A program made the translations under genes and the position numbers. A stretch of DNA of 64,000 nucleotides from Halichondria panicea (taxonomy: Eukaryota; Porifera; Demospongiae; Suberitida; Halichondriidae), in contig NC_087377.1 of the NCBI RefSeq assembly GCF_963675165.1, positions 5,518,042 to 5,582,041 on the forward strand, in the 5' to 3' direction. The notes beneath the pieces are model-generated. The model was given only the letters and a program-made list of their open reading frames with translations. It made no database searches and was not told the origin of the DNA. This document shows positions 1 to 64,000 of this stretch, one piece after another; position 1 is the first letter of the stretch, and each line of letters begins with the position of its first letter.

Positions 1-1735
1 AGTATACACAGCCCTCTCAAGTTTGGATCCCTTCAAAGCCTCAGGAACTGACGGTGTATAGGTTCTAGGATACTAAAAACATGTTCCCTTGCTCTTTACC
101 CAGTGGTACATCATCTGTTTAAAATGAGCCTGGCTAGCTGCAAGCTCCCAAAGGAGTGGAAATTACACTGCATTATCCCAATATTTAAGTCTGGGGACAA
201 AAGCCTTATTTCAAACTACAGACCGATCTCCCTTCTATGCTCGATCTCTAAAGTTCTTGAAAGGATTGTGTATGATAAGGTGTTTGGGTTCATTGGCCAA
301 TCAATATCGAAATCCCAATATGGATTCCTGAGGGACCACTCATGTCTGCAACAACTATTCTCTTTTTTGTCATGCGTTGAAAAGTCCCTAGAAAGAAGAT
401 GCCAGCACGACACGATATATCTTGATTTCCAAAAAGCATTTGATAGAGTACCCCATAAGGAACTTCTCTTCAAACTCCATGATCTGGGGATTTCCGGCAG
501 ATGGTTTAAAGAATACCTTACTTCTAGATGGAAAATGGTACCATCAATGGTCACCACTCAACTCTCCTACCGGTATCTTCTGGAGTTCCGCAAGGAAGCA
601 TCCTTGGGCCTATGCTTTTCCTGGTTTATATCAATGATCTTCCTCTTAGCATTAACTTCTCTAATATTCATATCTTTGCAGATGATACCAAATGCTCTCA
701 TCAGATGAAATCAACCTCAGATACAATTGAACTACAATCAGACCTTGATATGCTGAATGATTGGAGCAACAAATGGAACCTCTCTTTTAATTCTCAAAAA
801 TGTGTGTTGTTGAAATTCTCTAAAAACCCCTCACTCTTTATAAACTCCTCTTTACTTCCTTTCGGGGAGGCAGATCTCACCAAAGGAGAGTCACAGAGAC
901 CTGGGGATAATACTGCAACAGGATCTGGGCTGGCACAAGCATTATGACAGCATTTCTGCTAAGGCATACAGACAACTAGGTTTACTCCGCCGTACTTTCT
1001 CATCATCCAACTCAGTATATACCAAGAAGAAGCTATATATACCTGTCACTGGTTCGCTCACAGCTGTTGTATTGCTCACAACTTTGGAGACCAATGCTAG
1101 TCAAAGATACTGAAGCTCTGGAGCGTATTCAGAAGAGAGCAACAAAGTTTATCCTAGGCAACTCTGATGGTGACTACAAGGAAAGACTAGTGAAGTTAAA
1201 GTTACTTCCTCTGATGTACTCCTTTGAGCTGGCAGACTTAATGTTCTTTGTTAACTCATTTAAAACAAAACAAATCGTTTCTGCATTACAGATTTCGTCT
1301 CAATATCCTGTTCTAACACAAGGTCATCTGACAAGCTCACCCTCCGTCACACCAGATCAAGCCACAATCAACACCGTCATTTCTATTTTAACCATCTGCC
1401 CAGACTGTGGAACTGCCTACTGGCCATTGATATGTCTCTCTCATCTCAATGCATAAAGACACTGATCAAGCGATTTCTATGGTCCCACTTTGTAACTCAT
1501 TTCGACCCCTACAACATATGTTCCTTTCATTTTCTCTGTCCCTGCGGTAAATGCTCTACAATGGTAATTAGTATTCGTTTGTGAATCGCTTGTTCTCTAT
1601 AATCTATCTCATACTGGGCAATCTGACTAGTTTCAGATTAGCCTTCAGCTGTACACTCACTATGTCCTGTTTTTTTGTAATCACCTGTATGTATGCTGAG
1701 AAACCATAATTATTATTATATTATATTATTTTTTC
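1..1735 (+). mobile_element. Non-LTR retrotransposon (LINE), 3' half, broken
   Basis: Decayed reverse-transcriptase region of a Jockey/CR1-like LINE that starts left of the window. Upstream of 103 the finger region (SSLDPFKASGTDGV) can be read, followed by stops. From 103 the frame holds the NYRPISLL block, then motif A (LDFQKAFDRVPH). The frame shifts near 530-560, after which motif B (SSGVPQGSILGP) and the catalytic motif FADDT follow. It shifts again near 880, and a thumb/connection block (ERIQKRATKFILG) is open from 1067 to 1456. The element tails off in an AT-rich stretch near 1705-1735. With at least two frameshifts it is not expected to be active. Family assignment is from motif recognition only; the clade is uncertain. 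Confidence 0.85.
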
Positions 1736-1937
1736 GAAATTCCAACTATCGCACACTTTTGTTTTACGTCATCATTGCAAGAGCTACGACATTGCTATTC
1801 AACCCAGCTTGTTCCTAAGGCATGTAAGTCGGCTTGTGTAGGGTCAGATTCTGCATAACGCTGTTTGTTTTTGCTTACCGTGGTGCTAAATCGTTCGAAA
1901 ATCGGTGTTGTTCGAAGTTCCATTGTTTACTCTAGCT

Positions 1938-2260
1938 AGCTGCTCTTTTCTGACTCTTGTAGCTAATAAAAAGCTAGCGCTTTAGTGCAGGACTATATCA
2001 TTACTCATAAGTTGAATAGAAACTTTTGTGCAAACAAATGATGCTACGAAAGCTGCAATAGCTTTCAATGTGAGTCAAACTAGCCATAACTCAAGAAAGA
2101 AGCTTTAAGTTTGTAATCTACGAATCAAAATCCAAGAGAACGTGGCTAGAAGCCTATAATTATAATAGAAACTGTTAGTTTTCGTCGCATTGCAGCATTT
2201 ACAGCCACAGTCACTGTCAGCTTTACCGTGTCCCTCTTGCGGCTACGCCTGAGGCATAAC
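1938..2260 (-). repeat. Repeat family A copy
   Basis: Minus-strand copy of a dispersed repeat found at least five times here (also 5312-5690, 13285-13640, 38682-39070, 52600-52960). Its hallmark end, here at 2219-2260, reads GCGGCTACGCCTGAGGCATA. The body shares the block resembling CTCGAGTTATGGCTAGTTTG. It is non-coding and related in its interior to family B. Confidence 0.75.
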
Positions 2261-2639
2261 AATGTTGAATGTATGTCTTTAAGATTTTGTACAAATCATC
2301 ATCCCCTATACCTCTATACGTCCACCCCTCTTACTCATCACGAAGCATAGTGATAGATATGGTCCTATAATTATGACACTTATAATTATGTATAGGCCGC
2401 CAGCACGCAAAGAAAGCTGTGTAGTAAACCATGCACTGGTTAATCGATGCAGTAAACGACAAATGTCGCCGTGCCATGAGAAGGCAGCGTAGTGGTGTAT
2501 ACTGTTTGGAACTCAATCAATCTCTCATCATTAATCGATACTCAAAGAGACTATAATATAGTTTGCTTAATATTATACTTTGTAATACTATACTTTGTTC
2601 TGTTATTTATTTTTTATCTCACTCTTAATGGATTTCACT

Positions 2640-2870
2640 GTTGAACTAGGTTGAAACTACCTTGAAACTACCTTGTTGCAACCCTGTTAGTAACCAGGTT
2701 CAAACCACCTTGTTGCAACCTTAATAACCAGGTTAAAACCACCTGGCTACAACCTTGAAACAAGCTTGAAACAATTTCAAATCCATGGTTCTGGCAAGGT
2801 TGCTGCAACCTTGCCACAACCTTGTAAGACTTGCTTGTTTCAACCTTGCCACAAGGTAGTTATTTCTGTA
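2640..2870. repeat. Degenerate AACCTTG-type tandem repeat
   Basis: Dense, imperfect repetition of CAACCTTG/AAACTACC-like units on both strands over about 230 bases. No coding sense is visible. It may be a degraded minisatellite. Confidence 0.6.
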
Positions 2871-3065
2871 TGGGTGAGTATAATTATTGTTGTACTTCAA
2901 TGTCAAGATTGATTGTGCTGATACTATTGTATAGGTGAATGAATAAGCTACAACATTGATCAAAAATATTTCCTCGAAAGTTGTTGTAGTGGAAAATCAT
3001 TTTTGGTGAAAATGGGGTGATCGTAAAAAAAATGTGTGTAACATCGATTATCTCCAAAACTAAGT

Positions 3066-3151
3066 ACCGTATAGCGGGTAATTTTCGGGGGACAAAATAT
3101 TCATGGTTCAGCAATGTTGAAACATTTCGTGGGTAATATTTTCTATACGGT
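3066..3151. repeat. Short palindromic element, ACCGTATAGCG ends
   Basis: Begins ACCGTATAGCGGGTAATTTTC and ends in TATACGGT, the inverted terminal repeat shared with 17801-18037, 52026-52261 and 57322-57526. The interior is deleted relative to those copies. Confidence 0.6.
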
Positions 3152-3518
3152 ATTCTGGTCTTATTAAAAGTTAGACACTAGTTGATAAAATCTAAATGGG
3201 AAGTACATGGGAACACCGGACCAAGTCCACTGCTGTGATCGGAGCAGTAGATTTATTTTTTTAATTTAAAATTAATTACTCACCACACAAACTCCCTTGC
3301 ATCAAATGAACCACCCGATGTTGCACCATGTTTTTTAACACACATGTTTATCATAATGGCTATATACAATCTAGGGTAAGTGCCTCAGAGCAGGTATACT
3401 ATGGGACTTAGTATACCTGCAAATTTACTTAGCATACCTAGTATTTCGTTGTCAAGTAATTGTATTGTATAGTCAAGCGGTTTGCGCATGCGCACGCGCA
3501 CTATAGTATCTAAATGAG

Positions 3519-3651
3519 TTAGGCACTGTTTTGGAGGTGTCCATTTGATTTAGAAACCCAAAGGCACTGATTTAGTATCCCGAGCGTAGCGAGGGTACTA
3601 AAGTGGCTGAGGGCTTCTAAATCACATGGACACCTCCAAAACAGTGTCTAA
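3519..3651. mobile_element. Palindromic MITE, TTAG(A/G)CACTG ends
   Basis: Near-perfect inverted repeat with ends TTAGGCACTGTTTTGGAGG and CCTCCAAAACAGTGTCTAA, and arms that continue into TGATTTAGAA/TTCTAAATCA. Further members of the family are at 21719-21851 and 23639-23745. Confidence 0.75.
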
Positions 3652-4068
3652 CTATTATTTATAAAATTTATTCAAGCTTACTCCGTGAATATAATTGTTA
3701 GACCTTAGCATAAGATCTTCTTCCAATCTCTCCCTAACCGAAACGGCACTCAAAACTAGCAATTTTAAGCACTGCGGAGGATGTGTAGATATTTTAAGCA
3801 ACATCGAACCTTTCATAAGATAGCCTAACTATCTATAGATGTTTTGACAAAGTTCCAAACCTTAGCCAGAAACCATTGGTCTTTTCTCTCCCTAACCGAT
3901 TATCCACTGTAACAATTGTTTACTGTTTTATGAATCACCACAAAATCCCACCACCTTATGTTGTTGGAAACGTTTTTTTGGATATGTTGTAGCTTATTCA
4001 ATCACCTACAAAATGGTGTCAGCAGAAATGTTCCATTGATAAGATAATGAAAGCACAGCGGGTGCTGA

Positions 4069-4627
4069 TGCCTCGGTGGAGGTGCCAAAGCTACATAACA
4101 TAATACTAATAGCTAGCTTTTATACACACATTTATCATGAAGAACATTTTTAATTTTGCTGCATGCAATCACAGGGAAACTCAAATAGTGGGTGATAATT
4201 GTTATTAAAAGCGATCGATGCCAAAAGTTCAAGTCTAAAATTAATGGCTGCAAGTCAGCAGAGCCTTGCAGCTCTCTTCTCACTCTTGCAGCTACCAATA
4301 GCTAGCATTCTAGTGCAGAGCTAACTACTAAGTAGAGTAGCAACACTCGGTGAACAAGTTTTGCTACGGACTCTTCTGAAAAGGCTGCAATGGCATTCCA
4401 AGTAAACAAAACTAGGCATAACTCGAAAACGAAGCTTTATTTTGCAAATCCACAAAATAATAGCAAGCCAAGAAAACATGACTAGAAGACTAGAAGCCTA
4501 TATAGAAACTCTTACTTGCACTTCATTGATCCTTGAACAGCTGAAATAGTCTAGTCTACACACACGCACGCACACACACACACACACACACTACCGTATA
4601 CCTCGCTTGCGCATGCGCACCGAGGCA
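4069..4627 (-). mobile_element. Repeat family B, full-length copy with TIRs
   Basis: Bounded by TGCCTCGGTG at 4069 and its inverse CACCGAGGCA ending at 4627. The right end also carries TGCGCATGCGCA (4608-4619) and a (CA)n microsatellite near 4560-4592. Interior blocks match 16420-17302 on the opposite strand. It is non-coding and probably a non-autonomous DNA transposon. Confidence 0.7.
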
Positions 4628-4651
4628 TAATTATTTAAATTTAAGTACAAC

Positions 4652-4845
4652 CAAGGGCGTATGAGAGAAGAGGGCGTGCAACAGCTTGTTATTATTTACT
4701 GGAAAAGTACAGTAATATCTAATGTGGCATGTCTGATTTTGTGTAAAGTACATGTAGCAGATAGCTATAAATAGATCGAATAAAGTTTTTGCTTGCACGT
4801 TGGACTAATAGTGAGTTGCTTGCCCTCTTCTCTCATACGCCCTTG
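4652..4845. mobile_element. 194-bp MITE with 7-bp target duplication
   Basis: Ends CAAGGGCGTATGAGAGAAGA and its inverse, which ends at 4845. It is flanked by GTACAAC at 4645-4651 and 4846-4852. A related end lies near 26930-26955. Confidence 0.7.
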
Positions 4846-5036
4846 GTACAACTATACTCACACATTTGTGGCATTCCACTCTCTCTGGATGCACTGTAGT
4901 GACTTGAGATTGCCCTTAGGGGCAGTGTATGACTGGGATAACCATACAATTGTGTATATGCAGTTTGTCATACCGTAAATTTGTAAAACTGGCCACTTTA
5001 TAGAAATGACTTGTATGTCTGTGTGTATACTTATAG

Positions 5037-5129
5037 GATCATCATCAGAGGAGTATCCTAGCAAAAACGAAACAGTAGAAATTGCGAAATGGTCGTCCTC
5101 CAATCTCATTACTTTGACTGGAGATACAA
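5037..5129 (+). pseudogene. Orphan exon related to the ZU5-Death genes
   Basis: A 93-base phase-1 exon with good splice sites (acceptor ATAG at 5033-5036, donor GTAAGT at 5130). It reads SSSEEYPSKN...SSNLITLTGDT, clearly related to the start of the Death exon at 20518 (SSEGHPNKRPSSDPIVLTG). The Death domain itself is not present downstream, so this looks like the relic of another family member. It could instead be a used exon of an unseen gene. Confidence 0.5.
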
Positions 5130-5311
5130 GTAAGTTACCTAACACTCGCTTATTGCCCGGTGAGTGGGAAGATCAAAGCAATCTAGTACTCTGTATATAT
5201 GGCATGTTGCATCACTATTGAATTATACCATAGCAACCAAATATTGTAGTCCAATATAATTATTATGGCATGTTCGACTGTGTGTAAATGCAGTGGATGA
5301 AATCTGTTTTT

Positions 5312-5690
5312 ATGCCTCAAGGCGTAGCCGCACGAGGGATACGGTAAAGCTAACTGTATGTGTGTGTGCGTGTGCGTGTGCCTGTGTGTGTGTTTGCATG
5401 CGTGCCAGCTGTATATAACTGCTCAACGGTTGCAATGCGACGAAAACTAACAGCTTTTATATAGGCTTCTAGCCACGTTCTCTTGCATTTTGATTCGTGG
5501 ATTAGCAAACTAAAGCTATTTCTCGAGTTATGGCTAGTTTGACTCACAGTGAAGGCTATTGCAGCATTATCTGTTCGCACAAACTTTCTATATTCAACTT
5601 AGAGTTAGCCTTGCCCTAACACTATAGCTGTTTGTTAGCTATAACAGTCAGGAAAGAGCTGCAAAACTGCAGGCCTATAGCCAGCCTCCT
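5312..5690 (+). repeat. Repeat family A copy
   Basis: Starts with ATGCCTCAAGGCGTAGCCGC and GGGATACGGTAAAGC, then a GT-rich microsatellite (about 5357-5395), then the family A body. It matches 38682-39070 along most of its length. Confidence 0.75.
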
Positions 5691-6094
5691 GCAGAAGTAT
5701 AGTAGCCTTCCTAACCTCATTGCAGATCCACCCCTTTTTTAATTATTCATCGACAGGAAATGCAAAATACTCAAACACGAAGAAATACCATTGAAAATCT
5801 CAGGATATTCTAGTACAAATGCCATGTACCCTTTCAGGGGTGTACACTGGGGTACATGGCTGTGGTCAGGCTAAAGCTCTCCCTCTACCCTAAAGCAAAC
5901 TACTCTAACAAATTGTGAGAATCACAAAAATGTGCGAGGGGGTACTCAGTTGTAAATGGGTTGGATAATAGCGTAACTTGTATAGGTGTAAGCCACCTGT
6001 ACCATGGATATCTATTGTGTATTACCCTCGTGCAGTTGTATAATTATGTATTCCCTCAGGGAATTCTTGAAGACCATTCATCAAGCCATCAAAT
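5691..6094. other. Intergenic stretch, nothing recognised
   Basis: AT-rich sequence between a family A repeat and the 3' end of the BEL/Pao element. No coding segment or clear repeat was recognised beyond a short local inverted repeat near 5822-5860 (CATGTACCC/GGGTACATG). Confidence 0.5.
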
Positions 6095-6178
6095 TCAACT
6101 GTTCACTTTAGTACTTTCAATATAATAATAATTCATCAACGTATGTATCACATGACAATAAACTAATAGAACATAACA
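6095..6178 (-). repeat. 3' LTR remnant of the BEL/Pao element
   Basis: About 84 bases nearly identical to 12631-12718, with one substitution (CGTATG/CGTGTG) and a 4-base length difference. On the minus strand the shared block starts TGTTATGTTCTATTAG, a plausible LTR start. The similarity stops abruptly at the lower-coordinate side, so the LTR is truncated or has been replaced. Confidence 0.6.
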
Positions 6179-6239
6179 CTCCCCACAGTTGACGGCCAAG
6201 TCAACTATAGATCTAAAGAATAAGTGTAAATAATCATAG

Positions 6240-7785
6240 TTATGAGTCTTCGGTTAGAATTCGAATAATCTCTCTTGCATTCTTGGCAGCAATACGTCTC
6301 GATCGACTTCGAGGAACTTGTTTAACGGTTGATCGATCAGAAACATTGTCGGCATCGGGACTTTGTCGATCAGAATCATTCATCGAAACTTTGTCGAGCA
6401 GAATCATTGTCGGCTTCATCGGAACCTTGTCGATCAGAATCATTGTCAACAGCGTCGTTTCCTTATCGTGAATCTCGAGTGGGTATAGGAGCTGAAGTGG
6501 ACGCCTCAGCAGAGTAGGTCGCCGATCGGCAGACGCTACTCTGACTACAGCACCTCGGGTTTGGCCGTCATTCCCAGTTATCAGACTTTCCACTTTGGCT
6601 GGTTTCCAAAACCCCCGTGGTTTGCCGTCTCCCGGTATCAGTACCATGTCACCCAAACTGATCTTGTCACAGTGTTTCCCGTGACGATGCGCCTCTCGGA
6701 GCTCCAGGAGATACTCTTTCTTCCATCGTTTCCAAAAATGCTCTAATATTGTGTTCAAATGTATCATCCTCTTTGAAATGTCAGATGCGACAACGTTTAC
6801 ATCTTCTCCTAGCTCTTCGTTGTGGTCATCAGTCTCCGACCAGTCATCAGATTAATTGGATGCTGTCCATGGAAATATAGGTGAGCGGACGTGAGTTTAC
6901 AATCATTTCGACTTCAGTCGTAGCCGTCTGTAATTCGTCCAGAGTCAACCTTCCTCTGCCGATGGTTTTCCGCATACACCGTTTGACTGACTTCACCATC
7001 CTCTCAAAGATTCCTCTCCACCATGGAGCTTTCTCTAAATTGAAGGTCCATTGCATTTGAGGCAACAATCTCTCAACTTCGGGGTGTTTGAGAATATCAC
7101 GCAATATCTTGGAAGCGGCCTTGAATGTAGTTCCATTATCTTAATGGGAAATCCTCTTCTTGCTGTAAAGCGTTTAAAGCACCTTATAAAGGCTTGCGTC
7201 CGGAACGACTTCTAAGTGAATTGCTCGTACGACGCAACAGGTATATAGGCATATTTATACTTTGGATTCCCTCGAGCCCTGGGAACTCTTGATGTACAGT
7301 GGTCCGGCGTAGTCCACACCAGTGTATGTGAACGTGGGAGCTTCTGTTACTCTAATTGCCGGCAGTGGGGGTGCAGCTGGAGGGTAGTGTGATCTTCCAT
7401 CGTATCGACGACATGTAACGCACTTTCGAATTACCATTCTCACAAAGCTTCTGCCACGAACAATTCAAAACTTATCTCATACCTCGGTCAGAGTCTCGCA
7501 GATACCATTGTGTTGAATTCTGGAGTGAGCGTCATGAACAATCAGCGTAGTCAAGTAATGTTGAGAATCCAGAAACACCGGGTGTTTAGTCGCAATTGGG
7601 AGGTCAGCATTCCCAAGTCTTCCTCCGCATCTCCACACTCCACCCACGTTTGTCCATGAACAGGCCGAACTGCTGTTGCCAGACCTTGAACAATGGTTTC
7701 CTCCTGAGCTGGCATCCTTGATCCAGTAAGATTCGGTGTGCTGTAATTCTTCGGGATTGGATGGCCTAGGACGCTTCTTCATCAA
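6240..7785 (-). pseudogene. BEL/Pao integrase region and C-terminal domain
   Basis: Pieces in several frames. 7785-7477 contains the histidine part of the HHCC zinc site (HDAHSRIQHNG). 7443-7255 contains CVTCRRYDG and the start of the catalytic core with FTYTGVDYAGPL (first acidic residue). 7104-6847 contains the late core (KAPWWRGIFERMVKSVK and ELQTATTEVEMIVNSRPLTY with the catalytic glutamate). 6767-6240 is the DUF5641-like tail (GDMVLIPGDGKPRGFWKPAKV). The stop at 7141 and frame changes between pieces make it a pseudogene. Confidence 0.8.
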
Positions 7786-7786
7786 T

Positions 7787-8400
7787 TCAATGAACCGCAG
7801 AACATACGCTGTAACTCGAACAATGGAGCTGAAGTTTTCGCACTTGATTACTGCAGAGATCCATTACTAATAGGGCAGCAGATACCTTGGTCTTCTTCTG
7901 TTCAAGCTTGCACGATTCTGGCATCTCTGCCAACTCCGTATTGTCCGGGACTTCTGTTTGGAGCCAACAGGGACCATATAGCCAGAGTGAATTGTTTCTA
8001 AGTTCAAGAGCATCAATCTCCCTATAGAAGGGATATCGGCAGGGTTTTCCTTGCCTGCACAATGTGCCCATTGGCTTGTCTGCGTTACACTTCGGATCTG
8101 GTTGACACGATTTTGCACAAATGGGTGAAATAGCTGGGCTCGCCAAGCATCAACTCCAGTGATAGAGCTTGGGACACATTGTCCATTAGCTTACTTAGAA
8201 GCAGTGCAGAGAGCAGCTCTAAACGGGGAATGGTCTGAGTCTTGATGGGAGCGACCCGTGTCTTGCAAACTACAAATTTTGCAGAGCAACCAGAAACTGG
8301 CTTGCAGTGAAGGTACACAACAGCCGCATATGCTGTCTTTGATGCATTACAAAAGCCCACAAGGCTCCAAGAAGTACTGTCAAAGTAACACCTTGGAATG
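7787..8400 (-). pseudogene. BEL/Pao RNase H-like region
   Basis: The 8360-8085 piece reads GFCNASKTAYAAVVYL followed by TQTIPRLELLSALLLSKLM, the Pao-family RNase H-like block that follows the RT. The continuation at 8146-7787 is frame-shifted (pieces with NPADIPS in one frame and SNQVRKL in another). It lies between the RT and the integrase as expected, and is broken by frameshifts. Confidence 0.7.
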
Positions 8401-8672
8401 GTAAAGGGTGCACTATATGCCGTAAACTAGACACTAAGGTTCGCGTGTGGGAGAGGTTCGTCCCAGTCCACCTTTTCCTCGCACAACTCTTGGAACAATA
8501 CTTTAAAACCCATACACTCTGCTAGCAATGCCAACAATGCTTCTCTTAGTAGGGTCAAGCTGATTAGCATGCAACGCCAATTCATTCAAATCAACTAAAA
8601 GATAATCATTAGTGTAAGCCCAAAATCTTTTGTTCTTCGTCATCCATGAGCTTGCTGGATCCGAGGGTGGTC

Positions 8673-9293
8673 TAGCCTCGATTCCAGGCCGCTCTTCCTC
8701 GAAGAGAGGGCCTGGTATCGACTGCTTGCGCATGCGCTAACCATTAGCCAGATACCGGCTAACACAGGATAACAACGTGTATGCTCAGTAAACCAAAGAC
8801 GTCACAACGAACGGAAGTGGATTGAAGGAAGTAGATAGAAAGTTCGATTGAAGGTTTCTAGCCCATCTCTGAGAAAGAGCTGATAGCTACCCGTAGCCTG
8901 CTATGCTAACAAAAGACCCACAGCCTGCAACAGTGTGGATGACAATCGTCTGAACGGAGTGAAAGCTGACAATAGCCTAATGGACAGGCCACGCCCATCT
9001 AATACTAACTTTGGTGAAAGTCTACTACATGTATACTAAGCTACTGCTACTGGCTCTATCAGAAAGAAAATAGTTGTGCATAGCTGTACAACAAAACTAC
9101 AGCTTTGTCTCTAGCTAGCTAGCTAGCTGGCTAAATAGCTCTGTGTATGACTTCAATACTTTGTCAGAATATTTTCGTGATAAATTCAGTATTATAGGAC
9201 ATTTTACGGGAACAAATATCCAATAATGTTGCGCATGCGCAAGCAGTTAGTAGCAGGCCTTCTCTCTTCAGGGGAGGCTAGTGAAGGAGGCTA
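8673..9293. mobile_element. 621-bp TIR transposon inside the BEL/Pao element
   Basis: Ends are TAGCCTCGATTCC and GAAGGAGGCTA. The subterminal arms both contain GAAGAGAG...GGCCT and ACTGCTTGCGCATGCGC in inverted orientation (8695-8740 and 9226-9270). It is flanked by perfect 9-bp duplications AGGGTGGTC at 8664-8672 and 9294-9302. The interior is non-coding. The 9-bp duplication and long imperfect inverted repeats suggest a Mutator-like non-autonomous element. It separates RT from the following coding block of the host retroelement, so it inserted later. Confidence 0.8.
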
Positions 9294-10594
9294 AGGGTGG
9301 TCTTGCTATACGATTCTTGGTCAACATTAATTTTGGTTGTGAGGTTCAGACAAGCTTCCTGTTGATCGATCTTCGCCTGCAGAGACGTCGAGTTTGTTAC
9401 AAACTTTCTTAGATTGAAGCCACCAGGCTTGAATAGTGACTTTGACTCGAGATACAGCTGGTAGGCTTGTTCTTCATCTTCAACGCCGTAAGCGATGTCA
9501 TCGACGTAGATCGACCGCGAAATCCTTGCCACCGTTTCTGACATAGTGCCAGTGTGTTTCTTCAAATGGTGCCAAATCGTGGCGTTCAGCAAGAATGGGC
9601 TAGATGACACCCCAAACATAGCTCTCTTGAAGCGAAGTGTGATGATCTTGGGTGTATCCTTCGTGATGTCATCAACCCATAAGAACCTCAACACGTTCCT
9701 ATCATTTTCCGCCACAGAGACAATGAGGAAGGCCTTCTCTATGTCTATATATGTATAAAGTTAATAGTATGGCTAAGAGTGCAATATGGGATTAATAGCA
9801 CGAGTAACAAGCAATGCTGCGCGGCCAGGGCAACCTTATGGACTCAAAATCTCAAAAGGATATCCATTATGTTCTGTCTGAACTTCGGTCCTGCGTAGAG
9901 GCAGTCGTTTAGGACGGTCCATCTTGTTTGGCAGAAGCGTTGTAAACCACTCTCAACTTAGTAGTAAGTTTGTCTTGTCTGATCACGGCGTGGTGAGGGA
10001 TGTATGTAATGGGTAACACCAGCTAGAGTTTAAGTGCTCTGACTCATCAACTTCATCCACTATTCCTCGGTTCTTGATAGTTGTGTCCTATTCTTTGAGA
10101 ACAGATGGTCGCTGTTTCAAACGATGTAGCAATCCGAGCAGTCATCTCTTGCTAAGTTCGTAGTTGTCAGGAAGGGTAGGATGAGTCTCCTTCCAGGGAA
10201 GGCAAACTTTGTAGCGACAATCATGAAAGGTGACACTGTCGTCAAAATTCTCAAGACTGCCAATTTCCGTGGCATTGATACCGAGGGATTCCAAATCCCA
10301 GAACATGCCTTCGTTAGTCTTCACTTCTTGTGCATCAATTTTCAGAGTGTGAGCTGTGATTACATTGAGTATATCCGTCAGGGCCACAGGTGGGACCTGA
10401 CAATACCCATCCAAGGTGGGTTTCAATGGCAGTCGGACCACTTTCTCCTTGCACAACCTTGCCAGTAACGATTTTCCAATAGTGGTCAATATGTCGACCG
10501 GCAGCTCGCTTTTTCCATCATCAATATTAGCGAAATCGAGTAGAGCTAAATGTTTGTAACTTGTCTTGCAAGTAGAAATTAGTTGGGCCAACAA
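9294..10594 (-). pseudogene. BEL/Pao spacer and reverse transcriptase
   Basis: 10594-10142 carries the block before the RT (FWDLESLGI, then VCLPWKETHPTLPDNYEL). The palm appears at 9715-9294, with KRAMFGVSSSPFLLNATIWHH and the catalytic SIYVDDIAYG motif. The stretch 10141-9716 between them reads only with stops. The RT continues after the transposon insertion at 8733-8503 (LDPTKRSIVGIASRVYGF). The catalytic YVDD is intact but the frame is not. Confidence 0.8.
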
Positions 10595-10599
10595 CGGTT

Positions 10600-12223
10600 T
10601 GCATATCAGTGGTACCGACAGGAGGGGAAGCTCGATCGCATTCCCGTCAACAGTTTTCAGTTTGATTTTACCACATCACACATCACACACTCGCTCTTGT
10701 TCTTGTTCAGATCCAGTTAACATCCTCTGTTGTTTCAGAGTAGGTATAGGTATAATGCTTCTTGTACTTGCTTCGTGATATAAGAACGTTGGCTACCACC
10801 ATCTATAGAAGTATTCTGATCTTTGTGACAGACTCTGGTTTTGTTGGATTGTAAACATCTGCCTTGGCCGTTTGGAGCAATACAGTATTAGTGCTGTTCA
10901 CACACACTGCTGTCGTGGTAGACGAAACAAATGCACCTGATTGTGGGTTGAGCTCAGGTGGGTGTCCAGTCGGGTTCTTCTCGGAGGGATGCTCTCCCTT
11001 AGTATTGGCCTTCATACATATGCTGGTGTGATGTCTACCTCCACACTTGCGACATCGATTTGAAGAGCGACAATCCTTGCTGACGTATAAACAGATAACA
11101 TCTTCCTGATCTCCTCAAAATTTGCTTCCTCTCGGTAGGGCTTGTTACAGTTCCACACTCGTTGGAGAAATGTATTTTTTGACAATAACTGCACTGTGAG
11201 ATGCTACTCGGGGAAAAGAATGTAGCCGTAGTTCTGTTGGACGGGGCCGGTTGCTTGGGGACTTGACTTGTAGAAAGCGTAGCTCTTTCTCGAGCCTCAA
11301 TCTCCCTTTCTCGAGTTGCCTCAACAGCGTGTCCAAGTTCCAATCGTCTTCCTCCACTGCTCGGCTAACAATCAAACGCAGCTCAACAGGCAGCTTCTGT
11401 AGTAGTACCCAAGTGAGTAAACTGCCATAAGAAGTTGAATCAACTCCGAGTGATTTCAATCCTCTAACTTGAGCCTCAAATAAATGTCGGAGCTCACGCA
11501 ACTTGTGTGGCGATGACACCTGTTCGAGATTAAGGAGAAAGTCCATGTGTTTGGTTATAATCTGTTGTTTATTCCCGAATCGCTTCTTGAGAATGGCCAC
11601 GGCTTCTTAGTAATTTTCAGAAGATAGTGTGAGACCAGAGATGGATTCAGAAGAATAGTTTTCAACAAGGGATCAAATAGTTGAACTTATCAATAAACTG
11701 TTGTGAATAGCTGATTCGAAAGAATCCCAAAACGTGGTCCACTTGGTTACGTCACCATTAAACGGGCGAAAGCTAGTTTTGGCAACCTAACTCGTGCTGC
11801 ATGTTCATGTTCTCAGACGATTACCGGACTTCTAATTCTAGTTCCGGCTCGGTCGGGTGTCAGATTCATCACAGACGGGTACGGGTAATTGCAGTACTTG
11901 TAGAGGTTCACTGTTGCGGCGTAAACTCTTTCCTTGTAAGCATCTGCCTGCTCAATCTCATCTTCTACTGCGGTATCTTCCACCAAGTCCAGGATCTCTC
12001 CATCTAATTGTTTTAGAGTGCTTAACTTCTCTTCCAGGCTGAGTTTGAGTTGTAATAGTACGTTGACGTCTAATTCTGTTGTGGGATCAGCCTCATTAAT
12101 CACCTCGCTGACACGATTCACCATTCTTGTAGCAAATGCTCGGTGTCCACAACGGATCTTCTTCTTCTTGGGCAATGCCTCGGTCATGTTCTCGGCCTTT
12201 GCCTCGTCAATCAGTCGCGACAA
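10600..12223 (-). pseudogene. BEL/Pao gag-like and protease region
   Basis: 12223-11813 is a lysine-rich, coiled-coil-like N-terminus. 11600-11145 is the gag-like DUF1759 block (FGNKQQIITKHMDFLLNL, LVSRAVEEDDWNLDTLLRQL). 11343-11035 has a zinc-knuckle-like CSYCQKIHFSNEC. Around 10800 a protease-like DGGSQRSYI follows an in-frame stop. Several frame breaks are present. Confidence 0.7.
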
Positions 12224-12224
12224 T

Positions 12225-12420
12225 CACAATCATAATCACTAAATGGCCTTTGCCTAACAATCACAATCACAATCACAATCACTAACTAGCCTTTGCCTAA
12301 CAATCACAATCACTAACTGGCCTTTGCCTAACAATCACAATCACTAACTGGCCTTTGCCTAACAATAACAATTCACTAACTGCCTAACAATCACAATCAC
12401 ACAATTACAATCGTTAATCA
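12225..12420 (-). repeat. Tandem repeat, CAATCACAATCACTAACTGG units
   Basis: Four to five imperfect copies of a roughly 30-base unit built from CAATCACAATCAC plus TAACTGGCCTTTGCCTAA. It lies between the gag-like start and the 5' LTR end of the BEL/Pao element, in its leader. One unit overlaps the first codons of the gag-like frame. Confidence 0.75.
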
Positions 12421-12630
12421 CAATTACAATGCTCGTCCGGTTCAAAGCTCAATTTATATGGTCGTCAAAGCTCAAAACTATTAACCTGTTCAAATTTACA
12501 GTACCTCACTCTATCCAGATGAATCCACGCTTCCAGTTCTCGAGAGTACCATCCGGTTCGAAGGACCATGTAACGAATGCTTCTTTGATATTGCGTACCT
12601 TCGAGAACTGTTCTATATAGGTACTTAGGC

Positions 12631-12718
12631 TCAACTGTTCACTTTAGTACTTTCAATATAATAATAATTCATCAACGTGTGTATCACATGACAATAAACG
12701 ACCTAATAGAACATAACA
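12631..12718 (-). repeat. 5' LTR remnant of the BEL/Pao element
   Basis: Partner of 6095-6178. The sequence from here down to about 12425 is presumably the rest of the 5' LTR and the primer-binding area, but it has no match next to the 3' copy. Confidence 0.55.
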
Positions 12719-13284
12719 AAGACTTTTTGATTCTCACATGACATAATTATGTTGCACTCGGGTATATACTTCGTCCACTTCCAAGTTTATATTGTCTTCT
12801 TAGATCTACTCATGTCGTTATAGATTCTTCTCTGTTGCACTCAGTTACTCTGTTTTCCAAGCTCTCATCTGTTGCATCTAGTATCATGTATATATATGCG
12901 AATTACTACTGTTTAAACGAGTTTGCAAGCTGCGCTGTGCTAATGCGCCTCTCGCCATGTTATGCTTTCACTCAAAAGTATTCGAGTGTTATAGGGAGAA
13001 TAAGCTTTTTTCTATAGTGAATTTTACAAAAAAAGTGAGTATCTCTATCTATATAACCAGGACTCCTGATATAACTGAGAAGGAAAGACAAGTGTACATG
13101 CATCTATTATATAATTATGGTATCATTGTAGTGTTTTGTGTTTTGTGGCGTACCAGGAAGATTAAAATTGATTCTGCCAGGATCTGGATCGTCTCACGTG
13201 TGGGGATGAGTGCGCATGCGCATTAGATCCACTGTAATAAGGGGCGTGTACGTGTCTGCAAGAGGTCAAGTTCACAAAATTAAT
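12719..13284. other. Intergenic stretch, nothing recognised
   Basis: AT-rich spacer with no convincing exon. It contains one exact TGCGCATGCGCA palindrome at 13211-13222. Confidence 0.5.
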
Positions 13285-13640
13285 GGATATATATACTAAA
13301 TAGCTAGCTGCTTTAGCAGCTCTTTTCTGTCTCTTGTAGCTAATACAAAGCTATAGCGCTTTATGCAAGGCTAGAAACTTTGTGCGAACAAATGATGCTA
13401 CGAAAGATTTTGAAGAGACTGCAACAGCCTTCAATGTGAGTCAAACTAGCCATAACTCGAGAAAGAAGTTTTAGTTTGCTAATCCACGAATCAAAATCCA
13501 AGAGAACGTGGCTATAAAAGCTGTTAGTTTTTGTCGCATTGCAACCGTTGAGCAGTTACAGCTGGAACAGACATGCACACACAGACACACACACAGTCAG
13601 CTTTACCGTATCCCTCGTGCGGCTACGCCTCGAGGCATAA
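13285..13640 (-). repeat. Repeat family A copy
   Basis: Inverse copy ending with the block AGCTTTACCGTATCCCTCGT and GCGGCTACGCCTCGAGGCAT at about 13598-13640, preceded by a CA-rich microsatellite and the shared body. Confidence 0.75.
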
Positions 13641-13819
13641 TTATGACACATAAAAGTTATTATACTGACAATAATTTCATAAACAAGGATACGTGAGAAG
13701 TATAATTATGCAGCCATGGTTGATAAATATAGTCTCTGGTCCTTAGTTTGAAGATCTGAAGAAAACACGAATTTTTTTAACATCACTATAACACCTGAAT
13801 AACTGCAATTTTACAAAGG

Positions 13820-14240
13820 CATGCTCCAACATCTCTCTATTACACGATCTGACCAAAAAGCATGGGAATAAGACCCACAAAAACATTTTCAATGTGAAAA
13901 ATTGCTAGGATTGGCCAGGGGAAACACCAAAAAGCGAAGAAACCAAAAAAGCGGGCAAGAGCATAACTCCAATCCGATCAACGTCGTTCATTACTATGGC
14001 ATCCAGGTAAGGCCACAACAAGAGGTATATAGTTTTGTTTCTGGTCCATCCACCGCTTAATATTTCACTGGACTTGTTTTCAGCAACACACCTAATGCGC
14101 ATACGCAAACCACACCCATTCACTTCAGACTGTGTGGGTGTGGTTTGTGCATGCGCAATATCACATTATTAACAAGACCGACAAAACATTGGCAATGTGA
14201 AAAATTGCTAGGATTGGCTGCAGGGGGAAACACCAAAAAG
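13820..14240. repeat. Fragments related to the 47.6-kb inverted-repeat element
   Basis: Two nearby copies of a block containing AATGTGAAAAATTGCTAGGA and TTGGC..GGGGAAACACCAAAAAG (about 13890-13935 and 14190-14240). They match the terminal repeats of the element at 47566-48126. A shorter piece is at about 16165-16205. Confidence 0.6.
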
Positions 14241-14917
14241 TGAATTAAGTGACATGCATGGGTGGTGCTAAATCTGGAGCAGTCCCGGACAGTTGGCACC
14301 TATATGCTGAAGTGATTTACCAGCATCAAAGTAGAAAGCTAGAATTGTGGTTTGTTGCTTCTTATAATTCTATAGATGTATGTCAACAGCCGAGAGTTAG
14401 CACTTCAGTCCTCTAGGTGTTGTGTATAGCTTTGACACATCCACCGAGGCATCATCATAATTATGATATCATGTGCATGCATGTAAGCAATACCAGTACT
14501 AGCTTTATGTTATGTCAGTGGCATAGCCAGGATCTTTAGAAGGGCAGGGCTCAAATTGGTTGAGTTAAAATAGAGCTTTGAATTTTCAATATGCGCGTTA
14601 GAAGGCACTGCCCACATTTCAATTGCATGGCATCATTCTAGTAACTATGCTCACGATGATTCAATCTAAGTTGGATAAGTATTAAGGGGGAGAGGCTCTA
14701 CCCCGTTTATGAAGCATAAAAGGGGGGCTCTAGCCCCGTCAGCCCCCCTCTGCCTGTACGCCATGCATTGGAGGCATCTTTCACAACATCATAAACACCA
14801 CCTAAAAACAAAAATTTCCCATTTGCCCCTCCCCATATATACGGATGAAACCCTGAGTTACTGAATAAAGCACTCTTTCACAATAATTAACGTTAGTTCC
14901 TCCACCCTTCAACTCAG
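14241..14917. other. Spacer before the ZU5 exon
   Basis: Holds a degenerate piece of a TIR transposon (AGTGGCATAGCCAGGATC near 14518, ending near 14765) and a fragment resembling the 3' end of family B near 14430-14460. No exon was recognised, although the ZU5 exon that follows must have an upstream partner. Confidence 0.45.
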
Positions 14918-17900
14918 CTCTCCCTGGTGTTGAAGTTATGGCCAGCACCTGTGTGATCATTACCAACTCACCCCAAACCTTCCACTGGGTTGGCTATGGG
15001 TTAAGGCTCACCATACCCCAGGGATCCCTGCCACCTGGTGTTGACCAGTGTCAACTAGATATCAAGGTCAGTGTAGCGGGACACTACCAGTTTCCCAACA
15101 ATTTCCAGTTGGTTAGTGGTGTCTTCTGGGTGCGACCTCATCCTTCGGGTCGATTCCAACAGCAGCTGACAGTCGAGATACAGCACTGTGCCAAGATGAG
15201 TAGCTCCACCAAGCTCTCATTTATGAGAGCACATTGCTCCCAAAAGAGTCTGCCCTACACATTCAAGCAGCTCGAGGAGCGTGGCTCGTTTACAGAGTAC
15301 AGCTTGTACGGTTGTTTGGGTGTGAATCACTTCAGTTCACTTGCAATAGCTGCAAAAGATGATGCTGATCTACAGTATATCGCCAGTCTACACTACCTAA
15401 AGGCTGACCCTCGGACCGTTGAGATTTATTTCACAATCAATATGGATGATGGAACACATAACGCTGTTAAGTGACAATTTATGGTGTTTTTTGTATGCCT
15501 ATAATTATATATAAGTATTATAATAATTATATATAAGTTCCACCTTTGAGCTCATGCATTTAATATAGGCTTCATGCACACTTTTTTTAGGAAACACGGA
15601 AGTACTTTGAGAATCTGGGGGCGAAAGAAAAGCTTAATATGGCAGTAGAGTTTGACGACTGTAATATTGCACTGGATATTCCTTTACCCAATGGTGTTGA
15701 AGTTGACGAATGGAGTCTAGTACCACTTGTTCTACCCAAGGTAATGCTTGCATGTAAATTTATTTTTAATGCTGATATTATTTGCAAATGTCACAGATAT
15801 TCAAGAAAAGGGTCGACTCATTCGAGCCAGGAAGAGCTGTTCCATCCACGAAGCTAGTAGCAACACTCTCAGAGAGTTGGGATTGTAAGGTACCAAGACG
15901 CTCACACCTGACAACATTGAAAGGAGCCAAGGAGCCTATTAATCAAATGCTGATTATGTTTGATCCAGTGGATCTTAAAAAAGGTATTTTGGTCTTTTCA
16001 ATAGTTGTGCTAACTGTTGAATGTTGAGGTATTTGTCTATTGCAATAATTATATACCTATGAATACTCGATCTATCATTCTCTCCTGTTCTCTTTAATTA
16101 CACCAATTCATTGCTTAATTCCTGAACTTTCACTGCACAAAAAAGAAACTTTAAGGTACAATTGCATTGCAGTGCTAGGATTGGCCGGGGAAAGCGCCAA
16201 AAGGGAATGGCTTTAACACTACATCTATTCCTTTACTGCATACATATATAGATCCTCTAGCCTCAGACCAGCACAAAAGATTATCGACATCAGATGAACA
16301 AATTGAAACTCTGTCAAAGCGTCTTAAGAATGATATCACTGTACAAGGTATGGTCTATCATTACAGTTCAGAATGAATGTTGCAAGCTGCGCTGTGCTAA
16401 TATGACTCTCGGTTAGTTATGCCTCGGTGCGCATGCGCAAGCGAGGTATACGGTAGTGTGTATGTGTGTCTGTGTGTGTGTGGATCTAGGATTCTTGAAA
16501 GGGGGGTTCCAGGGCTCTGAGCGGGTCAAGGACTGTTAAATTTACCTAAAAAAAAGGTCGTCACTTCTTCTAAACAGTGAGCATGCGCATTAACACACTG
16601 ACTTTTTCCTTAAAAAAAGGTCATCACTTTTCATGAAGCAGTCTGCATGCACTCGACTCGCTGGAGAAGAGTTTTTAGCCTTCATAGTCACTGAAACTGC
16701 ACAGACAAAGCTTCACAGGACTAACAAGGACTAAAGGTAAGTGAGAAGTGCATATGAAAGCTAGTAAGAAAGAAACACTTGCTAACTAGTTGCTTGAGCC
16801 TCCCACTCACTTCTTTCTCAAAGGGGGGTTCAATTGAACCCAAAGAACCCCCTCTGGATCTGCCACTGGTGTCTGTCTGTCTGCATGTGTACACTGCTAT
16901 ACAGCTGCTCAAGGATCAATGAAGTGCAAGTAAGAGTTTCTATAGGCTTCTAGTCACGTTTCCTTGGATTTTAATTCGTGGATTTGCAAAATAATGCTTC
17001 GTTCTCGAGTTATGCCTAGTTTTGCTTACTTGGAATGTCATTGCAGCCTTTTCAGAAGAGCATGCACGTAGCCAAACTTGTTTACCGAGGTGTTACTACT
17101 CTACTTAGTAGTTAGCTCTGCACTAGAACGCTAGCTATTGGTAGCTGCAAGGGTGAGAATAGAGCTGCAAAGCTCTGCTGATGGCCATTATAAATTTTAG
17201 ATTTAAACTTTTGGCATCCATCGTTACCCACTCTTTGCAGCAAAGTGCAAAAATGTTCATCAAAGCTTTATGTTATGTAGCTTTGGCATCTCCACCGAGG
17301 TATCAGCATGCTTTCATTTCAATTGTTTTGTGTTACGAATGTTTGTGACAATGAACGAATTTATAAATAAACCAATTAGTGGTCCAGGTCAGAGGTCAGA
17401 ATAGCCACGTGATCTAGCAAAACTTTGTAATTTTTTGTGGTGTGTTGTGACTCTGTTTGTGGTCAATTTTTTTTCTTTTTTTTGGCTGCCACCCTGGTCT
17501 GTTTTTGAGGATTAAAAATCCGTGAAACATAAGATCAATTTGGTGTGACCTAATAGGTGCATACTGGTAAGCAGACCAAGAGCCTTGATAGAACGCGCAT
17601 GGTTTTCTGCAAAGTTCTCTGCCCAACAACTGGTCTCCACACTTCTTTATAGATGTTAAGTCTCTTTCACTACCCGTAGTTGTGTTACTGCTGTCAGATA
17701 TAACTATAGACCTCTTGCAGACAAACGATCCAGCTATAGCTAATGAGGATTTGCTTTATTGAAATGTGGGCGTGGTTAATCTCTATAAGCGCATCTGGAT
17801 ACCGTATAGCGCGAAATGTTCGAGGGGCTTAATTTTCGCGGATTTCGTGGGTTAGAATTCTATACAAAAATTAAGTCCACGAAAATTGTTCTTTAATTAG

Positions 17901-20855
17901 AATTACCTGCTATCGTGCAAATATTTAAAGGCGTGGCTTCCGGGTAAGCAGCCATTCCGCGAACGTTGTGCAACGAAATGGTTTTTAGAGGCCAATCCAC
18001 GAAATATAAGTGCCTCGAAAATTTCGCGCTATACGGTAATAGGCGCATAGAGGCTTGCTTTTTTCCCTATAGGCGCATGCGCTTACTATACGCAGGGCCG
18101 TAAGAACCAGGGGGGCTGGGGGGGGCAACTACCCCCCCACTCTGAAAACCAGGGGGGCAGAGGTGCCCTGGTTTCAGACAGTGAAATGGGGTGGGGCCCC
18201 TCTGCAGAGTCCAACAGATCCACAGTCGTCCTGCATGATGATGATAATATTATATTTAGTGCCTTTTAAATGCATGTGGTTTGTTGCAACAACACTGTAC
18301 AGTAACTAAAGTAAGTTGATCCACATGCAGCTGAAATTTATATAGCTAGAGCTCACTATGGCACAATATTCATTCTTTTTCTCTTCAGTACCTCAGCCTG
18401 CCCATGATTAAGAAGGTAGGCGAACTAAGACCTTCTTCACGAAGCTCGATGAATTCACAGCGTCTATTCTTACTTTATATACACAAGTTGCTAACTGATT
18501 CGCTTGACTTTGAAGTCGTTGCTCGTGACTTTGCTTCCAAACACATGTCGAATAAACTATTTTGCTATAGCTCTCACATGCAGATTATTTCATTTATGTC
18601 TTTCTCCTGTTTATCTCTGAGAACATACAAAATGTAAAAAGTTCGCCTCCGGCAGGACGGGAGAGGGAATTTCCCCCTTCCGGACCCACCCCCTGCGTCG
18701 CAAGTAGAGGGGCCATTCCTTTTTCTGCCCCCCCACCTAAAAAATCTTCTTACGGCCCTGATACGGTATACCAACTCAACAATTTTTAGGTCTTACGCCA
18801 TAATTGTAATATTTTTTCTGCCGCTTATAAAAAGACGTGTTTGTGGTCGTCTATATATACTTTTTGGCCTATAATAATTATTACACGTATGCATATAATT
18901 ATAGCTGTATACTGGATGTATAACTGTCGCAACTGTAAATACAGAGACCAAAAATTGAACTGTAGATCCACCTGTGTACTAAAAGTTTGCACTCAAAACA
19001 AAGTGCGCCATTTTGCAAGCGTAATTCCTTTTTTCGAGTGCTGCATGTAATTACATCAACTATGATACTATCATTGGAACAAGCGAAGCAAGCATGCATG
19101 TATACCTAGTACGTTGTATCATGGACCGGCACAATAATTGTAACTATTAATGCTTTTAATTTGGTACTCTGATTTACCAACTTCCACGCAATAAGCCAGC
19201 TAATTTACACATCCAGCTCAGAAAGGAAACAAGGACTCCTGAGGTCACACACAAACAGCATGCAGCTAACTTGATTGCTATAATTATAAGCACTATAGGT
19301 TGTTTTTCGTCATAAAATTGTAGGTTATATCTACTGCTGCATGCATGTGTGTATCATTTTTGGCAGCAACATTGTAAGATGCTGAACTTTATCATGACAA
19401 TTATATACAATGGCTACACCTTCTAAGATATCAAGCAGCTAGCATTTATCATGCCAATATCGAGGCTATACACCTTCGAAGATATCGAGCATGCAACTAG
19501 TATTATCGTGCAGTTGCTCGATGCACGTCAAAATCATTATAGGCTTATAGCTACTTCTCTTATACATGCACACATCATAATTATAACCCAAAATCACAAT
19601 TCGCTCATGCTCGCCCCAAACATGACTGTATTATTTTGGGGGTTTTTAGTGGGAATCTCTTATAAGACATGCTCATGTTCATTGATTGGAATGCACCACT
19701 CCTCCTCCTTAGCAGTACATGGTTCCCAACATGGTGCCCCAGTGGCTGCTACTGCAAGTTTTCTACAGGGTGATCAATCTGGTGCACAACCGGAAGGTGA
19801 GTAGCACCCATGCACACATTAATTAATGGACTAAGTGTGACAATTAGGCTTTGTGCTATTTAATTGTTTAGTGCATGCTCAGTTTATTGTGGCGAAATAA
19901 TAATGTCTCTATTACGCATACAGATCCAATAGCCTCAAGTCATCGCAAAAGAGCTTTGGCATCAGATCAAGAAGTTGAAACTCCTTTAAAGTGTTGGAAA
20001 GAGGATATCGGTATATGCTTTATAATGAGTTTATAAATACATTGATTCAGTGAACGGCTTTGGCCACACACACTAAAAACGCACTTGTTTCTCAGGCACG
20101 CCAGCATGCTTACTCATTAAAAAAACGACGTATAATTGACCTTTGACATTTTTTATGCGATGATGCTAGTTTTTTTTATATAATTATGCTGATGCCCTGT
20201 CAAAAATGTGCATTCCCGCATCCGATTTTAAGGAAAAGGCCTGAAAAACAAGTGATTTAGCGTGGGAACTGTTAATCGTATACAGACACAAAGACATCCA
20301 GTTATGTATGAGTCCCAACTTTTATATACATTATACATATACAACACAACATAACTCAGGAGAGAAGGTATTATGGACAAATTGCAGCTTATTGATAGCC
20401 TAGGAATAATTATGGGGTGGAGCCCCCCTTCCTACGCCACTGTACATAATTATTATAAGTGCAGATGATTGACTGGCTATATAAGTACATCATACAATGC
20501 TTATGTTTATACAATAGCATTGTCATCAGAGGGGCATCCTAACAAAAGACCGTCCTCCGATCCCATTGTACTTACTGGAAAGGATGTTCAAATAATTTGT
20601 GTGACGTTGGTGAAAGCATGCAATAATTGGTTCAATTTGGGATTGGCTCTTGGAATGGACTATGACCAGTTGGAGTCTATCCAAGATCAATTCCGTGACA
20701 GTAGTGGTCGCCTAACAAAGATGATAGCCAAGCGTCTTTCAGTCACTGATTCAAAAAATCCAATGACATGGCCTTACATCTGTGAATGCCTAAGGAGCCC
20801 TACAGTAATGCGTTATGATGTAGCAGAAGCAATTGAAAGAGAAAAGGGACTATAA
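14918..20855 (+). CDS. ZU5 and Death domain protein, 5' end not found
   Basis: Seven exons by splice sites and phase: 14918-15465, 15591-15740, 15797-15983, 16252-16347, 19716-19796, 19924-20010 and 20518-20855. The first codes a ZU5 domain (SPQTFHWVGYGLRLTIPQGSL, later VSGVFWVRPHPSG), the fold found in UNC5, PIDD and ankyrins. Exons 2-3 continue with a conserved-looking block (EFDDCNIALDIPLPNG...LIMFDPVDLKK) that may stand where UPA sits in those proteins. Three short linker exons follow, of which 16252 and 19924 are related (DPLASDQHKR, DPIASSHRKR). The last exon is a Death domain (WFNLGLALGMDYDQLESIQDQF...WPYICECL) and ends in TAA. ATG at 14938 is not the start: the frame is open through the acceptor at 14917, so at least one upstream exon is missing. 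The protein is probably a cytoplasmic adaptor using Death-Death contacts. The 3.4-kb intron is full of transposons. Confidence 0.75.
16420..17302 (+). mobile_element. Repeat family B copy with nested insertion
   Basis: Left end TGCCTCGGTGCGCATGCGCA, right end CTCCACCGAGG, inverse of 4069-4627. The microsatellite region is interrupted by about 16483-16870, a TIR-type element whose right end is GGATCTGCCACTGG. It lies inside the intron between exons 4 and 5 of the ZU5-Death gene. Confidence 0.7.
17801..18037. mobile_element. 237-bp MITE, ACCGTATAGCG inverted ends
   Basis: Starts ACCGTATAGCGCGAAATGTT and ends AATTTCGCGCTATACGGT. The interior repeats CACGAAAT/ATTTCGTG motifs. The copy at 52026-52261 is nearly the same sequence in the other orientation. 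Confidence 0.8.
18093..18760. mobile_element. 668-bp TIR transposon, 5-bp target duplication
   Basis: Ends CAGGGCCGTAAGA and TCTTACGGCCCTG are exact inverses, with G- and C-runs just inside. It is flanked by ATACG at 18088-18092 and 18761-18765. No transposase was recognised. Confidence 0.75.
18766..19715. other. Intron sequence, nothing recognised
   Basis: Remaining part of the long intron of the ZU5-Death gene. AT-rich, without a convincing exon or repeat. Confidence 0.4.
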
Positions 20856-20928
20856 ATATAGCTATATAAATTATGGTAGAAATGAGCTATATAAAATTAA
20901 TTATGGTAGAAATGAATAGTTGTTTAAT

Positions 20929-21690
20929 AGGTGTTGGCAGATGCGCCAGATCCCAGAGCTCGTGCCCGCTTGCTCGCTTCCAGAGTGAAGGAGACGGGTG
21001 CCTGGCTAGATGTGCTGCCTATTTCTTTGCTAGGCCTAAGGATGGATGATAACACCATCAGAGTTGCTGTAGGCCTATGTCTTGGTGCCCCTCTATGCAG
21101 ACCCCATTCACTGTGGAGCTGGGGTGGACAGTTTGGGCACTCATGGGCTCAGCTGCCGTAGCAGTGAAGGTCGACACCATCGTCATGCGGCTTTGACCGT
21201 TATTGTGCATAGAACCCTCATCTCTGCAAAGATACCTGCACGCCTTGAACCATCAGGCCTACAACGGTCGGATGGGAAGCGCCCAGATGGCATCACCATG
21301 GTACCCTGGAAGTGTGGGAAGCTGCTGGTGTGGGACGCGACCTGCCCGGACACCTTTGCCCCATCATACACCATAAGTGCTACCTCGGAGGCAGGGCTTG
21401 TAGCTGCAGGAGCAGAAGAGAGGAAGGAGGCCAAATACACCAGCCTTGGTTCACTGCACTGCTTCACCCCACTAGCCATAGAGACTACAGGTGTTCTAGG
21501 GCCTAAGTCTAAGACTTGTGTTAAGGAATTAGGTGGGCGCGTTGCACGTGTCACGGGAGATCAGAAATCCTCCCATTACTTACTGCAAAGGCTGTCGGTC
21601 GCAGTACAGCCGGGAAATGCGGCCTCAGTGATGGGCACAATGGACTCGCGACCCTCTCCCTGGAACTTACGTTATTTATTGTTATACGAA
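20929..21690 (+). mobile_element. LINE reverse-transcriptase C-terminal fragment
   Basis: Two overlapping frames (20931-21161 and 21082-21753) encode the C-terminal part of an animal retroelement RT-like protein. The blocks include GLRMDDNTIRVAVGLCLGAPLC, then a frameshift near 21100-21130, then HGLSCRSSEGRHHRHAAL, KRPDGITMVPWKCGK, ATCPDTFAPSY, RKEAKYTSL and TGDQKSSHYLLQRLSVAVQ. It lies just past the stop of the Death exon and is GC-richer than its surroundings. It is truncated at the 5' side and frame-shifted. Confidence 0.75.
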
Positions 21691-21718
21691 TTACACCTGG
21701 TCTGTACACATAATATAG

Positions 21719-21851
21719 TTAGACACTGTTTAGGAAGTTTCTACGTGATTTAGAAGCCCAAAGGGCGTTCTGTAGAATCCCGAACGCAGTGAGGGTTCTA
21801 CTAGCCCTGTGGGCTTCTAAATCACGTGGAAACTTCCTAAACAGTGTCTAA
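21719..21851. mobile_element. Palindromic MITE, TTAGACACTG ends
   Basis: Inverted arms TTAGACACTGTTTAGGAAGT and ACTTCC-TAAACAGTGTCTAA, with GAAGCCCAAAGGG and CCCTGTGGGCTTC inside. The flanking 45 bases on the right (GCATTTTAGATCATAGCAAC...) are repeated at 23746-23790, so a longer unit was duplicated. Confidence 0.75.
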
Positions 21852-21967
21852 GCATTTTAGATCATAGCAACAACGCTCATACGCCTGACAACAATGGTTT
21901 TAACAATGGATTCTGAGCCTCCTCCGATGCCGAACGCTTTCTTGAGTTCGCCTATTACACGTACACA

Positions 21968-23438
21968 GTTTCTAGAACTACTGAGACCCAGCCCACATCC
22001 TTCCCTGCTTCCTTCCAAACCAGCCACACCTCCAGCTCTGTCTTTGCAGCAACCAGCCCCACCTCCATATCTGCTGCAGCAACCAGCCCCACCTTCGACG
22101 AAGAGTTCGTAGACTATCTGCTCTCCTCCACAGCCAGTGAGAACCTACTTACTGCTCCAGTGGCAAGAAAATTCGCTCCCTGTACTGTAGGATCATTTTC
22201 TCAATCAGTGGGTACAGTTTTTCAACGGCTGATGGACACATGTCAGCTCAGTACTACTGCCCAAGCCAGTGAGCCGAAAAAAGAAGATGCTGTGTCTTTG
22301 TCGCCTCCACCAGGTGTAGTAAATCAGTATGGATGCAAAGCTGTTAATGTTCAACGTTCTAATATTCTAGCCATAGCTCTAGGCTTTTTCAGACTTGCTA
22401 AGTTTATTGGAGCTCATAGTAACCCAGCTCAATCTTAGAATTCGGTGTGAATACCAGCTTCAGTGCCGGACGGGGGTGCTAGCTACATGTGTTAAATATC
22501 AGTATGCCAGTTGTAACAATGTTATGTTCTTATACAGCATGGACTACTGGGCTCACCATTGCTGAAAAAGTTATAAAGGTTAGTGTTTGTGTGTGCCTAA
22601 ATTTGTACGTCGAGCTATTTTTAATGGCATCAAACCTATATCAATTGTGTGAGTGCAATGCAGTATCTGTCCAGCCCCTAATACACCAGAGGATTTGCCA
22701 GGGTCAAAAAACTTGACATAGCTAGACTTGTAATTAAGTATTAATAACCTTACTATGATGTGTTTTCAGGCTTAGAAGTTAGCATTAAATTATATGTGTT
22801 ATTAACTATTAAACGCACTAAAATTTGTCGGTGTGGTTGAGCATTCCTTATAATTAGTTGATCAAAGATATGTGGGTAATGGGTAATGTTGCGATTCCAA
22901 GTATTAATGTAGGGAACACTCATGCAGCCCGAGCCCCTCAACGTTCTTTGTTCTTGTGTTGATTACATGTGGTGTTTAATTGTGACTGAAGTTTCATTCA
23001 ATACAGGAAATTCCCACCACATCTGTTGGAGAGGGATCACTTCGAGGGATTTCTGTGGGACAAGGGCAGGAACACACTACTGAACAAGCAGCTCCGTCAC
23101 ATGCCACAAAAGTAGATGCCCTACTATCAAGCAATGGATTGACGTACAAAGACGGGAATAGGGAGTGCAAAGATGACCATATATTACATATTTCAAGGCA
23201 GCTGGAACAATGGGAGCTAGTAGCAACGTGGCTAGGATTAACGGCAGCTGAGAGAGAAGCTATCAAGGGTAACAATCAGAGTATAGAAATGATGAGATAT
23301 AACACTCTTAAGAAATGGAAATCTAAGGCGCTACTCAGTGGAACAGCTACGTATCGAGTTCTACTACAAGCTCTGTTGGATTGTGGCTGCAATGACCAAG
23401 CAAAGCAAGTGTGCTCGCTACTCAAGGAATTGTATTAG
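21968..23438 (+). CDS. Death-domain protein 2, partial model
   Basis: The reliable part is the last exon, 23007-23438 (acceptor ATACAG at 23001-23006, stop TAG). It holds a Death domain with LEQWELVATWLGLTAAEREA followed by YNTLKKWKSKA and the typical last helix CNDQAKQVCSLLKEL. It joins in phase to 22538-22578 (WTTGLTIAEKVIK), and that to an exon ending at about 22418 (donor GTAACC, weak). The latter is open from about 21968 in one frame: a Ser/Thr/Pro/Ala-rich stretch, then DEEFVDYLLSSTASENLLTAP. A second frame there, starting at ATG 21894, is proline-rich but stops at 22109 and is probably a shadow. It is likely an adaptor in a death-fold signalling complex; the N-terminal half is uncertain. 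Confidence 0.6.
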
Positions 23439-23481
23439 CAAAAAAAGATTCTGAAATAGTGACAAAACTATAATTTAGTGT

Positions 23482-23508
23482 TGTTTGTTTGTTTGTTTGT
23501 TTGTATTT
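23482..23508. repeat. (GTTT)n microsatellite
   Basis: Six near-perfect GTTT units just after the second Death gene. Confidence 0.7.
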
Positions 23509-23638
23509 TGCTTCTTGTGTTGTTGATGATCTTTTTATCATAATTATTGATATAAGGAAAAGGGGCAGCTAGTGTAAAGGTAATAAACCCAGTAGATATA
23601 CTTTAATTAATATTAATTTCTTTCCCACTATATAATAG

Positions 23639-23745
23639 TTAGACACTAGCTGTTTCAGTAGGAAGTTTCTTAGAAGCCCAAAGGGGGTTCTACTAGCCCT
23701 GAGGGCTTCTAAATCACGTGGAAACTTCCTAAATACGTGTCTATA
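23639..23745. mobile_element. Palindromic MITE, TTAGACACT ends, damaged
   Basis: A shorter copy of 21719-21851 with a few insertions and deletions; the right-hand flank is shared with that copy. Confidence 0.7.
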
Positions 23746-24034
23746 TAAGCATTTTAGATCATAGCAACAACGCTCATACGCCTGAGAACAATCTCTAAGG
23801 CCTGGGTCAGGCACCGATAACATTAATTTTATTCCTTACCAACATGTAATGTAGATTTATGTAGAGATTCATAAGTCATAAGTGATTTATGTAGTGTTAA
23901 TGAGATTCATAATCAATATTAATGTTATTCATTGCAATTGATGTCAATTGTCAAGAAGAAATCAAGGTACTTGCTTAGCTAGCTGCTGGAACTATTGTAC
24001 AGAATCTTTAGCAACAAATGCAGTGGACTTGCAC

Positions 24035-25153
24035 TAGTCGGGCGCCGCCGCCCTCCTTGAAGGAGGTCGGGAATCAAGCCTATCCACAGTTTTGTTCTGG
24101 CCTGTTACGCAATAGTATCATGAATATCATTCATTCTATGTGGGTGCTAACCAATAGCGATGAATATCATTTATTAAAGTGGGTGTTGGCCTCGCCTCTC
24201 AGTCAATCCAACGTGTGCAAAATTCACACGTGGTACAGTTGAGTGGGTGTGATCACTCCCCTTGAGATACTGCAATCTGATTGGAGCTGGTGGAATTGTT
24301 GGATTTCCAACAACAGAACAAAACTGTGGATAGGCTTTAGCCTCTACACAGGCTCTCCTTTTTCTGTTCTTTATCACAATCTTTCAATAAGATAAAATAC
24401 TGTATTAATCGTTCAATGAGATAAAATACGGTATTAATTGGAGGAATAAAGAAAGAAATAGACGTAGAGTTAGGAAAAGGAGAGCCTGTATCGGGAAGTC
24501 GCGTGAGGGTAGAAGGGTGGTAGAAGGGTGAAAATGAGCGTGGGCATGCTGAGCTAGAGATGTTGGACTGCCCACGTAGAGATCTATGACTAATAAAACT
24601 TTGCCTGCAGCAAGCTGGACATGGACTTGGAACTGGAAGTTTGCAAGCACTATAGCTAGCTATACCTTAGGCTTAGCTAGATGATCTACTAGTTATTATG
24701 TTCAGATTCTATCAGACTATCCACCTTTTCTTGTGTCTTTCTACATGCTATTATATAGTCTACTGGTAGTATAGATCAAGAATAGCTTAGTCATCATTAT
24801 CATATAGCAGGTAGCTACTGCCACCAGAGCTGGCCACGCTGGTTCTCTGATCTGACTTGCAGCACAGCTTGGTGTTGTCTCAGTACAATTAACTCTGAAT
24901 GCGTGGGAGAATATCTTACGTCACGATTGTGGGCTACATATCGCCCACGTTCATAAAAATCCTTGCGGATCACGCGATTTCCCGAACCAGGCCTTACTTT
25001 TTCTTAACTGTATGCCCATTTCTTTCTTTGCTGCCTCACTATGTCTTTCATGGATGAACAGTGACAACAGCAAGAAAAAGTAAGGCCTGGGATCGAGGCT
25101 AGATAGGCTTGATTCCCGACCTCAACGGTATAGAGGGCGGCGGCACCCGACTA
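24035..25153. mobile_element. 1119-bp TIR transposon, 9-bp target duplication
   Basis: Ends TAGTCGGGCGCCGCCGCCCT and the inverse GGGCGGCGGCACCCGACTA; the arms also share GGTCGGGAATCAAGCCTATC. It is flanked by GACTTGCAC at 24026-24034 and 25154-25162. The duplicated unit at 26107 shows the empty site GTGGACTTGCACAAGG. The interior holds a second inverted repeat (AGGCTCTCCTTTT at 24349 and its inverse near 24480). No transposase was seen. Confidence 0.85.
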
Positions 25154-25375
25154 GACTTGCACAAGGTAAGACTAGTTGTTTAGGCCCTCAAAAGATAGAG
25201 TAGGTTGTCATGATTATATTTCCAGCGGGGGAAGTCAATATGTGCAAAACTGCCTTAGCTATATACTGGCTTCTTTAGCTCTGACAGCCACTCTAGAGGT
25301 AGGCTATGCTGTGTATCTCAAGACTACAGTAACTCCTACTCTTCCCCCGCCGGATATTAGTACCTAGCAATGATA

Positions 25376-25847
25376 TAGTCTCGAATACCCGCCTCAACCT
25401 AAAAGCTTGAGTCTGGTCAAACTCACATTGAGGTTTGGTTCAAGTGTGTCCAGGAATTTCTTGGACATTTAATTGACCACAAGTGGGTGTGGAACACGAA
25501 TAAAATTATAGTCTACATGAACAGGACCTTTGGAACACCATGTCGAAATTAACAGCCTAAATGCTCATTTATGTGAATGTGACCATCGACCATGGTTTCA
25601 TGGCCCTCTAGCTCTGTGCAATGATGGCTTCAAGCTCAGTGTTTTTCTCGTAGGCTTTCAACTCCTAGCCTTAATTGATACACTGTCTGATATAGTATGT
25701 TCTGTCCCTAACATGCGGTGGCTTGTGGCTTTATCACTATGCTTGTGGGCGTGTATCCCACTTGACTTTGCTGACTGTGCAGAACAAAGTTCGTATGTGA
25801 GTTTGACCAGACTTAAGCTTTTAGGTTGAGGCGGGTATTCGAGACTA
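25376..25847. mobile_element. 472-bp TIR transposon, 9-bp target duplication
   Basis: Inverted arms of about 53 bases with one mismatch, starting TAGTCTCGAATACCCGCCTC. Flanks GCAATGATA at 25367-25375 and 25848-25856. An open frame at 25530-25829 (99 residues, with two hydrophobic stretches) lies inside but resembles nothing I know. Confidence 0.85.
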
Positions 25848-26348
25848 GCAATGATAAGTTCATCTAGCCTCTTAGCATCTTCATGACCGCATTTGTAGTT
25901 CTTCTTATTAAAAGTGGCATGACGTCATCACAATTTTTAGGGCTAATTAGCATAATTTGATTAGTTTTTTGGAAAAAGAAAACATTGAGCTTCATTTTGG
26001 ATCATTTTGATGCAGCATACACTGTATATTGCAAATAATACAGCAGTATGAACATAGTGTTAAATTTTGGTATTTACAGCTAGACCCGGGCCTTAACTAC
26101 GCAGAGCAGAATCTTTAGCAACAAATGCGGTGGACTTGCACAAGGTAAGACTAGTTGTTTAGGCCCTCAAAAGATAGAGTAGGTTGTCATGATTATATTT
26201 CCAGCGGGGGAAGTCAATATGTGCAAAACTGCCTTAGCTATACTGGCTTCTTTAGCTCTGACAGCCACTCTAGAGGTATAGGCTATGCTGTGTATCTCAA
26301 GAATACAGTAACTCCTACTCTTCCCCCGCCGGATACTAGTACCTAGCA

Positions 26349-26591
26349 TAGCCTCGAGACCAGCCGTTCGTTATCTGAAAGAACGCCTGGTCAAGTTCTA
26401 ATGTGCAACTTATCTAGCTGAGTCAGCGTTTTATAGCATCATAATGATATTCATGGGTAATAGATCTACACCTTGGGCGGACCTTGTGTGGGCAATTACC
26501 GGTCCAAGAAATTCCTGGACCATAGAATGAGTGCCACATTAGAACTTTACCAGGCGTTCTTTCAGATAACGAACGGCTGGTCTCGAGGCTA
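26349..26591. mobile_element. 243-bp TIR transposon, 9-bp target duplication
   Basis: Inverted arms of about 57 bases starting TAGCCTCGAGACCAGCCGTT. Flanks TACCTAGCA at 26340-26348 and 26592-26600. The matching empty site TAGTACCTAGCAATGA is in copy 1 near 25359. Confidence 0.85.
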
Positions 26592-26619
26592 TACCTAGCA
26601 ATCATCTAGCCTTGTTTTT

Positions 26620-27608
26620 ATGGAGCTCCACTCAGGTCAAAAATGCATAACAGAATCATCGATGGATGGCAGGTCAATCATCGATCATTGCCAATCGGTT
26701 TGTCGATCACACCAATCGGTTCATCGATCATTTCCAATCGGTTTGTCGATCTTTAAGCTCCTCTATGCTTGACCCTTGACCTGAGCTCCTAACCTTCACT
26801 ATATTAGACTATAGACTGGAACTCGACTACTTACGTATTTATACGTATCAGCTATTAAAGATCAAGACAGAAGTGAAGCTCCAAGAGGGCCAGTCGTATT
26901 ATGAATTCTGATGTTTCCCAAGTTGCATGCCCTCTCTTCTTTTATACGCCCTTGGTATTTGTGTTTATGTAGGAAGTGATATCGTCACTTTGAGCTGGCT
27001 TTCTCCACTGGGGCAGAGTCAGTGCCTCCATTGGGGTTAGTTAGACTTGTCGCCTGTACTCGCATTCTGCCCAAAAGGAATGTTCCCCACATCATCAACC
27101 TGTGCACTCCACCTTACACTACCAACACAGTACCACAACCAGACAGCTCTTTTCAAAGAAAAATGCTGTATGGCCTCAAGAACCATGGAGGTTTTGGGAA
27201 GCGCTAAGTGTTGCTCATAACTCATAACTCTGTAAACACACTCTCATTTATGCCAGAACATGTTTTCTGTATTTAACCTCTTCGGATCATGAACATGCAT
27301 GCGTGTTATCATGTAATTTGCGTCACTTATTCATCCAGTATTGTCTTACACTGTTTTCTGAAGCTGTATTCCAGCATTATATATCTTTTACTTCAATTGA
27401 CATGTGCACATACAATGCGAAACTGTAAAGTTGAAAGGTCAAGGGTCAAACCGATTGGTGTGGTGATCGACAAACCGATTGGAAATGATCGACAAACCAA
27501 TTGGTGTGATTGACAAACCGATTGGCAATGATCGACAAACCGATTGGCAATGAGCTGATTGATGATCGATGATTCTGTCATGCATTTTTGACCTGAATGG
27601 CGCTCCAT
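26620..27608. mobile_element. 989-bp element with tandem-repeat inverted ends
   Basis: Left arm 26620-26790 and right arm about 27425-27608 are inverses. Each begins with ATGGAGC(T/G)CCA-TCAGGTC and AAAAATGCAT, then holds several copies of a roughly 21-base unit related to CAATCGGTTTGTCGATCATT. The interior (about 26790-27425) has one short open frame and no recognisable transposase. Confidence 0.75.
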
Positions 27609-27627
27609 ATGTTTATTTCTATATAAT

Positions 27628-27960
27628 TATGCCTCGGTGCGCATGCGCAAGAGAGGTATACGGTAGTGTGTTTGTGTGTCTGTGTAGACTGCTACAGCTG
27701 CTCAAGGATCAAGTGCATAGGCTTCTAGTCATGTTTACTTGGATTTTAATTTGTGGATTTGCAAAATAATGCTTCGTTCTCGAGTTATGCCTACTTGGAA
27801 TGCCATTGCAGCCTTTTCAGAAGAGTGCGTAACAAAACTTGTCCATGGAGTGTTGCTGCTCTACTTAGTAGCTAGTTCTGCACTGGAACGCTAGCTAGCT
27901 ATTGGTAGCTGCAACAGTGAGAAGAGAGTTGAGGCAGCCATTTAATAATCTTAGGCTTGA
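27628..27960 (+). repeat. Repeat family B, 3'-truncated copy
   Basis: Starts ATTATGCCTCGGTGCGCATG and follows 16420-17302 as far as the GCTAGCTATTGGTAGCTGCA block. It carries an exact TGCGCATGCGCA at 27638-27649. Confidence 0.7.
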
Positions 27961-28807
27961 ACTTTTGCCATCGATCGTTTTTAGGTAGGTGAACTATCAA
28001 GTAGCTAAGGTGAACTACTAGTAGCGCTCAGGGCCACCGTATACATACATACACAGGTTTTCTGAGATGCGATGTAGTATTAGTTGCCTCGCGCTAAGGC
28101 GCTCGGCAATTACTGGTGATGTACATAAACATAAAATAACGTTATCCGAGATCAAAGGAATAGCAGTGCCAATATATGGCATATTGCACTGCATATGGTC
28201 AGTCTGTACATGGCATACAGAAAATTGACCTTTCAGTGGAGTGCCTCATCTCCTACCCAAACTGTCAAATCATTGCTTTTATAGTGCATGGTTATTCTGG
28301 GAAATTTACCAGACAGCATATGTATGGTTTTGATGCAGTCAATATTGTGATTCCAGCCACCAAAACGACCAAATTACCTCGTATCTACGCATTCTATGCA
28401 GGTTTCTAAGTGTAAAAAGTATGGCAATTCGTGCCACAAGCTGTTTATTGGCCCGGTAGTAGATTGTGATCAAGGGCCTTTCATATATAGCCATGTAATA
28501 ACTATTACGTACAGATGTACAATCAGTCTCAAATAGTACACATTTTTCAACTGTTTATGTATTATTATAGTGACTAAAATACAAACCTCTAGTAGCCTCT
28601 TCTATAATGGTTTTGAATGCCAACATACCATAAAGACAATTCTCTCAATTTTTATGTGCTATGCTATTTATGTACGTTCACCACGTAATTTAAATAACAA
28701 AATTGAAATTGAAAATTTGACTGTATGCAGGGACTGAAATTTCACGAAACATGCATGCAAGGGTATAGTCGATTATAATTATACTGTGTTTCATTCTATT
28801 CCTATAG
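27961..28807. other. Spacer before the first Roc-COR unit
   Basis: No convincing exon. The open frame at 28176-28409 has no recognisable domain. Upstream exons of the GTPase gene may lie here unseen. Confidence 0.4.
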
Positions 28808-30961
28808 AATTAAAGAATGAATTGTCAAGCTCAGCCTTCAGTGAAGCCATGAAGGCTGGATTTGTCCGTGTGAACATTACTAATCTACTGTTTTTCGGAA
28901 TGGCCGGCACTGGTAAAACTTCCACTAAGCATCTCCTTCTGGGACTGCCTCCTCCTCAAGATCGAAATAGCACTCCATTAGCTAGCACAGCAGAGAGGAT
29001 ATGTGTTTGATAAATTCGTGACGCTACAAAGCTGAAAATAGAAGCTCAAGAAGATCCCTCTAGAACATGGAAACCAGTATCTAGTGATGATCTACAACGC
29101 TTTGTTGCTGATGCTATTAACTCTCATGTAACCAGCTTAGATCCTAACTCTAAAGCATCTGCTGTCCCACAAGAACTCAGCATTGCTCTGAAGCAACTTG
29201 AAGCTAGCGATGAATCAAGTACGCCAGTTGATGCAACTTCTTCAACTTCAATAGCTAGTTCAACTAAACTATCAGTATCTGGAGCAAAAACAAAGCAAGA
29301 AAGGAAAACCAGTAATACTGTTTCGAATGTAATGGCGAAAATTCAAAAGTTTTCTGATGCTGATCGTACTGCTGTTCAAGAAAAGTTAGGATCTCATTGG
29401 ATCTACATAATCGATAGCGGTGGGCAACCACACTTTCATAATCTACTGCCACTCTTCATGCCCAAGATTTCTGTAGCTCTGTACACTCTTCGTCTCTCTG
29501 ACTGCCTTGACGATCATCCGCTGGTTAAATACTACAAGGACAATCAGCCACTTGGTGAAGGTTTTAAGTCACGTCTCTCAGTTTTGGATAACTTCAAGTA
29601 TCTCGTGCAGTCAATTCAATCTCACAGTGAAAACTGCAAGCTGGTATGCATTGGTACTCACAAAGACCGTCAATCTGAATGCAAGGAAACGTTGTTTGAC
29701 AAGAATAAAACTTTTTTAAACTTTGCGGAGAACGATTGTATTAGGAAGTTTATTTTTTATTTCAATTTGAGGAGAAAAGATGTCATATTTCCTATTGATT
29801 GCAAGCACTGCGATTCTAACAGTAAGGAAGTGGCAAAGACAATTCGTGAAATATCTCAAGAGCTGAATAATATTGAAATCTTGGTTCCTTTTTGGTGGTT
29901 TGTTTTGGAAATTATTGTCGAAAAGGTTTCCAACGATGAAAACAGAAAAGTTTTAAGCAAGACCGAATGTGTAGAAATTGCAAAAACGCTGCATAATTTT
30001 CACGAAGATGCACTTTGTGAAGCTTTAAAATTTTTCCATGAGCATCACATATTTCACTACTATCCTGCCATTCTTCCGAATGTGGTGTTTTGTGATACTC
30101 AAGTGCTTCTCGATAAAGTAACAGAACTTGTCGAGTATGCTGCGTACATCCAAGGTAGTGATGATCCAGCATAATTATTATGGAAAGTGGCTTAACCGAG
30201 GAATTATTACAATTGAACTTTTATCTGAGAATTTTGAAAAGCATTATGTTGATGGACTTTTTTCACCCCATGATCTCATTGAAATATTCCAGCACTTGCT
30301 GATAGTCACCCCATTTCGTTTGTTCTCACAAAAGCAAAACAAGCGTTTCTATATGCCATCACTTTTATCTTTGCTCCCACCAACTCAAGTCAATGACAAA
30401 CGAGCTGATTTGCTTAAGACCGGTTTAATCCCACTCGTTTTACACTTTAAAAGTAACTGGCAGTGCTGTGGAGTGTTTTGCTGTCTACAAGTGTACCTGA
30501 TTAAAGAATGTGAATGGGAAATTGAAATGGAAGATCACCAGCCAAGTAGAAACTTTGTACAATTGATTCATCGAGAGGAAGATTGTTTTATCACGATAAT
30601 TGACGGGTTTTCATTTCTTGAAGTTCATTCCAGCAATAATCGAAAAGACATGTTGTCGTTGATATATGAAAACGTTCACTCTGGTCTTCGTTTAGCATAC
30701 CAAGCCCTGAAATACTCGTATGAGGATCCTGAAGTTGCATTTTTGTGTCCCCATGAATTGCCCTCTACTGAAGCAAGTGCAAGTCCCCAAGTGCCCCACC
30801 ACCCAGCTCGTGTTCTGGCTAAAGGCACTTCTATGAGGTGTACTCAACGCAATAGGATGATGTATAAGTTAGGAAACGGTCACAAAGATTGGCTCTCGGT
30901 GTGTTGTCCATCTATGAGTGTAGCCAGTGCGGTATTGCAATCGGAAACTGACAAACTGAAA
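28808..30961 (+). pseudogene. Roc-COR-like GTPase, unit 1, broken
   Basis: One long exon (acceptor CCTATAG at 28801-28807, donor GTAATA at 30962). It has a P-loop GMAGTGKTS, a roughly 150-residue Ser/Thr-rich insert, the G3-like motif IIDSGGQPHFHNLLP and a G4-like CIGTHKD. A COR-like helical region follows (WWFVLEIIVEKV, ALKFFHEHHIFHYYPAIL, EGLFSPHDLIEIF-like LFSPHDLIEIFQHLLIVTP), and a Cys-rich tail (CPHELP, HPARVLAKGTSMRC). The set P-loop, DxGGQ, THKD and COR order is that of ROCO-type GTPases. Two consecutive in-frame stops (TGA TAA at 29008-29013) sit between P-loop and insert, and the frame shifts by one near 30165. Both sides of each break keep coding sense, so this is a young pseudogene or a gene with assembly errors. 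The end phase (1) would allow splicing to the Ig exon at 32278. Confidence 0.75.
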
Positions 30962-31059
30962 GGTAATACTTATGTTCGTTAATAATTTTTCACCCATCCA
31001 GAATTCTCACAGCATTCTCAATACAGTACATAATTATACTGTCATAAATGAATATTATA

Positions 31060-31320
31060 GGATATACCACATCAACGAGGAGGATAATTATATGCATAAT
31101 TATATCGTCTGCTACCGTGTTTACTCCAAGGCGTGGCCGAGGATATATAGGGACGCATATTCTCCAGTAGATGTGGTGTATCTGACTTATATACTACGTG
31201 CATGACCATTGCACAGCACTCATAAAAGAAGCAACAATTCAATACACGATGCATACTGCATAAAGACGAGGCTATATATATACCGCCGTCAAAGAGCTAT
31301 TATAGCTTAGTTGGAGAGTA
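31060..31320 (+). repeat. Copy of the 62987 promoter-like repeat, degraded
   Basis: Aligns with 62987-63250 throughout: GGATATACCACA, then CTACCGTGTTTACTCC, ATGTGGTGTATCTGACTTAT, ACTCATAAAAGAAGCAACAA, CACGATGCATACTGCA and CCGTCAAAGAGCTA. The small open frame in the other copy is broken here (ATG CAT ACT GCA TAA). Confidence 0.65.
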
Positions 31321-31559
31321 GCTTCCATATGATTATGCTGTCGATTTGGAGTCTTAGTTAGCGTACCTTTCTGTTCGCTCTTTTTGAGCAAATGGAAACT
31401 GTGCATGCCGCCATAACTTCAACCTAACTGATGTGTCGCAGAGTGCGTGACTATATTGTGGCAAATTCCACTATAGCTATATATTAGTGGCTGCATGGGA
31501 AAAGGATTAGGCCCAAATCGCTAGCGTTAGAGCCAGGGGCCCCATATCGCTTCTACATC

Positions 31560-32040
31560 GGTAAGCCACAAAACACGACAGTGATACTATAATATAGAAT
31601 AGATGCATGTACATGCACATGCAAGTCTGGTAACAATATAGATAGGTGTACACATGATGTATTTTCTGTGCTTGTTTCGATACTATACTGTCTGTGCTAT
31701 ACTACTGTCTGTGCATGCTCATACTGTCTGCATGTGCTTAAATTTTCTCTTACTCTGTGCCTTTGACAAAGATTTACTCCCACTGTTTGGCTATAATTAT
31801 AATATACAGGCCATTTGCTTCAGTATCGATATATCGTTGAAGATTTAAGCCATCAGATAGGCTTCTGTTTCATTCAGCTCCTCTCTGTGGAATTCAATTC
31901 TGTCAACAATTGCAATCAACAATAATAACGTAACACTATTATTATATTTATACCTCTAGACTTCTAATAGTTTTTGATCATGAGTGAAAGCAAAACAACA
32001 GCAAGGCATTAGCACAGCGCAGCTTGCACCACTCGTTGCA
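31560..32040 (+). repeat. Diverged tail copy of the 38.7/52.6-kb repeat
   Basis: Contains GGTAAGCCACAAAACACGAC and near its end GTGAAAGCAAAACAACAGC with GGCATTAGCACAGCGCAGCT, matching the tails at 39457-39527 and 54100-54155. The middle is not alignable by eye. Confidence 0.5.
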
Positions 32041-32277
32041 TGGATATGCTGTACATGTAGCTTATTCATTCACCTTTATCAACAGATTTTCTTAGAAATA
32101 TTCCAATCACAACATTTTTACATTAATTTTAAATATAGGAGTATAACTATACTCCCTATAGACTGGATGCACTGTATGCGTGACTTCAATTCTCACAAGC
32201 AGTATATATATACAATCCCTTCATTTCTTGCCATGCTCTGAGTATTTAGACTTGGTGTATCTTGTTTTACATTGCAG

Positions 32278-35200
32278 GGTCAACATTTGTCTTTTTGATT
32301 CAACCCAAAGGCGTTTACTGTAAACCTGGAGATGAAGCTGAATTTACAGTATCGACATCACCATCTGATAGATCTATATATACATATCAGTGGTTTTTTG
32401 ACGATCAAGCAATATCACTTCCCGAATATGATGAACAAAACTTACTCCCTGAATATGAAGGACAAAAATCTGAACGTCTCCTGATATTAAAAGTCCTTCC
32501 TAAGCATAAAGGAGTTTATTCGTGTATTGCTGAAGATGTATCTGGTACTCGGATCACCTCACAACCTGCAACACTCACTGCAGGTACGTACTATATTTAG
32601 TTCCCTACTTATTTTGTACCTTTAATGAATGATATGCTGACATAGTGGACATGTGTGATACTACTTTTTACACAGAGGGAGAGACAATTGAAAATCAAGA
32701 ATTGCAATTCATAGGGAAGATTCTGGAAAATTCTGCAATTGACTTCAGAAAATATGGGATTAAGACAGTGGACCTACTCAATGGCGTGGGTGGTGTAACT
32801 TACGAAGAGATGGAGTTTGTAATGAAACTGAACCCAAAGACTCAAGTGTTGTCATTAAACCTAAAGCAGGAAATCACATCAAGTAAGAATTATTCATCTC
32901 AGTGATCACTCGACTAGAACTATAATGTGTTTATTTGGTATACCTGTATTCTTCTATTGTACACATAGGACTGAAAGAGGAGCAACTCTATGACGAAGCC
33001 ATGAAGAGTGAAGGGAAGGTCTCCCTTACGTACACCAAAATCCTTGCCCTGGGTCCAGGTCAGGTTGGAAAGTCTACTTTTATTAACAGATTGTTGGGGA
33101 AAATGGAAGGAAACATTCAAACATCTCTTCCAGAAACACAACCTCAGTCTAGTACAGGTTTTTCAGAGTAACAGAAGCTTGTATACAGTGTTCAACAATA
33201 ACTGGTGCTGTAAGCGGTAAAAAATGGTGTGTTGTCAAAGACGAGCTGTGCGATCAACTTAGTGGTTTAATGTCACTAATATTTAATAAGCCATCTCAAG
33301 GCCCAAAGCACAAAATAACTAAACTGTCAAAAAAAGGAATCCCAAAAACAATCATAGCTAACAAGGTTGAAGTTGTAGAAAAAGAATCAGTGGTAGATGC
33401 TTTTCCATTGCAAGAGGAAGAGAAACATGACTATACATTATCCAATGAAGACATTGAAATTCATTCTGTGGAGGCACTGCCAGATTCTAGATCTAGTTCT
33501 ACTCCTGAGTCAAGTCATGATTCATTGATTCCCCAAGAATCAGATATTAACAAAACCATTAAGGAGTTCCAAGAACTAAGGGAGGAACGGAGCGGTAGAC
33601 TAGATCGAGATAGCATGAATTTTGAAATGCTTTTTACTGTAGCTGATGTTGGTGGGCAACCAGCATTTCTGGAAATGCTACCATCCTTAACTCTAGGACC
33701 AGCTCTATACCTTGTGTTTATGAAACTTAAACAAGACCTAACTTTCAGAAGCAGAGCAGAGTTTAAACCCAAGGACTCGAGTACCAAATATTTCGAGAAT
33801 TACTCGTACACTTCAGAAGAAGTCATTTTTACAGCACTTTCAAGCATAGCTTGCTTTGGGCACTCAGATGAGCAAGTGGAAAAATATGTTAAGCCAGCAT
33901 CAGATGAGAAAAAGCGAAAAGGTTCTGTAGTGTTACTTGTGGGAACTTTTCTTGATGAGATTCAAAATGATCTGCAACGAAATCTTGACAAGATAAATGG
34001 ACAGCTAGAGGAACGGCTTAAAAACACAGCATTTTTTGAAGAAGGACTTGTCCACCGTATCAAATTGTCAAAAGATGATAGCTTATTGGTGAATAACGTA
34101 AGTGCCAAAGAAGGTGAAATAGAAAAGCATAGAGACCTTTTAGAAAAGATACCTAAAGATTACTTTCGAGAATATCAAATCCCAGCACAATGGTTAATGC
34201 TCAGTATTTGTCTTAAGCTTCTTGCTAGAAATCAAAACAAGTATCACATTTCCTTTGATGATTGCGTCAAGTTGGGGAAGCATATTGGTATGGACGAAGA
34301 TATGGTGAGTGTTGCCTTGCAATTCCTACACAAATACATTGGGCTTATAATGTATTTTCCTCATCACGAAAACCTTCAGAAAATTGTAATATGTAATCCA
34401 CAAGTAGTATTTTCAACTATTAGTGAACTAATCTTCAACATTTACGATCACAACAAGAATCAAGTTAACCAAGCAAAGTGTGACCACTTTGTGCAAACTG
34501 GTTGCTTTTCACCTAAAGATATCCAACTAGAAACCGTGAATCAAGAGAAGAATAAACTCCTTTCTATTGAAACTTTAGTTGATCTGTTAGTGTACCTTCA
34601 CATTGCTGCTAAAGTGCCCCTATCTTCTAATAGAGATACTCTTGAGTACTTTCTGCCAGCGGTTCTTCAAACTGCTGAAAGAGATATGGTTCAAAGGAGG
34701 AAAAAAGATATAAATGAGGAATTGCTTCCCGAACCAATCTGCATTCGATTTAAAACGGGATATCTACCTTTAGGCTTTGTATGTGCATTGAGTGCAAATC
34801 TTATTGCTGAGAATAAGTTTGATCTACTCATTAGTGAAAGCAAATGTTACAAGAATAGGATTCTATTTCGATTTGATGGTAAATTCGATATCACTGTGAT
34901 TTCTTGTCCTAGGTATTGCGAGTTTCGTGTTTTGAGGCACTCACCAGGCAACACTGAATTTTGGAGTGAGGATTGTTGTCCTCTAATTAAGGAAATTGTA
35001 TGTACAGCTGCGAATAAAGTTATCCAATCTATGCAACATGGTTTGCGTTGGATAGGTACAGATTCTGAAATGTATAATCTAGCTTTCCATTGTCGAAGCA
35101 AAGTACACTCTAAGGCAGAATTTGGACAGGAATCTCTCGCTATATTCTGCCATTCTGACCAAGACACACGTGTTCCTAAGGCTAAATGCACCCACTGTAA

Positions 35201-36126
35201 TACGGCTATTGATCCACTGCCCCCTGAAATGAGTGTTTGGTTTGGTGAGGTAGGTCATTCATGCACCATCATATATAGTATTAGTATCGTTATAATTATG
35301 TGTTATGTCTTACAGCATCCAAGTATTTCGCTGAAAATCGAAAAACAACCTGCTCGAAAAGGAAATGTCGTAACTATAATTGCAAATGGATTACGACCAC
35401 TAACGTATGAATGGTTTTTAGGGAAGAAAAAGCTTTGTGATATTAATGACGAGGACTATGATGGTTACACAACAGATAAGCTTGTGATTAAGAAGGACCT
35501 TTTTTTAACTGAAGGTGTATTAAAGTGCAAAGTGAAAGACAAGTCAACTGATTGTGTTGCAATTGAATCTGATGAGCTTGGTAAGCATGCATTATGTCTT
35601 GTGTATGTGGTAATCCTTCCTGTTTTGAACAGATCTCTTTGAAGAGGAGCTCAGAAATACTGGGAAGTTGCAAGAAGAAGAGATCGGCAAAATAAAGGGT
35701 ATAATTAATAAACATAAACAGTGTAATTATTTGTATTATTGCTGGTAAAAAACCTTCGCGAATGACCCAAATCAACAGAAAATTTGACTCTTGTGTATCT
35801 AACTATTGCGTTCTGGCAAGGATCGTGTGCCATACACCATAGATAAATAGAGCATGCATAAAAATATTATTATATGCATGGTCATACATACCATAATAAT
35901 AATTATTGTTCAAAGGTAGCATAATTGTGTTTGATACTTGCAAAACATTGTAAACATTATGGTTATTGTTGTATAGATAATGGATTTAAAAGTGTTAAAG
36001 ATTTGCAACGTGCCCAGCAGCTGGACAAGCTAAACTTTTTGAACACGGCTGAAAAGATAAGGATGGAATGCAGCGGACTCTTTGCTTCTGTTCAGAAAAG
36101 TAATGCTGCGATTTCTGGTAAGTAAA
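32278..36126 (+). CDS. Ig - Roc-COR GTPase - Ig protein, unit 2
   Basis: Exons 32278-32583, 32676-32882, 32969-35249, 35316-35580, 35633-35698 and 35977-36117 (or running to TAA at 36124-36126). All joints are phase 1 except the 66-base in-frame intron at 35250-35315. Exon 1 is an Ig-like domain (TYQWFF, KGVYSCIAED). Exon 2 is a short unknown block (VDLLNGVGGVTYEEM). Exon 3 has P-loop GPGQVGKST, a long acidic/Ser-rich insert, VADVGGQPAFLEMLP (G3), LLVGTFLDE at the G4 position, and a COR-like part with PAQWLMLSICLKLLAR, ending in a Cys pair CTHC. Exon 4 is a second Ig-like domain (TYEWFLGKKKL, VLKCKVKD). The first Ig cysteine position is not Cys in either Ig domain (EFTVSTS, VTIIANG), which fits a cytosolic protein. 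The frame drops one base in a T-run near 33160, just after the P-loop; this is a sequencing error or a real lesion. Upstream exons and the start are not seen. Confidence 0.75.
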
Positions 36127-36342
36127 TTATGTTTTGTCTTGTGACTGCATACATGTAGTAATGGTGACCCGTTTTTGACACATAATTATGTTTGTCAGGC
36201 ATATTTGCATTAATAATTATACTTACATATTTATCAGTCCAAAAATTTTACCTAATTTGCCGTATAATTGTACATTGCCAGGCTATAAGGATGTGCTATA
36301 ATTAATAATAATGTATATAATGTACTTTTAGACACTTCTATA

Positions 36343-36700
36343 ATGAAAGCACCGCGGGTGCATGCTGATGCCTCGGCAACCAAACATGAAGCTATACTAG
36401 ATTATTACATTGGTGCACAAAGTAATCGACAACCATATTAAATTGCTAAAAACAGATGCCACGAAAGTTAAAAATTAATGGCAGCATGAAACAGCTAAGT
36501 ATATAAGTGCAGCTTTACAGCTCTTTTCTCACTCTTGCAGCCACCAATATACAACTATAGCGTTATAGTGCAGAACTATTATTATACTTACTATTAGTAG
36601 AGTAGCAATTAACATGCACCCCTGCATGGACAAATTTTCCTACGCACTGTTCTGAAAAGGCTACAATGGCATTGGAAGTATAACATATCAAAACATTGCA
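36343..36700 (-). repeat. Repeat family B, degraded copy
   Basis: Begins TGAAAGCACCGCGGGTGCAT and TGATGCCTCGG like the copy at 4050-4080, and runs through the shared body to about 36700, where similarity is lost before the other end. Confidence 0.6.
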
Positions 36701-37264
36701 ATGTGAAATGTCAAATTAAAATTGTTACTGCCCACTCAATATTTGTGACGTTTTCGTGTCATAACTTGTCATATGTGTCATTTCCTCTTCATAATAAATA
36801 ATAAAAGTACTGCAGTGTAATTAGCAAACAAGGTAGCATAGATTCAAGTTAGCATCTGTACCTTTCTTCTGCAGACCAGATTATACTTTAATCTTGGTTC
36901 CTAACTCAAAATACAATGAAAAAGAGAATAAACTAAGTCTGTAATCAGTTATCAGTGTCACTGTTCAGACTTTCATCCAGTCCATCAAGTCTAGACTACC
37001 AGCTATTCTCTCCATTCATAATTACTCTACTCATCATCATATCCAATATATGTATGTTAACTATCTCTTGATGGATCGTCAGTGTCGGTAAATCCCACCA
37101 GGAGAGAGTTTCTCAGGGGCTTTCTTCAGTTCCTGGGCACTGTCTTTGCTTTGCCTTGCTTGTCTTGGAAACTTGACATCAGCTCTATGTTACAGTAGTA
37201 TACCTTGGCTGTTACTTGGGCTGATCTGTCATCCTCAGTTGGTATACTGTAGTCTAGCTGGCAC
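36701..37264. other. Spacer, nothing recognised
   Basis: AT-rich; no exon or clear repeat. Confidence 0.45.
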
Positions 37265-37657
37265 CAGGGGCGTAGGCAGGAATTTGAGGAAGAGGGAGCT
37301 GTTCGCGCCAGAAACTACTTGGCGCGGAGCGCCGAAAATTCCGGTGACCAGGAGCCACACCCCCTAATTAATGACTCATTGCGCATGTGCAAGAAATAGC
37401 CACACCTTGCTTCAATTAATAATACTGCTAAAGCTAGCTAGCTAGCCGTAGCTAGCTAGCTTAGTTCTGTTGCACTAAAGAATCAAAGTTACTAGTATAG
37501 TATAGCTAGCTCTTGGACATGCTGTTTGTCTGCCACTAATCTATACCAGTAATTCCCAGGCTGAAGACTCATCAGAGAAGGTGGGGCTCTTAGTGTAGTT
37601 TTTGCAGAGAAAGGGGGGGCTCCAGCCCCCAAAGCCCTCCCCCTCCCTACGCCCCTG
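37265..37657. mobile_element. 393-bp TIR transposon, 5-bp target duplication
   Basis: Ends CAGGGGCGTAGGCAGG and CCTCCCTACGCCCCTG, flanked by GGCAC at 37260-37264 and 37658-37662. The same style of end (CAGGG-CGTA) as 18093-18760. Non-coding. Confidence 0.75.
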
Positions 37658-38211
37658 GGCACAATAAACTTTAGCTAGCTCTACTTACATGCACTTATGC
37701 AAAATTAACGCTGCTTAACACTAACAGGAAACTAGGCAACCCACATTCATATGAATCCTTAGGAATTACTTGTGCTGCCTAGCACCGAACTAAAGGTAAA
37801 TACCCTTCCCACAAAAATTTATGATGTAAAGTATGGGACAGTCCCTTTCCAGTCACTGCAATTCAATGGTAAAACTGTCATCACTGTTATATTTCAAACC
37901 TGAAAAACACTGTATGCAGCTCATGTAGAAACTGCATGTGAGGTATCATTGGAAAGAGTAATAGCTAGATTATACAATAGAGAGCAAACTAAAATTATTT
38001 CTAGGTAAAATTCCTTCTTTTTTAGTGTTTGAAGTACAAATTGTGTGTTTTTGTCTCACTTTTTACTGCATTTGTATACTTGTAGATTAAATGTTTGATG
38101 ACAACTTTTACATATTTTTTACATTCATTTGACAAAATGTTTTGATATGAGCAAACCTAGCTATAATAATATTATACAACTCTAGAACCATGAATTAAAT
38201 TCCGCCTATAG
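37658..38211. other. Spacer, nothing recognised
   Basis: AT-rich sequence without exon or repeat that I recognise. Confidence 0.45.
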
Positions 38212-38675
38212 AGACTCTTACATTGATCCTTGAGCAGCTGTAACATGTACTCTACACAGACACACCCAAACACGTACTGTATACCTCACTTGCGCACACT
38301 GAGGCATAATTATTCCGGATGCATTTTTTCTGCGAAATGTTCGTTGTTCTAATTATGCCTCGGTGCGCATGCGTAAGCGAGGTATACGATACAGTGTGTT
38401 TGTGTGTGTGTTTTCTGCATGCATGTGTGCATGCATGCACTCAGCTCAAAGATCGATGAAGTGCAAGTGTAAAGAGTTTCTATAGGCTTCTAGTCATGTT
38501 TTCTATGATTTGCAAAATACTGCTTTGTTCTTGAGTAATTAATTTGCTTACTTGCAGCCTTTTCAAAAGAGCTAGTGGTAGCAAAACTTGTCCACTTAGT
38601 ATAGTTATATGCTCTGCACTAGAATGCTAGCTATTGGTATAGCTTCAGCTAGAGTGAGAAGACAGCTGCAAGACT
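38212..38675. repeat. Two family B fragments in opposite orientation
   Basis: 38212-38308 is a minus-strand end fragment (…GTATACCTCACTTGCGCACA, CTGAGGCATAATTATT). 38352-38675 is a plus-strand copy starting ATTATGCCTCGGTGCGCATG and following the family body with deletions. Confidence 0.65.
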
Positions 38676-38681
38676 CTTTGT

Positions 38682-38736
38682 AATTATGCCTCGAGGCGTA
38701 GCCGCACGAGGGATACGGTAAAGCTGGCTGTGTGTG

Positions 38737-38775
<39 letters not shown>

Positions 38776-39527
38776 GTGTGTGTGTATTCCAGCTATAACT
38801 GCTCAACGGTTGCAATGTAACGAAAACTAACAGCTTCTATAGGCTTCTAGCCACGTTCTCTTGGATTTTGATTCGTGGATTAGCAAACTAAAGCTTCTTT
38901 CTCGAGTTATGGCTAGTTTGACTCACATTGAAGGCTGTTGCAGTCTCTTCAGAATCTTTCATAGCATCATCTGTCCGCACAAACTTTCTATTCAACATAT
39001 GAGTTAGCCTTGCACTAAAGCGCTAGCTTTTTGTTAGCTACAATACTCAGAAAATATCTTTTAAAACAGCTAGCTAGCAGTAGCCATTTGTGAAATTGAT
39101 CTCTTTGGACACACCCTTTAATTATTCCTGTGGATGTAATGCGCATGCGCGCTCATTCCCCATGTGTGAGAAAATAATATCCCAAGATCCTCCTGGCAGA
39201 ATCATCTTTGTCTTGAGGGCCTGGTATATAAGCCACAAAACACTACCATATAACAATATAGATAACAATATGCATGTACACAGGTCTTTTCTTCTTAGAT
39301 ATTATATACACTGAACTACAGATCCTGGAAGAATCAATTTTCTTCTTTCTTGAGATCCTGGTAAGCCACATAATACAACAATAGATGCATGTAAATAAGT
39401 CTTTTCTTCTCAGTGACTTTATATAGATAAGCTAACTTTAATACTAATATAACACTCTAATACTTTTAAGCGAAAGCAAAAACATGGCGAGAGGCATTAG
39501 CACAGCGCCAGCTTGAACACTAGTTAT
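38682..39527 (+). repeat. Family A copy plus linked tail, duplicated at 52.6 kb
   Basis: Family A body (38682-39070, with a (TCTG)n microsatellite at 38733-38785). It continues without a break into a tail containing ATGCGCATGCGC, GATCCTCCTGGCAGAATCAT, two copies of a GATCCTGG(A/T)-A block, and the end GGCATTAGCACAGCGCCAGC at about 39495. The whole stretch reappears at 52600-54155, where it is split by an insertion. Confidence 0.8.
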
Positions 39528-39757
39528 TATAGCAGAAAATGTTTGTGAGGTGCAAAATTTCATGTTTTTGAATGACAGAGTGGTTAATGCGCGGGAAAAA
39601 ACTGGTCCCACGCACCGGTATTTTACATGCAAAGCTGGCATCATAGATAGAGTAGAGAGGGATTGGAAACAGAAGTGATTCACGTGATGTTTTACAATGA
39701 AGTCTACGTAGTGGCTCTGAGACCATCCGTGTAGCGAAAATTTGCACCAGCGAAAAA

Positions 39758-40648
39758 TTATACATGTGTACGGTAGAACATAATATCCATCATAATTATA
39801 CCTCCAATCTGTAGTGCAGATGAATAGTGTAGAGTTGGTACTCTGGTGTAACTCATTAGGTAAAATGTAGCTGCTTCATTCCCTGGAATGATGAAGCTAT
39901 CCATAAACACAATTGCGGTGTCCATGTCCCAGAGGTAAAAATCAGCAAACAGTGCAGTTGCTGTGAATGCAGACAAACCTAGTGGAATAATGAATACATC
40001 ATGTAGTAATAATTGGTTAGTTAAAGTTGAACCAACTCACTTGTTAAAACACTCAAGATGTACATCATAGAAGGGCCCTTCCACCATGTTGTCACAGTTT
40101 GATAGCTGTTTATAAAAGTGACAGCAATAAGCGCCAAACAGAATAGCATAGCGATCAGTGAGAAAGCGAAGGTTGCGTAGAGTCGAGATATTAGGATGTT
40201 TGTGTATCGCTCAACTGTTGAGAAAAACAGTCATTGAAAAAGACCACAATCAATGAAACTATAATAAACTGCTTACAAACAAGGTAACTTTCTTCATCCC
40301 TGTCAATAAAAGTATCTGCTCGCAGTTCAATGACATGTGAGCCACTGAAAATGCCAAAGGCAATATATCCTTTGTCAGGATCAGTTGTACTTGTCGGTTC
40401 TGACAAATTGATCTGTGGCAACAGTAAAAATCCAATAGTTCATAGAGAGATACACTACTTACCTGAACCCACATTGGAGTTCCAGCTGCCACTGCAAAGC
40501 AAATAAGAGCCCCAGCCGTGAGGATAATTGCCAAAATTGGCCATAGCACCTTCTCAAACCCTCTAGTATGACATCTCAAGGCAACTACTGTCTTCTCTGC
40601 CACAATAGAGACCACTGAAGGCAATGCTGTCAGAGATTTTGAAGCCAT
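39758..40648 (-). CDS. Four-pass membrane protein, clarin/claudin-like (partial?)
   Basis: Exons on the minus strand: 40648-40463, 40412-40277, 40214-40041 and 39978-39802, all with GT-AG borders and consistent phase. They start at ATG 40648 (MASKSLTALPS). TM1 is VLWPILAIILTAGALICFAV, followed by the extracellular-type GTPMW. TM2 is LYATFAFSLIAMLFCLALIA. TM3 is MMYILSVLTSLSAFTATALF. A fourth segment starts at HYSSALQIG, where a donor (GTATAA) lies at 39801. Without splicing the frame would end at TAA 39758. The layout (one TM, long first loop, then three TMs) fits the clarin/PMP22/claudin superfamily, but I cannot name the member. The last exon may be missing, since duplicated repeats begin at 39527. 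It is divergent from the KCMF1-like gene with 415 bases between start codons. Confidence 0.65.
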
Positions 40649-41063
40649 CTTTCTACTGGCAACTCCTTGTATATTTTTAAGCAGCCCCTCCCCTCTTTTG
40701 GCTGGTGATGACACACCTTCGTTTTATACGCATGCGCAGAATATTGTTAGGGGCTTTCCAGTAATATTGTGATCATGTGCCATTCGCTTTGTCAGCAAAC
40801 GTGGAAGAAAATGGCAGCTCACTTTCAGATCTGATAAAGAGTTGCCAGTCAGTGAATGAGACGTATAGTACATAAGGAACCTGGTGAGGATCATGCATCT
40901 GCTAGTTTGTGTCACTGTGACTGTAACTATGTGTGTAACTATGTGTGTTCTGTCTTTCCTAGATTTGGTGTGTTGGTTCGTATGGTTGAATATTATATGT
41001 TTTTGCTTACCAGCTTAATTCATGAGTCTCACACCCAAACCCCATCCAACCAGAGTCCCCAGA
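40649..41063. promoter_or_regulatory. Shared upstream region of two divergent genes
   Basis: 415 bases between the ATG of the minus-strand membrane protein and the ATG of the plus-strand KCMF1-like gene. It contains TACGCATGCGCA at 40727-40738, one base off the NRF1 consensus palindrome. A bidirectional promoter is inferred from geometry only. Confidence 0.4.
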
Positions 41064-43515
41064 ATGTCTCGAAACATGTCCAGGCATAATGGTAATTACA
41101 TACTTCACACGTACACGTACATGTACATGCAGACCTGTGTGTATGGAAGTATGTATATCTTCGATGGCCTATTAATATCATCTTAGAAGCAACTTGATGT
41201 ACAGTATGCTTTTACTATGTAAAAATGAGCAATTATGACCAATTTGTGAGTAAGAGCATCATTTTGTGATGATTACCTACTCTAAGCTCACTAGTCTGAC
41301 AACTCCCATTTAATAAGGCAGGCATTTCACGGGTTTCCCCTTGTAGAATAAGATGTGTGATCGAATTGTATACCAGCTGATCTCGTCTCTACATACATGT
41401 TAGCAAGCTTGTTGAAGATTCTGTATTCATTTAGCAAAATTTTACGGGTGTTCATATGTACATGTATCTGTAGTGAGAGTTGTGTCACATTGTGTCAATC
41501 TTACTGTGTCTCTATCTAGCTGATCACCCTTTAGTTGCTATACAAACAATGAAGTGACTGAAGGCATGTTGTTTAGTGTACAGACACTTTGTACGCGCAC
41601 ACACACACACTCAGGTGTCAGCTGTGATGCTTGCGGGAAGGGAGGGTTCTCTGGAAATCGTTACAAATGCCTTGTGTGCTACGACTTTGACCTCTGTGGT
41701 GACTGCTATAGTTCTGGAGAGACAGGAACCGGCAAACACAGCAGCAGCCACCCAATGCAGTGTATACTCACTAAAGTCGATGCTGGTAAGTATGACCCCA
41801 CTGTTCAGAGCAGGGTCCGCAGACTAATACATGTAGGGCGTCGAAGAGCAGGGCTTGATCGTTACGTTGGCATGTTTCGGGAGAGTGGACAGGCTCAGGA
41901 CAATGTTCACCCCATCACTGAGCTTCTACAACATGTATCACAGCTCTCAAGTAAGTAGCAGTAGCAATGTGGTCCATTGCCTAGTATTATAGTATTATAT
42001 AATATGGAAGTAGCAAGCCAACGAAAGGGTGGTGTCATTGGGGAAAGGCAAGTGTGACTTACAACTATATGAAGTGTAGAGGTACACCCCAAGATATTGA
42101 CCATACTGACCATGTTGCCTATTGACACAACCACCCTTTGTCGCTGCATATGTATTAATAAACTGTTGCCAGCCATGGCAGAGTAATTGTACCTTTCAAC
42201 CCTCCAGTATTTTTATGTTAGTTGTCTTTTAACCTTTTGTGACGGCTCCAATACTTCTTTGCTGACTTTGCTGTGATTCTAGTACCAGTGAAACCTGTTT
42301 GTATCGGGAAGCTAAACACATCATTACACTATGTCTTACTATACCCTACGCCCGCCCGACAGCTTAAGGTTAGGATATAGTGTTTCGCCCACGCAAGAAA
42401 GTGGGCGTTCCCGCTCAGCATCTGTACAGCAATTTAGGTAAAGCTAGCTACAAAACTTCTGCGTCAGTTTTCTACCTTCTTAGCTGATGATCATGTCCTA
42501 TTTAAGAATGATCTAATTAAACAAGGTATGGGGCAGGGCCAGATGTAAACATTTCATAGAGAATCGAGACTCTGCAGCTGCAGAGCGCTCACTTTACTGT
42601 TCATTTTTGGATCATTTTTGCGTATTGATAGTACAAAAGAGCAGATATGACAGAACAAGTATCACAATAAAGAAATATCTAAACATCTGGCTCTAAGGTA
42701 AGTATAGATCTTGTCATAGAGCTCTTGTATGTCACTCCATGGCCTCTGTAGCTCTAGAAAACTGACGCCAAAATAAGGAGTGTCCACCACAGATCTCTGA
42801 TGGCTATTCTACTCTTCATGTACTAAAGACAAACAGTTTTAGCTTGAATATGAGTATTGATACAAACTCTTCATTACTTTCAATGGCCATGAAATAAATA
42901 AAAACATATGCCTACCAGGCTGTGGCAGCCTAGTGCTCCAATACTAACGTAGTTTCCACTCCTCTGGCTATGACAAATATTATAGCACCACACCTCGGCA
43001 GAGAGTTTAGCACTTCAGTTAAATGTACCTAAGTTCAGTATAATAAATTATTATGTTAATTAGACATGTACATGTACCGTAAATGCATGTACGTTATGGT
43101 GGAAATTTTATCCGAAAATTCTAACTGCGAAATTATTATGCGCAATAGGTTCTACAGTTGTACGTCACTATTCTGAGCTGTATATACGAATATTTAAAAT
43201 TAATTGAGCAGTTTATGAATACAAAAATTTGCACCAACGAAAATTACCCACTGTTATAGTATTTCCACCATAAAACTTATGTTATTCACACGCACACGCA
43301 CACGCACACACACAAACCTTCCTCCAGGTAGTGGCAGTCATGGTGGGCAACGGCTTGCTCCCACTGATGTTCCTCCTCACATACAACAGTTGCTTGACCA
43401 GCAGGAAAGACAAGCTCTCGAAAGGCGATCTCCCCTAAGGAGACCAATGTATCGCAAGATAACCTCAGGGGCAGGTGGACTGCTGACATCAGATACTCAC
43501 AGTTTAGCTGGTTAG
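41064..43515 (+). CDS. KCMF1-like ZZ-type zinc-finger protein, short form
   Basis: Three exons: 41064-41091 (MSRNMSRHN), 41615-41950 and 43328-43515 (TAG), predicting 183 residues. Exon 2 opens with a complete ZZ zinc finger (CDACGKGGFSGNRYKCLVC, then DLCGDCYSSG, then a His pair in SSSHPMQC), very close to vertebrate KCMF1, a RING-less E3-type protein whose ZZ domain reads N-degrons. The following VRRLIHVGRRRAGL and PITELLQHVSQLS match the part of KCMF1 beyond its second zinc-finger region. The Di19-type finger that normally sits between them is absent, so the protein is about half the usual length. Exon 3 has a Gln-rich helix (QQLLDQQERQALERR), as in KCMF1. Both acceptors follow CA repeats. 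The C-terminus is taken from the first stop; a further donor at 43489 is possible. Confidence 0.8.
43094..43274. repeat. Inverted repeat, TTATGGTGGAAA ends
   Basis: TTATGGTGGAAATTTTATCC at 43094 and GTATTTCCACCATAA at 43274 form inverted ends. The right side contains GCACCAACGAAAATTACCCA, related to the ACCGTATAGCG family. It lies in the KCMF1-like intron next to the acceptor. Confidence 0.5.
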
Positions 43516-43624
43516 CCTCATAAGAATGCAGTTACATGAAGGTACATGTAGCTGCTTCCATACACTAATACAGTAACAGTGAGCAATAACATGTAAAAGA
43601 TGGTGGTAGCTTTTGCATTGGTCA

Positions 43625-43815
43625 TAATTGTGCCTCGGTGCGCATGCGCAAGCGAGGTATACGGTAGTGTGTGTGTGTGTGTGTGAGTTTGCATGCAGAA
43701 AATTAATGTTTGTCATGATGTATAAAAGCAAGAGAACTCTTGATAAAAAGCAGCTTTATGTTATGTATAGCTTTGGCATCTCCACCGAGGCATCAGCACC
43801 CGTGGTGCTTTCATT
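43625..43815 (+). mobile_element. Repeat family B, internally deleted copy
   Basis: Keeps both ends: TGCCTCGGTGCGCATGCGCA at 43631 and CTCCACCGAGGCATCAGC ending near 43797, with only a GT microsatellite and short spacer between. Useful for defining the element's two termini. Confidence 0.7.
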
Positions 43816-44023
43816 TTGGCATCGATTGTTTTAACAACAATCGTGGTCGATCATTTCCTATATACTCTTTGAGTTTTCCTGTGGTTACAGATATTAATTG
43901 TAGGCAGTAAACTTTTAACGAGAACCCTGGCGTGGCCCGACCTTCAGTTAGAAAGGAGCTCGGGTTGCAAGCTTAGATTTGTTTTGCTGCATTTATATAT
44001 GATATGATATGATACTACTTAAT

Positions 44024-44275
44024 TAAGATGGGAGCGTCTTACTACACGGATTCTGTATCGTCTAGCTATATGTACAAATCGTGCCATATATGTATATATG
44101 TGCTAAGTTATAACATTACTCAATGATATTCACATGCATAAATGCGTTATATCAGCCGCACATGCATGTATAGAGCACTTAGTACATTGCAAACAAATAT
44201 AAATGTATAGTTAAGACGACAGTGAATCCGCAATTGATATACTGCATATATAGTAAGACGCTCCATCCCCTCATC
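44024..44275. repeat. Inverted repeat around 250 bases
   Basis: GATGGGAGCGTCTTACT near 44028 and AGTAAGACGCTCCATC near 44250-44270 are inverses; the interior is AT-rich with no coding sense. Confidence 0.6.
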
Positions 44276-44364
44276 TACTCCTGTTATTAAACATGTATAA
44301 ATTTATACATCATAAGGAGGGCCTGCCCTTTTAATAACCTCTCCCTCCCCCTAATTTACAGCAG

Positions 44365-47300
44365 TACATAATGTGCTGCTACTGTGAGTTCTCCACATAG
44401 CGATCAATCTGGTGCACAGCCAGAATGTGAGTATAATAGCAACCATAATTATAATTGTTATTATCTCTAAGTGTGCCATAGAAATAGATGATTTATAATT
44501 ATACAGATCATATAACCTCACACCGTTGCAAAAGACCTCTTACATCAGACGAAGAAGTTGAAATCCCTCCAAAGCGTCGGATTAAGGATATCGGTGTGTT
44601 TTATTATGCCTCAGTGCATGTGTGTTTGTGTGTCTGTGGAGATTGCTATAATGAGTAAGAGCTTCAATCATAATTATATAGATAGAACACAAGAGGAAAC
44701 GACCGGGCCTGCCTGTGTAAACGGTTGAAACACTCCACGGCCAGTGGCTTATTCAGCTAGGGGCTCAGGGTGCTCAAGCACGCCCCTATAGGCTAAAAAT
44801 TATTACTGTAACTTAATTACTGTTTTTCTGGGAGCTATTCATAAACGGTGAGCGGCACTAGCTATTCAGAATGAAAGCATAGGAGGTCCGACATGCATGC
44901 ATGCACGAATCACTATAAGTTCAGTGCATTTGGCCTGCATGGACGTTATCACGCAACCGCAATGACATCAATGCACTGAATTTGTAGTGATTCATGCACA
45001 CATGTCGGATCTCCTCTGGATTGAAAGCTAAAGCTAATCCAGAGGAGGAATGCCAGTGTCAAAAGGTCACTAATTAAAACACCACGTGGCCCTATGTTTT
45101 ACATGTAAAACTGAGTTTACCCTCGCGCCCCTGAGTTTATACACCATCAATAGCTTCATCCTCTTTATAATCACAACAGAAATCGGTTGAGCTATCGCGC
45201 CCCAGAGGAATCAGCTTGAGAGAGGAGATCCAGGATTTAATTGCAACCTTTGACCTTTTATTGCATTCTTCAAAACCACAAGATATGGAAATTAGCCTTC
45301 CGTGGCTAGGGTATAAATTGTGATGTACTGGCTTGCTGCACTGGATAGGTATAGTAAGCTTTCCAAGCAGGCAAATAAAGAACAGAAGCGCTAAGCTGCT
45401 ATATGCAGCAAAGATCAAGAACCCAAAACAAATCCTTTTGACCCTATTGACCCTGGCGTTCCTCCTCTGCGTTTAATCAGACTCTGACGTCTAATGATCG
45501 ATTGAGACCACACCTTAAAAACGTTGCATGCGCAGGAAAATAGAGCGTGGCTTCAGGTGCCTGGGTGTATAAAATTTGTGCGCGCGCTCTCAGCTACTGC
45601 ATTTCCCAGAAACGCCATGCACTGCTCCACGATATGATGTAGTGATCGCGAATATATATTTAACGGTTTCTAGCTCTTCTATCCACTAGCGATCACCCAG
45701 GGGCTGGGAGGTACTGTAGAGAAGTAATTTTATACTACTGACTATAGCTCTAAGTCTGTTATTAACCTGAGGATTATTTGAAACATAGCCTGTTTGCTTT
45801 GTGTGTTTGTGGAAAAGGGTCGATACAATAGAAAGCTAGAATTGTGTCTGGTTTGCCTCCGTTAGCTGACTCAAACTCTGGGATCCTACTCCAGGAGCCA
45901 TACTTCTCTGCATGAGACTCTAGGCTTCTTTCCTGTGATCCTGTCCACAGTGCATATATCTATCTATGTACCACTAAAAGTAAAACCCTGTTCTCAAATG
46001 TTTCAGCATCATGCATGATCATGCAGTTAGATGGGCGTGGTCCGCCTCCAAAAGGCCACGCCTATCTAGCTTCCAGTCTGGTTTAGCTCCTGAGTTGCTG
46101 TGCTATAGACAGTTACATGCAGTTAAGTCATACGTACATGATATTCATCACTACATGCACTGCATTATATCACTCTTCTGGTTTCTTAATAATCATGTCA
46201 CGTCACCAGCCGAGGGTTTGCACTTTAGTGCTCTAGTCTTTACTCTCAGGTTGTTGAATCACTCTGTGTCAACTTTTCTCTTTCCCTGCGGCTGTGAAAC
46301 CAAAACAGCAAAGGACATTGCTTGACTTGGTTACTATGTATTTAGCTAAGTGCTATATAGAATGTCTTCATGCTATGGATAAGCTGTATACTGTTCATAA
46401 ACGTAATTTGCAGTATAGTCCATCATAATTTTTACACACTACGGGCCTTGACCTCCCACGACTTTTATTAAGCAGTCCTCTGCTCAGCTTATTATAGCAC
46501 AGTTTTTAAAAATGACACAACTGTATTAGCGTGAAACAATTCGCATTATAGGGTGTGGCTAGATTATAGTCCGCATGCATGCTCAGTACCTGTCTTTTGT
46601 TATACAATGTGGCTAAGAGAATTAACCTAGCTCTAAATGGTCGACTAAGCCACTCAGCCACTATCACCAAACAGATAAATACTATATACCAGAAGGAGCA
46701 CGCTGCAAACCACAGTCACCTAAATCAACTGGAAATGCCGCAAAAGTGGGCGTGGCCCCAACAATCGCTTGTGTGACGCACGCGCATCAGCACCTATACC
46801 TATATACTTGTTTTTCTAGACCTGCCAACTGTACTACTATATAGCGCGGCAATGAGTGAGACACCGAGAGTGAGATACAAAGATAATTAATTTGTTCAAG
46901 GTCAGGAGGGTGCATGAGTACCCTCTGATACCTACTAGATGCGCCCGTGGGGTATGCTATTAAATTAATTACCGCTCAAGTTTTTATACTTGATCATAAG
47001 TAATCATGATTTAATGACTGCAGGTGCACAAAATGCATCAGGAGGGCCAACAGAAAGTAGTGAGAAGGGAAAGAGTGAACCTAAACTTGTTACCAAGACT
47101 GAGGAGACAACACAATCTGGTCGAAAACGCGGAAGAGACCCACCTGCTAGCAACCAAAAGAGAGCAAAAGCGATACGGCCAGGAAAGATCGAAGGTGATC
47201 AAGTTCTCATGAAGATTGGCCGCAAGCTTGGAGACGAGTGGATGGATGTTGGTGTGGCATTAGGAATGGAGTACATGGACCTTAAAAACACAATTGAAAG

Positions 47301-47451
47301 TAACCCCAAAATACCGCACCACCTCAAACCAATGGAAATGTTTCAAAAGTGGAAAAATAAAGCTGGTGACTCTTTCACGTATGCAACACTGGCCACAGCA
47401 CTGGAAGAAGCTGACCTCGATACATGCGCACAAACAAACTGTTATGAATAA
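44365..47451 (+). CDS. Death-domain protein 3, partial, paralogue of the ZU5-Death gene
   Basis: Three pieces match the 3' exons of the 14.9-kb gene. 44365-44426 is a shortened copy of the exon at 19716 and has an in-frame stop, so it is dead or skipped. 44507-44593 is exactly 87 bases like 19924-20010 and reads DHITSHRCKRPLTSDEEVEI. 47024-47451 is the Death exon (acceptor CTGCAG, stop TAA). The Death exon has a long Lys/Arg-rich lead (SGRKRGRDPPASNQKRAK), which looks like a bipartite nuclear localisation signal. The Death domain follows (MKIGRKLGDEWMDVGVALGM, then MEMFQKWKNKAGDSFTYATL). No ZU5 exon is visible upstream. It is either a 5'-truncated duplicate or a gene whose first exons I could not find. 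The basic lead is unlike the other two Death genes. Confidence 0.65.
44880..45016. repeat. Palindromic repeat, about 137 bases
   Basis: AGGAGGTCCGACATGCATGC and its near inverse ending near 45016; the arms also share CGAATCACTATAAGTTCAGTGCA-like sequence. It lies in the intron of Death gene 3. Confidence 0.6.
45017..47023. other. Long intron or spacer with weak open frames
   Basis: No convincing exon on the plus strand. On the minus strand an open frame (about 45475-45137) has a hydrophobic segment followed by a Cys-containing tail, but no ATG or splice context that I trust. Confidence 0.35.
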
Positions 47452-47493
47452 TGATAGATCTAGGACCACTTTATTTTTAACACTTCATACATT

Positions 47494-47560
47494 CTATTAT
47501 GCCTCGAGGCGTAGCCGCACGAGGGATACGGTAAAGCTGACTGTGTGTGTCTGTCCATAG
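47494..47560 (+). repeat. Repeat family A, 5' end only
   Basis: ATGCCTCGAGGCGTAGCCGC and the following GGGATACGGTAAAGCTGACT, cut off at the next inverted-repeat element. It lies 40 bases past the stop of Death gene 3, presumably in its 3' UTR. Confidence 0.7.
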
Positions 47561-47565
47561 ATACT

Positions 47566-48126
47566 ATCCGACTAGAAAAACATTTGCAATGTGAAAAATT
47601 GCTAGGATTGGCCAGGGGAACCACAAAAAAGCGTGGAAACAAGAAATCAGACGAGAGCATAACTCCAATCCGTTACAACGTCAATCACATGTACTGGTAG
47701 TTTTCCATGTTTTCTCGTCCATGCGCCAATATACCACGCAATTTTTACTGGTGCATGGAGTGATGACCATGCAATCCCTATATATTTATATTTTGAAATG
47801 TGCGGGCATATAATCATGTGATTTGTACTGAATTGATGTTCCTAATACATGGAGTCTTGAGCACAGGTATACACAGTCCATCCATGCGTAGTAACATTCA
47901 CGGACCGTACTCAGTCTGGTGACCTGCATGGAATGATGTGGTGGATGGAAGCTGCATGGTAGATGGATCTGGAACACAGTATATATACTATGCATTGTAC
48001 ATGTTCATGACGTTGTAACGGATTGGAGTTATGCTCTCGTCTGATTTCTTGTTTCCACGCTTTTTTGTGGTTCCCCTGGCAAATCCTAGCAATTTTTCAC
48101 ATTGCAAATGTTTTTCTAGTCGGATT
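47566..48126. mobile_element. 561-bp element with 118-base inverted repeats
   Basis: Arms 47566-47683 and 48008-48126 are inverses with few mismatches, starting ATCCGACTAGAAAAACATTT. This produces the same shadow reading frame on both strands. The interior (47684-48007) is non-coding. Related single arms are at about 13890, 14190 and 16165. Confidence 0.8.
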
Positions 48127-48235
48127 CCCTTTCTTTTTCAGTACAGAAGTATAAATTTACGTATTATAACATGCATAAGTGGAACGTCAAGAGGCAGTAC
48201 AGAAGTTCAAGAAGAGAAGACAGGACTAATCAGAT
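48118..48235 (+). repeat. Two-copy block, also at 55405-55505
   Basis: Both copies read AGTCGGATTCC, then TTTTCAGTACA, then ATGCATAAG, then AGAAGTTCAAGAAGAGAAGA (or the close variant at 55405). The block follows directly from the inverted-repeat element here, but at 55405 only its last bases are present. Confidence 0.6.
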
Positions 48236-48509
48236 ATCTTCTCGAATGTCTCTGGACTAATAATAAAATTATTGCTTGATAATTTATGTTGAATTTGTGA
48301 ATCAGTATTAAATAACAGCCATTTTAATTAAGAACATGATATCTAGCCAGTGCATATAGCATGCCTGTCAGAGAAAGGGAGCTAGAGCTGAACAGTGTAA
48401 AGAAAAGCAACACCTCAGGCTCTGGAAAAGCACTGCACTGATTTTAGGCGCAGGGTTTCTTAGCCACGCCTATCTATTATTTGGCCACACAATTGCTGAG
48501 TCATTAAAG

Positions 48510-51500
48510 ATGGCGGAATTGTCTAGGTAAGAGAAATAGAGACTGAGAGGTCATCTGCCTCGTGGAAGCAATCTCAAATCTGAAGAAGCGCTTTGTAATC
48601 CAGGTTGTAGTCGTTTGGAAACCAAGTGCAGAATGTCCTGGAGATGGCTGTACTTGGAGTAAATGCTGGGCAAGAAACTTACTTACCGTATATCTTCTAA
48701 TTTATCGGACACTTCTAATTACCCCGGACACTCTTTTGGGCAATTTTTGTTGTTCTAATACAACGGACACTCCAGTACTTTAATATTACATTTGTTCTAA
48801 ATATCCGGACAATACCTTGAAAAGTTGAGTTACCATTCATTGACGGCAAGTAAGACTTAGAGTGCTGCAGTTAGATAGCTTTGAGTAGCTAGTTTTAGAT
48901 AGCTAGTGCAACTATTCAGTCGTACCCTGTTCTATTAAACTTAGCTAGCTCGCATGCAGCTGCTTGCTTGTTCTAATTATTCCGGACACTTCACATGCTC
49001 TATAAAAATCTGTTCCAATTATACCCGGACAATTTCCAAAATAATTATTTTTTGCTGTCCGATAAATTAGAAGATATACGGTACTTACTTAGTCAGTCCA
49101 GGAGAGAGGGATTGGAAACGGAAGTGGGCCTCGGAAAACATCCGCGCCTCGCTTTCTTGTCTTCTTTTCTTGCCTCAAATGAGGAAAACTCATTGCATAA
49201 GCGGTGAAAGAAGAGGGAAAGAGACACAATCAGCAGTGCATTGGTACATGGTAATAGTAAGGAGAATGTGCAGAGCTAGTGGTACAGACTACACCCGACT
49301 CTATGTGTTTCATTTATTGGATACTTGTTTCACAGTAGATATAAAATCATCAGAGGATGCTTAGTTCCCTGAAATTGTGAATGTATTTGTGACTGTCAGA
49401 GGCTTCTCTTTTGCTGCCAACTTAATGAAAAAGAAAACCATCAAGAAGTCCACTAGTTTGAGGCAATAACCATGATCATTCACACGACAAGATACATAAT
49501 ACACCATGTAACTTTCTAATTGTTTTCACTTTTGATGAATCAATTGTACGAAGTTTCTATATTATTATACTAGGCTGGTGAGCATACATTTCAATTTCCA
49601 ATTCATTAAGTATAATTGTGACCTGGCATGCAAAAAGGTACCTATCCCCAAAAATTGAAATTCTGAGATTTGTCATCCATCTCAAACTTTAATACATCAA
49701 AAACATGTCTGCAAAAAAGAAACACTAAGTTGTCAATGGTTTCGCAGCTAAGTCCCTAGCAACAGTAATCACTCTAAATGTGCGTGGGCGTTATGGGGAC
49801 AGCTTTGCTCGTTTGTGTAACTGTTCGTTGCTGGCGGGTTCCGGTACTGAAATTTTTGGTCACGTAACGTCTTCAGCTACATTTTAGATCAAAATTGAAT
49901 GTTTCCAACAGGCAGTCTTGTGAAGTTCAAGTAAGCTCGAACAATTTACCTAGAAGGACTTATTTCTTGGTCTTCAAAAAAATTTATCAAAATCAAGACA
50001 AGAGGTGGTAGATCTAGTTGAGGGTCCCAGAACTGTGTTTCAAACAACTCTCCATTGGCATTCCTTGCTTTAATTTAGTTCTTCTGGTAGACCAGGAGTA
50101 GAGTCAACATCTTTATAACTTTTTGACTGGGTGTAACTTTGGCTAGGAAGAAGATAGGGAGGCCAACTTGGAGTCTAATGAAAGCTCATTACCTACTGAA
50201 GCCATGTGTGTACTTCATTGTGATGTAAGGGGAAATCCAGCCCTGGTTGCCATGGAAAATGCATGTGTCCTGGAATGTGACCATGTGTAAACTTTACTAC
50301 CAATTTACCACAAAGCTGTAAAAGTTGGATAGGTACCTTTTTGCATGCCAGGTCACAATTACATACACTTGGAGACAGCAAAACACTCCACAGCACTGCC
50401 AGTTGCTTTCTAAGTGTAAAACAAGTGGGATCAAACCGAACAACATTAATTAACAAAAACTTACACAATAAAAATGATTATTACAGCTATAATTATGATT
50501 AGTTTAGCACTCTAATCAGACAGGAGCTTTGATTCGAGACTGAAGATACTAAGCAGGTCTTTGTTGATAGAATTGACAGTGCTAAGCTTTTAATTTTCTT
50601 GCTGCCAGAGGTTCATTGGCCTTGGAAAACATGAAGATTTGCAAACTGATGTTGTTGTTGAAGAAGGTAAATAGTCTAGTCTATAGTATAAAAGTAAGTA
50701 GTGTATAGTATACAGTAATGTGACTTTATCAACCTACGAGTGCTTTTTAACATTAACATTTCATTTTACATGGATAAAGTAACGAAGTGAAGTGTTGAAA
50801 GTCTGTAGGGCCAGGGAACACCTAGTGGGTTCGGGTATCGTCCAAGCACCTCCTGAAGAACGGAAATTGATTGTACTACTATTGTAAGTTTTAAATATCG
50901 CACGGTGTTGTGGCTGTGGTGAAGTGTGGGGGACTAGTGACAAAATGGACGGGTGTTTTTTCTGTTCAATTACTAGTGGGTCATCATGCTCATAGCCACC
51001 ATGACATTTGTATAATAACCTTCATACATGGAGTCATTATTATTAATAACGTTCATCTTTTCTCAGGTCGCTTTGAAAGACTACCGTCGCTTGTTGACAG
51101 GACAGTGTTCTTGGCATCAACCTCTGTATATAGAAAATGTAAGTCTTATTACTGTATCAAGCAATAATTATATCGTTACCTCTCTGGCCTCTTTTCTGGA
51201 GGAAGACTCACTGCTAGGGGTTGGTAGTTCTATTATTCATTCCCACATTATTCCACATCCCATGTACTCGCAACTTTCATCAGACCTACAGATGTTTATA
51301 CTACTGACTCGACTGACCTGTATTTCCAAAACCTGCCTATTATTCTCACTAATGTTCCCATGATACCAGCATAAATCTTCCCCAAAATTATGCCAGCACT
51401 ACCAACCCCTACCCGGGAGAGCTCTCACTTGTTTGCACCCCACTCTACAACTCTAAATGATAGCAAACATTTGTTTGATATACTGACATTAATTAATGCT

Positions 51501-51648
51501 GATATAAATTCTTTTTCAGAATCAATTTCGCCAAATTTCTACAATGCACAATGGCGTAGTCTCAAGTCTCAATGCCGTCTATTTATATGCAAGAAAGCAA
51601 GGAAAACTCTTTGGAAGAGTTCACTGGAGTAATGCTCACTGTAGCTAA
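48510..51648 (+). CDS. Small protein of unknown function, 91 residues
   Basis: Four exons fit in phase: 48510-48526 (MAELS, AAAG-ATGG start context, donor AG/GTAAGAG), 50609-50666, 51067-51138 and 51520-51648 (TAA). The predicted protein contains ENMKICKLMLLLKKVALKDY, then RLLTGQCSWHQPLYI, then QFRQISTMHNGVVSSLNAVY and ends WSNAHCS. There is no signal peptide and no low complexity; the Lys/Leu-rich helix could be amphipathic. I do not recognise the family; the size and basic character would suit a small mitochondrial or ribosome-associated factor, but that is a guess. The long first intron carries two transposons (48685-49082 and 49618-50356). The model depends on splice sites and phase only. 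Confidence 0.5.
48685..49082. mobile_element. 398-bp MITE, 8-bp target duplication (hAT-like)
   Basis: Ends ACCGTATATCTTCTAATTTA and the inverse; it repeats TTCTAATTA/CGGACAC motifs inside. Flanks ACTTACTT at 48677-48684 and 49083-49090. The 8-bp duplication is typical of hAT elements. It sits in intron 1 of the small gene. Confidence 0.8.
49618..50356. mobile_element. 739-bp element with about 30-base inverted ends
   Basis: Ends GTGACCTGGCATGCAAAAAG and exact inverse, extending to GGTACCTATCC. AATT flanks both sides (49614-49617 and 50357-50360). No coding sense was seen. Confidence 0.7.
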
Positions 51649-52025
51649 CCTGGAGCTGTATAGACATAGCCTTTTACTGTACCTACAGACCTACCTAAGC
51701 ATTATTTATTTGTCAGCCATAATCATAAATTTTTATTTTTGTCTTTAGATTCTGGTAAAGAAGAAAACCCACCAGGAATGTATTCCCCTCCCTTCTGTGT
51801 ATTTTTTTAGTATTCACGGTGTGTATGAATGGGTTCTGAGCGCTTTTGCGTAAGAGAAAAAAACAGCTCGTTACTAAGGCTTGAATGAAATTTTCGGGGT
51901 CAAAGGTCGCGTCCTGGGCAGCTCTTTTTATACTCAAAACTCGCTCCGGGATCCGGAAGTTGCTAATCCGGTAATTAAAGCCAACATGCTCGTTTAAGCG
52001 AGGCGAGGATGTTTATCGAGGTCAT

Positions 52026-52261
52026 ACCGTATAGCGCGAAATTTTCGAGGCACTTATATTTCGTGGATTGGCCTCTAAAAACCATTTCGTTGCACAATGT
52101 TCGCGGAATAGCTGCTTACCGGAAGCCACGCCTTTAAATCTTTGCATGATAGCAGGTAATTCTAATTAAAGAACACTTTTTGTGGACTTAATTTTCGTGT
52201 AGAATTCTAACCCACGAAATCCGCGAAAATTAAGCCCCTCGAAAATTTCGCGCTATACGGT
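52026..52261. mobile_element. 236-bp MITE, ACCGTATAGCG inverted ends
   Basis: Nearly identical to 17801-18037 in opposite orientation, including GGAAGCCACGCCTTTAAATC in the middle. Confidence 0.8.
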
Positions 52262-52599
52262 ATGTGAAGTACATTGAAATCTACTTCCGTTTCCAATCCC
52301 TCCTCCTACATCTATGGTCAAGAGCGGTGAAACGTCGAAATAGTGCAATTTTTAAAATGACAATATTCATTCATTAAAATGTTCATGGATTATGAAATGA
52401 GAGATACAAAGAGAGAAAAGGCTAAATAAACTATCTTGTCTTGCCAGTTCCTTGATGTGGCCTTTCCCTGCAGAGATAGAACAGTTTGAACATGAGCCAA
52501 AATAATTGAAATATTGCTAAACACGGGCAAACCCACTGCCAATCCTATGTAAAACCTACTGGTTTTACTAATAAAATTAATTACTGTAATAGTATCTAT

Positions 52600-54155
52600 G
52601 GTCTGTCTGTCTGTCTGTGTGTGTATTCCAGCTATAACTGCTCAAGGGTTGCAATGCGACGAAAACTAACAGCTTCTATAGGCTTCTAACCACGTTCTTT
52701 TGGATTTTGATTTGTGGATTAGCAAACTAAAGCTTCTTTCTCGAGTTATGGCTAGTTTGACTCACATTGAAGGCTGTTGCAGTCTCTTCAGAATCTTTCA
52801 TAGCATCATCTGTCCGCACAAACTTTCTATTCAACATATGAGTTAGCCTTGCACTAAAGCGCTAGCTTTTTGTTAGCTACAATACTCAGAAAATATCTGT
52901 TAAAACAGCTAGCTAGCATGCAGTAGCCATTTGTGAAATTGATCTCTTTGGACACACCCTTTAATTATTCCTGTGGATGTAATGCGCATGCGCACTCATT
53001 CCCCCATGTGTAAGAAAATAATATCCAAGATCCAGATCCAGATCTAGTTGGGCGGAGTCCAACCAACGCTGCGCTCTGGGTTGGGTATCAGTACACGTAG
53101 CAGTTTTGTTCCACCGGTACTTGAGACAGAGTATGAATATTGTTTAATCTTTAAGTGGCTGACAACCGCATGGCTCAGGGGTGCGATATAAAGAAATCAA
53201 TTAACTATTTGGATGGCTATTCTAGCTGACTGGATCTAGCTATAGTTGTTTTGGAATTCAAGAAAGACCTCAGACTCTTAGAGAAAGTAGAAGAATACTT
53301 TAGCCTGTAATATAAGATTTAGTACAGGCAGAAATAAACTTTTTCATAATAGTTAGACATCTAGCACAAGGAGAGGTACAGCCAGCTATAAGACTACCCC
53401 AAGGCTTCTGAGAAGCTTTTCGAAGACCAAAGAAGGCATACATAACACAGGTTTTGTCCAAACTAATGATCTAATCTTATTGGTAGCACAACAAAACTTA
53501 AAACAAAGACAAGTCCTTTTAATTAATTAATACATACTGTTCAAGCTTCATTCATAGATGCTAAGATAGACTATGCTTCTTTTCTAGTAGCCTAGATATC
53601 CAGCAGGAGCTGTTTCTGCATTCTCCAGAGAAATACAGTGTCCCAGCTCGCCTTGTCAGCTAAATTGAGCTGTAAGGTTTCCCACTTGAACGCAGCAATC
53701 TGATTGGGCTGCAAATTTCTTGCAGTGGGAACAAAACTGCTACATGTACTGATACCCAACCATGAGCGAAGCGTTGGTTGGACTCCGCCCAACTAATCCA
53801 GATCCTCCTGGCAGAATCATCTTTGTCTTGAGGGCCTGGTAAGCCACAAAGCACTACCATATAACAATATAGATAACAATATGCATGTACACAGGTCTTT
53901 TCTTCTTAGATACACTGAACTACAGATCCTGGAAGAATCAATTTTCTTCTTTCTTGAGGTCCTGGTAAGCCACATAATACAATAAATAACAACAATAGAT
54001 GCATGTAAATAAGTCTTTTCTTCTCAGTGACTTTATATAGATAAGCTAACTTTATATAAAATTCATTATAGAAACTAATATAACACTCTAATACTTTTGA
54101 GCGAAAGCAAAAACATGGCGAGAGGCATTAGCACAGCGCCAGCTTGAACACTAGT
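52600..54155 (+). repeat. Second copy of the 38.7-kb repeat, split by an insertion
   Basis: 52600-53044 and 53796-54155 together match 38720-39527 closely, from the (TCTG)n stretch to AGCGCCAGCTTGAACACTAG. The 751-bp element between them is absent at 38.7 kb. Confidence 0.85.
53045..53795. mobile_element. 751-bp TIR transposon, 9-bp target duplication
   Basis: Inverted arms of about 67 bases with a few mismatches, starting TAGTTGGGCGGAGTCCAACC. Flanks ATCCAGATC at 53036-53044 and 53796-53804. The empty site is visible in the sister repeat near 39182 (CAAGATCCTCCTGG). The interior is non-coding. Confidence 0.85.
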
Positions 54156-54861
54156 TTACACTCACTGTTTCCATTTTTATAGCTGAAAGCATTTGCAAGT
54201 AGCCTTTTAAAACTGTTCTAAAATCGGTAGTCTCTAAAATATTGTCTCTAAGTGGAGTGAGATGATTGGACTATGGTAGGAGAATCTTGGGTGTTACCAT
54301 CATTGTTTTTGGTCACTCTTTCTAGAATGTCTCTGCATGTACAGGCAGCTGCTTCCCTAATTGTAGCACAATTGCTTTTGGCCTCAGGGTTACTTACTTA
54401 GTAGTTCTTTTTTCATAGTATCTGTATGAGCAAAAGCAAGAGTTCAAAAGGTATAGAAGTGTAAAACATGTTATAATTGTGATTATTGTTAGGTGAGAAT
54501 GAGCCGGTTCAATTCTTGGGCTACTGGCAGCACGTCTTGCACCCCTAATGCACATAATTATTGAGGAACATAGTAGGGAGAAAGAGAGCCTGCATCGTAA
54601 CCAACTCATGGTTGTGTTGGTCGCGTTGTACGGAGAGTAGTGATGCCGTATGTGATAGTATAGCAGCATTGCCCAGAGTGGCAGAACAATGTAGGTAAAT
54701 TAAAGAGCTGCATGCATGTGCTCCACTTCTCTTACTCTTAATTTGTTCGTATGCTCTTTTTTCCTTGACATTTTCGTGCTTTCTATATATACGTGTGCAC
54801 ATAGTGAAGACTTTCAAAAAGCTGTTCGCATCGATGTAGCGCCATCGGCCGCCATGTTGTT
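54156..54861. other. Upstream region of the WDFY3-like gene
   Basis: No exon or named repeat recognised. The end (CGCCATCGGCCGCCATG) is GC-rich compared with its surroundings, as expected close to a transcription start. Confidence 0.4.
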
Positions 54862-57800
54862 ATGGCAGAGGCACCAGAGGATGGTTCACCAGTAAATGCA
54901 TGGGTTTTAAGTCGGGTTCGATTGAGACATTGTGGCACAATTCTGACATCAGTTGAGCGGACACATCGCGAATCTCGGATTAATTGAGGGAATCCGCCTT
55001 TTGGGCATGACAGAACATGTTTACGGCGTTGATCCCTAAATGCACTTTAAAGCCAAACTTCTCTATTGGCAGAGAGAAGTTAACCAGCTGTAGTTATTCA
55101 TTTGACACCTATTAGCTAAAGTTATTCCGAGCATAATTGATCAGAGCCTACCAATGACCAATGGTAATTATTATGCTTGTCATTATTTTTTGATGGTGTA
55201 ATCAGACTGATGCGTTCAGTAAAGTACATTTATCTGGCAACTGTTACAGTATCCTTGTTTTATCATAATTATAGGTAGTACGTGTTTTGTATGTAGATAA
55301 TAATAGATGGGAATTATAAAACATACATGACTGTATAAAAATATACGTCATCAGTGTTATTCAAGTTCGTTCCTCTTTTGGTATCAGTATATTGATATAG
55401 TTTTTTAGTCGGATTCCTTTTCGTTTTCAGTACATAATGAATGCATAAGAGAAACTTCTATCAGGAGCAGTAGGAAGTTCAAGAAGAGAAGACAGGAAGA
55501 AGCCAGGCCGAAATAAACTATGAACTTCAAACGTTATTTCCTTTTTTTAAGTGTTTAATTTTTGAGAGAAAAGCCTCGAAAGGCTGCCAGTTTTTCTTGT
55601 GCTGAAATCGATCCAAGCCGCTCATGGCCTCGAGGCTATAGCACATGCAAGAGCACTGACTTGTAATTGTACCACCATAGATTTATACTGTATCAATACC
55701 ACCCTTGAAAAATATTACAAGTCTAAAATTAATTGAGGCTGTGCTCTAAGTATAATTATAATATTTTACCGTTTGTACAGATCGAGCAGCTAGGGCGATA
55801 CACGCACTAATACTCTCCATCTTATTTTACCGTTTGTACAGATCGAGCATCTAGGGCGATATTGATTTTCCACGCACTAATACTCTCCATCTACATGTAC
55901 TCCTTAATATTTTTACTCCATGATCACCTTTGCATGTAATTAGATCTACCTACATCTCTCATTAAATGTTGACATTATACACCTCATTGCAATGGCACTG
56001 CACTGCACTGCAGTCTTGGACAGAAACAAAACAAGGGCGGCTAATTTATGAGACACTGTACCTCTGAGTGGGGGTAAAGGTGGATAAAGGTACATGTATT
56101 AAACGGTACAGTAGGTCACATGCTAACTACTTCAATGTCATATGACCTGTGTATCAACTACAATTTGTTGCAAAAGCAGAGATCAAAAGGTACGTGTTGA
56201 AAGACACCAGGCAAGGTACGTACGTACGTGTTGAGCTACCTGATATTCGTGTACATAAAGCAGCATATACACGCACTATTTACAGTGTTCTATAGCTAGC
56301 TAGATCTAGATCTAATTTTGCAATGGAAGTTTGCAATTGGCAACTAAGACAGTTAATGAAGTGTTCATGAAGTTGTTGCTTATGCAATGCCTCAGATGTC
56401 TGGTCAGTCTGACAGAGATCATCCCACCCCTCACACCAACGCACCCACACATCGTCCCAGCTCCACTATGTCACGGCTGAGTGATCGCACCTCACCACCG
56501 CCCAACTCCACACCATCACAACGCACCACAACCTCACGAGGTAAATCACACACAGAGTCTATACAATCATAGATAACCACTCCCACCCCCTCAGGGTTGA
56601 GTTTCTTGTCATCTCTAATGGGCACTCTGAGACGCTCTCACCCACGACAAGAATCACCTCCCCCTCCTCCAGAGGACCTCGGACTAAAGACACTACGACA
56701 GGTATGGCTGACTAAGGAATACTGAAGTGTAGAAAAGCACTACAGTGGAACCTCGGAACATAACGTAAAGAGTTCTAGTTTTAATTTAGAGGACTCTCCT
56801 TTTGTGGGAGGTTTAAGTTTTCTATAGCTGTCAAGGTGTTACTCTCTGTCTCCAGCTGATTGAGGTCTGAATAGCACATTGAGAGCTCATTACGCCCACT
56901 GGCTTTGATAGCTCTCATTGGCTCGTTTTTAGCTTGTTCAGTTTTATTAAGCTTGTATAATGTTGTACAAGTACACTACTCTGTTTATGGCTTGTACTTT
57001 TAGTGTTGCTTGTACATGCACTTGTAATTACCATAGTGGCTTGTGTCTGGGTTGCAGTCTAACATGCATGTACATGTACGCGTTTATAGTGTTTGTGCTA
57101 TCACTCCTTGTTTTAAAAAGGCACTGTACATTTGTTTTCTGTTGTTAACTTCAACAGACATTTTGTAGATACATGTCATGTATAGTAGGTCTACTATTCC
57201 TATAATCTTCCTCAAAGGAACATACATGTAGAAGGTTTCAGCTATAGTGAAAGTCTTAAAGGTAGCTTGTCTATCTCTGAAATGCGTGAGTGTACAATCT
57301 CAGTACATATTTACTCCCACTACCGTATAGCGGGTAATTTTCATGGGGTAAAATATTCGTTATTTTCGTGGGCAAGCTGACCTCCACGAAATTGTTACGT
57401 AGGCGTGGCTTACCGGAACGTAGGAATGCGTGCAAGCAACGACTAAACGAAATTTTTACGCACGAAAACCACCGTTTCTCGAGTTGAACGAATTTTTTAC
57501 CCCACGAAAATTACCCGCTATACGGTATCTTGTGCAATCCACCCATGCGTGCTATCACGTCACATGACCTTCTCACAGGTCTACAGTCAGTACAGAGATA
57601 TTGACAACCCAGTGGACAAGGAGAAGCAACTGTACAAGATTCTCCCTCTATTTTGCAAGAACTGTGCTAAATACAGTGGACATGAACTGGTCTCGAAATT
57701 TCCTGAGGCGTTTGATTTTGCTGAGGGTGTGTCGCTACTGTTTGTACGTCATGTGACTCAACTGGCTCAAGCATCGAACCCAGCCAGGTACCACAGTCAG

Positions 57801-60016
57801 TGTGTGTGTGTGGTGTGTTTCTTCTGAAGATACATGTACAATAAATAGTTAACCTCAGCAGAGCTAAAACTACAGAGTGTCCACTCCTTTAGTTACGTGT
57901 ACATCTTTAACAAGAATGTAGGCATTGTTTCTTTCTAGTGTTAGCACTACGTTGGTCATCATTGATTGCTTGAAAAGTTTGTATAGACTCTACGTACGAA
58001 TTCAACAAATGCACTAAGTCTTGATTCTTCCTTGAACACACGAAATTGCTTGATTTCTAGCCTAACATGTGGTAATTAAACTATAGGCCTAAGAAGTGGT
58101 TAGTCCCAACCACCACTAACCAGTACAGTTGCAGGTATAAATCCCTGATGCACTGACTCCATGTTGCACCCTTCCCTCTCCTTAATCTCTCCTAAAGGTC
58201 CGGAGTGTCCCTGCTCAAGTATTTTGAGACCCCTGATGATACAGACGCTGGTTGGAACAGTGGAGCGGGTATCACCATTCTGAAGGCTATACATATTCTA
58301 GCCAATGGGACAGAGGCGCTCGTGACCTCTATGACCTCTTGTAACCTGGCGTCAATACTCGTGAGGTGTCTGCAGCTGTTCATCAGTCTGCCTCCACCAG
58401 GTGTGTGTGTGTGGAGGGTGTGGGGAGTGTGGGTGTGAGTTTATAATTATACTTGCTACAATTTTTCAAGCGCCTGTGTACACTGGTACAACTGTTAACC
58501 TAACCAGTTAGCAGTGAGAACATGATGCATAGCTACACAGAAATATTTTCGCTTCTATTGTACATCTTCACTCGACCTCCTTCTGTATTTGTGCAGATTC
58601 TCGAAGTAGGTCTGGTAGTTTGTCTCGAACCAACACTCCCCCTAAACCGACAAATGACCAAGGAGCCACAGTCGAGCTACAACTGACAGGTACAATGAGT
58701 GTTTACAGTACTTTACCCGGTATATAGTAGAATCCATCGTAATTGGGGATTTGCCATGTACTACCCCTGACAAATGGCCAACCACGATAATTATAAAGGT
58801 CAGGAACCCAAGTCCTAAATGAACAGGTTGTGTGCAACGCAACCCTTGAACTAATACCATGTCTTTATATGCTCTTTGCTCACCCTTAGTGGCTATATAC
58901 ACACCACTCCTTACTCTGTCACCCTCACACACCCATCACACCACCTCCTCAAACACCCACACACCATACCTTCCTCACACACTACACCCTCCTCACAAAC
59001 CACACCTTCCTCACACACCACCCCCTCCTCACAGACTCCCCGGAGACCTCCAAACGTAAGAACTTAGAGAGGCTCCTTCGGTCTGTGCTCACCTGTCTCC
59101 TACGCAATCCCCCGGCCGTTGAGGACTTGGTGAGATGTAGTGACGTGTCTCTGTTGTTTGGGGTGATCTCCCTGCCTTGCCCCGCCCACAACAAGATGTG
59201 GCGGAAGACGGCAGCCGAGTGTCTCATTACTATCTGCAGGTGAGGATCAATCTAAGTATGTACATGTACTGGAGTACTTGTTGATTAGTATGTATTGTGA
59301 TAATTTTCTGCTGATCAATTTAAGTTTTGCCAATTCCGAATTGTGTGCATGCATAATGTTGTTGTGGTGATTGTGTGTAAGTTACGTCAATCCAATAGTA
59401 TTCTCGTGCATTGTCATTGTTTGTTTTGAACTGCTGCATACCTTGTACGTACAATGTACATGTACAACATGTATATAGCAGTACTGCTAATAATAGAACA
59501 GTACTTAGGCTTTGTCTGATTCCCAGAACTAGAATGACCTTTAGTTGCTACTATTGTGGAGCAACTAAAACTGTCAAAACCCTGTACATGAAAAGACTGC
59601 CAATGTTTGTGTTGATGTCTGGGGTGACTCTTAAGATCTATGTATCTGGTACAAAATGTACTGCACATTTTGAAGTGGGACCTTTCCAGTTTGTTTATAA
59701 ATACCTGTTCTTTGTTGTGGGATTAGATACACTGTAACTGTAAAACAATCTTCATAAACAGACATCATTGAAGGCCACGTACACAGTAGCTACTGTGCAG
59801 TATACATACATATACATGTACATGTACGTATCACACTGCTTGACATCCGCCAACACTGTGTACAGTGTAGGTGTGCAGTACGTAGTATCCTGTATGTGTG
59901 GCGATGAGGACACCTATTTATTATCATGACACTCAACAAACTCCCAATTCTAGTACACAGAAATGAACCCCTACACCCGTATAGACACTTCCTTGATACC
60001 ACACCACCCGCCCCAT

Positions 60017-60065
<49 letters not shown>

Positions 60066-63000
60066 GCACTCACACACCTCACACACACCGCACTCACACA
60101 CCTCCCACACACTGCACTTACACCGCACTCACACACCTCCCACACACCTCCCACACACCGCACTCACACACCTCCCACACACCGCACTCACACACCGCAC
60201 TCACACACCGCACTTACACCGCATTCACACACCTCACACACACCTCACACACACCGCACTCACACCCCTCCCACAGACACAGTCTCTCTGGCGAGGTGAT
60301 CAACTTCATCCACAAGACTGGGTGTATCATGTTCAGTGTACGGAACATAAAGACGTGTACGGAGACCCAACCCTCACTGGAGGTCGTGGAAATGTTCTCA
60401 ACTCTATTCTGCTGTCTCAAGGACTCAGCGGATTTCTCACAGGTACATGTAATGACAACAGTTTAATTACATGTGTACCAATTAATGAAATTATGTATTC
60501 ATTGATGTTATTTCTGCAAAGTAGACGTATTGCGCTGCGTACATGTACATGTTGTATTTTATGCCATCTATTGTGAGTTACCCTGTAGCAGACGAGCAGT
60601 TACTGTAAAAAAATTTGCCTTCTAAACACATGCTAAGTGCAGAAAGCTTTGGTTTTGTACGAAGAGGGTGGTGGGTGGTTACCTGCGTAAAGAGTGATCT
60701 CAATACTATTAGTCCTGCATTGTAGAAATGATGCTTACTCTATTATAGTAGGCAGAGAGTTCGTTAGTTGAGAGGTTGTTTGTACACAAACTGTGCTTCA
60801 TGAGGAAGCAGTAGATGTAATGCCCTCTTACATGTATCTCTGCCTGCAGGTATTACTAGAGGACTTCTCCAATGGGAGTGGCTACAAGCTTCTCTATGAC
60901 TACCTACTAAGACTGGACAGGTTTGCCACCATGCAGTTAGAATACAATAGCCTCTGCATACATGTACTTTGTGCATACTTGTGCTATACATTGTATACCT
61001 TTACTACAGTGCTATTTATGTGTGTTTGTACAGTACTCCGGTACTATTTACAATTTGGGGATAAAATTACAAACCAGCACAGAGTTTTGCTACCTAGACG
61101 CCCAATTTCATGTACATACATGTACTGTGATTGTGCCAGTGGGAGGGACCCTATCCCGGATTGTATTTGTCCTCTGTATGTTTTTGTCGCTCCTCGTACA
61201 AAATCCCCTATCTATAAACGCGATCTGCACACTGCACACTGTATGTCTCTATGCCCTCAGGTGTGACAATGAGGAGAGCCGAGCAGCTGTCAAGAATCTG
61301 GTACTGCTCATTCAGAATCTGGTTTTTGCCGGGTTTCTCAGTCTGGAACCGGCTCTCTCGGACCCTGGCCCATTTCAAGATCGTACATTTTCCATTCCAA
61401 TTCCATCTGGTGACGGTAAGTGCATGTATTAACTAGTTATACACGTACATGTACAATGTACATGTATCACACATTAATTTTAATTTCTTACGCTAATTAA
61501 ATCTTTCTACAATGTAGGTGTAAGTGTCAGAAACAGTGACGTGTTCCAAGTGCTCCAAGACGCATTCCTGAAATCTCATTCCAGTACGCTGGGTCTGGCG
61601 ATCGTGGATGCTCTGGACTACATATTCAGAAAGGATCAGGCCAACTACTTCATTGTGCAGGACCACCACACACTGTCTATGTTCCTGGAGAAACTGGTGG
61701 AACGAAACGAAGATGTGCAAGTCAGTGGTGGTTTGCTCATTCCGATTGTCACTAATTATTTGTCATGTTTTTTCTCGTTATATCTAGGTACACTTACAAA
61801 TGTACTGCACAGTTTAGCGTTATGTAAATTGTCACAATATGAGCTAGGAGATTACTAGTAAAATTACAATACTTTATCACGTGCGAGTCATGTTACTTTG
61901 TGCACAGTGTTTGTGTAGAAGTATCAGTAGTTCGACACTCATCTCTTCTTATGCACTCTTGCTTGTATGGTATTCACAAGGGAGGTCTGACAAAATACCT
62001 GCATGTTGTTAAGAAATTAAATTTGTAGGACCAACACTGAAAATGTAGTGATATGTGTATGCATGTCGAATATCTCCTCTGGTGTCGCTTATGTTCATGC
62101 CTTGAGGGGTTGTATGCAGAGCTGCTAACATGTACTCCTCTACACTCTCTCCCCCCCCCCCCCCCTCAGGCACACATGTTCGTACTACTGGAGTATGTTA
62201 TGATGGAGCTGAACTACGTGGCCACTGCTGAACTGACCAGTATCGGGTTGCTACTGACAATGGACGAGTGAGTATCTTGTAGAGTCACAGGGTGGACACA
62301 AGTCAAAACACAGCTCTAGAGAGTTTTTAGGGCCCATAAACGTGGCTGTATAATAGAGGTAGACCTCCTGATTGGGTCACTATTAATAGACAGGTTTCAT
62401 TGTAGATACACATGTACATGTACATGTAGGTCAACCCGAAACTGTCGGTACATGTACATACATGTATCATCACCCATACAGACACCCTCGGACTTTGACC
62501 CTTGCTCTAAATTTCCTCCTAAAACTGATCAGTCACGACACAAAATTCAAGGTATGTGTACAGTACGTATTTTGTGATCAGTACAATGTACTGCAGATAG
62601 GAAACAAATTACAGAACTGTTTGAGTGTAGCTAATTGAACCTAGATTCTACCTTTTCGCTACATACATGTGCTTGAGTTTATGATTGGCAATAAAGCATG
62701 ATCATCTTTGATATCAATGCCCACTGCAGGTTGTGTTTCGAGAGGTTGGTATTCTGAACATGCTCTTGAATGCTCTCAAAGTGTACGCCTCCAAACTGAG
62801 GGAGCAGGAACAAACTGGTGAGTTACTGTGCCACGCAGTGGAACGCCTTATTTAGGTAATACAACTATCCTTTGCTCAGGGGTTAATTTTATACACAAAT
62901 TGCAAATCGTTCTCATTTGAGTGCATCGCCTTTACCTTACATGCATATCACTTTCCTTATATCGCTACTTCCAAGGTTTATGTATAGGATATACCACACC

Positions 63001-64000
63001 TAAGAGGAGGATATGCACCCATATATCCTCCGCTACCGTGGTTACTCCGAGGCGGAGCTGAGGGGTATGTAACCACGGTAGCGGAGGATATATAGGGTGC
63101 ATATCCTCCGAGTAGGTGTGGCATATCTGACTTATACCACGTGACCGTAGCACTATAAAAGGACCTCCCCCTAGCAACAATTCAATCACGATGCAGACTG
63201 CAAAAAAGAACAAGACTATGCCGGATTTTGCAGCCGTCAAAGAGCTAGTTGAGCAACATGTTGACTCCTACAGATGCTCAAGAGCTTCCTTGGTCCAAGC
63301 GTTGACCATTCGACGTCCCCTACTGGAGTTGCAAGCTCTCCTTGGATAAAATGTATCTAAACCACGCCCATGGACCCATGGAAGCTTAGCCTTAGCCATC
63401 TTGTTGGAGAGCACCTTCCGTGTTTCTGCCGTCGCTTTGAGTAGTACTGTCAAGCATGGCTCTTTTCTCTTTGCTTACTTTCTTGAACAAATGAAAAAAC
63501 TAAAAAACAACTTGAAAAACTGTGCATACCTGGGGCTGTACGCTAATATTCTATATATCCTACAGCTGTTGACCAATGAGATCAATTAGTGGTGACGTAA
63601 GTGTGGTATAAGAATTTCGTTATTGTACCAGTGCACCTAATACTTGATGAATATCAATGTGGGAAAACAAAGTGGCTCCCTTAGCTAAAAGCGCCTGGGA
63701 AGATCTCTGACTTACTATAGTTTCTTGACCATTACAAAAAGTGCATTTGTTGCGGGTTAATTGTTTTTTACACAAAGTTATAAGTGAAATGGTTGCAGTT
63801 AGCCTGTCCTCTCTGTGTGTTCAGAAAGTACTGTAATATATAACATTATTTTGTATACATGCATGTACATGTACCAGCGGTTAGTACATGCATGTACAAT
63901 GCACAAGTTCTTGTTTTTTCTATACACGTGCATTTCTTGTGATTGTCAGCCACACCTCCTTACCCCCACAGATGGTGCTAGTACCCCTAACAGTGTGTCG
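54862..64000 (+). CDS. WDFY3: WDFY3/ALFY-like BEACH-family protein, N-terminal part
   Basis: Fourteen exons fit in phase: 56396-56540 (or ATG 56387), 56595-56701, 57579-57787, 58198-58400, 58597-58689, 59035-59239, 60277-60442, 60850-60920, 61261-61415, 61518-61720, 62170-62267, 62482-62551, 62730-62817 and 63972-64000, where the window ends. A likely first exon is 54862-54891 (MAEAPEDGSP, donor GTAAAT). The product is a Ser/Thr/Pro-rich head, then the start of the helical armadillo-like region of human WDFY3. Matching stretches include LMGTLRRSHPRQ...LGLKTLRQVY, VDKEKQLYKILPLFCKN, KAIHILANGTEALVTSMTSC, SLEVVEMFSTLFCCLKDSAD, LLEDFSNGSGYKLLYDYLLR, FQVLQDAFLKSHSSTLGLAI and VVFREVGILNMLLNALK. 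WDFY3 is a very large scaffold for selective autophagy of aggregates. Its PH-BEACH, WD40 and FYVE parts would lie to the right of the window. WDFY4 is the alternative orthologue. Confidence 0.85.
55405..55505 (+). repeat. Second copy of the 48118 block
   Basis: Reads AGTCGGATTCCTTTTCG, TTTTCAGTACA, GCATAAGAGAAACTTCTATC and GGAAGTTCAAGAAGAGAAGA. It lies inside the first intron of the WDFY3-like gene. Confidence 0.6.
55763..55892 (+). repeat. Tandem duplication of a 60-base unit
   Basis: Two adjacent copies of ATTTTACCGTTTGTACAGAT, CGAGCA(G/T)CTAGGGCGATA and CACGCACTAATACTCTCCAT. The second copy has a 9-base insertion (TTGATTTTC). Confidence 0.85.
57322..57526. mobile_element. 205-bp MITE in a WDFY3-like intron
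   Basis: Inverted ends ACCGTATAGCGGGTAATTTT and AAAATTACCCGCTATACGGT, with a CCCCACGAAAA arm. Same ends as 3066-3151; related to 17801-18037. Confidence 0.8.
60018..60276. repeat. (CA)n and CACACCGCACT minisatellite at a splice acceptor
   Basis: A run of about 24 CA units followed by 200 bases of ACACACCGCACTCACACACC-like units, ending directly at the acceptor CCCACAG of exon 60277. This low-complexity stretch produces long spurious reading frames on both strands. Confidence 0.85.
62987..63126. repeat. Long hairpin, 59-base arms
   Basis: Arms 62988-63046 and 63068-63126 are inverses with few mismatches (GGATAT-CCACACCTA...GCTACCGTGGTTAC). About 21 bases of loop (TCCGAGGCGGAGCTGAGGGG) lie between. 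A diverged copy is at 31060. Confidence 0.85.
63154..63348 (+). pseudogene. TATA box and small open frame resembling an RNA polymerase I subunit N-terminus
   Basis: After the hairpin comes TATAAAA (63154-63160), then ATG at 63191 opening 52 codons to TAA 63346-63348. The first half reads PDFAAVKELVEQHVDSY, similar to the N-terminal stretch of the second-largest RNA polymerase I subunit (POLR1B), where a comparable ELxxxHVxSF block occurs. The second half looks unrelated. It lies inside a WDFY3-like intron. The likely origin is a captured or duplicated promoter plus first-exon fragment. The POLR1B resemblance rests on about 17 residues and may be chance. Confidence 0.35.

Follow-up and report, generated by a model that had tools for sequence, protein, structure and literature searches.

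Two large families of genes that end in a Death domain, one organized as ZU5-...-Death and the other as (Ig)-Roc-COR-(Ig)-Death, have left both members and remains in the stretch of DNA analysed here. This stretch, henceforth the window, comprises 64,000 nucleotides of the sponge Halichondria panicea (C1:5518042-5582041, in a genome of 131 Mb and 39 contigs). As read from the sequence, one gene of the ZU5 family (gene A) would be open, one gene of the Roc-COR family (gene C) frameshifted and another GTPase gene (Roc-COR 1) dead; a Death module would have moved between genes, and the products would take part in switch-controlled Death signalling. We give this reading a probability of about 0.8.

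Domains present in the window

Pfam profiles confirmed the Death, Ig and COR domains proposed in the initial annotation. Death reached 34.3 bits at 46969-47448 and 25.3 bits at 22986-23435 (cut-off 22.6), Ig_3 33.9 bits at 32250-32597 (cut-off 30), and COR-A, in 33153-35639, 33.4 bits on the open reading frame and 37.0 bits in the genome search (cut-off 35.3). Three further calls were weak by Pfam alone: ZU5 at 14887-15471 (19.7 bits, cut-off 21), the first Death exon at 20469-20852 (11.9 bits, 11.9-12.8 across scans) and Roc at 29014-30171 (15.6 bits, with Roc matches at 15.0-16.0 bits overall and a cut-off of 27). The Roc call stays below its cut-off; the P-loop motif GxxxxGK(S/T) is present in Roc-COR units 1 and 2. 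The ZU5 and first Death calls gain strength because their relatives match Pfam better than the window copies do: a copy of the ZU5 exon on C14 (78% identical) scores 26.5 bits, above cut-off, the ZU5 of locus L020 scores 26.8 bits, and 8 of the 13 members of the family of the first Death exon, named Death-B, match Pfam Death at E <=1 (best 1.1e-7).

Compared with solved structures, the Death-B family profile gave six matches at E <=1 (E 0.039-0.93), none of them significant, to two PIDD Death domains (PIDD giving the best value, E 0.039), three RIPK1 Death domains and one RAP80. An AlphaFold model of the Death-B exon alone was of low confidence (pLDDT 56) and was set aside, as were the six solved structures retrieved for ZU5, the first of which was a ZO-1 chain (E 0.59) and the other five of which look unrelated. 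With a ZU5 profile, the sole match among solved structures was again a ZO-1 chain (E 1.6), presumably the ZU5 domain of ZO-1.

Gene A, from ZU5 to Death-B

The predicted exons of gene A, all on the forward strand, are the following:

14887-15465, + strand: ZU5 exon (Pfam 19.7 bits), with an HFS motif at 15328-15336; its 5' limit is that of the open frame, not a mapped acceptor
15591-15740, + strand: exon 2, in the UPA position; GT-AG, phase 0, homologous to L010; no Pfam match
15797-15983, + strand: exon 3, in the UPA position; GT-AG, ends in phase 1, homologous to L010; no UPA match in Pfam
16252-16347, + strand: linker exon 1, basic, bipartite-NLS-like; phase 1-1
19924-20010, + strand: second linker exon, phase 1-1, also basic but without a match to the bipartite pattern in its strict form
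20518-20855, + strand: last exon, Death-B, with its stop at 20853-20855; 95% amino acid identity to a copy at C1:5396059; Death by family

Spliced together in this reconstruction, the six exons give 479 codons with a stop only at the end, and all five introns have GT-AG borders, with phases 0, 0, 1, 1 and 1. Gene A is accordingly predicted as one spliceable, open ZU5-to-Death gene. Its exon edges were mostly set by homologous exons in other loci, which left little freedom in choosing phases that match; the 3.6-kb intron between the two linkers is a predicted join. Exons 2 and 3 occupy the place that UPA has in PIDD and UNC5, and no UPA match to them was obtained with Pfam, alone or spliced. 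Similarly, Pfam Death had no match at E <=1 in spliced gene A.

The two halves of the gene point to different places. The ZU5 exon shares 82% amino acid identity with that of L010 on C14 (dN/dS 0.27), where the downstream Death exon is of a type other than Death-B; in five of the nearest ZU5 relatives on C14, the Death exons downstream resemble Death-B at just 36-41%. The other half finds its counterpart on C1: positions 19617-20930 match the C1:5396059 locus in blocks of 86-93% nucleotide identity, and linker 2 with Death-B reaches 86-97% DNA identity to a C1 locus. Since the ZU5 half is nearest to C14 and the Death-B half to C1, gene A looks like a chimera. Two other ZU5 genes, L020 and L021, likewise end in Death-B, and the Death-B tail of L020 is the same as that of Roc-COR genes.

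Gene C and its open duplicate

Gene C lies further downstream, also on the forward strand:

32278-32583, + strand: exon of Ig domain 1; phase 1-1; Ig_3 33.9 bits
32676-32882, + strand: exon X, a domain without Pfam match; phase 1-1; conserved in L002, L006, L007, L008, L011 and L012
32969-35249, + strand: Roc-COR exon (Roc-COR 2); one base missing at 33168 in comparison with 3/3 relatives compared
35316-35580, + strand: exon of Ig domain 2, corresponding to the second Ig_3 stretch in the spliced relative; the window piece alone has no Ig match
35633-35698, + strand: short, charged exon, coiled-coil-like by eye
44507-44593, + strand: basic linker exon; phase 1-1; NLS pattern checked on its counterpart in L003
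47024-47451, + strand: last exon, Death-C; Pfam Death 34.3 bits

From 32271 to 58378 the window is a diverged duplicate of a region that runs from C1:5422263 to at least 5435000, in blocks of 80.9-93.9% nucleotide identity separated by insertions. There, about 128 kb away on the same contig, the duplicate of gene C spans C1:5422270 to 5430.7 kb (L002/L003), and its seven exons (Ig, X, Roc-COR, Ig, short charged exon, basic linker and Death-C, in this order) splice to 1,206 open codons. GT-AG borders and matched phases are found at 6/6 introns, five in phase 1 and one in phase 0. The spliced protein matches Ig_3 in two stretches and Death above the Pfam cut-off, with COR-A at 31.9 bits, below the cut-off of 35.3; it is an open relative of gene C in which Roc-COR is followed by a C-terminal Death domain. 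Judged by this duplicate, the first Ig, Roc-COR 2, the second Ig and the third Death of the window are exons of a single predicted gene.

Gene C keeps the same seven exons and GT-AG sites, with one intron enlarged from 2.9 to 8.8 kb and a ZZ-finger frame inside it. Its chain halts after 237 codons, with the missing base at 33168 lying shortly after the P-loop. Because it is one of two identical bases in a row, its loss may be an assembly error or a true lesion. The Roc-COR is otherwise open, with a dN/dS of 0.37-0.39 against three relatives, a value that can predate the lesion. For Death-C we make no claim of diversifying selection: the dN/dS of 2.32 between the window and L003 comes from 25 nonsynonymous and 3 synonymous changes, for which a rough binomial test yields 0.059, and the values are 0.48-0.56 in the remaining three comparisons with the window.

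Broken pieces

Four further rows describe what is left of other genes:

28738-30979, + strand: Roc-COR 1 pseudogene, interrupted by adjacent stops (29008-29013) and a net frameshift (30170-30199)
22184-23588, + strand: Death 2 fragment, the 3' part of a C8-type Death/Roc-COR gene; main blocks 73-87% nucleotide identity to L015
22986-23435, + strand: Death-A exon within that fragment; Pfam Death 25.3 bits
about 5036-5130, + strand: relic, the first 30 or so codons of a Death-B exon; blastn 75-84% nucleotide identity to L019, L024, L020, L017 and L014

Two adjacent in-frame stops and a net frameshift, established against two relatives, predict that Roc-COR 1 is a dead GTPase gene. Twenty-three relatives, 76-87% identical, have open frames of 663 to 1,032 amino acids, although in one of these a lone stop falls within the match. 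By its alignment, the middle Death exon is predicted to be a fragment of a C8-type Death/Roc-COR gene: at 22905-23430 it has 87% DNA identity to the Death part of an 860-amino-acid frame on C8, which holds Death (26.2 bits) and continues into a Roc-COR that resembles Roc-COR 1 at 40% (E 5e-74). The window frame stops where Roc-COR would start, and the same is true of a second Death exon at the C8 locus. The fragment has a dN/dS of 0.78.

The first reading had counted three Death-domain genes and two Roc-COR GTPase units. Of the Death genes, two turn out to be the last exons of a ZU5 gene and of a Roc-COR-Ig gene and the third to be a fragment, while neither Roc-COR frame is intact. The relic of the same Death family that had been noticed at 5 kb is real.

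A Death module behind different switches

Death-B recurs in Roc-COR genes. Five relatives of Roc-COR 1 (L014 and L016-L019) all carry Roc-COR, linker and Death-B in this order, with a phase-1 donor at the end of Roc-COR in 4/5 (the pattern missed that of L018) and a phase-1 acceptor at the linker in 5/5. Most junctions read were in phase 1. L024 and L025 each combine another Roc-COR with an Ig-like exon and Death-B; the Ig of L024 is below the Pfam cut-off, the Ig-like exon of L025 has no Pfam match, and the Roc of L025 scores 14.4 bits. These gene models, in which all exons were joined on the evidence of splice signals, open frames and the edges of homologous exons, show as predicted that a Death module (a basic linker exon and a Death exon, with phase-1 introns) sits behind ZU5 and behind unrelated Roc-COR classes.

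The clearest pair is that of L016 and L025. Their Death-B cores are 98% identical in DNA, to be compared with 86-88% between L016 and its Roc-COR siblings L014, L017 and L019, and their Roc-COR proteins share 20% identity over the best 241 residues. The sole DNA match between the two loci is a tract of 653 nt at 90% that begins some 95 nt ahead of the Death exon, its right end being that of the L025 sequence itself. Recombination or gene conversion in the intron would explain this pattern; the likeness of the two Death exons is possibly an assembly artefact. The module looks shuffled among genes, and we may picture it as having moved between them by recombination or gene conversion, exon shuffling thereby renewing the pairing of a switch with a Death surface.

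We would further suggest, tentatively and at less than even odds, a combinatorial system. A mobile cassette made of a nuclear-localising linker and a Death exon between phase-1 introns would be recombined among unrelated switches (several Roc-COR classes, Ig-Roc-COR-Ig and ZU5), and this would reshuffle the signalling end of innate receptors rather than their sensing end.

The nearly identical Death exons could also have become alike by gene conversion of exons already in place, without any new insertion. We lean slightly against this explanation, which is compatible with the two-family reading. The homology tract of L016 and L025 is indeed short and local, with the reservation just made about its right end, and the intron phases fit in the genes read. 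Gene A speaks against it: its ZU5 half is closest to C14 genes, five of which have Death exons so unlike Death-B, its linker 2 and Death-B follow a C1 locus, and a join of the two fits better.

A second alternative sees nothing functional in the window, all its pieces, genes A and C included, being degenerate duplicates. This is compatible with the existence of the families too, and somewhat more doubtful than conversion. The stops and frameshift of Roc-COR 1, the one-base deletion of gene C, the relic at 5 kb and the dN/dS of the Death-A fragment all go in its direction, as do reverse-transcriptase pieces, which are found near the window genes. It is opposed by gene A, open and with a ZU5 exon that appears constrained in comparison with L010 (the dN/dS given above), and by the Roc-COR of gene C, open but for one base, with the reservation that its dN/dS can predate the lesion. 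If we return to the families with a moving Death module, the window would display birth, in the chimeric gene A, beside decay.

Families across the genome and the question of a cluster

Genome searches with Pfam gave at least 148 matches for Death (150 of 503 candidates scored), 60 for COR-A (70/70) and 27 for ZU5 (80/80). Used as queries, the window's own sequences gave at least 57 matches for Roc-COR 2 (55 of 351 scored), at least 100 for Roc-COR 1 (107 of 237), 62 for the ZU5 exon (80/80) and at least 150 for the first Death exon (150 of 475). A first list of 166 Roc-COR loci was made of 54/60 COR-A, 24/57 Roc-COR 2 and 88/100 Roc-COR 1 rows, and grew to 218 with 52/102 rows of a further search; the rows dropped, counted by hand, were mostly pieces of listed loci, with a few short or weak. 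The ZU5 list keeps 56/62 rows of the window exon and 17/27 of Pfam (hand count), and the Death list 148/148 Pfam, 150/150 first-exon and 10/12 third-Death rows, overlaps being merged to 300. There are, in all, at least 218 Roc-COR loci, at least 300 Death exons and 73 ZU5 loci, and the large expansion of these domains that had been proposed is borne out. Caspase-family frames gave 33 matches in the genome. The nearest relatives of the window parts lie on C14 and C8 for ZU5, mostly elsewhere on C1 and on C5, C6, C15 and C16 for Roc-COR 1, on C1 and C10 for Roc-COR 2, and on C1 and C2 for the third Death exon.

The density of Death and Roc-COR in the window is beyond chance. Among the matches listed, stretches of 33 kb with at least two Roc-COR and at least two Death occur in 4 regions, the window included, and for 10 of the 166 Roc-COR loci a second Roc-COR and two or more Death lie within 33 kb; these counts are low because the Death lists come from 150 of 503 and 150 of 475 candidates scored. 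The window belongs to a regional array, at C1:5.38-5.57 Mb, in which at least 15 Death exons accompany 3 Roc-COR loci.

Distance tells more. Death exons number 9.5-10.5 per kb at 0-4 kb downstream of Roc-COR, against 0.8-2.0 beyond 10 kb downstream, and 5.0 per kb at 0-4 kb downstream of ZU5, against 0.5-1.5 beyond 10 kb; they are also raised upstream of Roc-COR, less so (3.0 per kb at 0-4 kb). In view of this peak, the simplest reading of a Death exon close behind Roc-COR or ZU5 is that it ends the gene that also contains the Roc-COR or ZU5. It is worth stressing, as a caution, that Death and Roc-COR exons adjoining in raw sequence can simply be one gene. Among the matches listed, 162 of the 218 Roc-COR loci have no Death within 8 kb, so that the single-gene reading has been made for a minority of loci, and 103 of the 150 Death-B matches have no listed Roc-COR or ZU5 within 6 kb; three of the latter were inspected, of which L024 and L025 have a Roc-COR and L023 showed none. 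These lists are thus incomplete, yet a good part of the exons stays unassigned. Within the window itself the distances from Roc-COR to the downstream Death exceed 11 kb, outside the peak, because of insertions and decay.

Strand agreement was rejected as proof of single genes. The nearest Death within 8 kb is on the same strand for 46/46 Roc-COR (of 166 loci) and 28/28 ZU5 (of 73), that is 74/74 pairs, and for 56/56 in the longer Roc-COR list (of 218 loci), 42 of them downstream; this is uninformative, since Roc-COR neighbours 3-100 kb apart share their strand in 275/290 pairs anyway.

That Death and Roc-COR belong together, as was first proposed, stands, for they are one gene in the duplicate and one frame on C8; that they form separate adaptor and switch genes does not, and of the compact cluster the density is retained (one of the 4 regions) and the clustering of adaptor with switch genes is mostly lost. 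It is improbable, despite real domains on one strand in 33 kb, the dense regions and the regional array, that Death adaptors and Roc-COR switches form a functional cluster of distinct genes whose products act together, given that Death and Roc-COR belong to a single gene in the open duplicate, that both window Roc-COR frames are broken, that the nearest relatives of the parts are scattered over different places, and that strand-coherent arrays are the rule in this genome.

A putative mechanism

By analogy with known proteins, we infer that in both families a switch would control the exposure of a Death domain. The excerpts consulted of PMC6337361 describe Roc-COR as dimerising and, in DAPK1, as coupled to a Death domain; a GTP-dependent Roc-COR dimer would, in the second family, control the exposure and clustering of the Death domain. 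Alternatively, ZU5 would control this exposure, perhaps cutting itself at HFS as PIDD does. According to excerpts of PMC3210808, HFS is the motif at which PIDD and Nup98 cleave themselves; in PIDD this site lies at the end of ZU5, as does the SFS at which CARD8/NLRP1 are self-cleaved. The HFS of the window, at 15328-15336, lies toward the end of its ZU5; among aligned members HFS is found in 3/5 and FS in 5/5, L020 and L021 having RFS. Once exposed, the Death domain would recruit Death partners and, finally, caspases. The bipartite nuclear signal pattern, as applied to the linkers, fits 6 of 10, a number reached by 0/2000 shuffles (mean 0.2), for linkers that were hand-picked and are partly related. 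The basic linker may be imagined as directing the protein to the nucleus.

Comparison with known systems

DAPK1 has an N-terminal kinase and ankyrin repeats. The family described here differs from it in that Ig domains flank Roc-COR, in that it is large, and in that neither a kinase nor an ankyrin match was found in 30 window pieces scanned by Pfam, exons upstream of the first Ig lying outside the defined model of gene C. What is shared with DAPK1, a member of the ROCO group, is a single protein in which a C-terminal Death domain comes after Roc-COR, according to the excerpts of PMC6337361. Gene A resembles PIDD1 and UNC5 (ZU5-UPA-Death) by its ZU5 with HFS, followed by two exons and then a putative Death; it differs from them by the two basic linker exons inserted and by a UPA that is not recognised, and no LRR or receptor part was found for it in the pieces scanned.

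Expansions of Death-domain proteins in early animals are already known. In the parts of PMC8195603 consulted, Amphimedon has 357 proteins that combine Death-superfamily domains with TRADD-N, a large animal expansion with many architectures, as here; in contrast to what we describe, Death is N-terminal there, before TRADD-N. The word 'roco' has one occurrence in the text of PMC8195603 seen, within the reference list. Brown algal ROCO genes, in the parts of PMC11378527 consulted, are candidate immune receptors in which LRR exons, phase-symmetric in phase 2, are shuffled. The diversification of a ROCO family by phase-symmetric exons is common to both systems, with LRR exons in phase 2 there and a Death module in phase 1 here; the same source reports that Trichoplax ROCOs include Death domains (PMC11378527). 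In searches of the open-licence literature we came across neither an Ig-Roc-COR-Ig-Death architecture nor ROCO genes with a shuffled Death module.

From the known expansions, the origin of new combinations of switch and Death is less clear. In Halichondria panicea the same Death exon stands behind different GTPases and behind ZU5, so that a possible donor, a possible recipient and a possible breakpoint can be read in one and the same genome.

Divergence and organization of the coding modules

The last exon of gene C, Death-C (window 47024-47451), differs from its copy in L003, a stretch of the gene's duplicate, by 25 nonsynonymous and three synonymous changes, for which a rough p of 0.059 was obtained; all of the remaining Death-C comparisons had dN/dS below 1, unlike this one. 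A basic linker exon is present in each of five near-identical 63-aa frames, arranged in tandem with a spacing of 167 bp at another locus of this genome (L007, C10:400001-410000, minus strand), between Roc-COR-Ig on one side and Death on the other. Two further modules were searched against Pfam:

Window 32676-32882, plus strand: exon X, between Ig and Roc, kept in six fetched relatives
L001 2326-3237, plus strand: 304-aa frame, 5′ of three Death exons

Exon X had zero matches there, and nothing convincing matched the 304-aa frame, possibly the N-terminal module of a further type of Death gene.

Retroelement remains and the gene C intron

Adjoining the cluster, matches to DUF5641, DUF1759 and reverse transcriptase are retroelement remains:

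Window 52-705, plus strand
Window 6243-6851, minus strand
Window 9281-9760, minus strand (score under cut-off)
Window 11148-11606, minus strand

The enlarged intron of gene C contains a further frame:

Window 41524-41955, plus strand: encodes a ZZ zinc finger, scoring 46.8 bits against a cut-off of 21.4

This frame, which has no counterpart in L003 by blastn, is presumably KCMF1-like.
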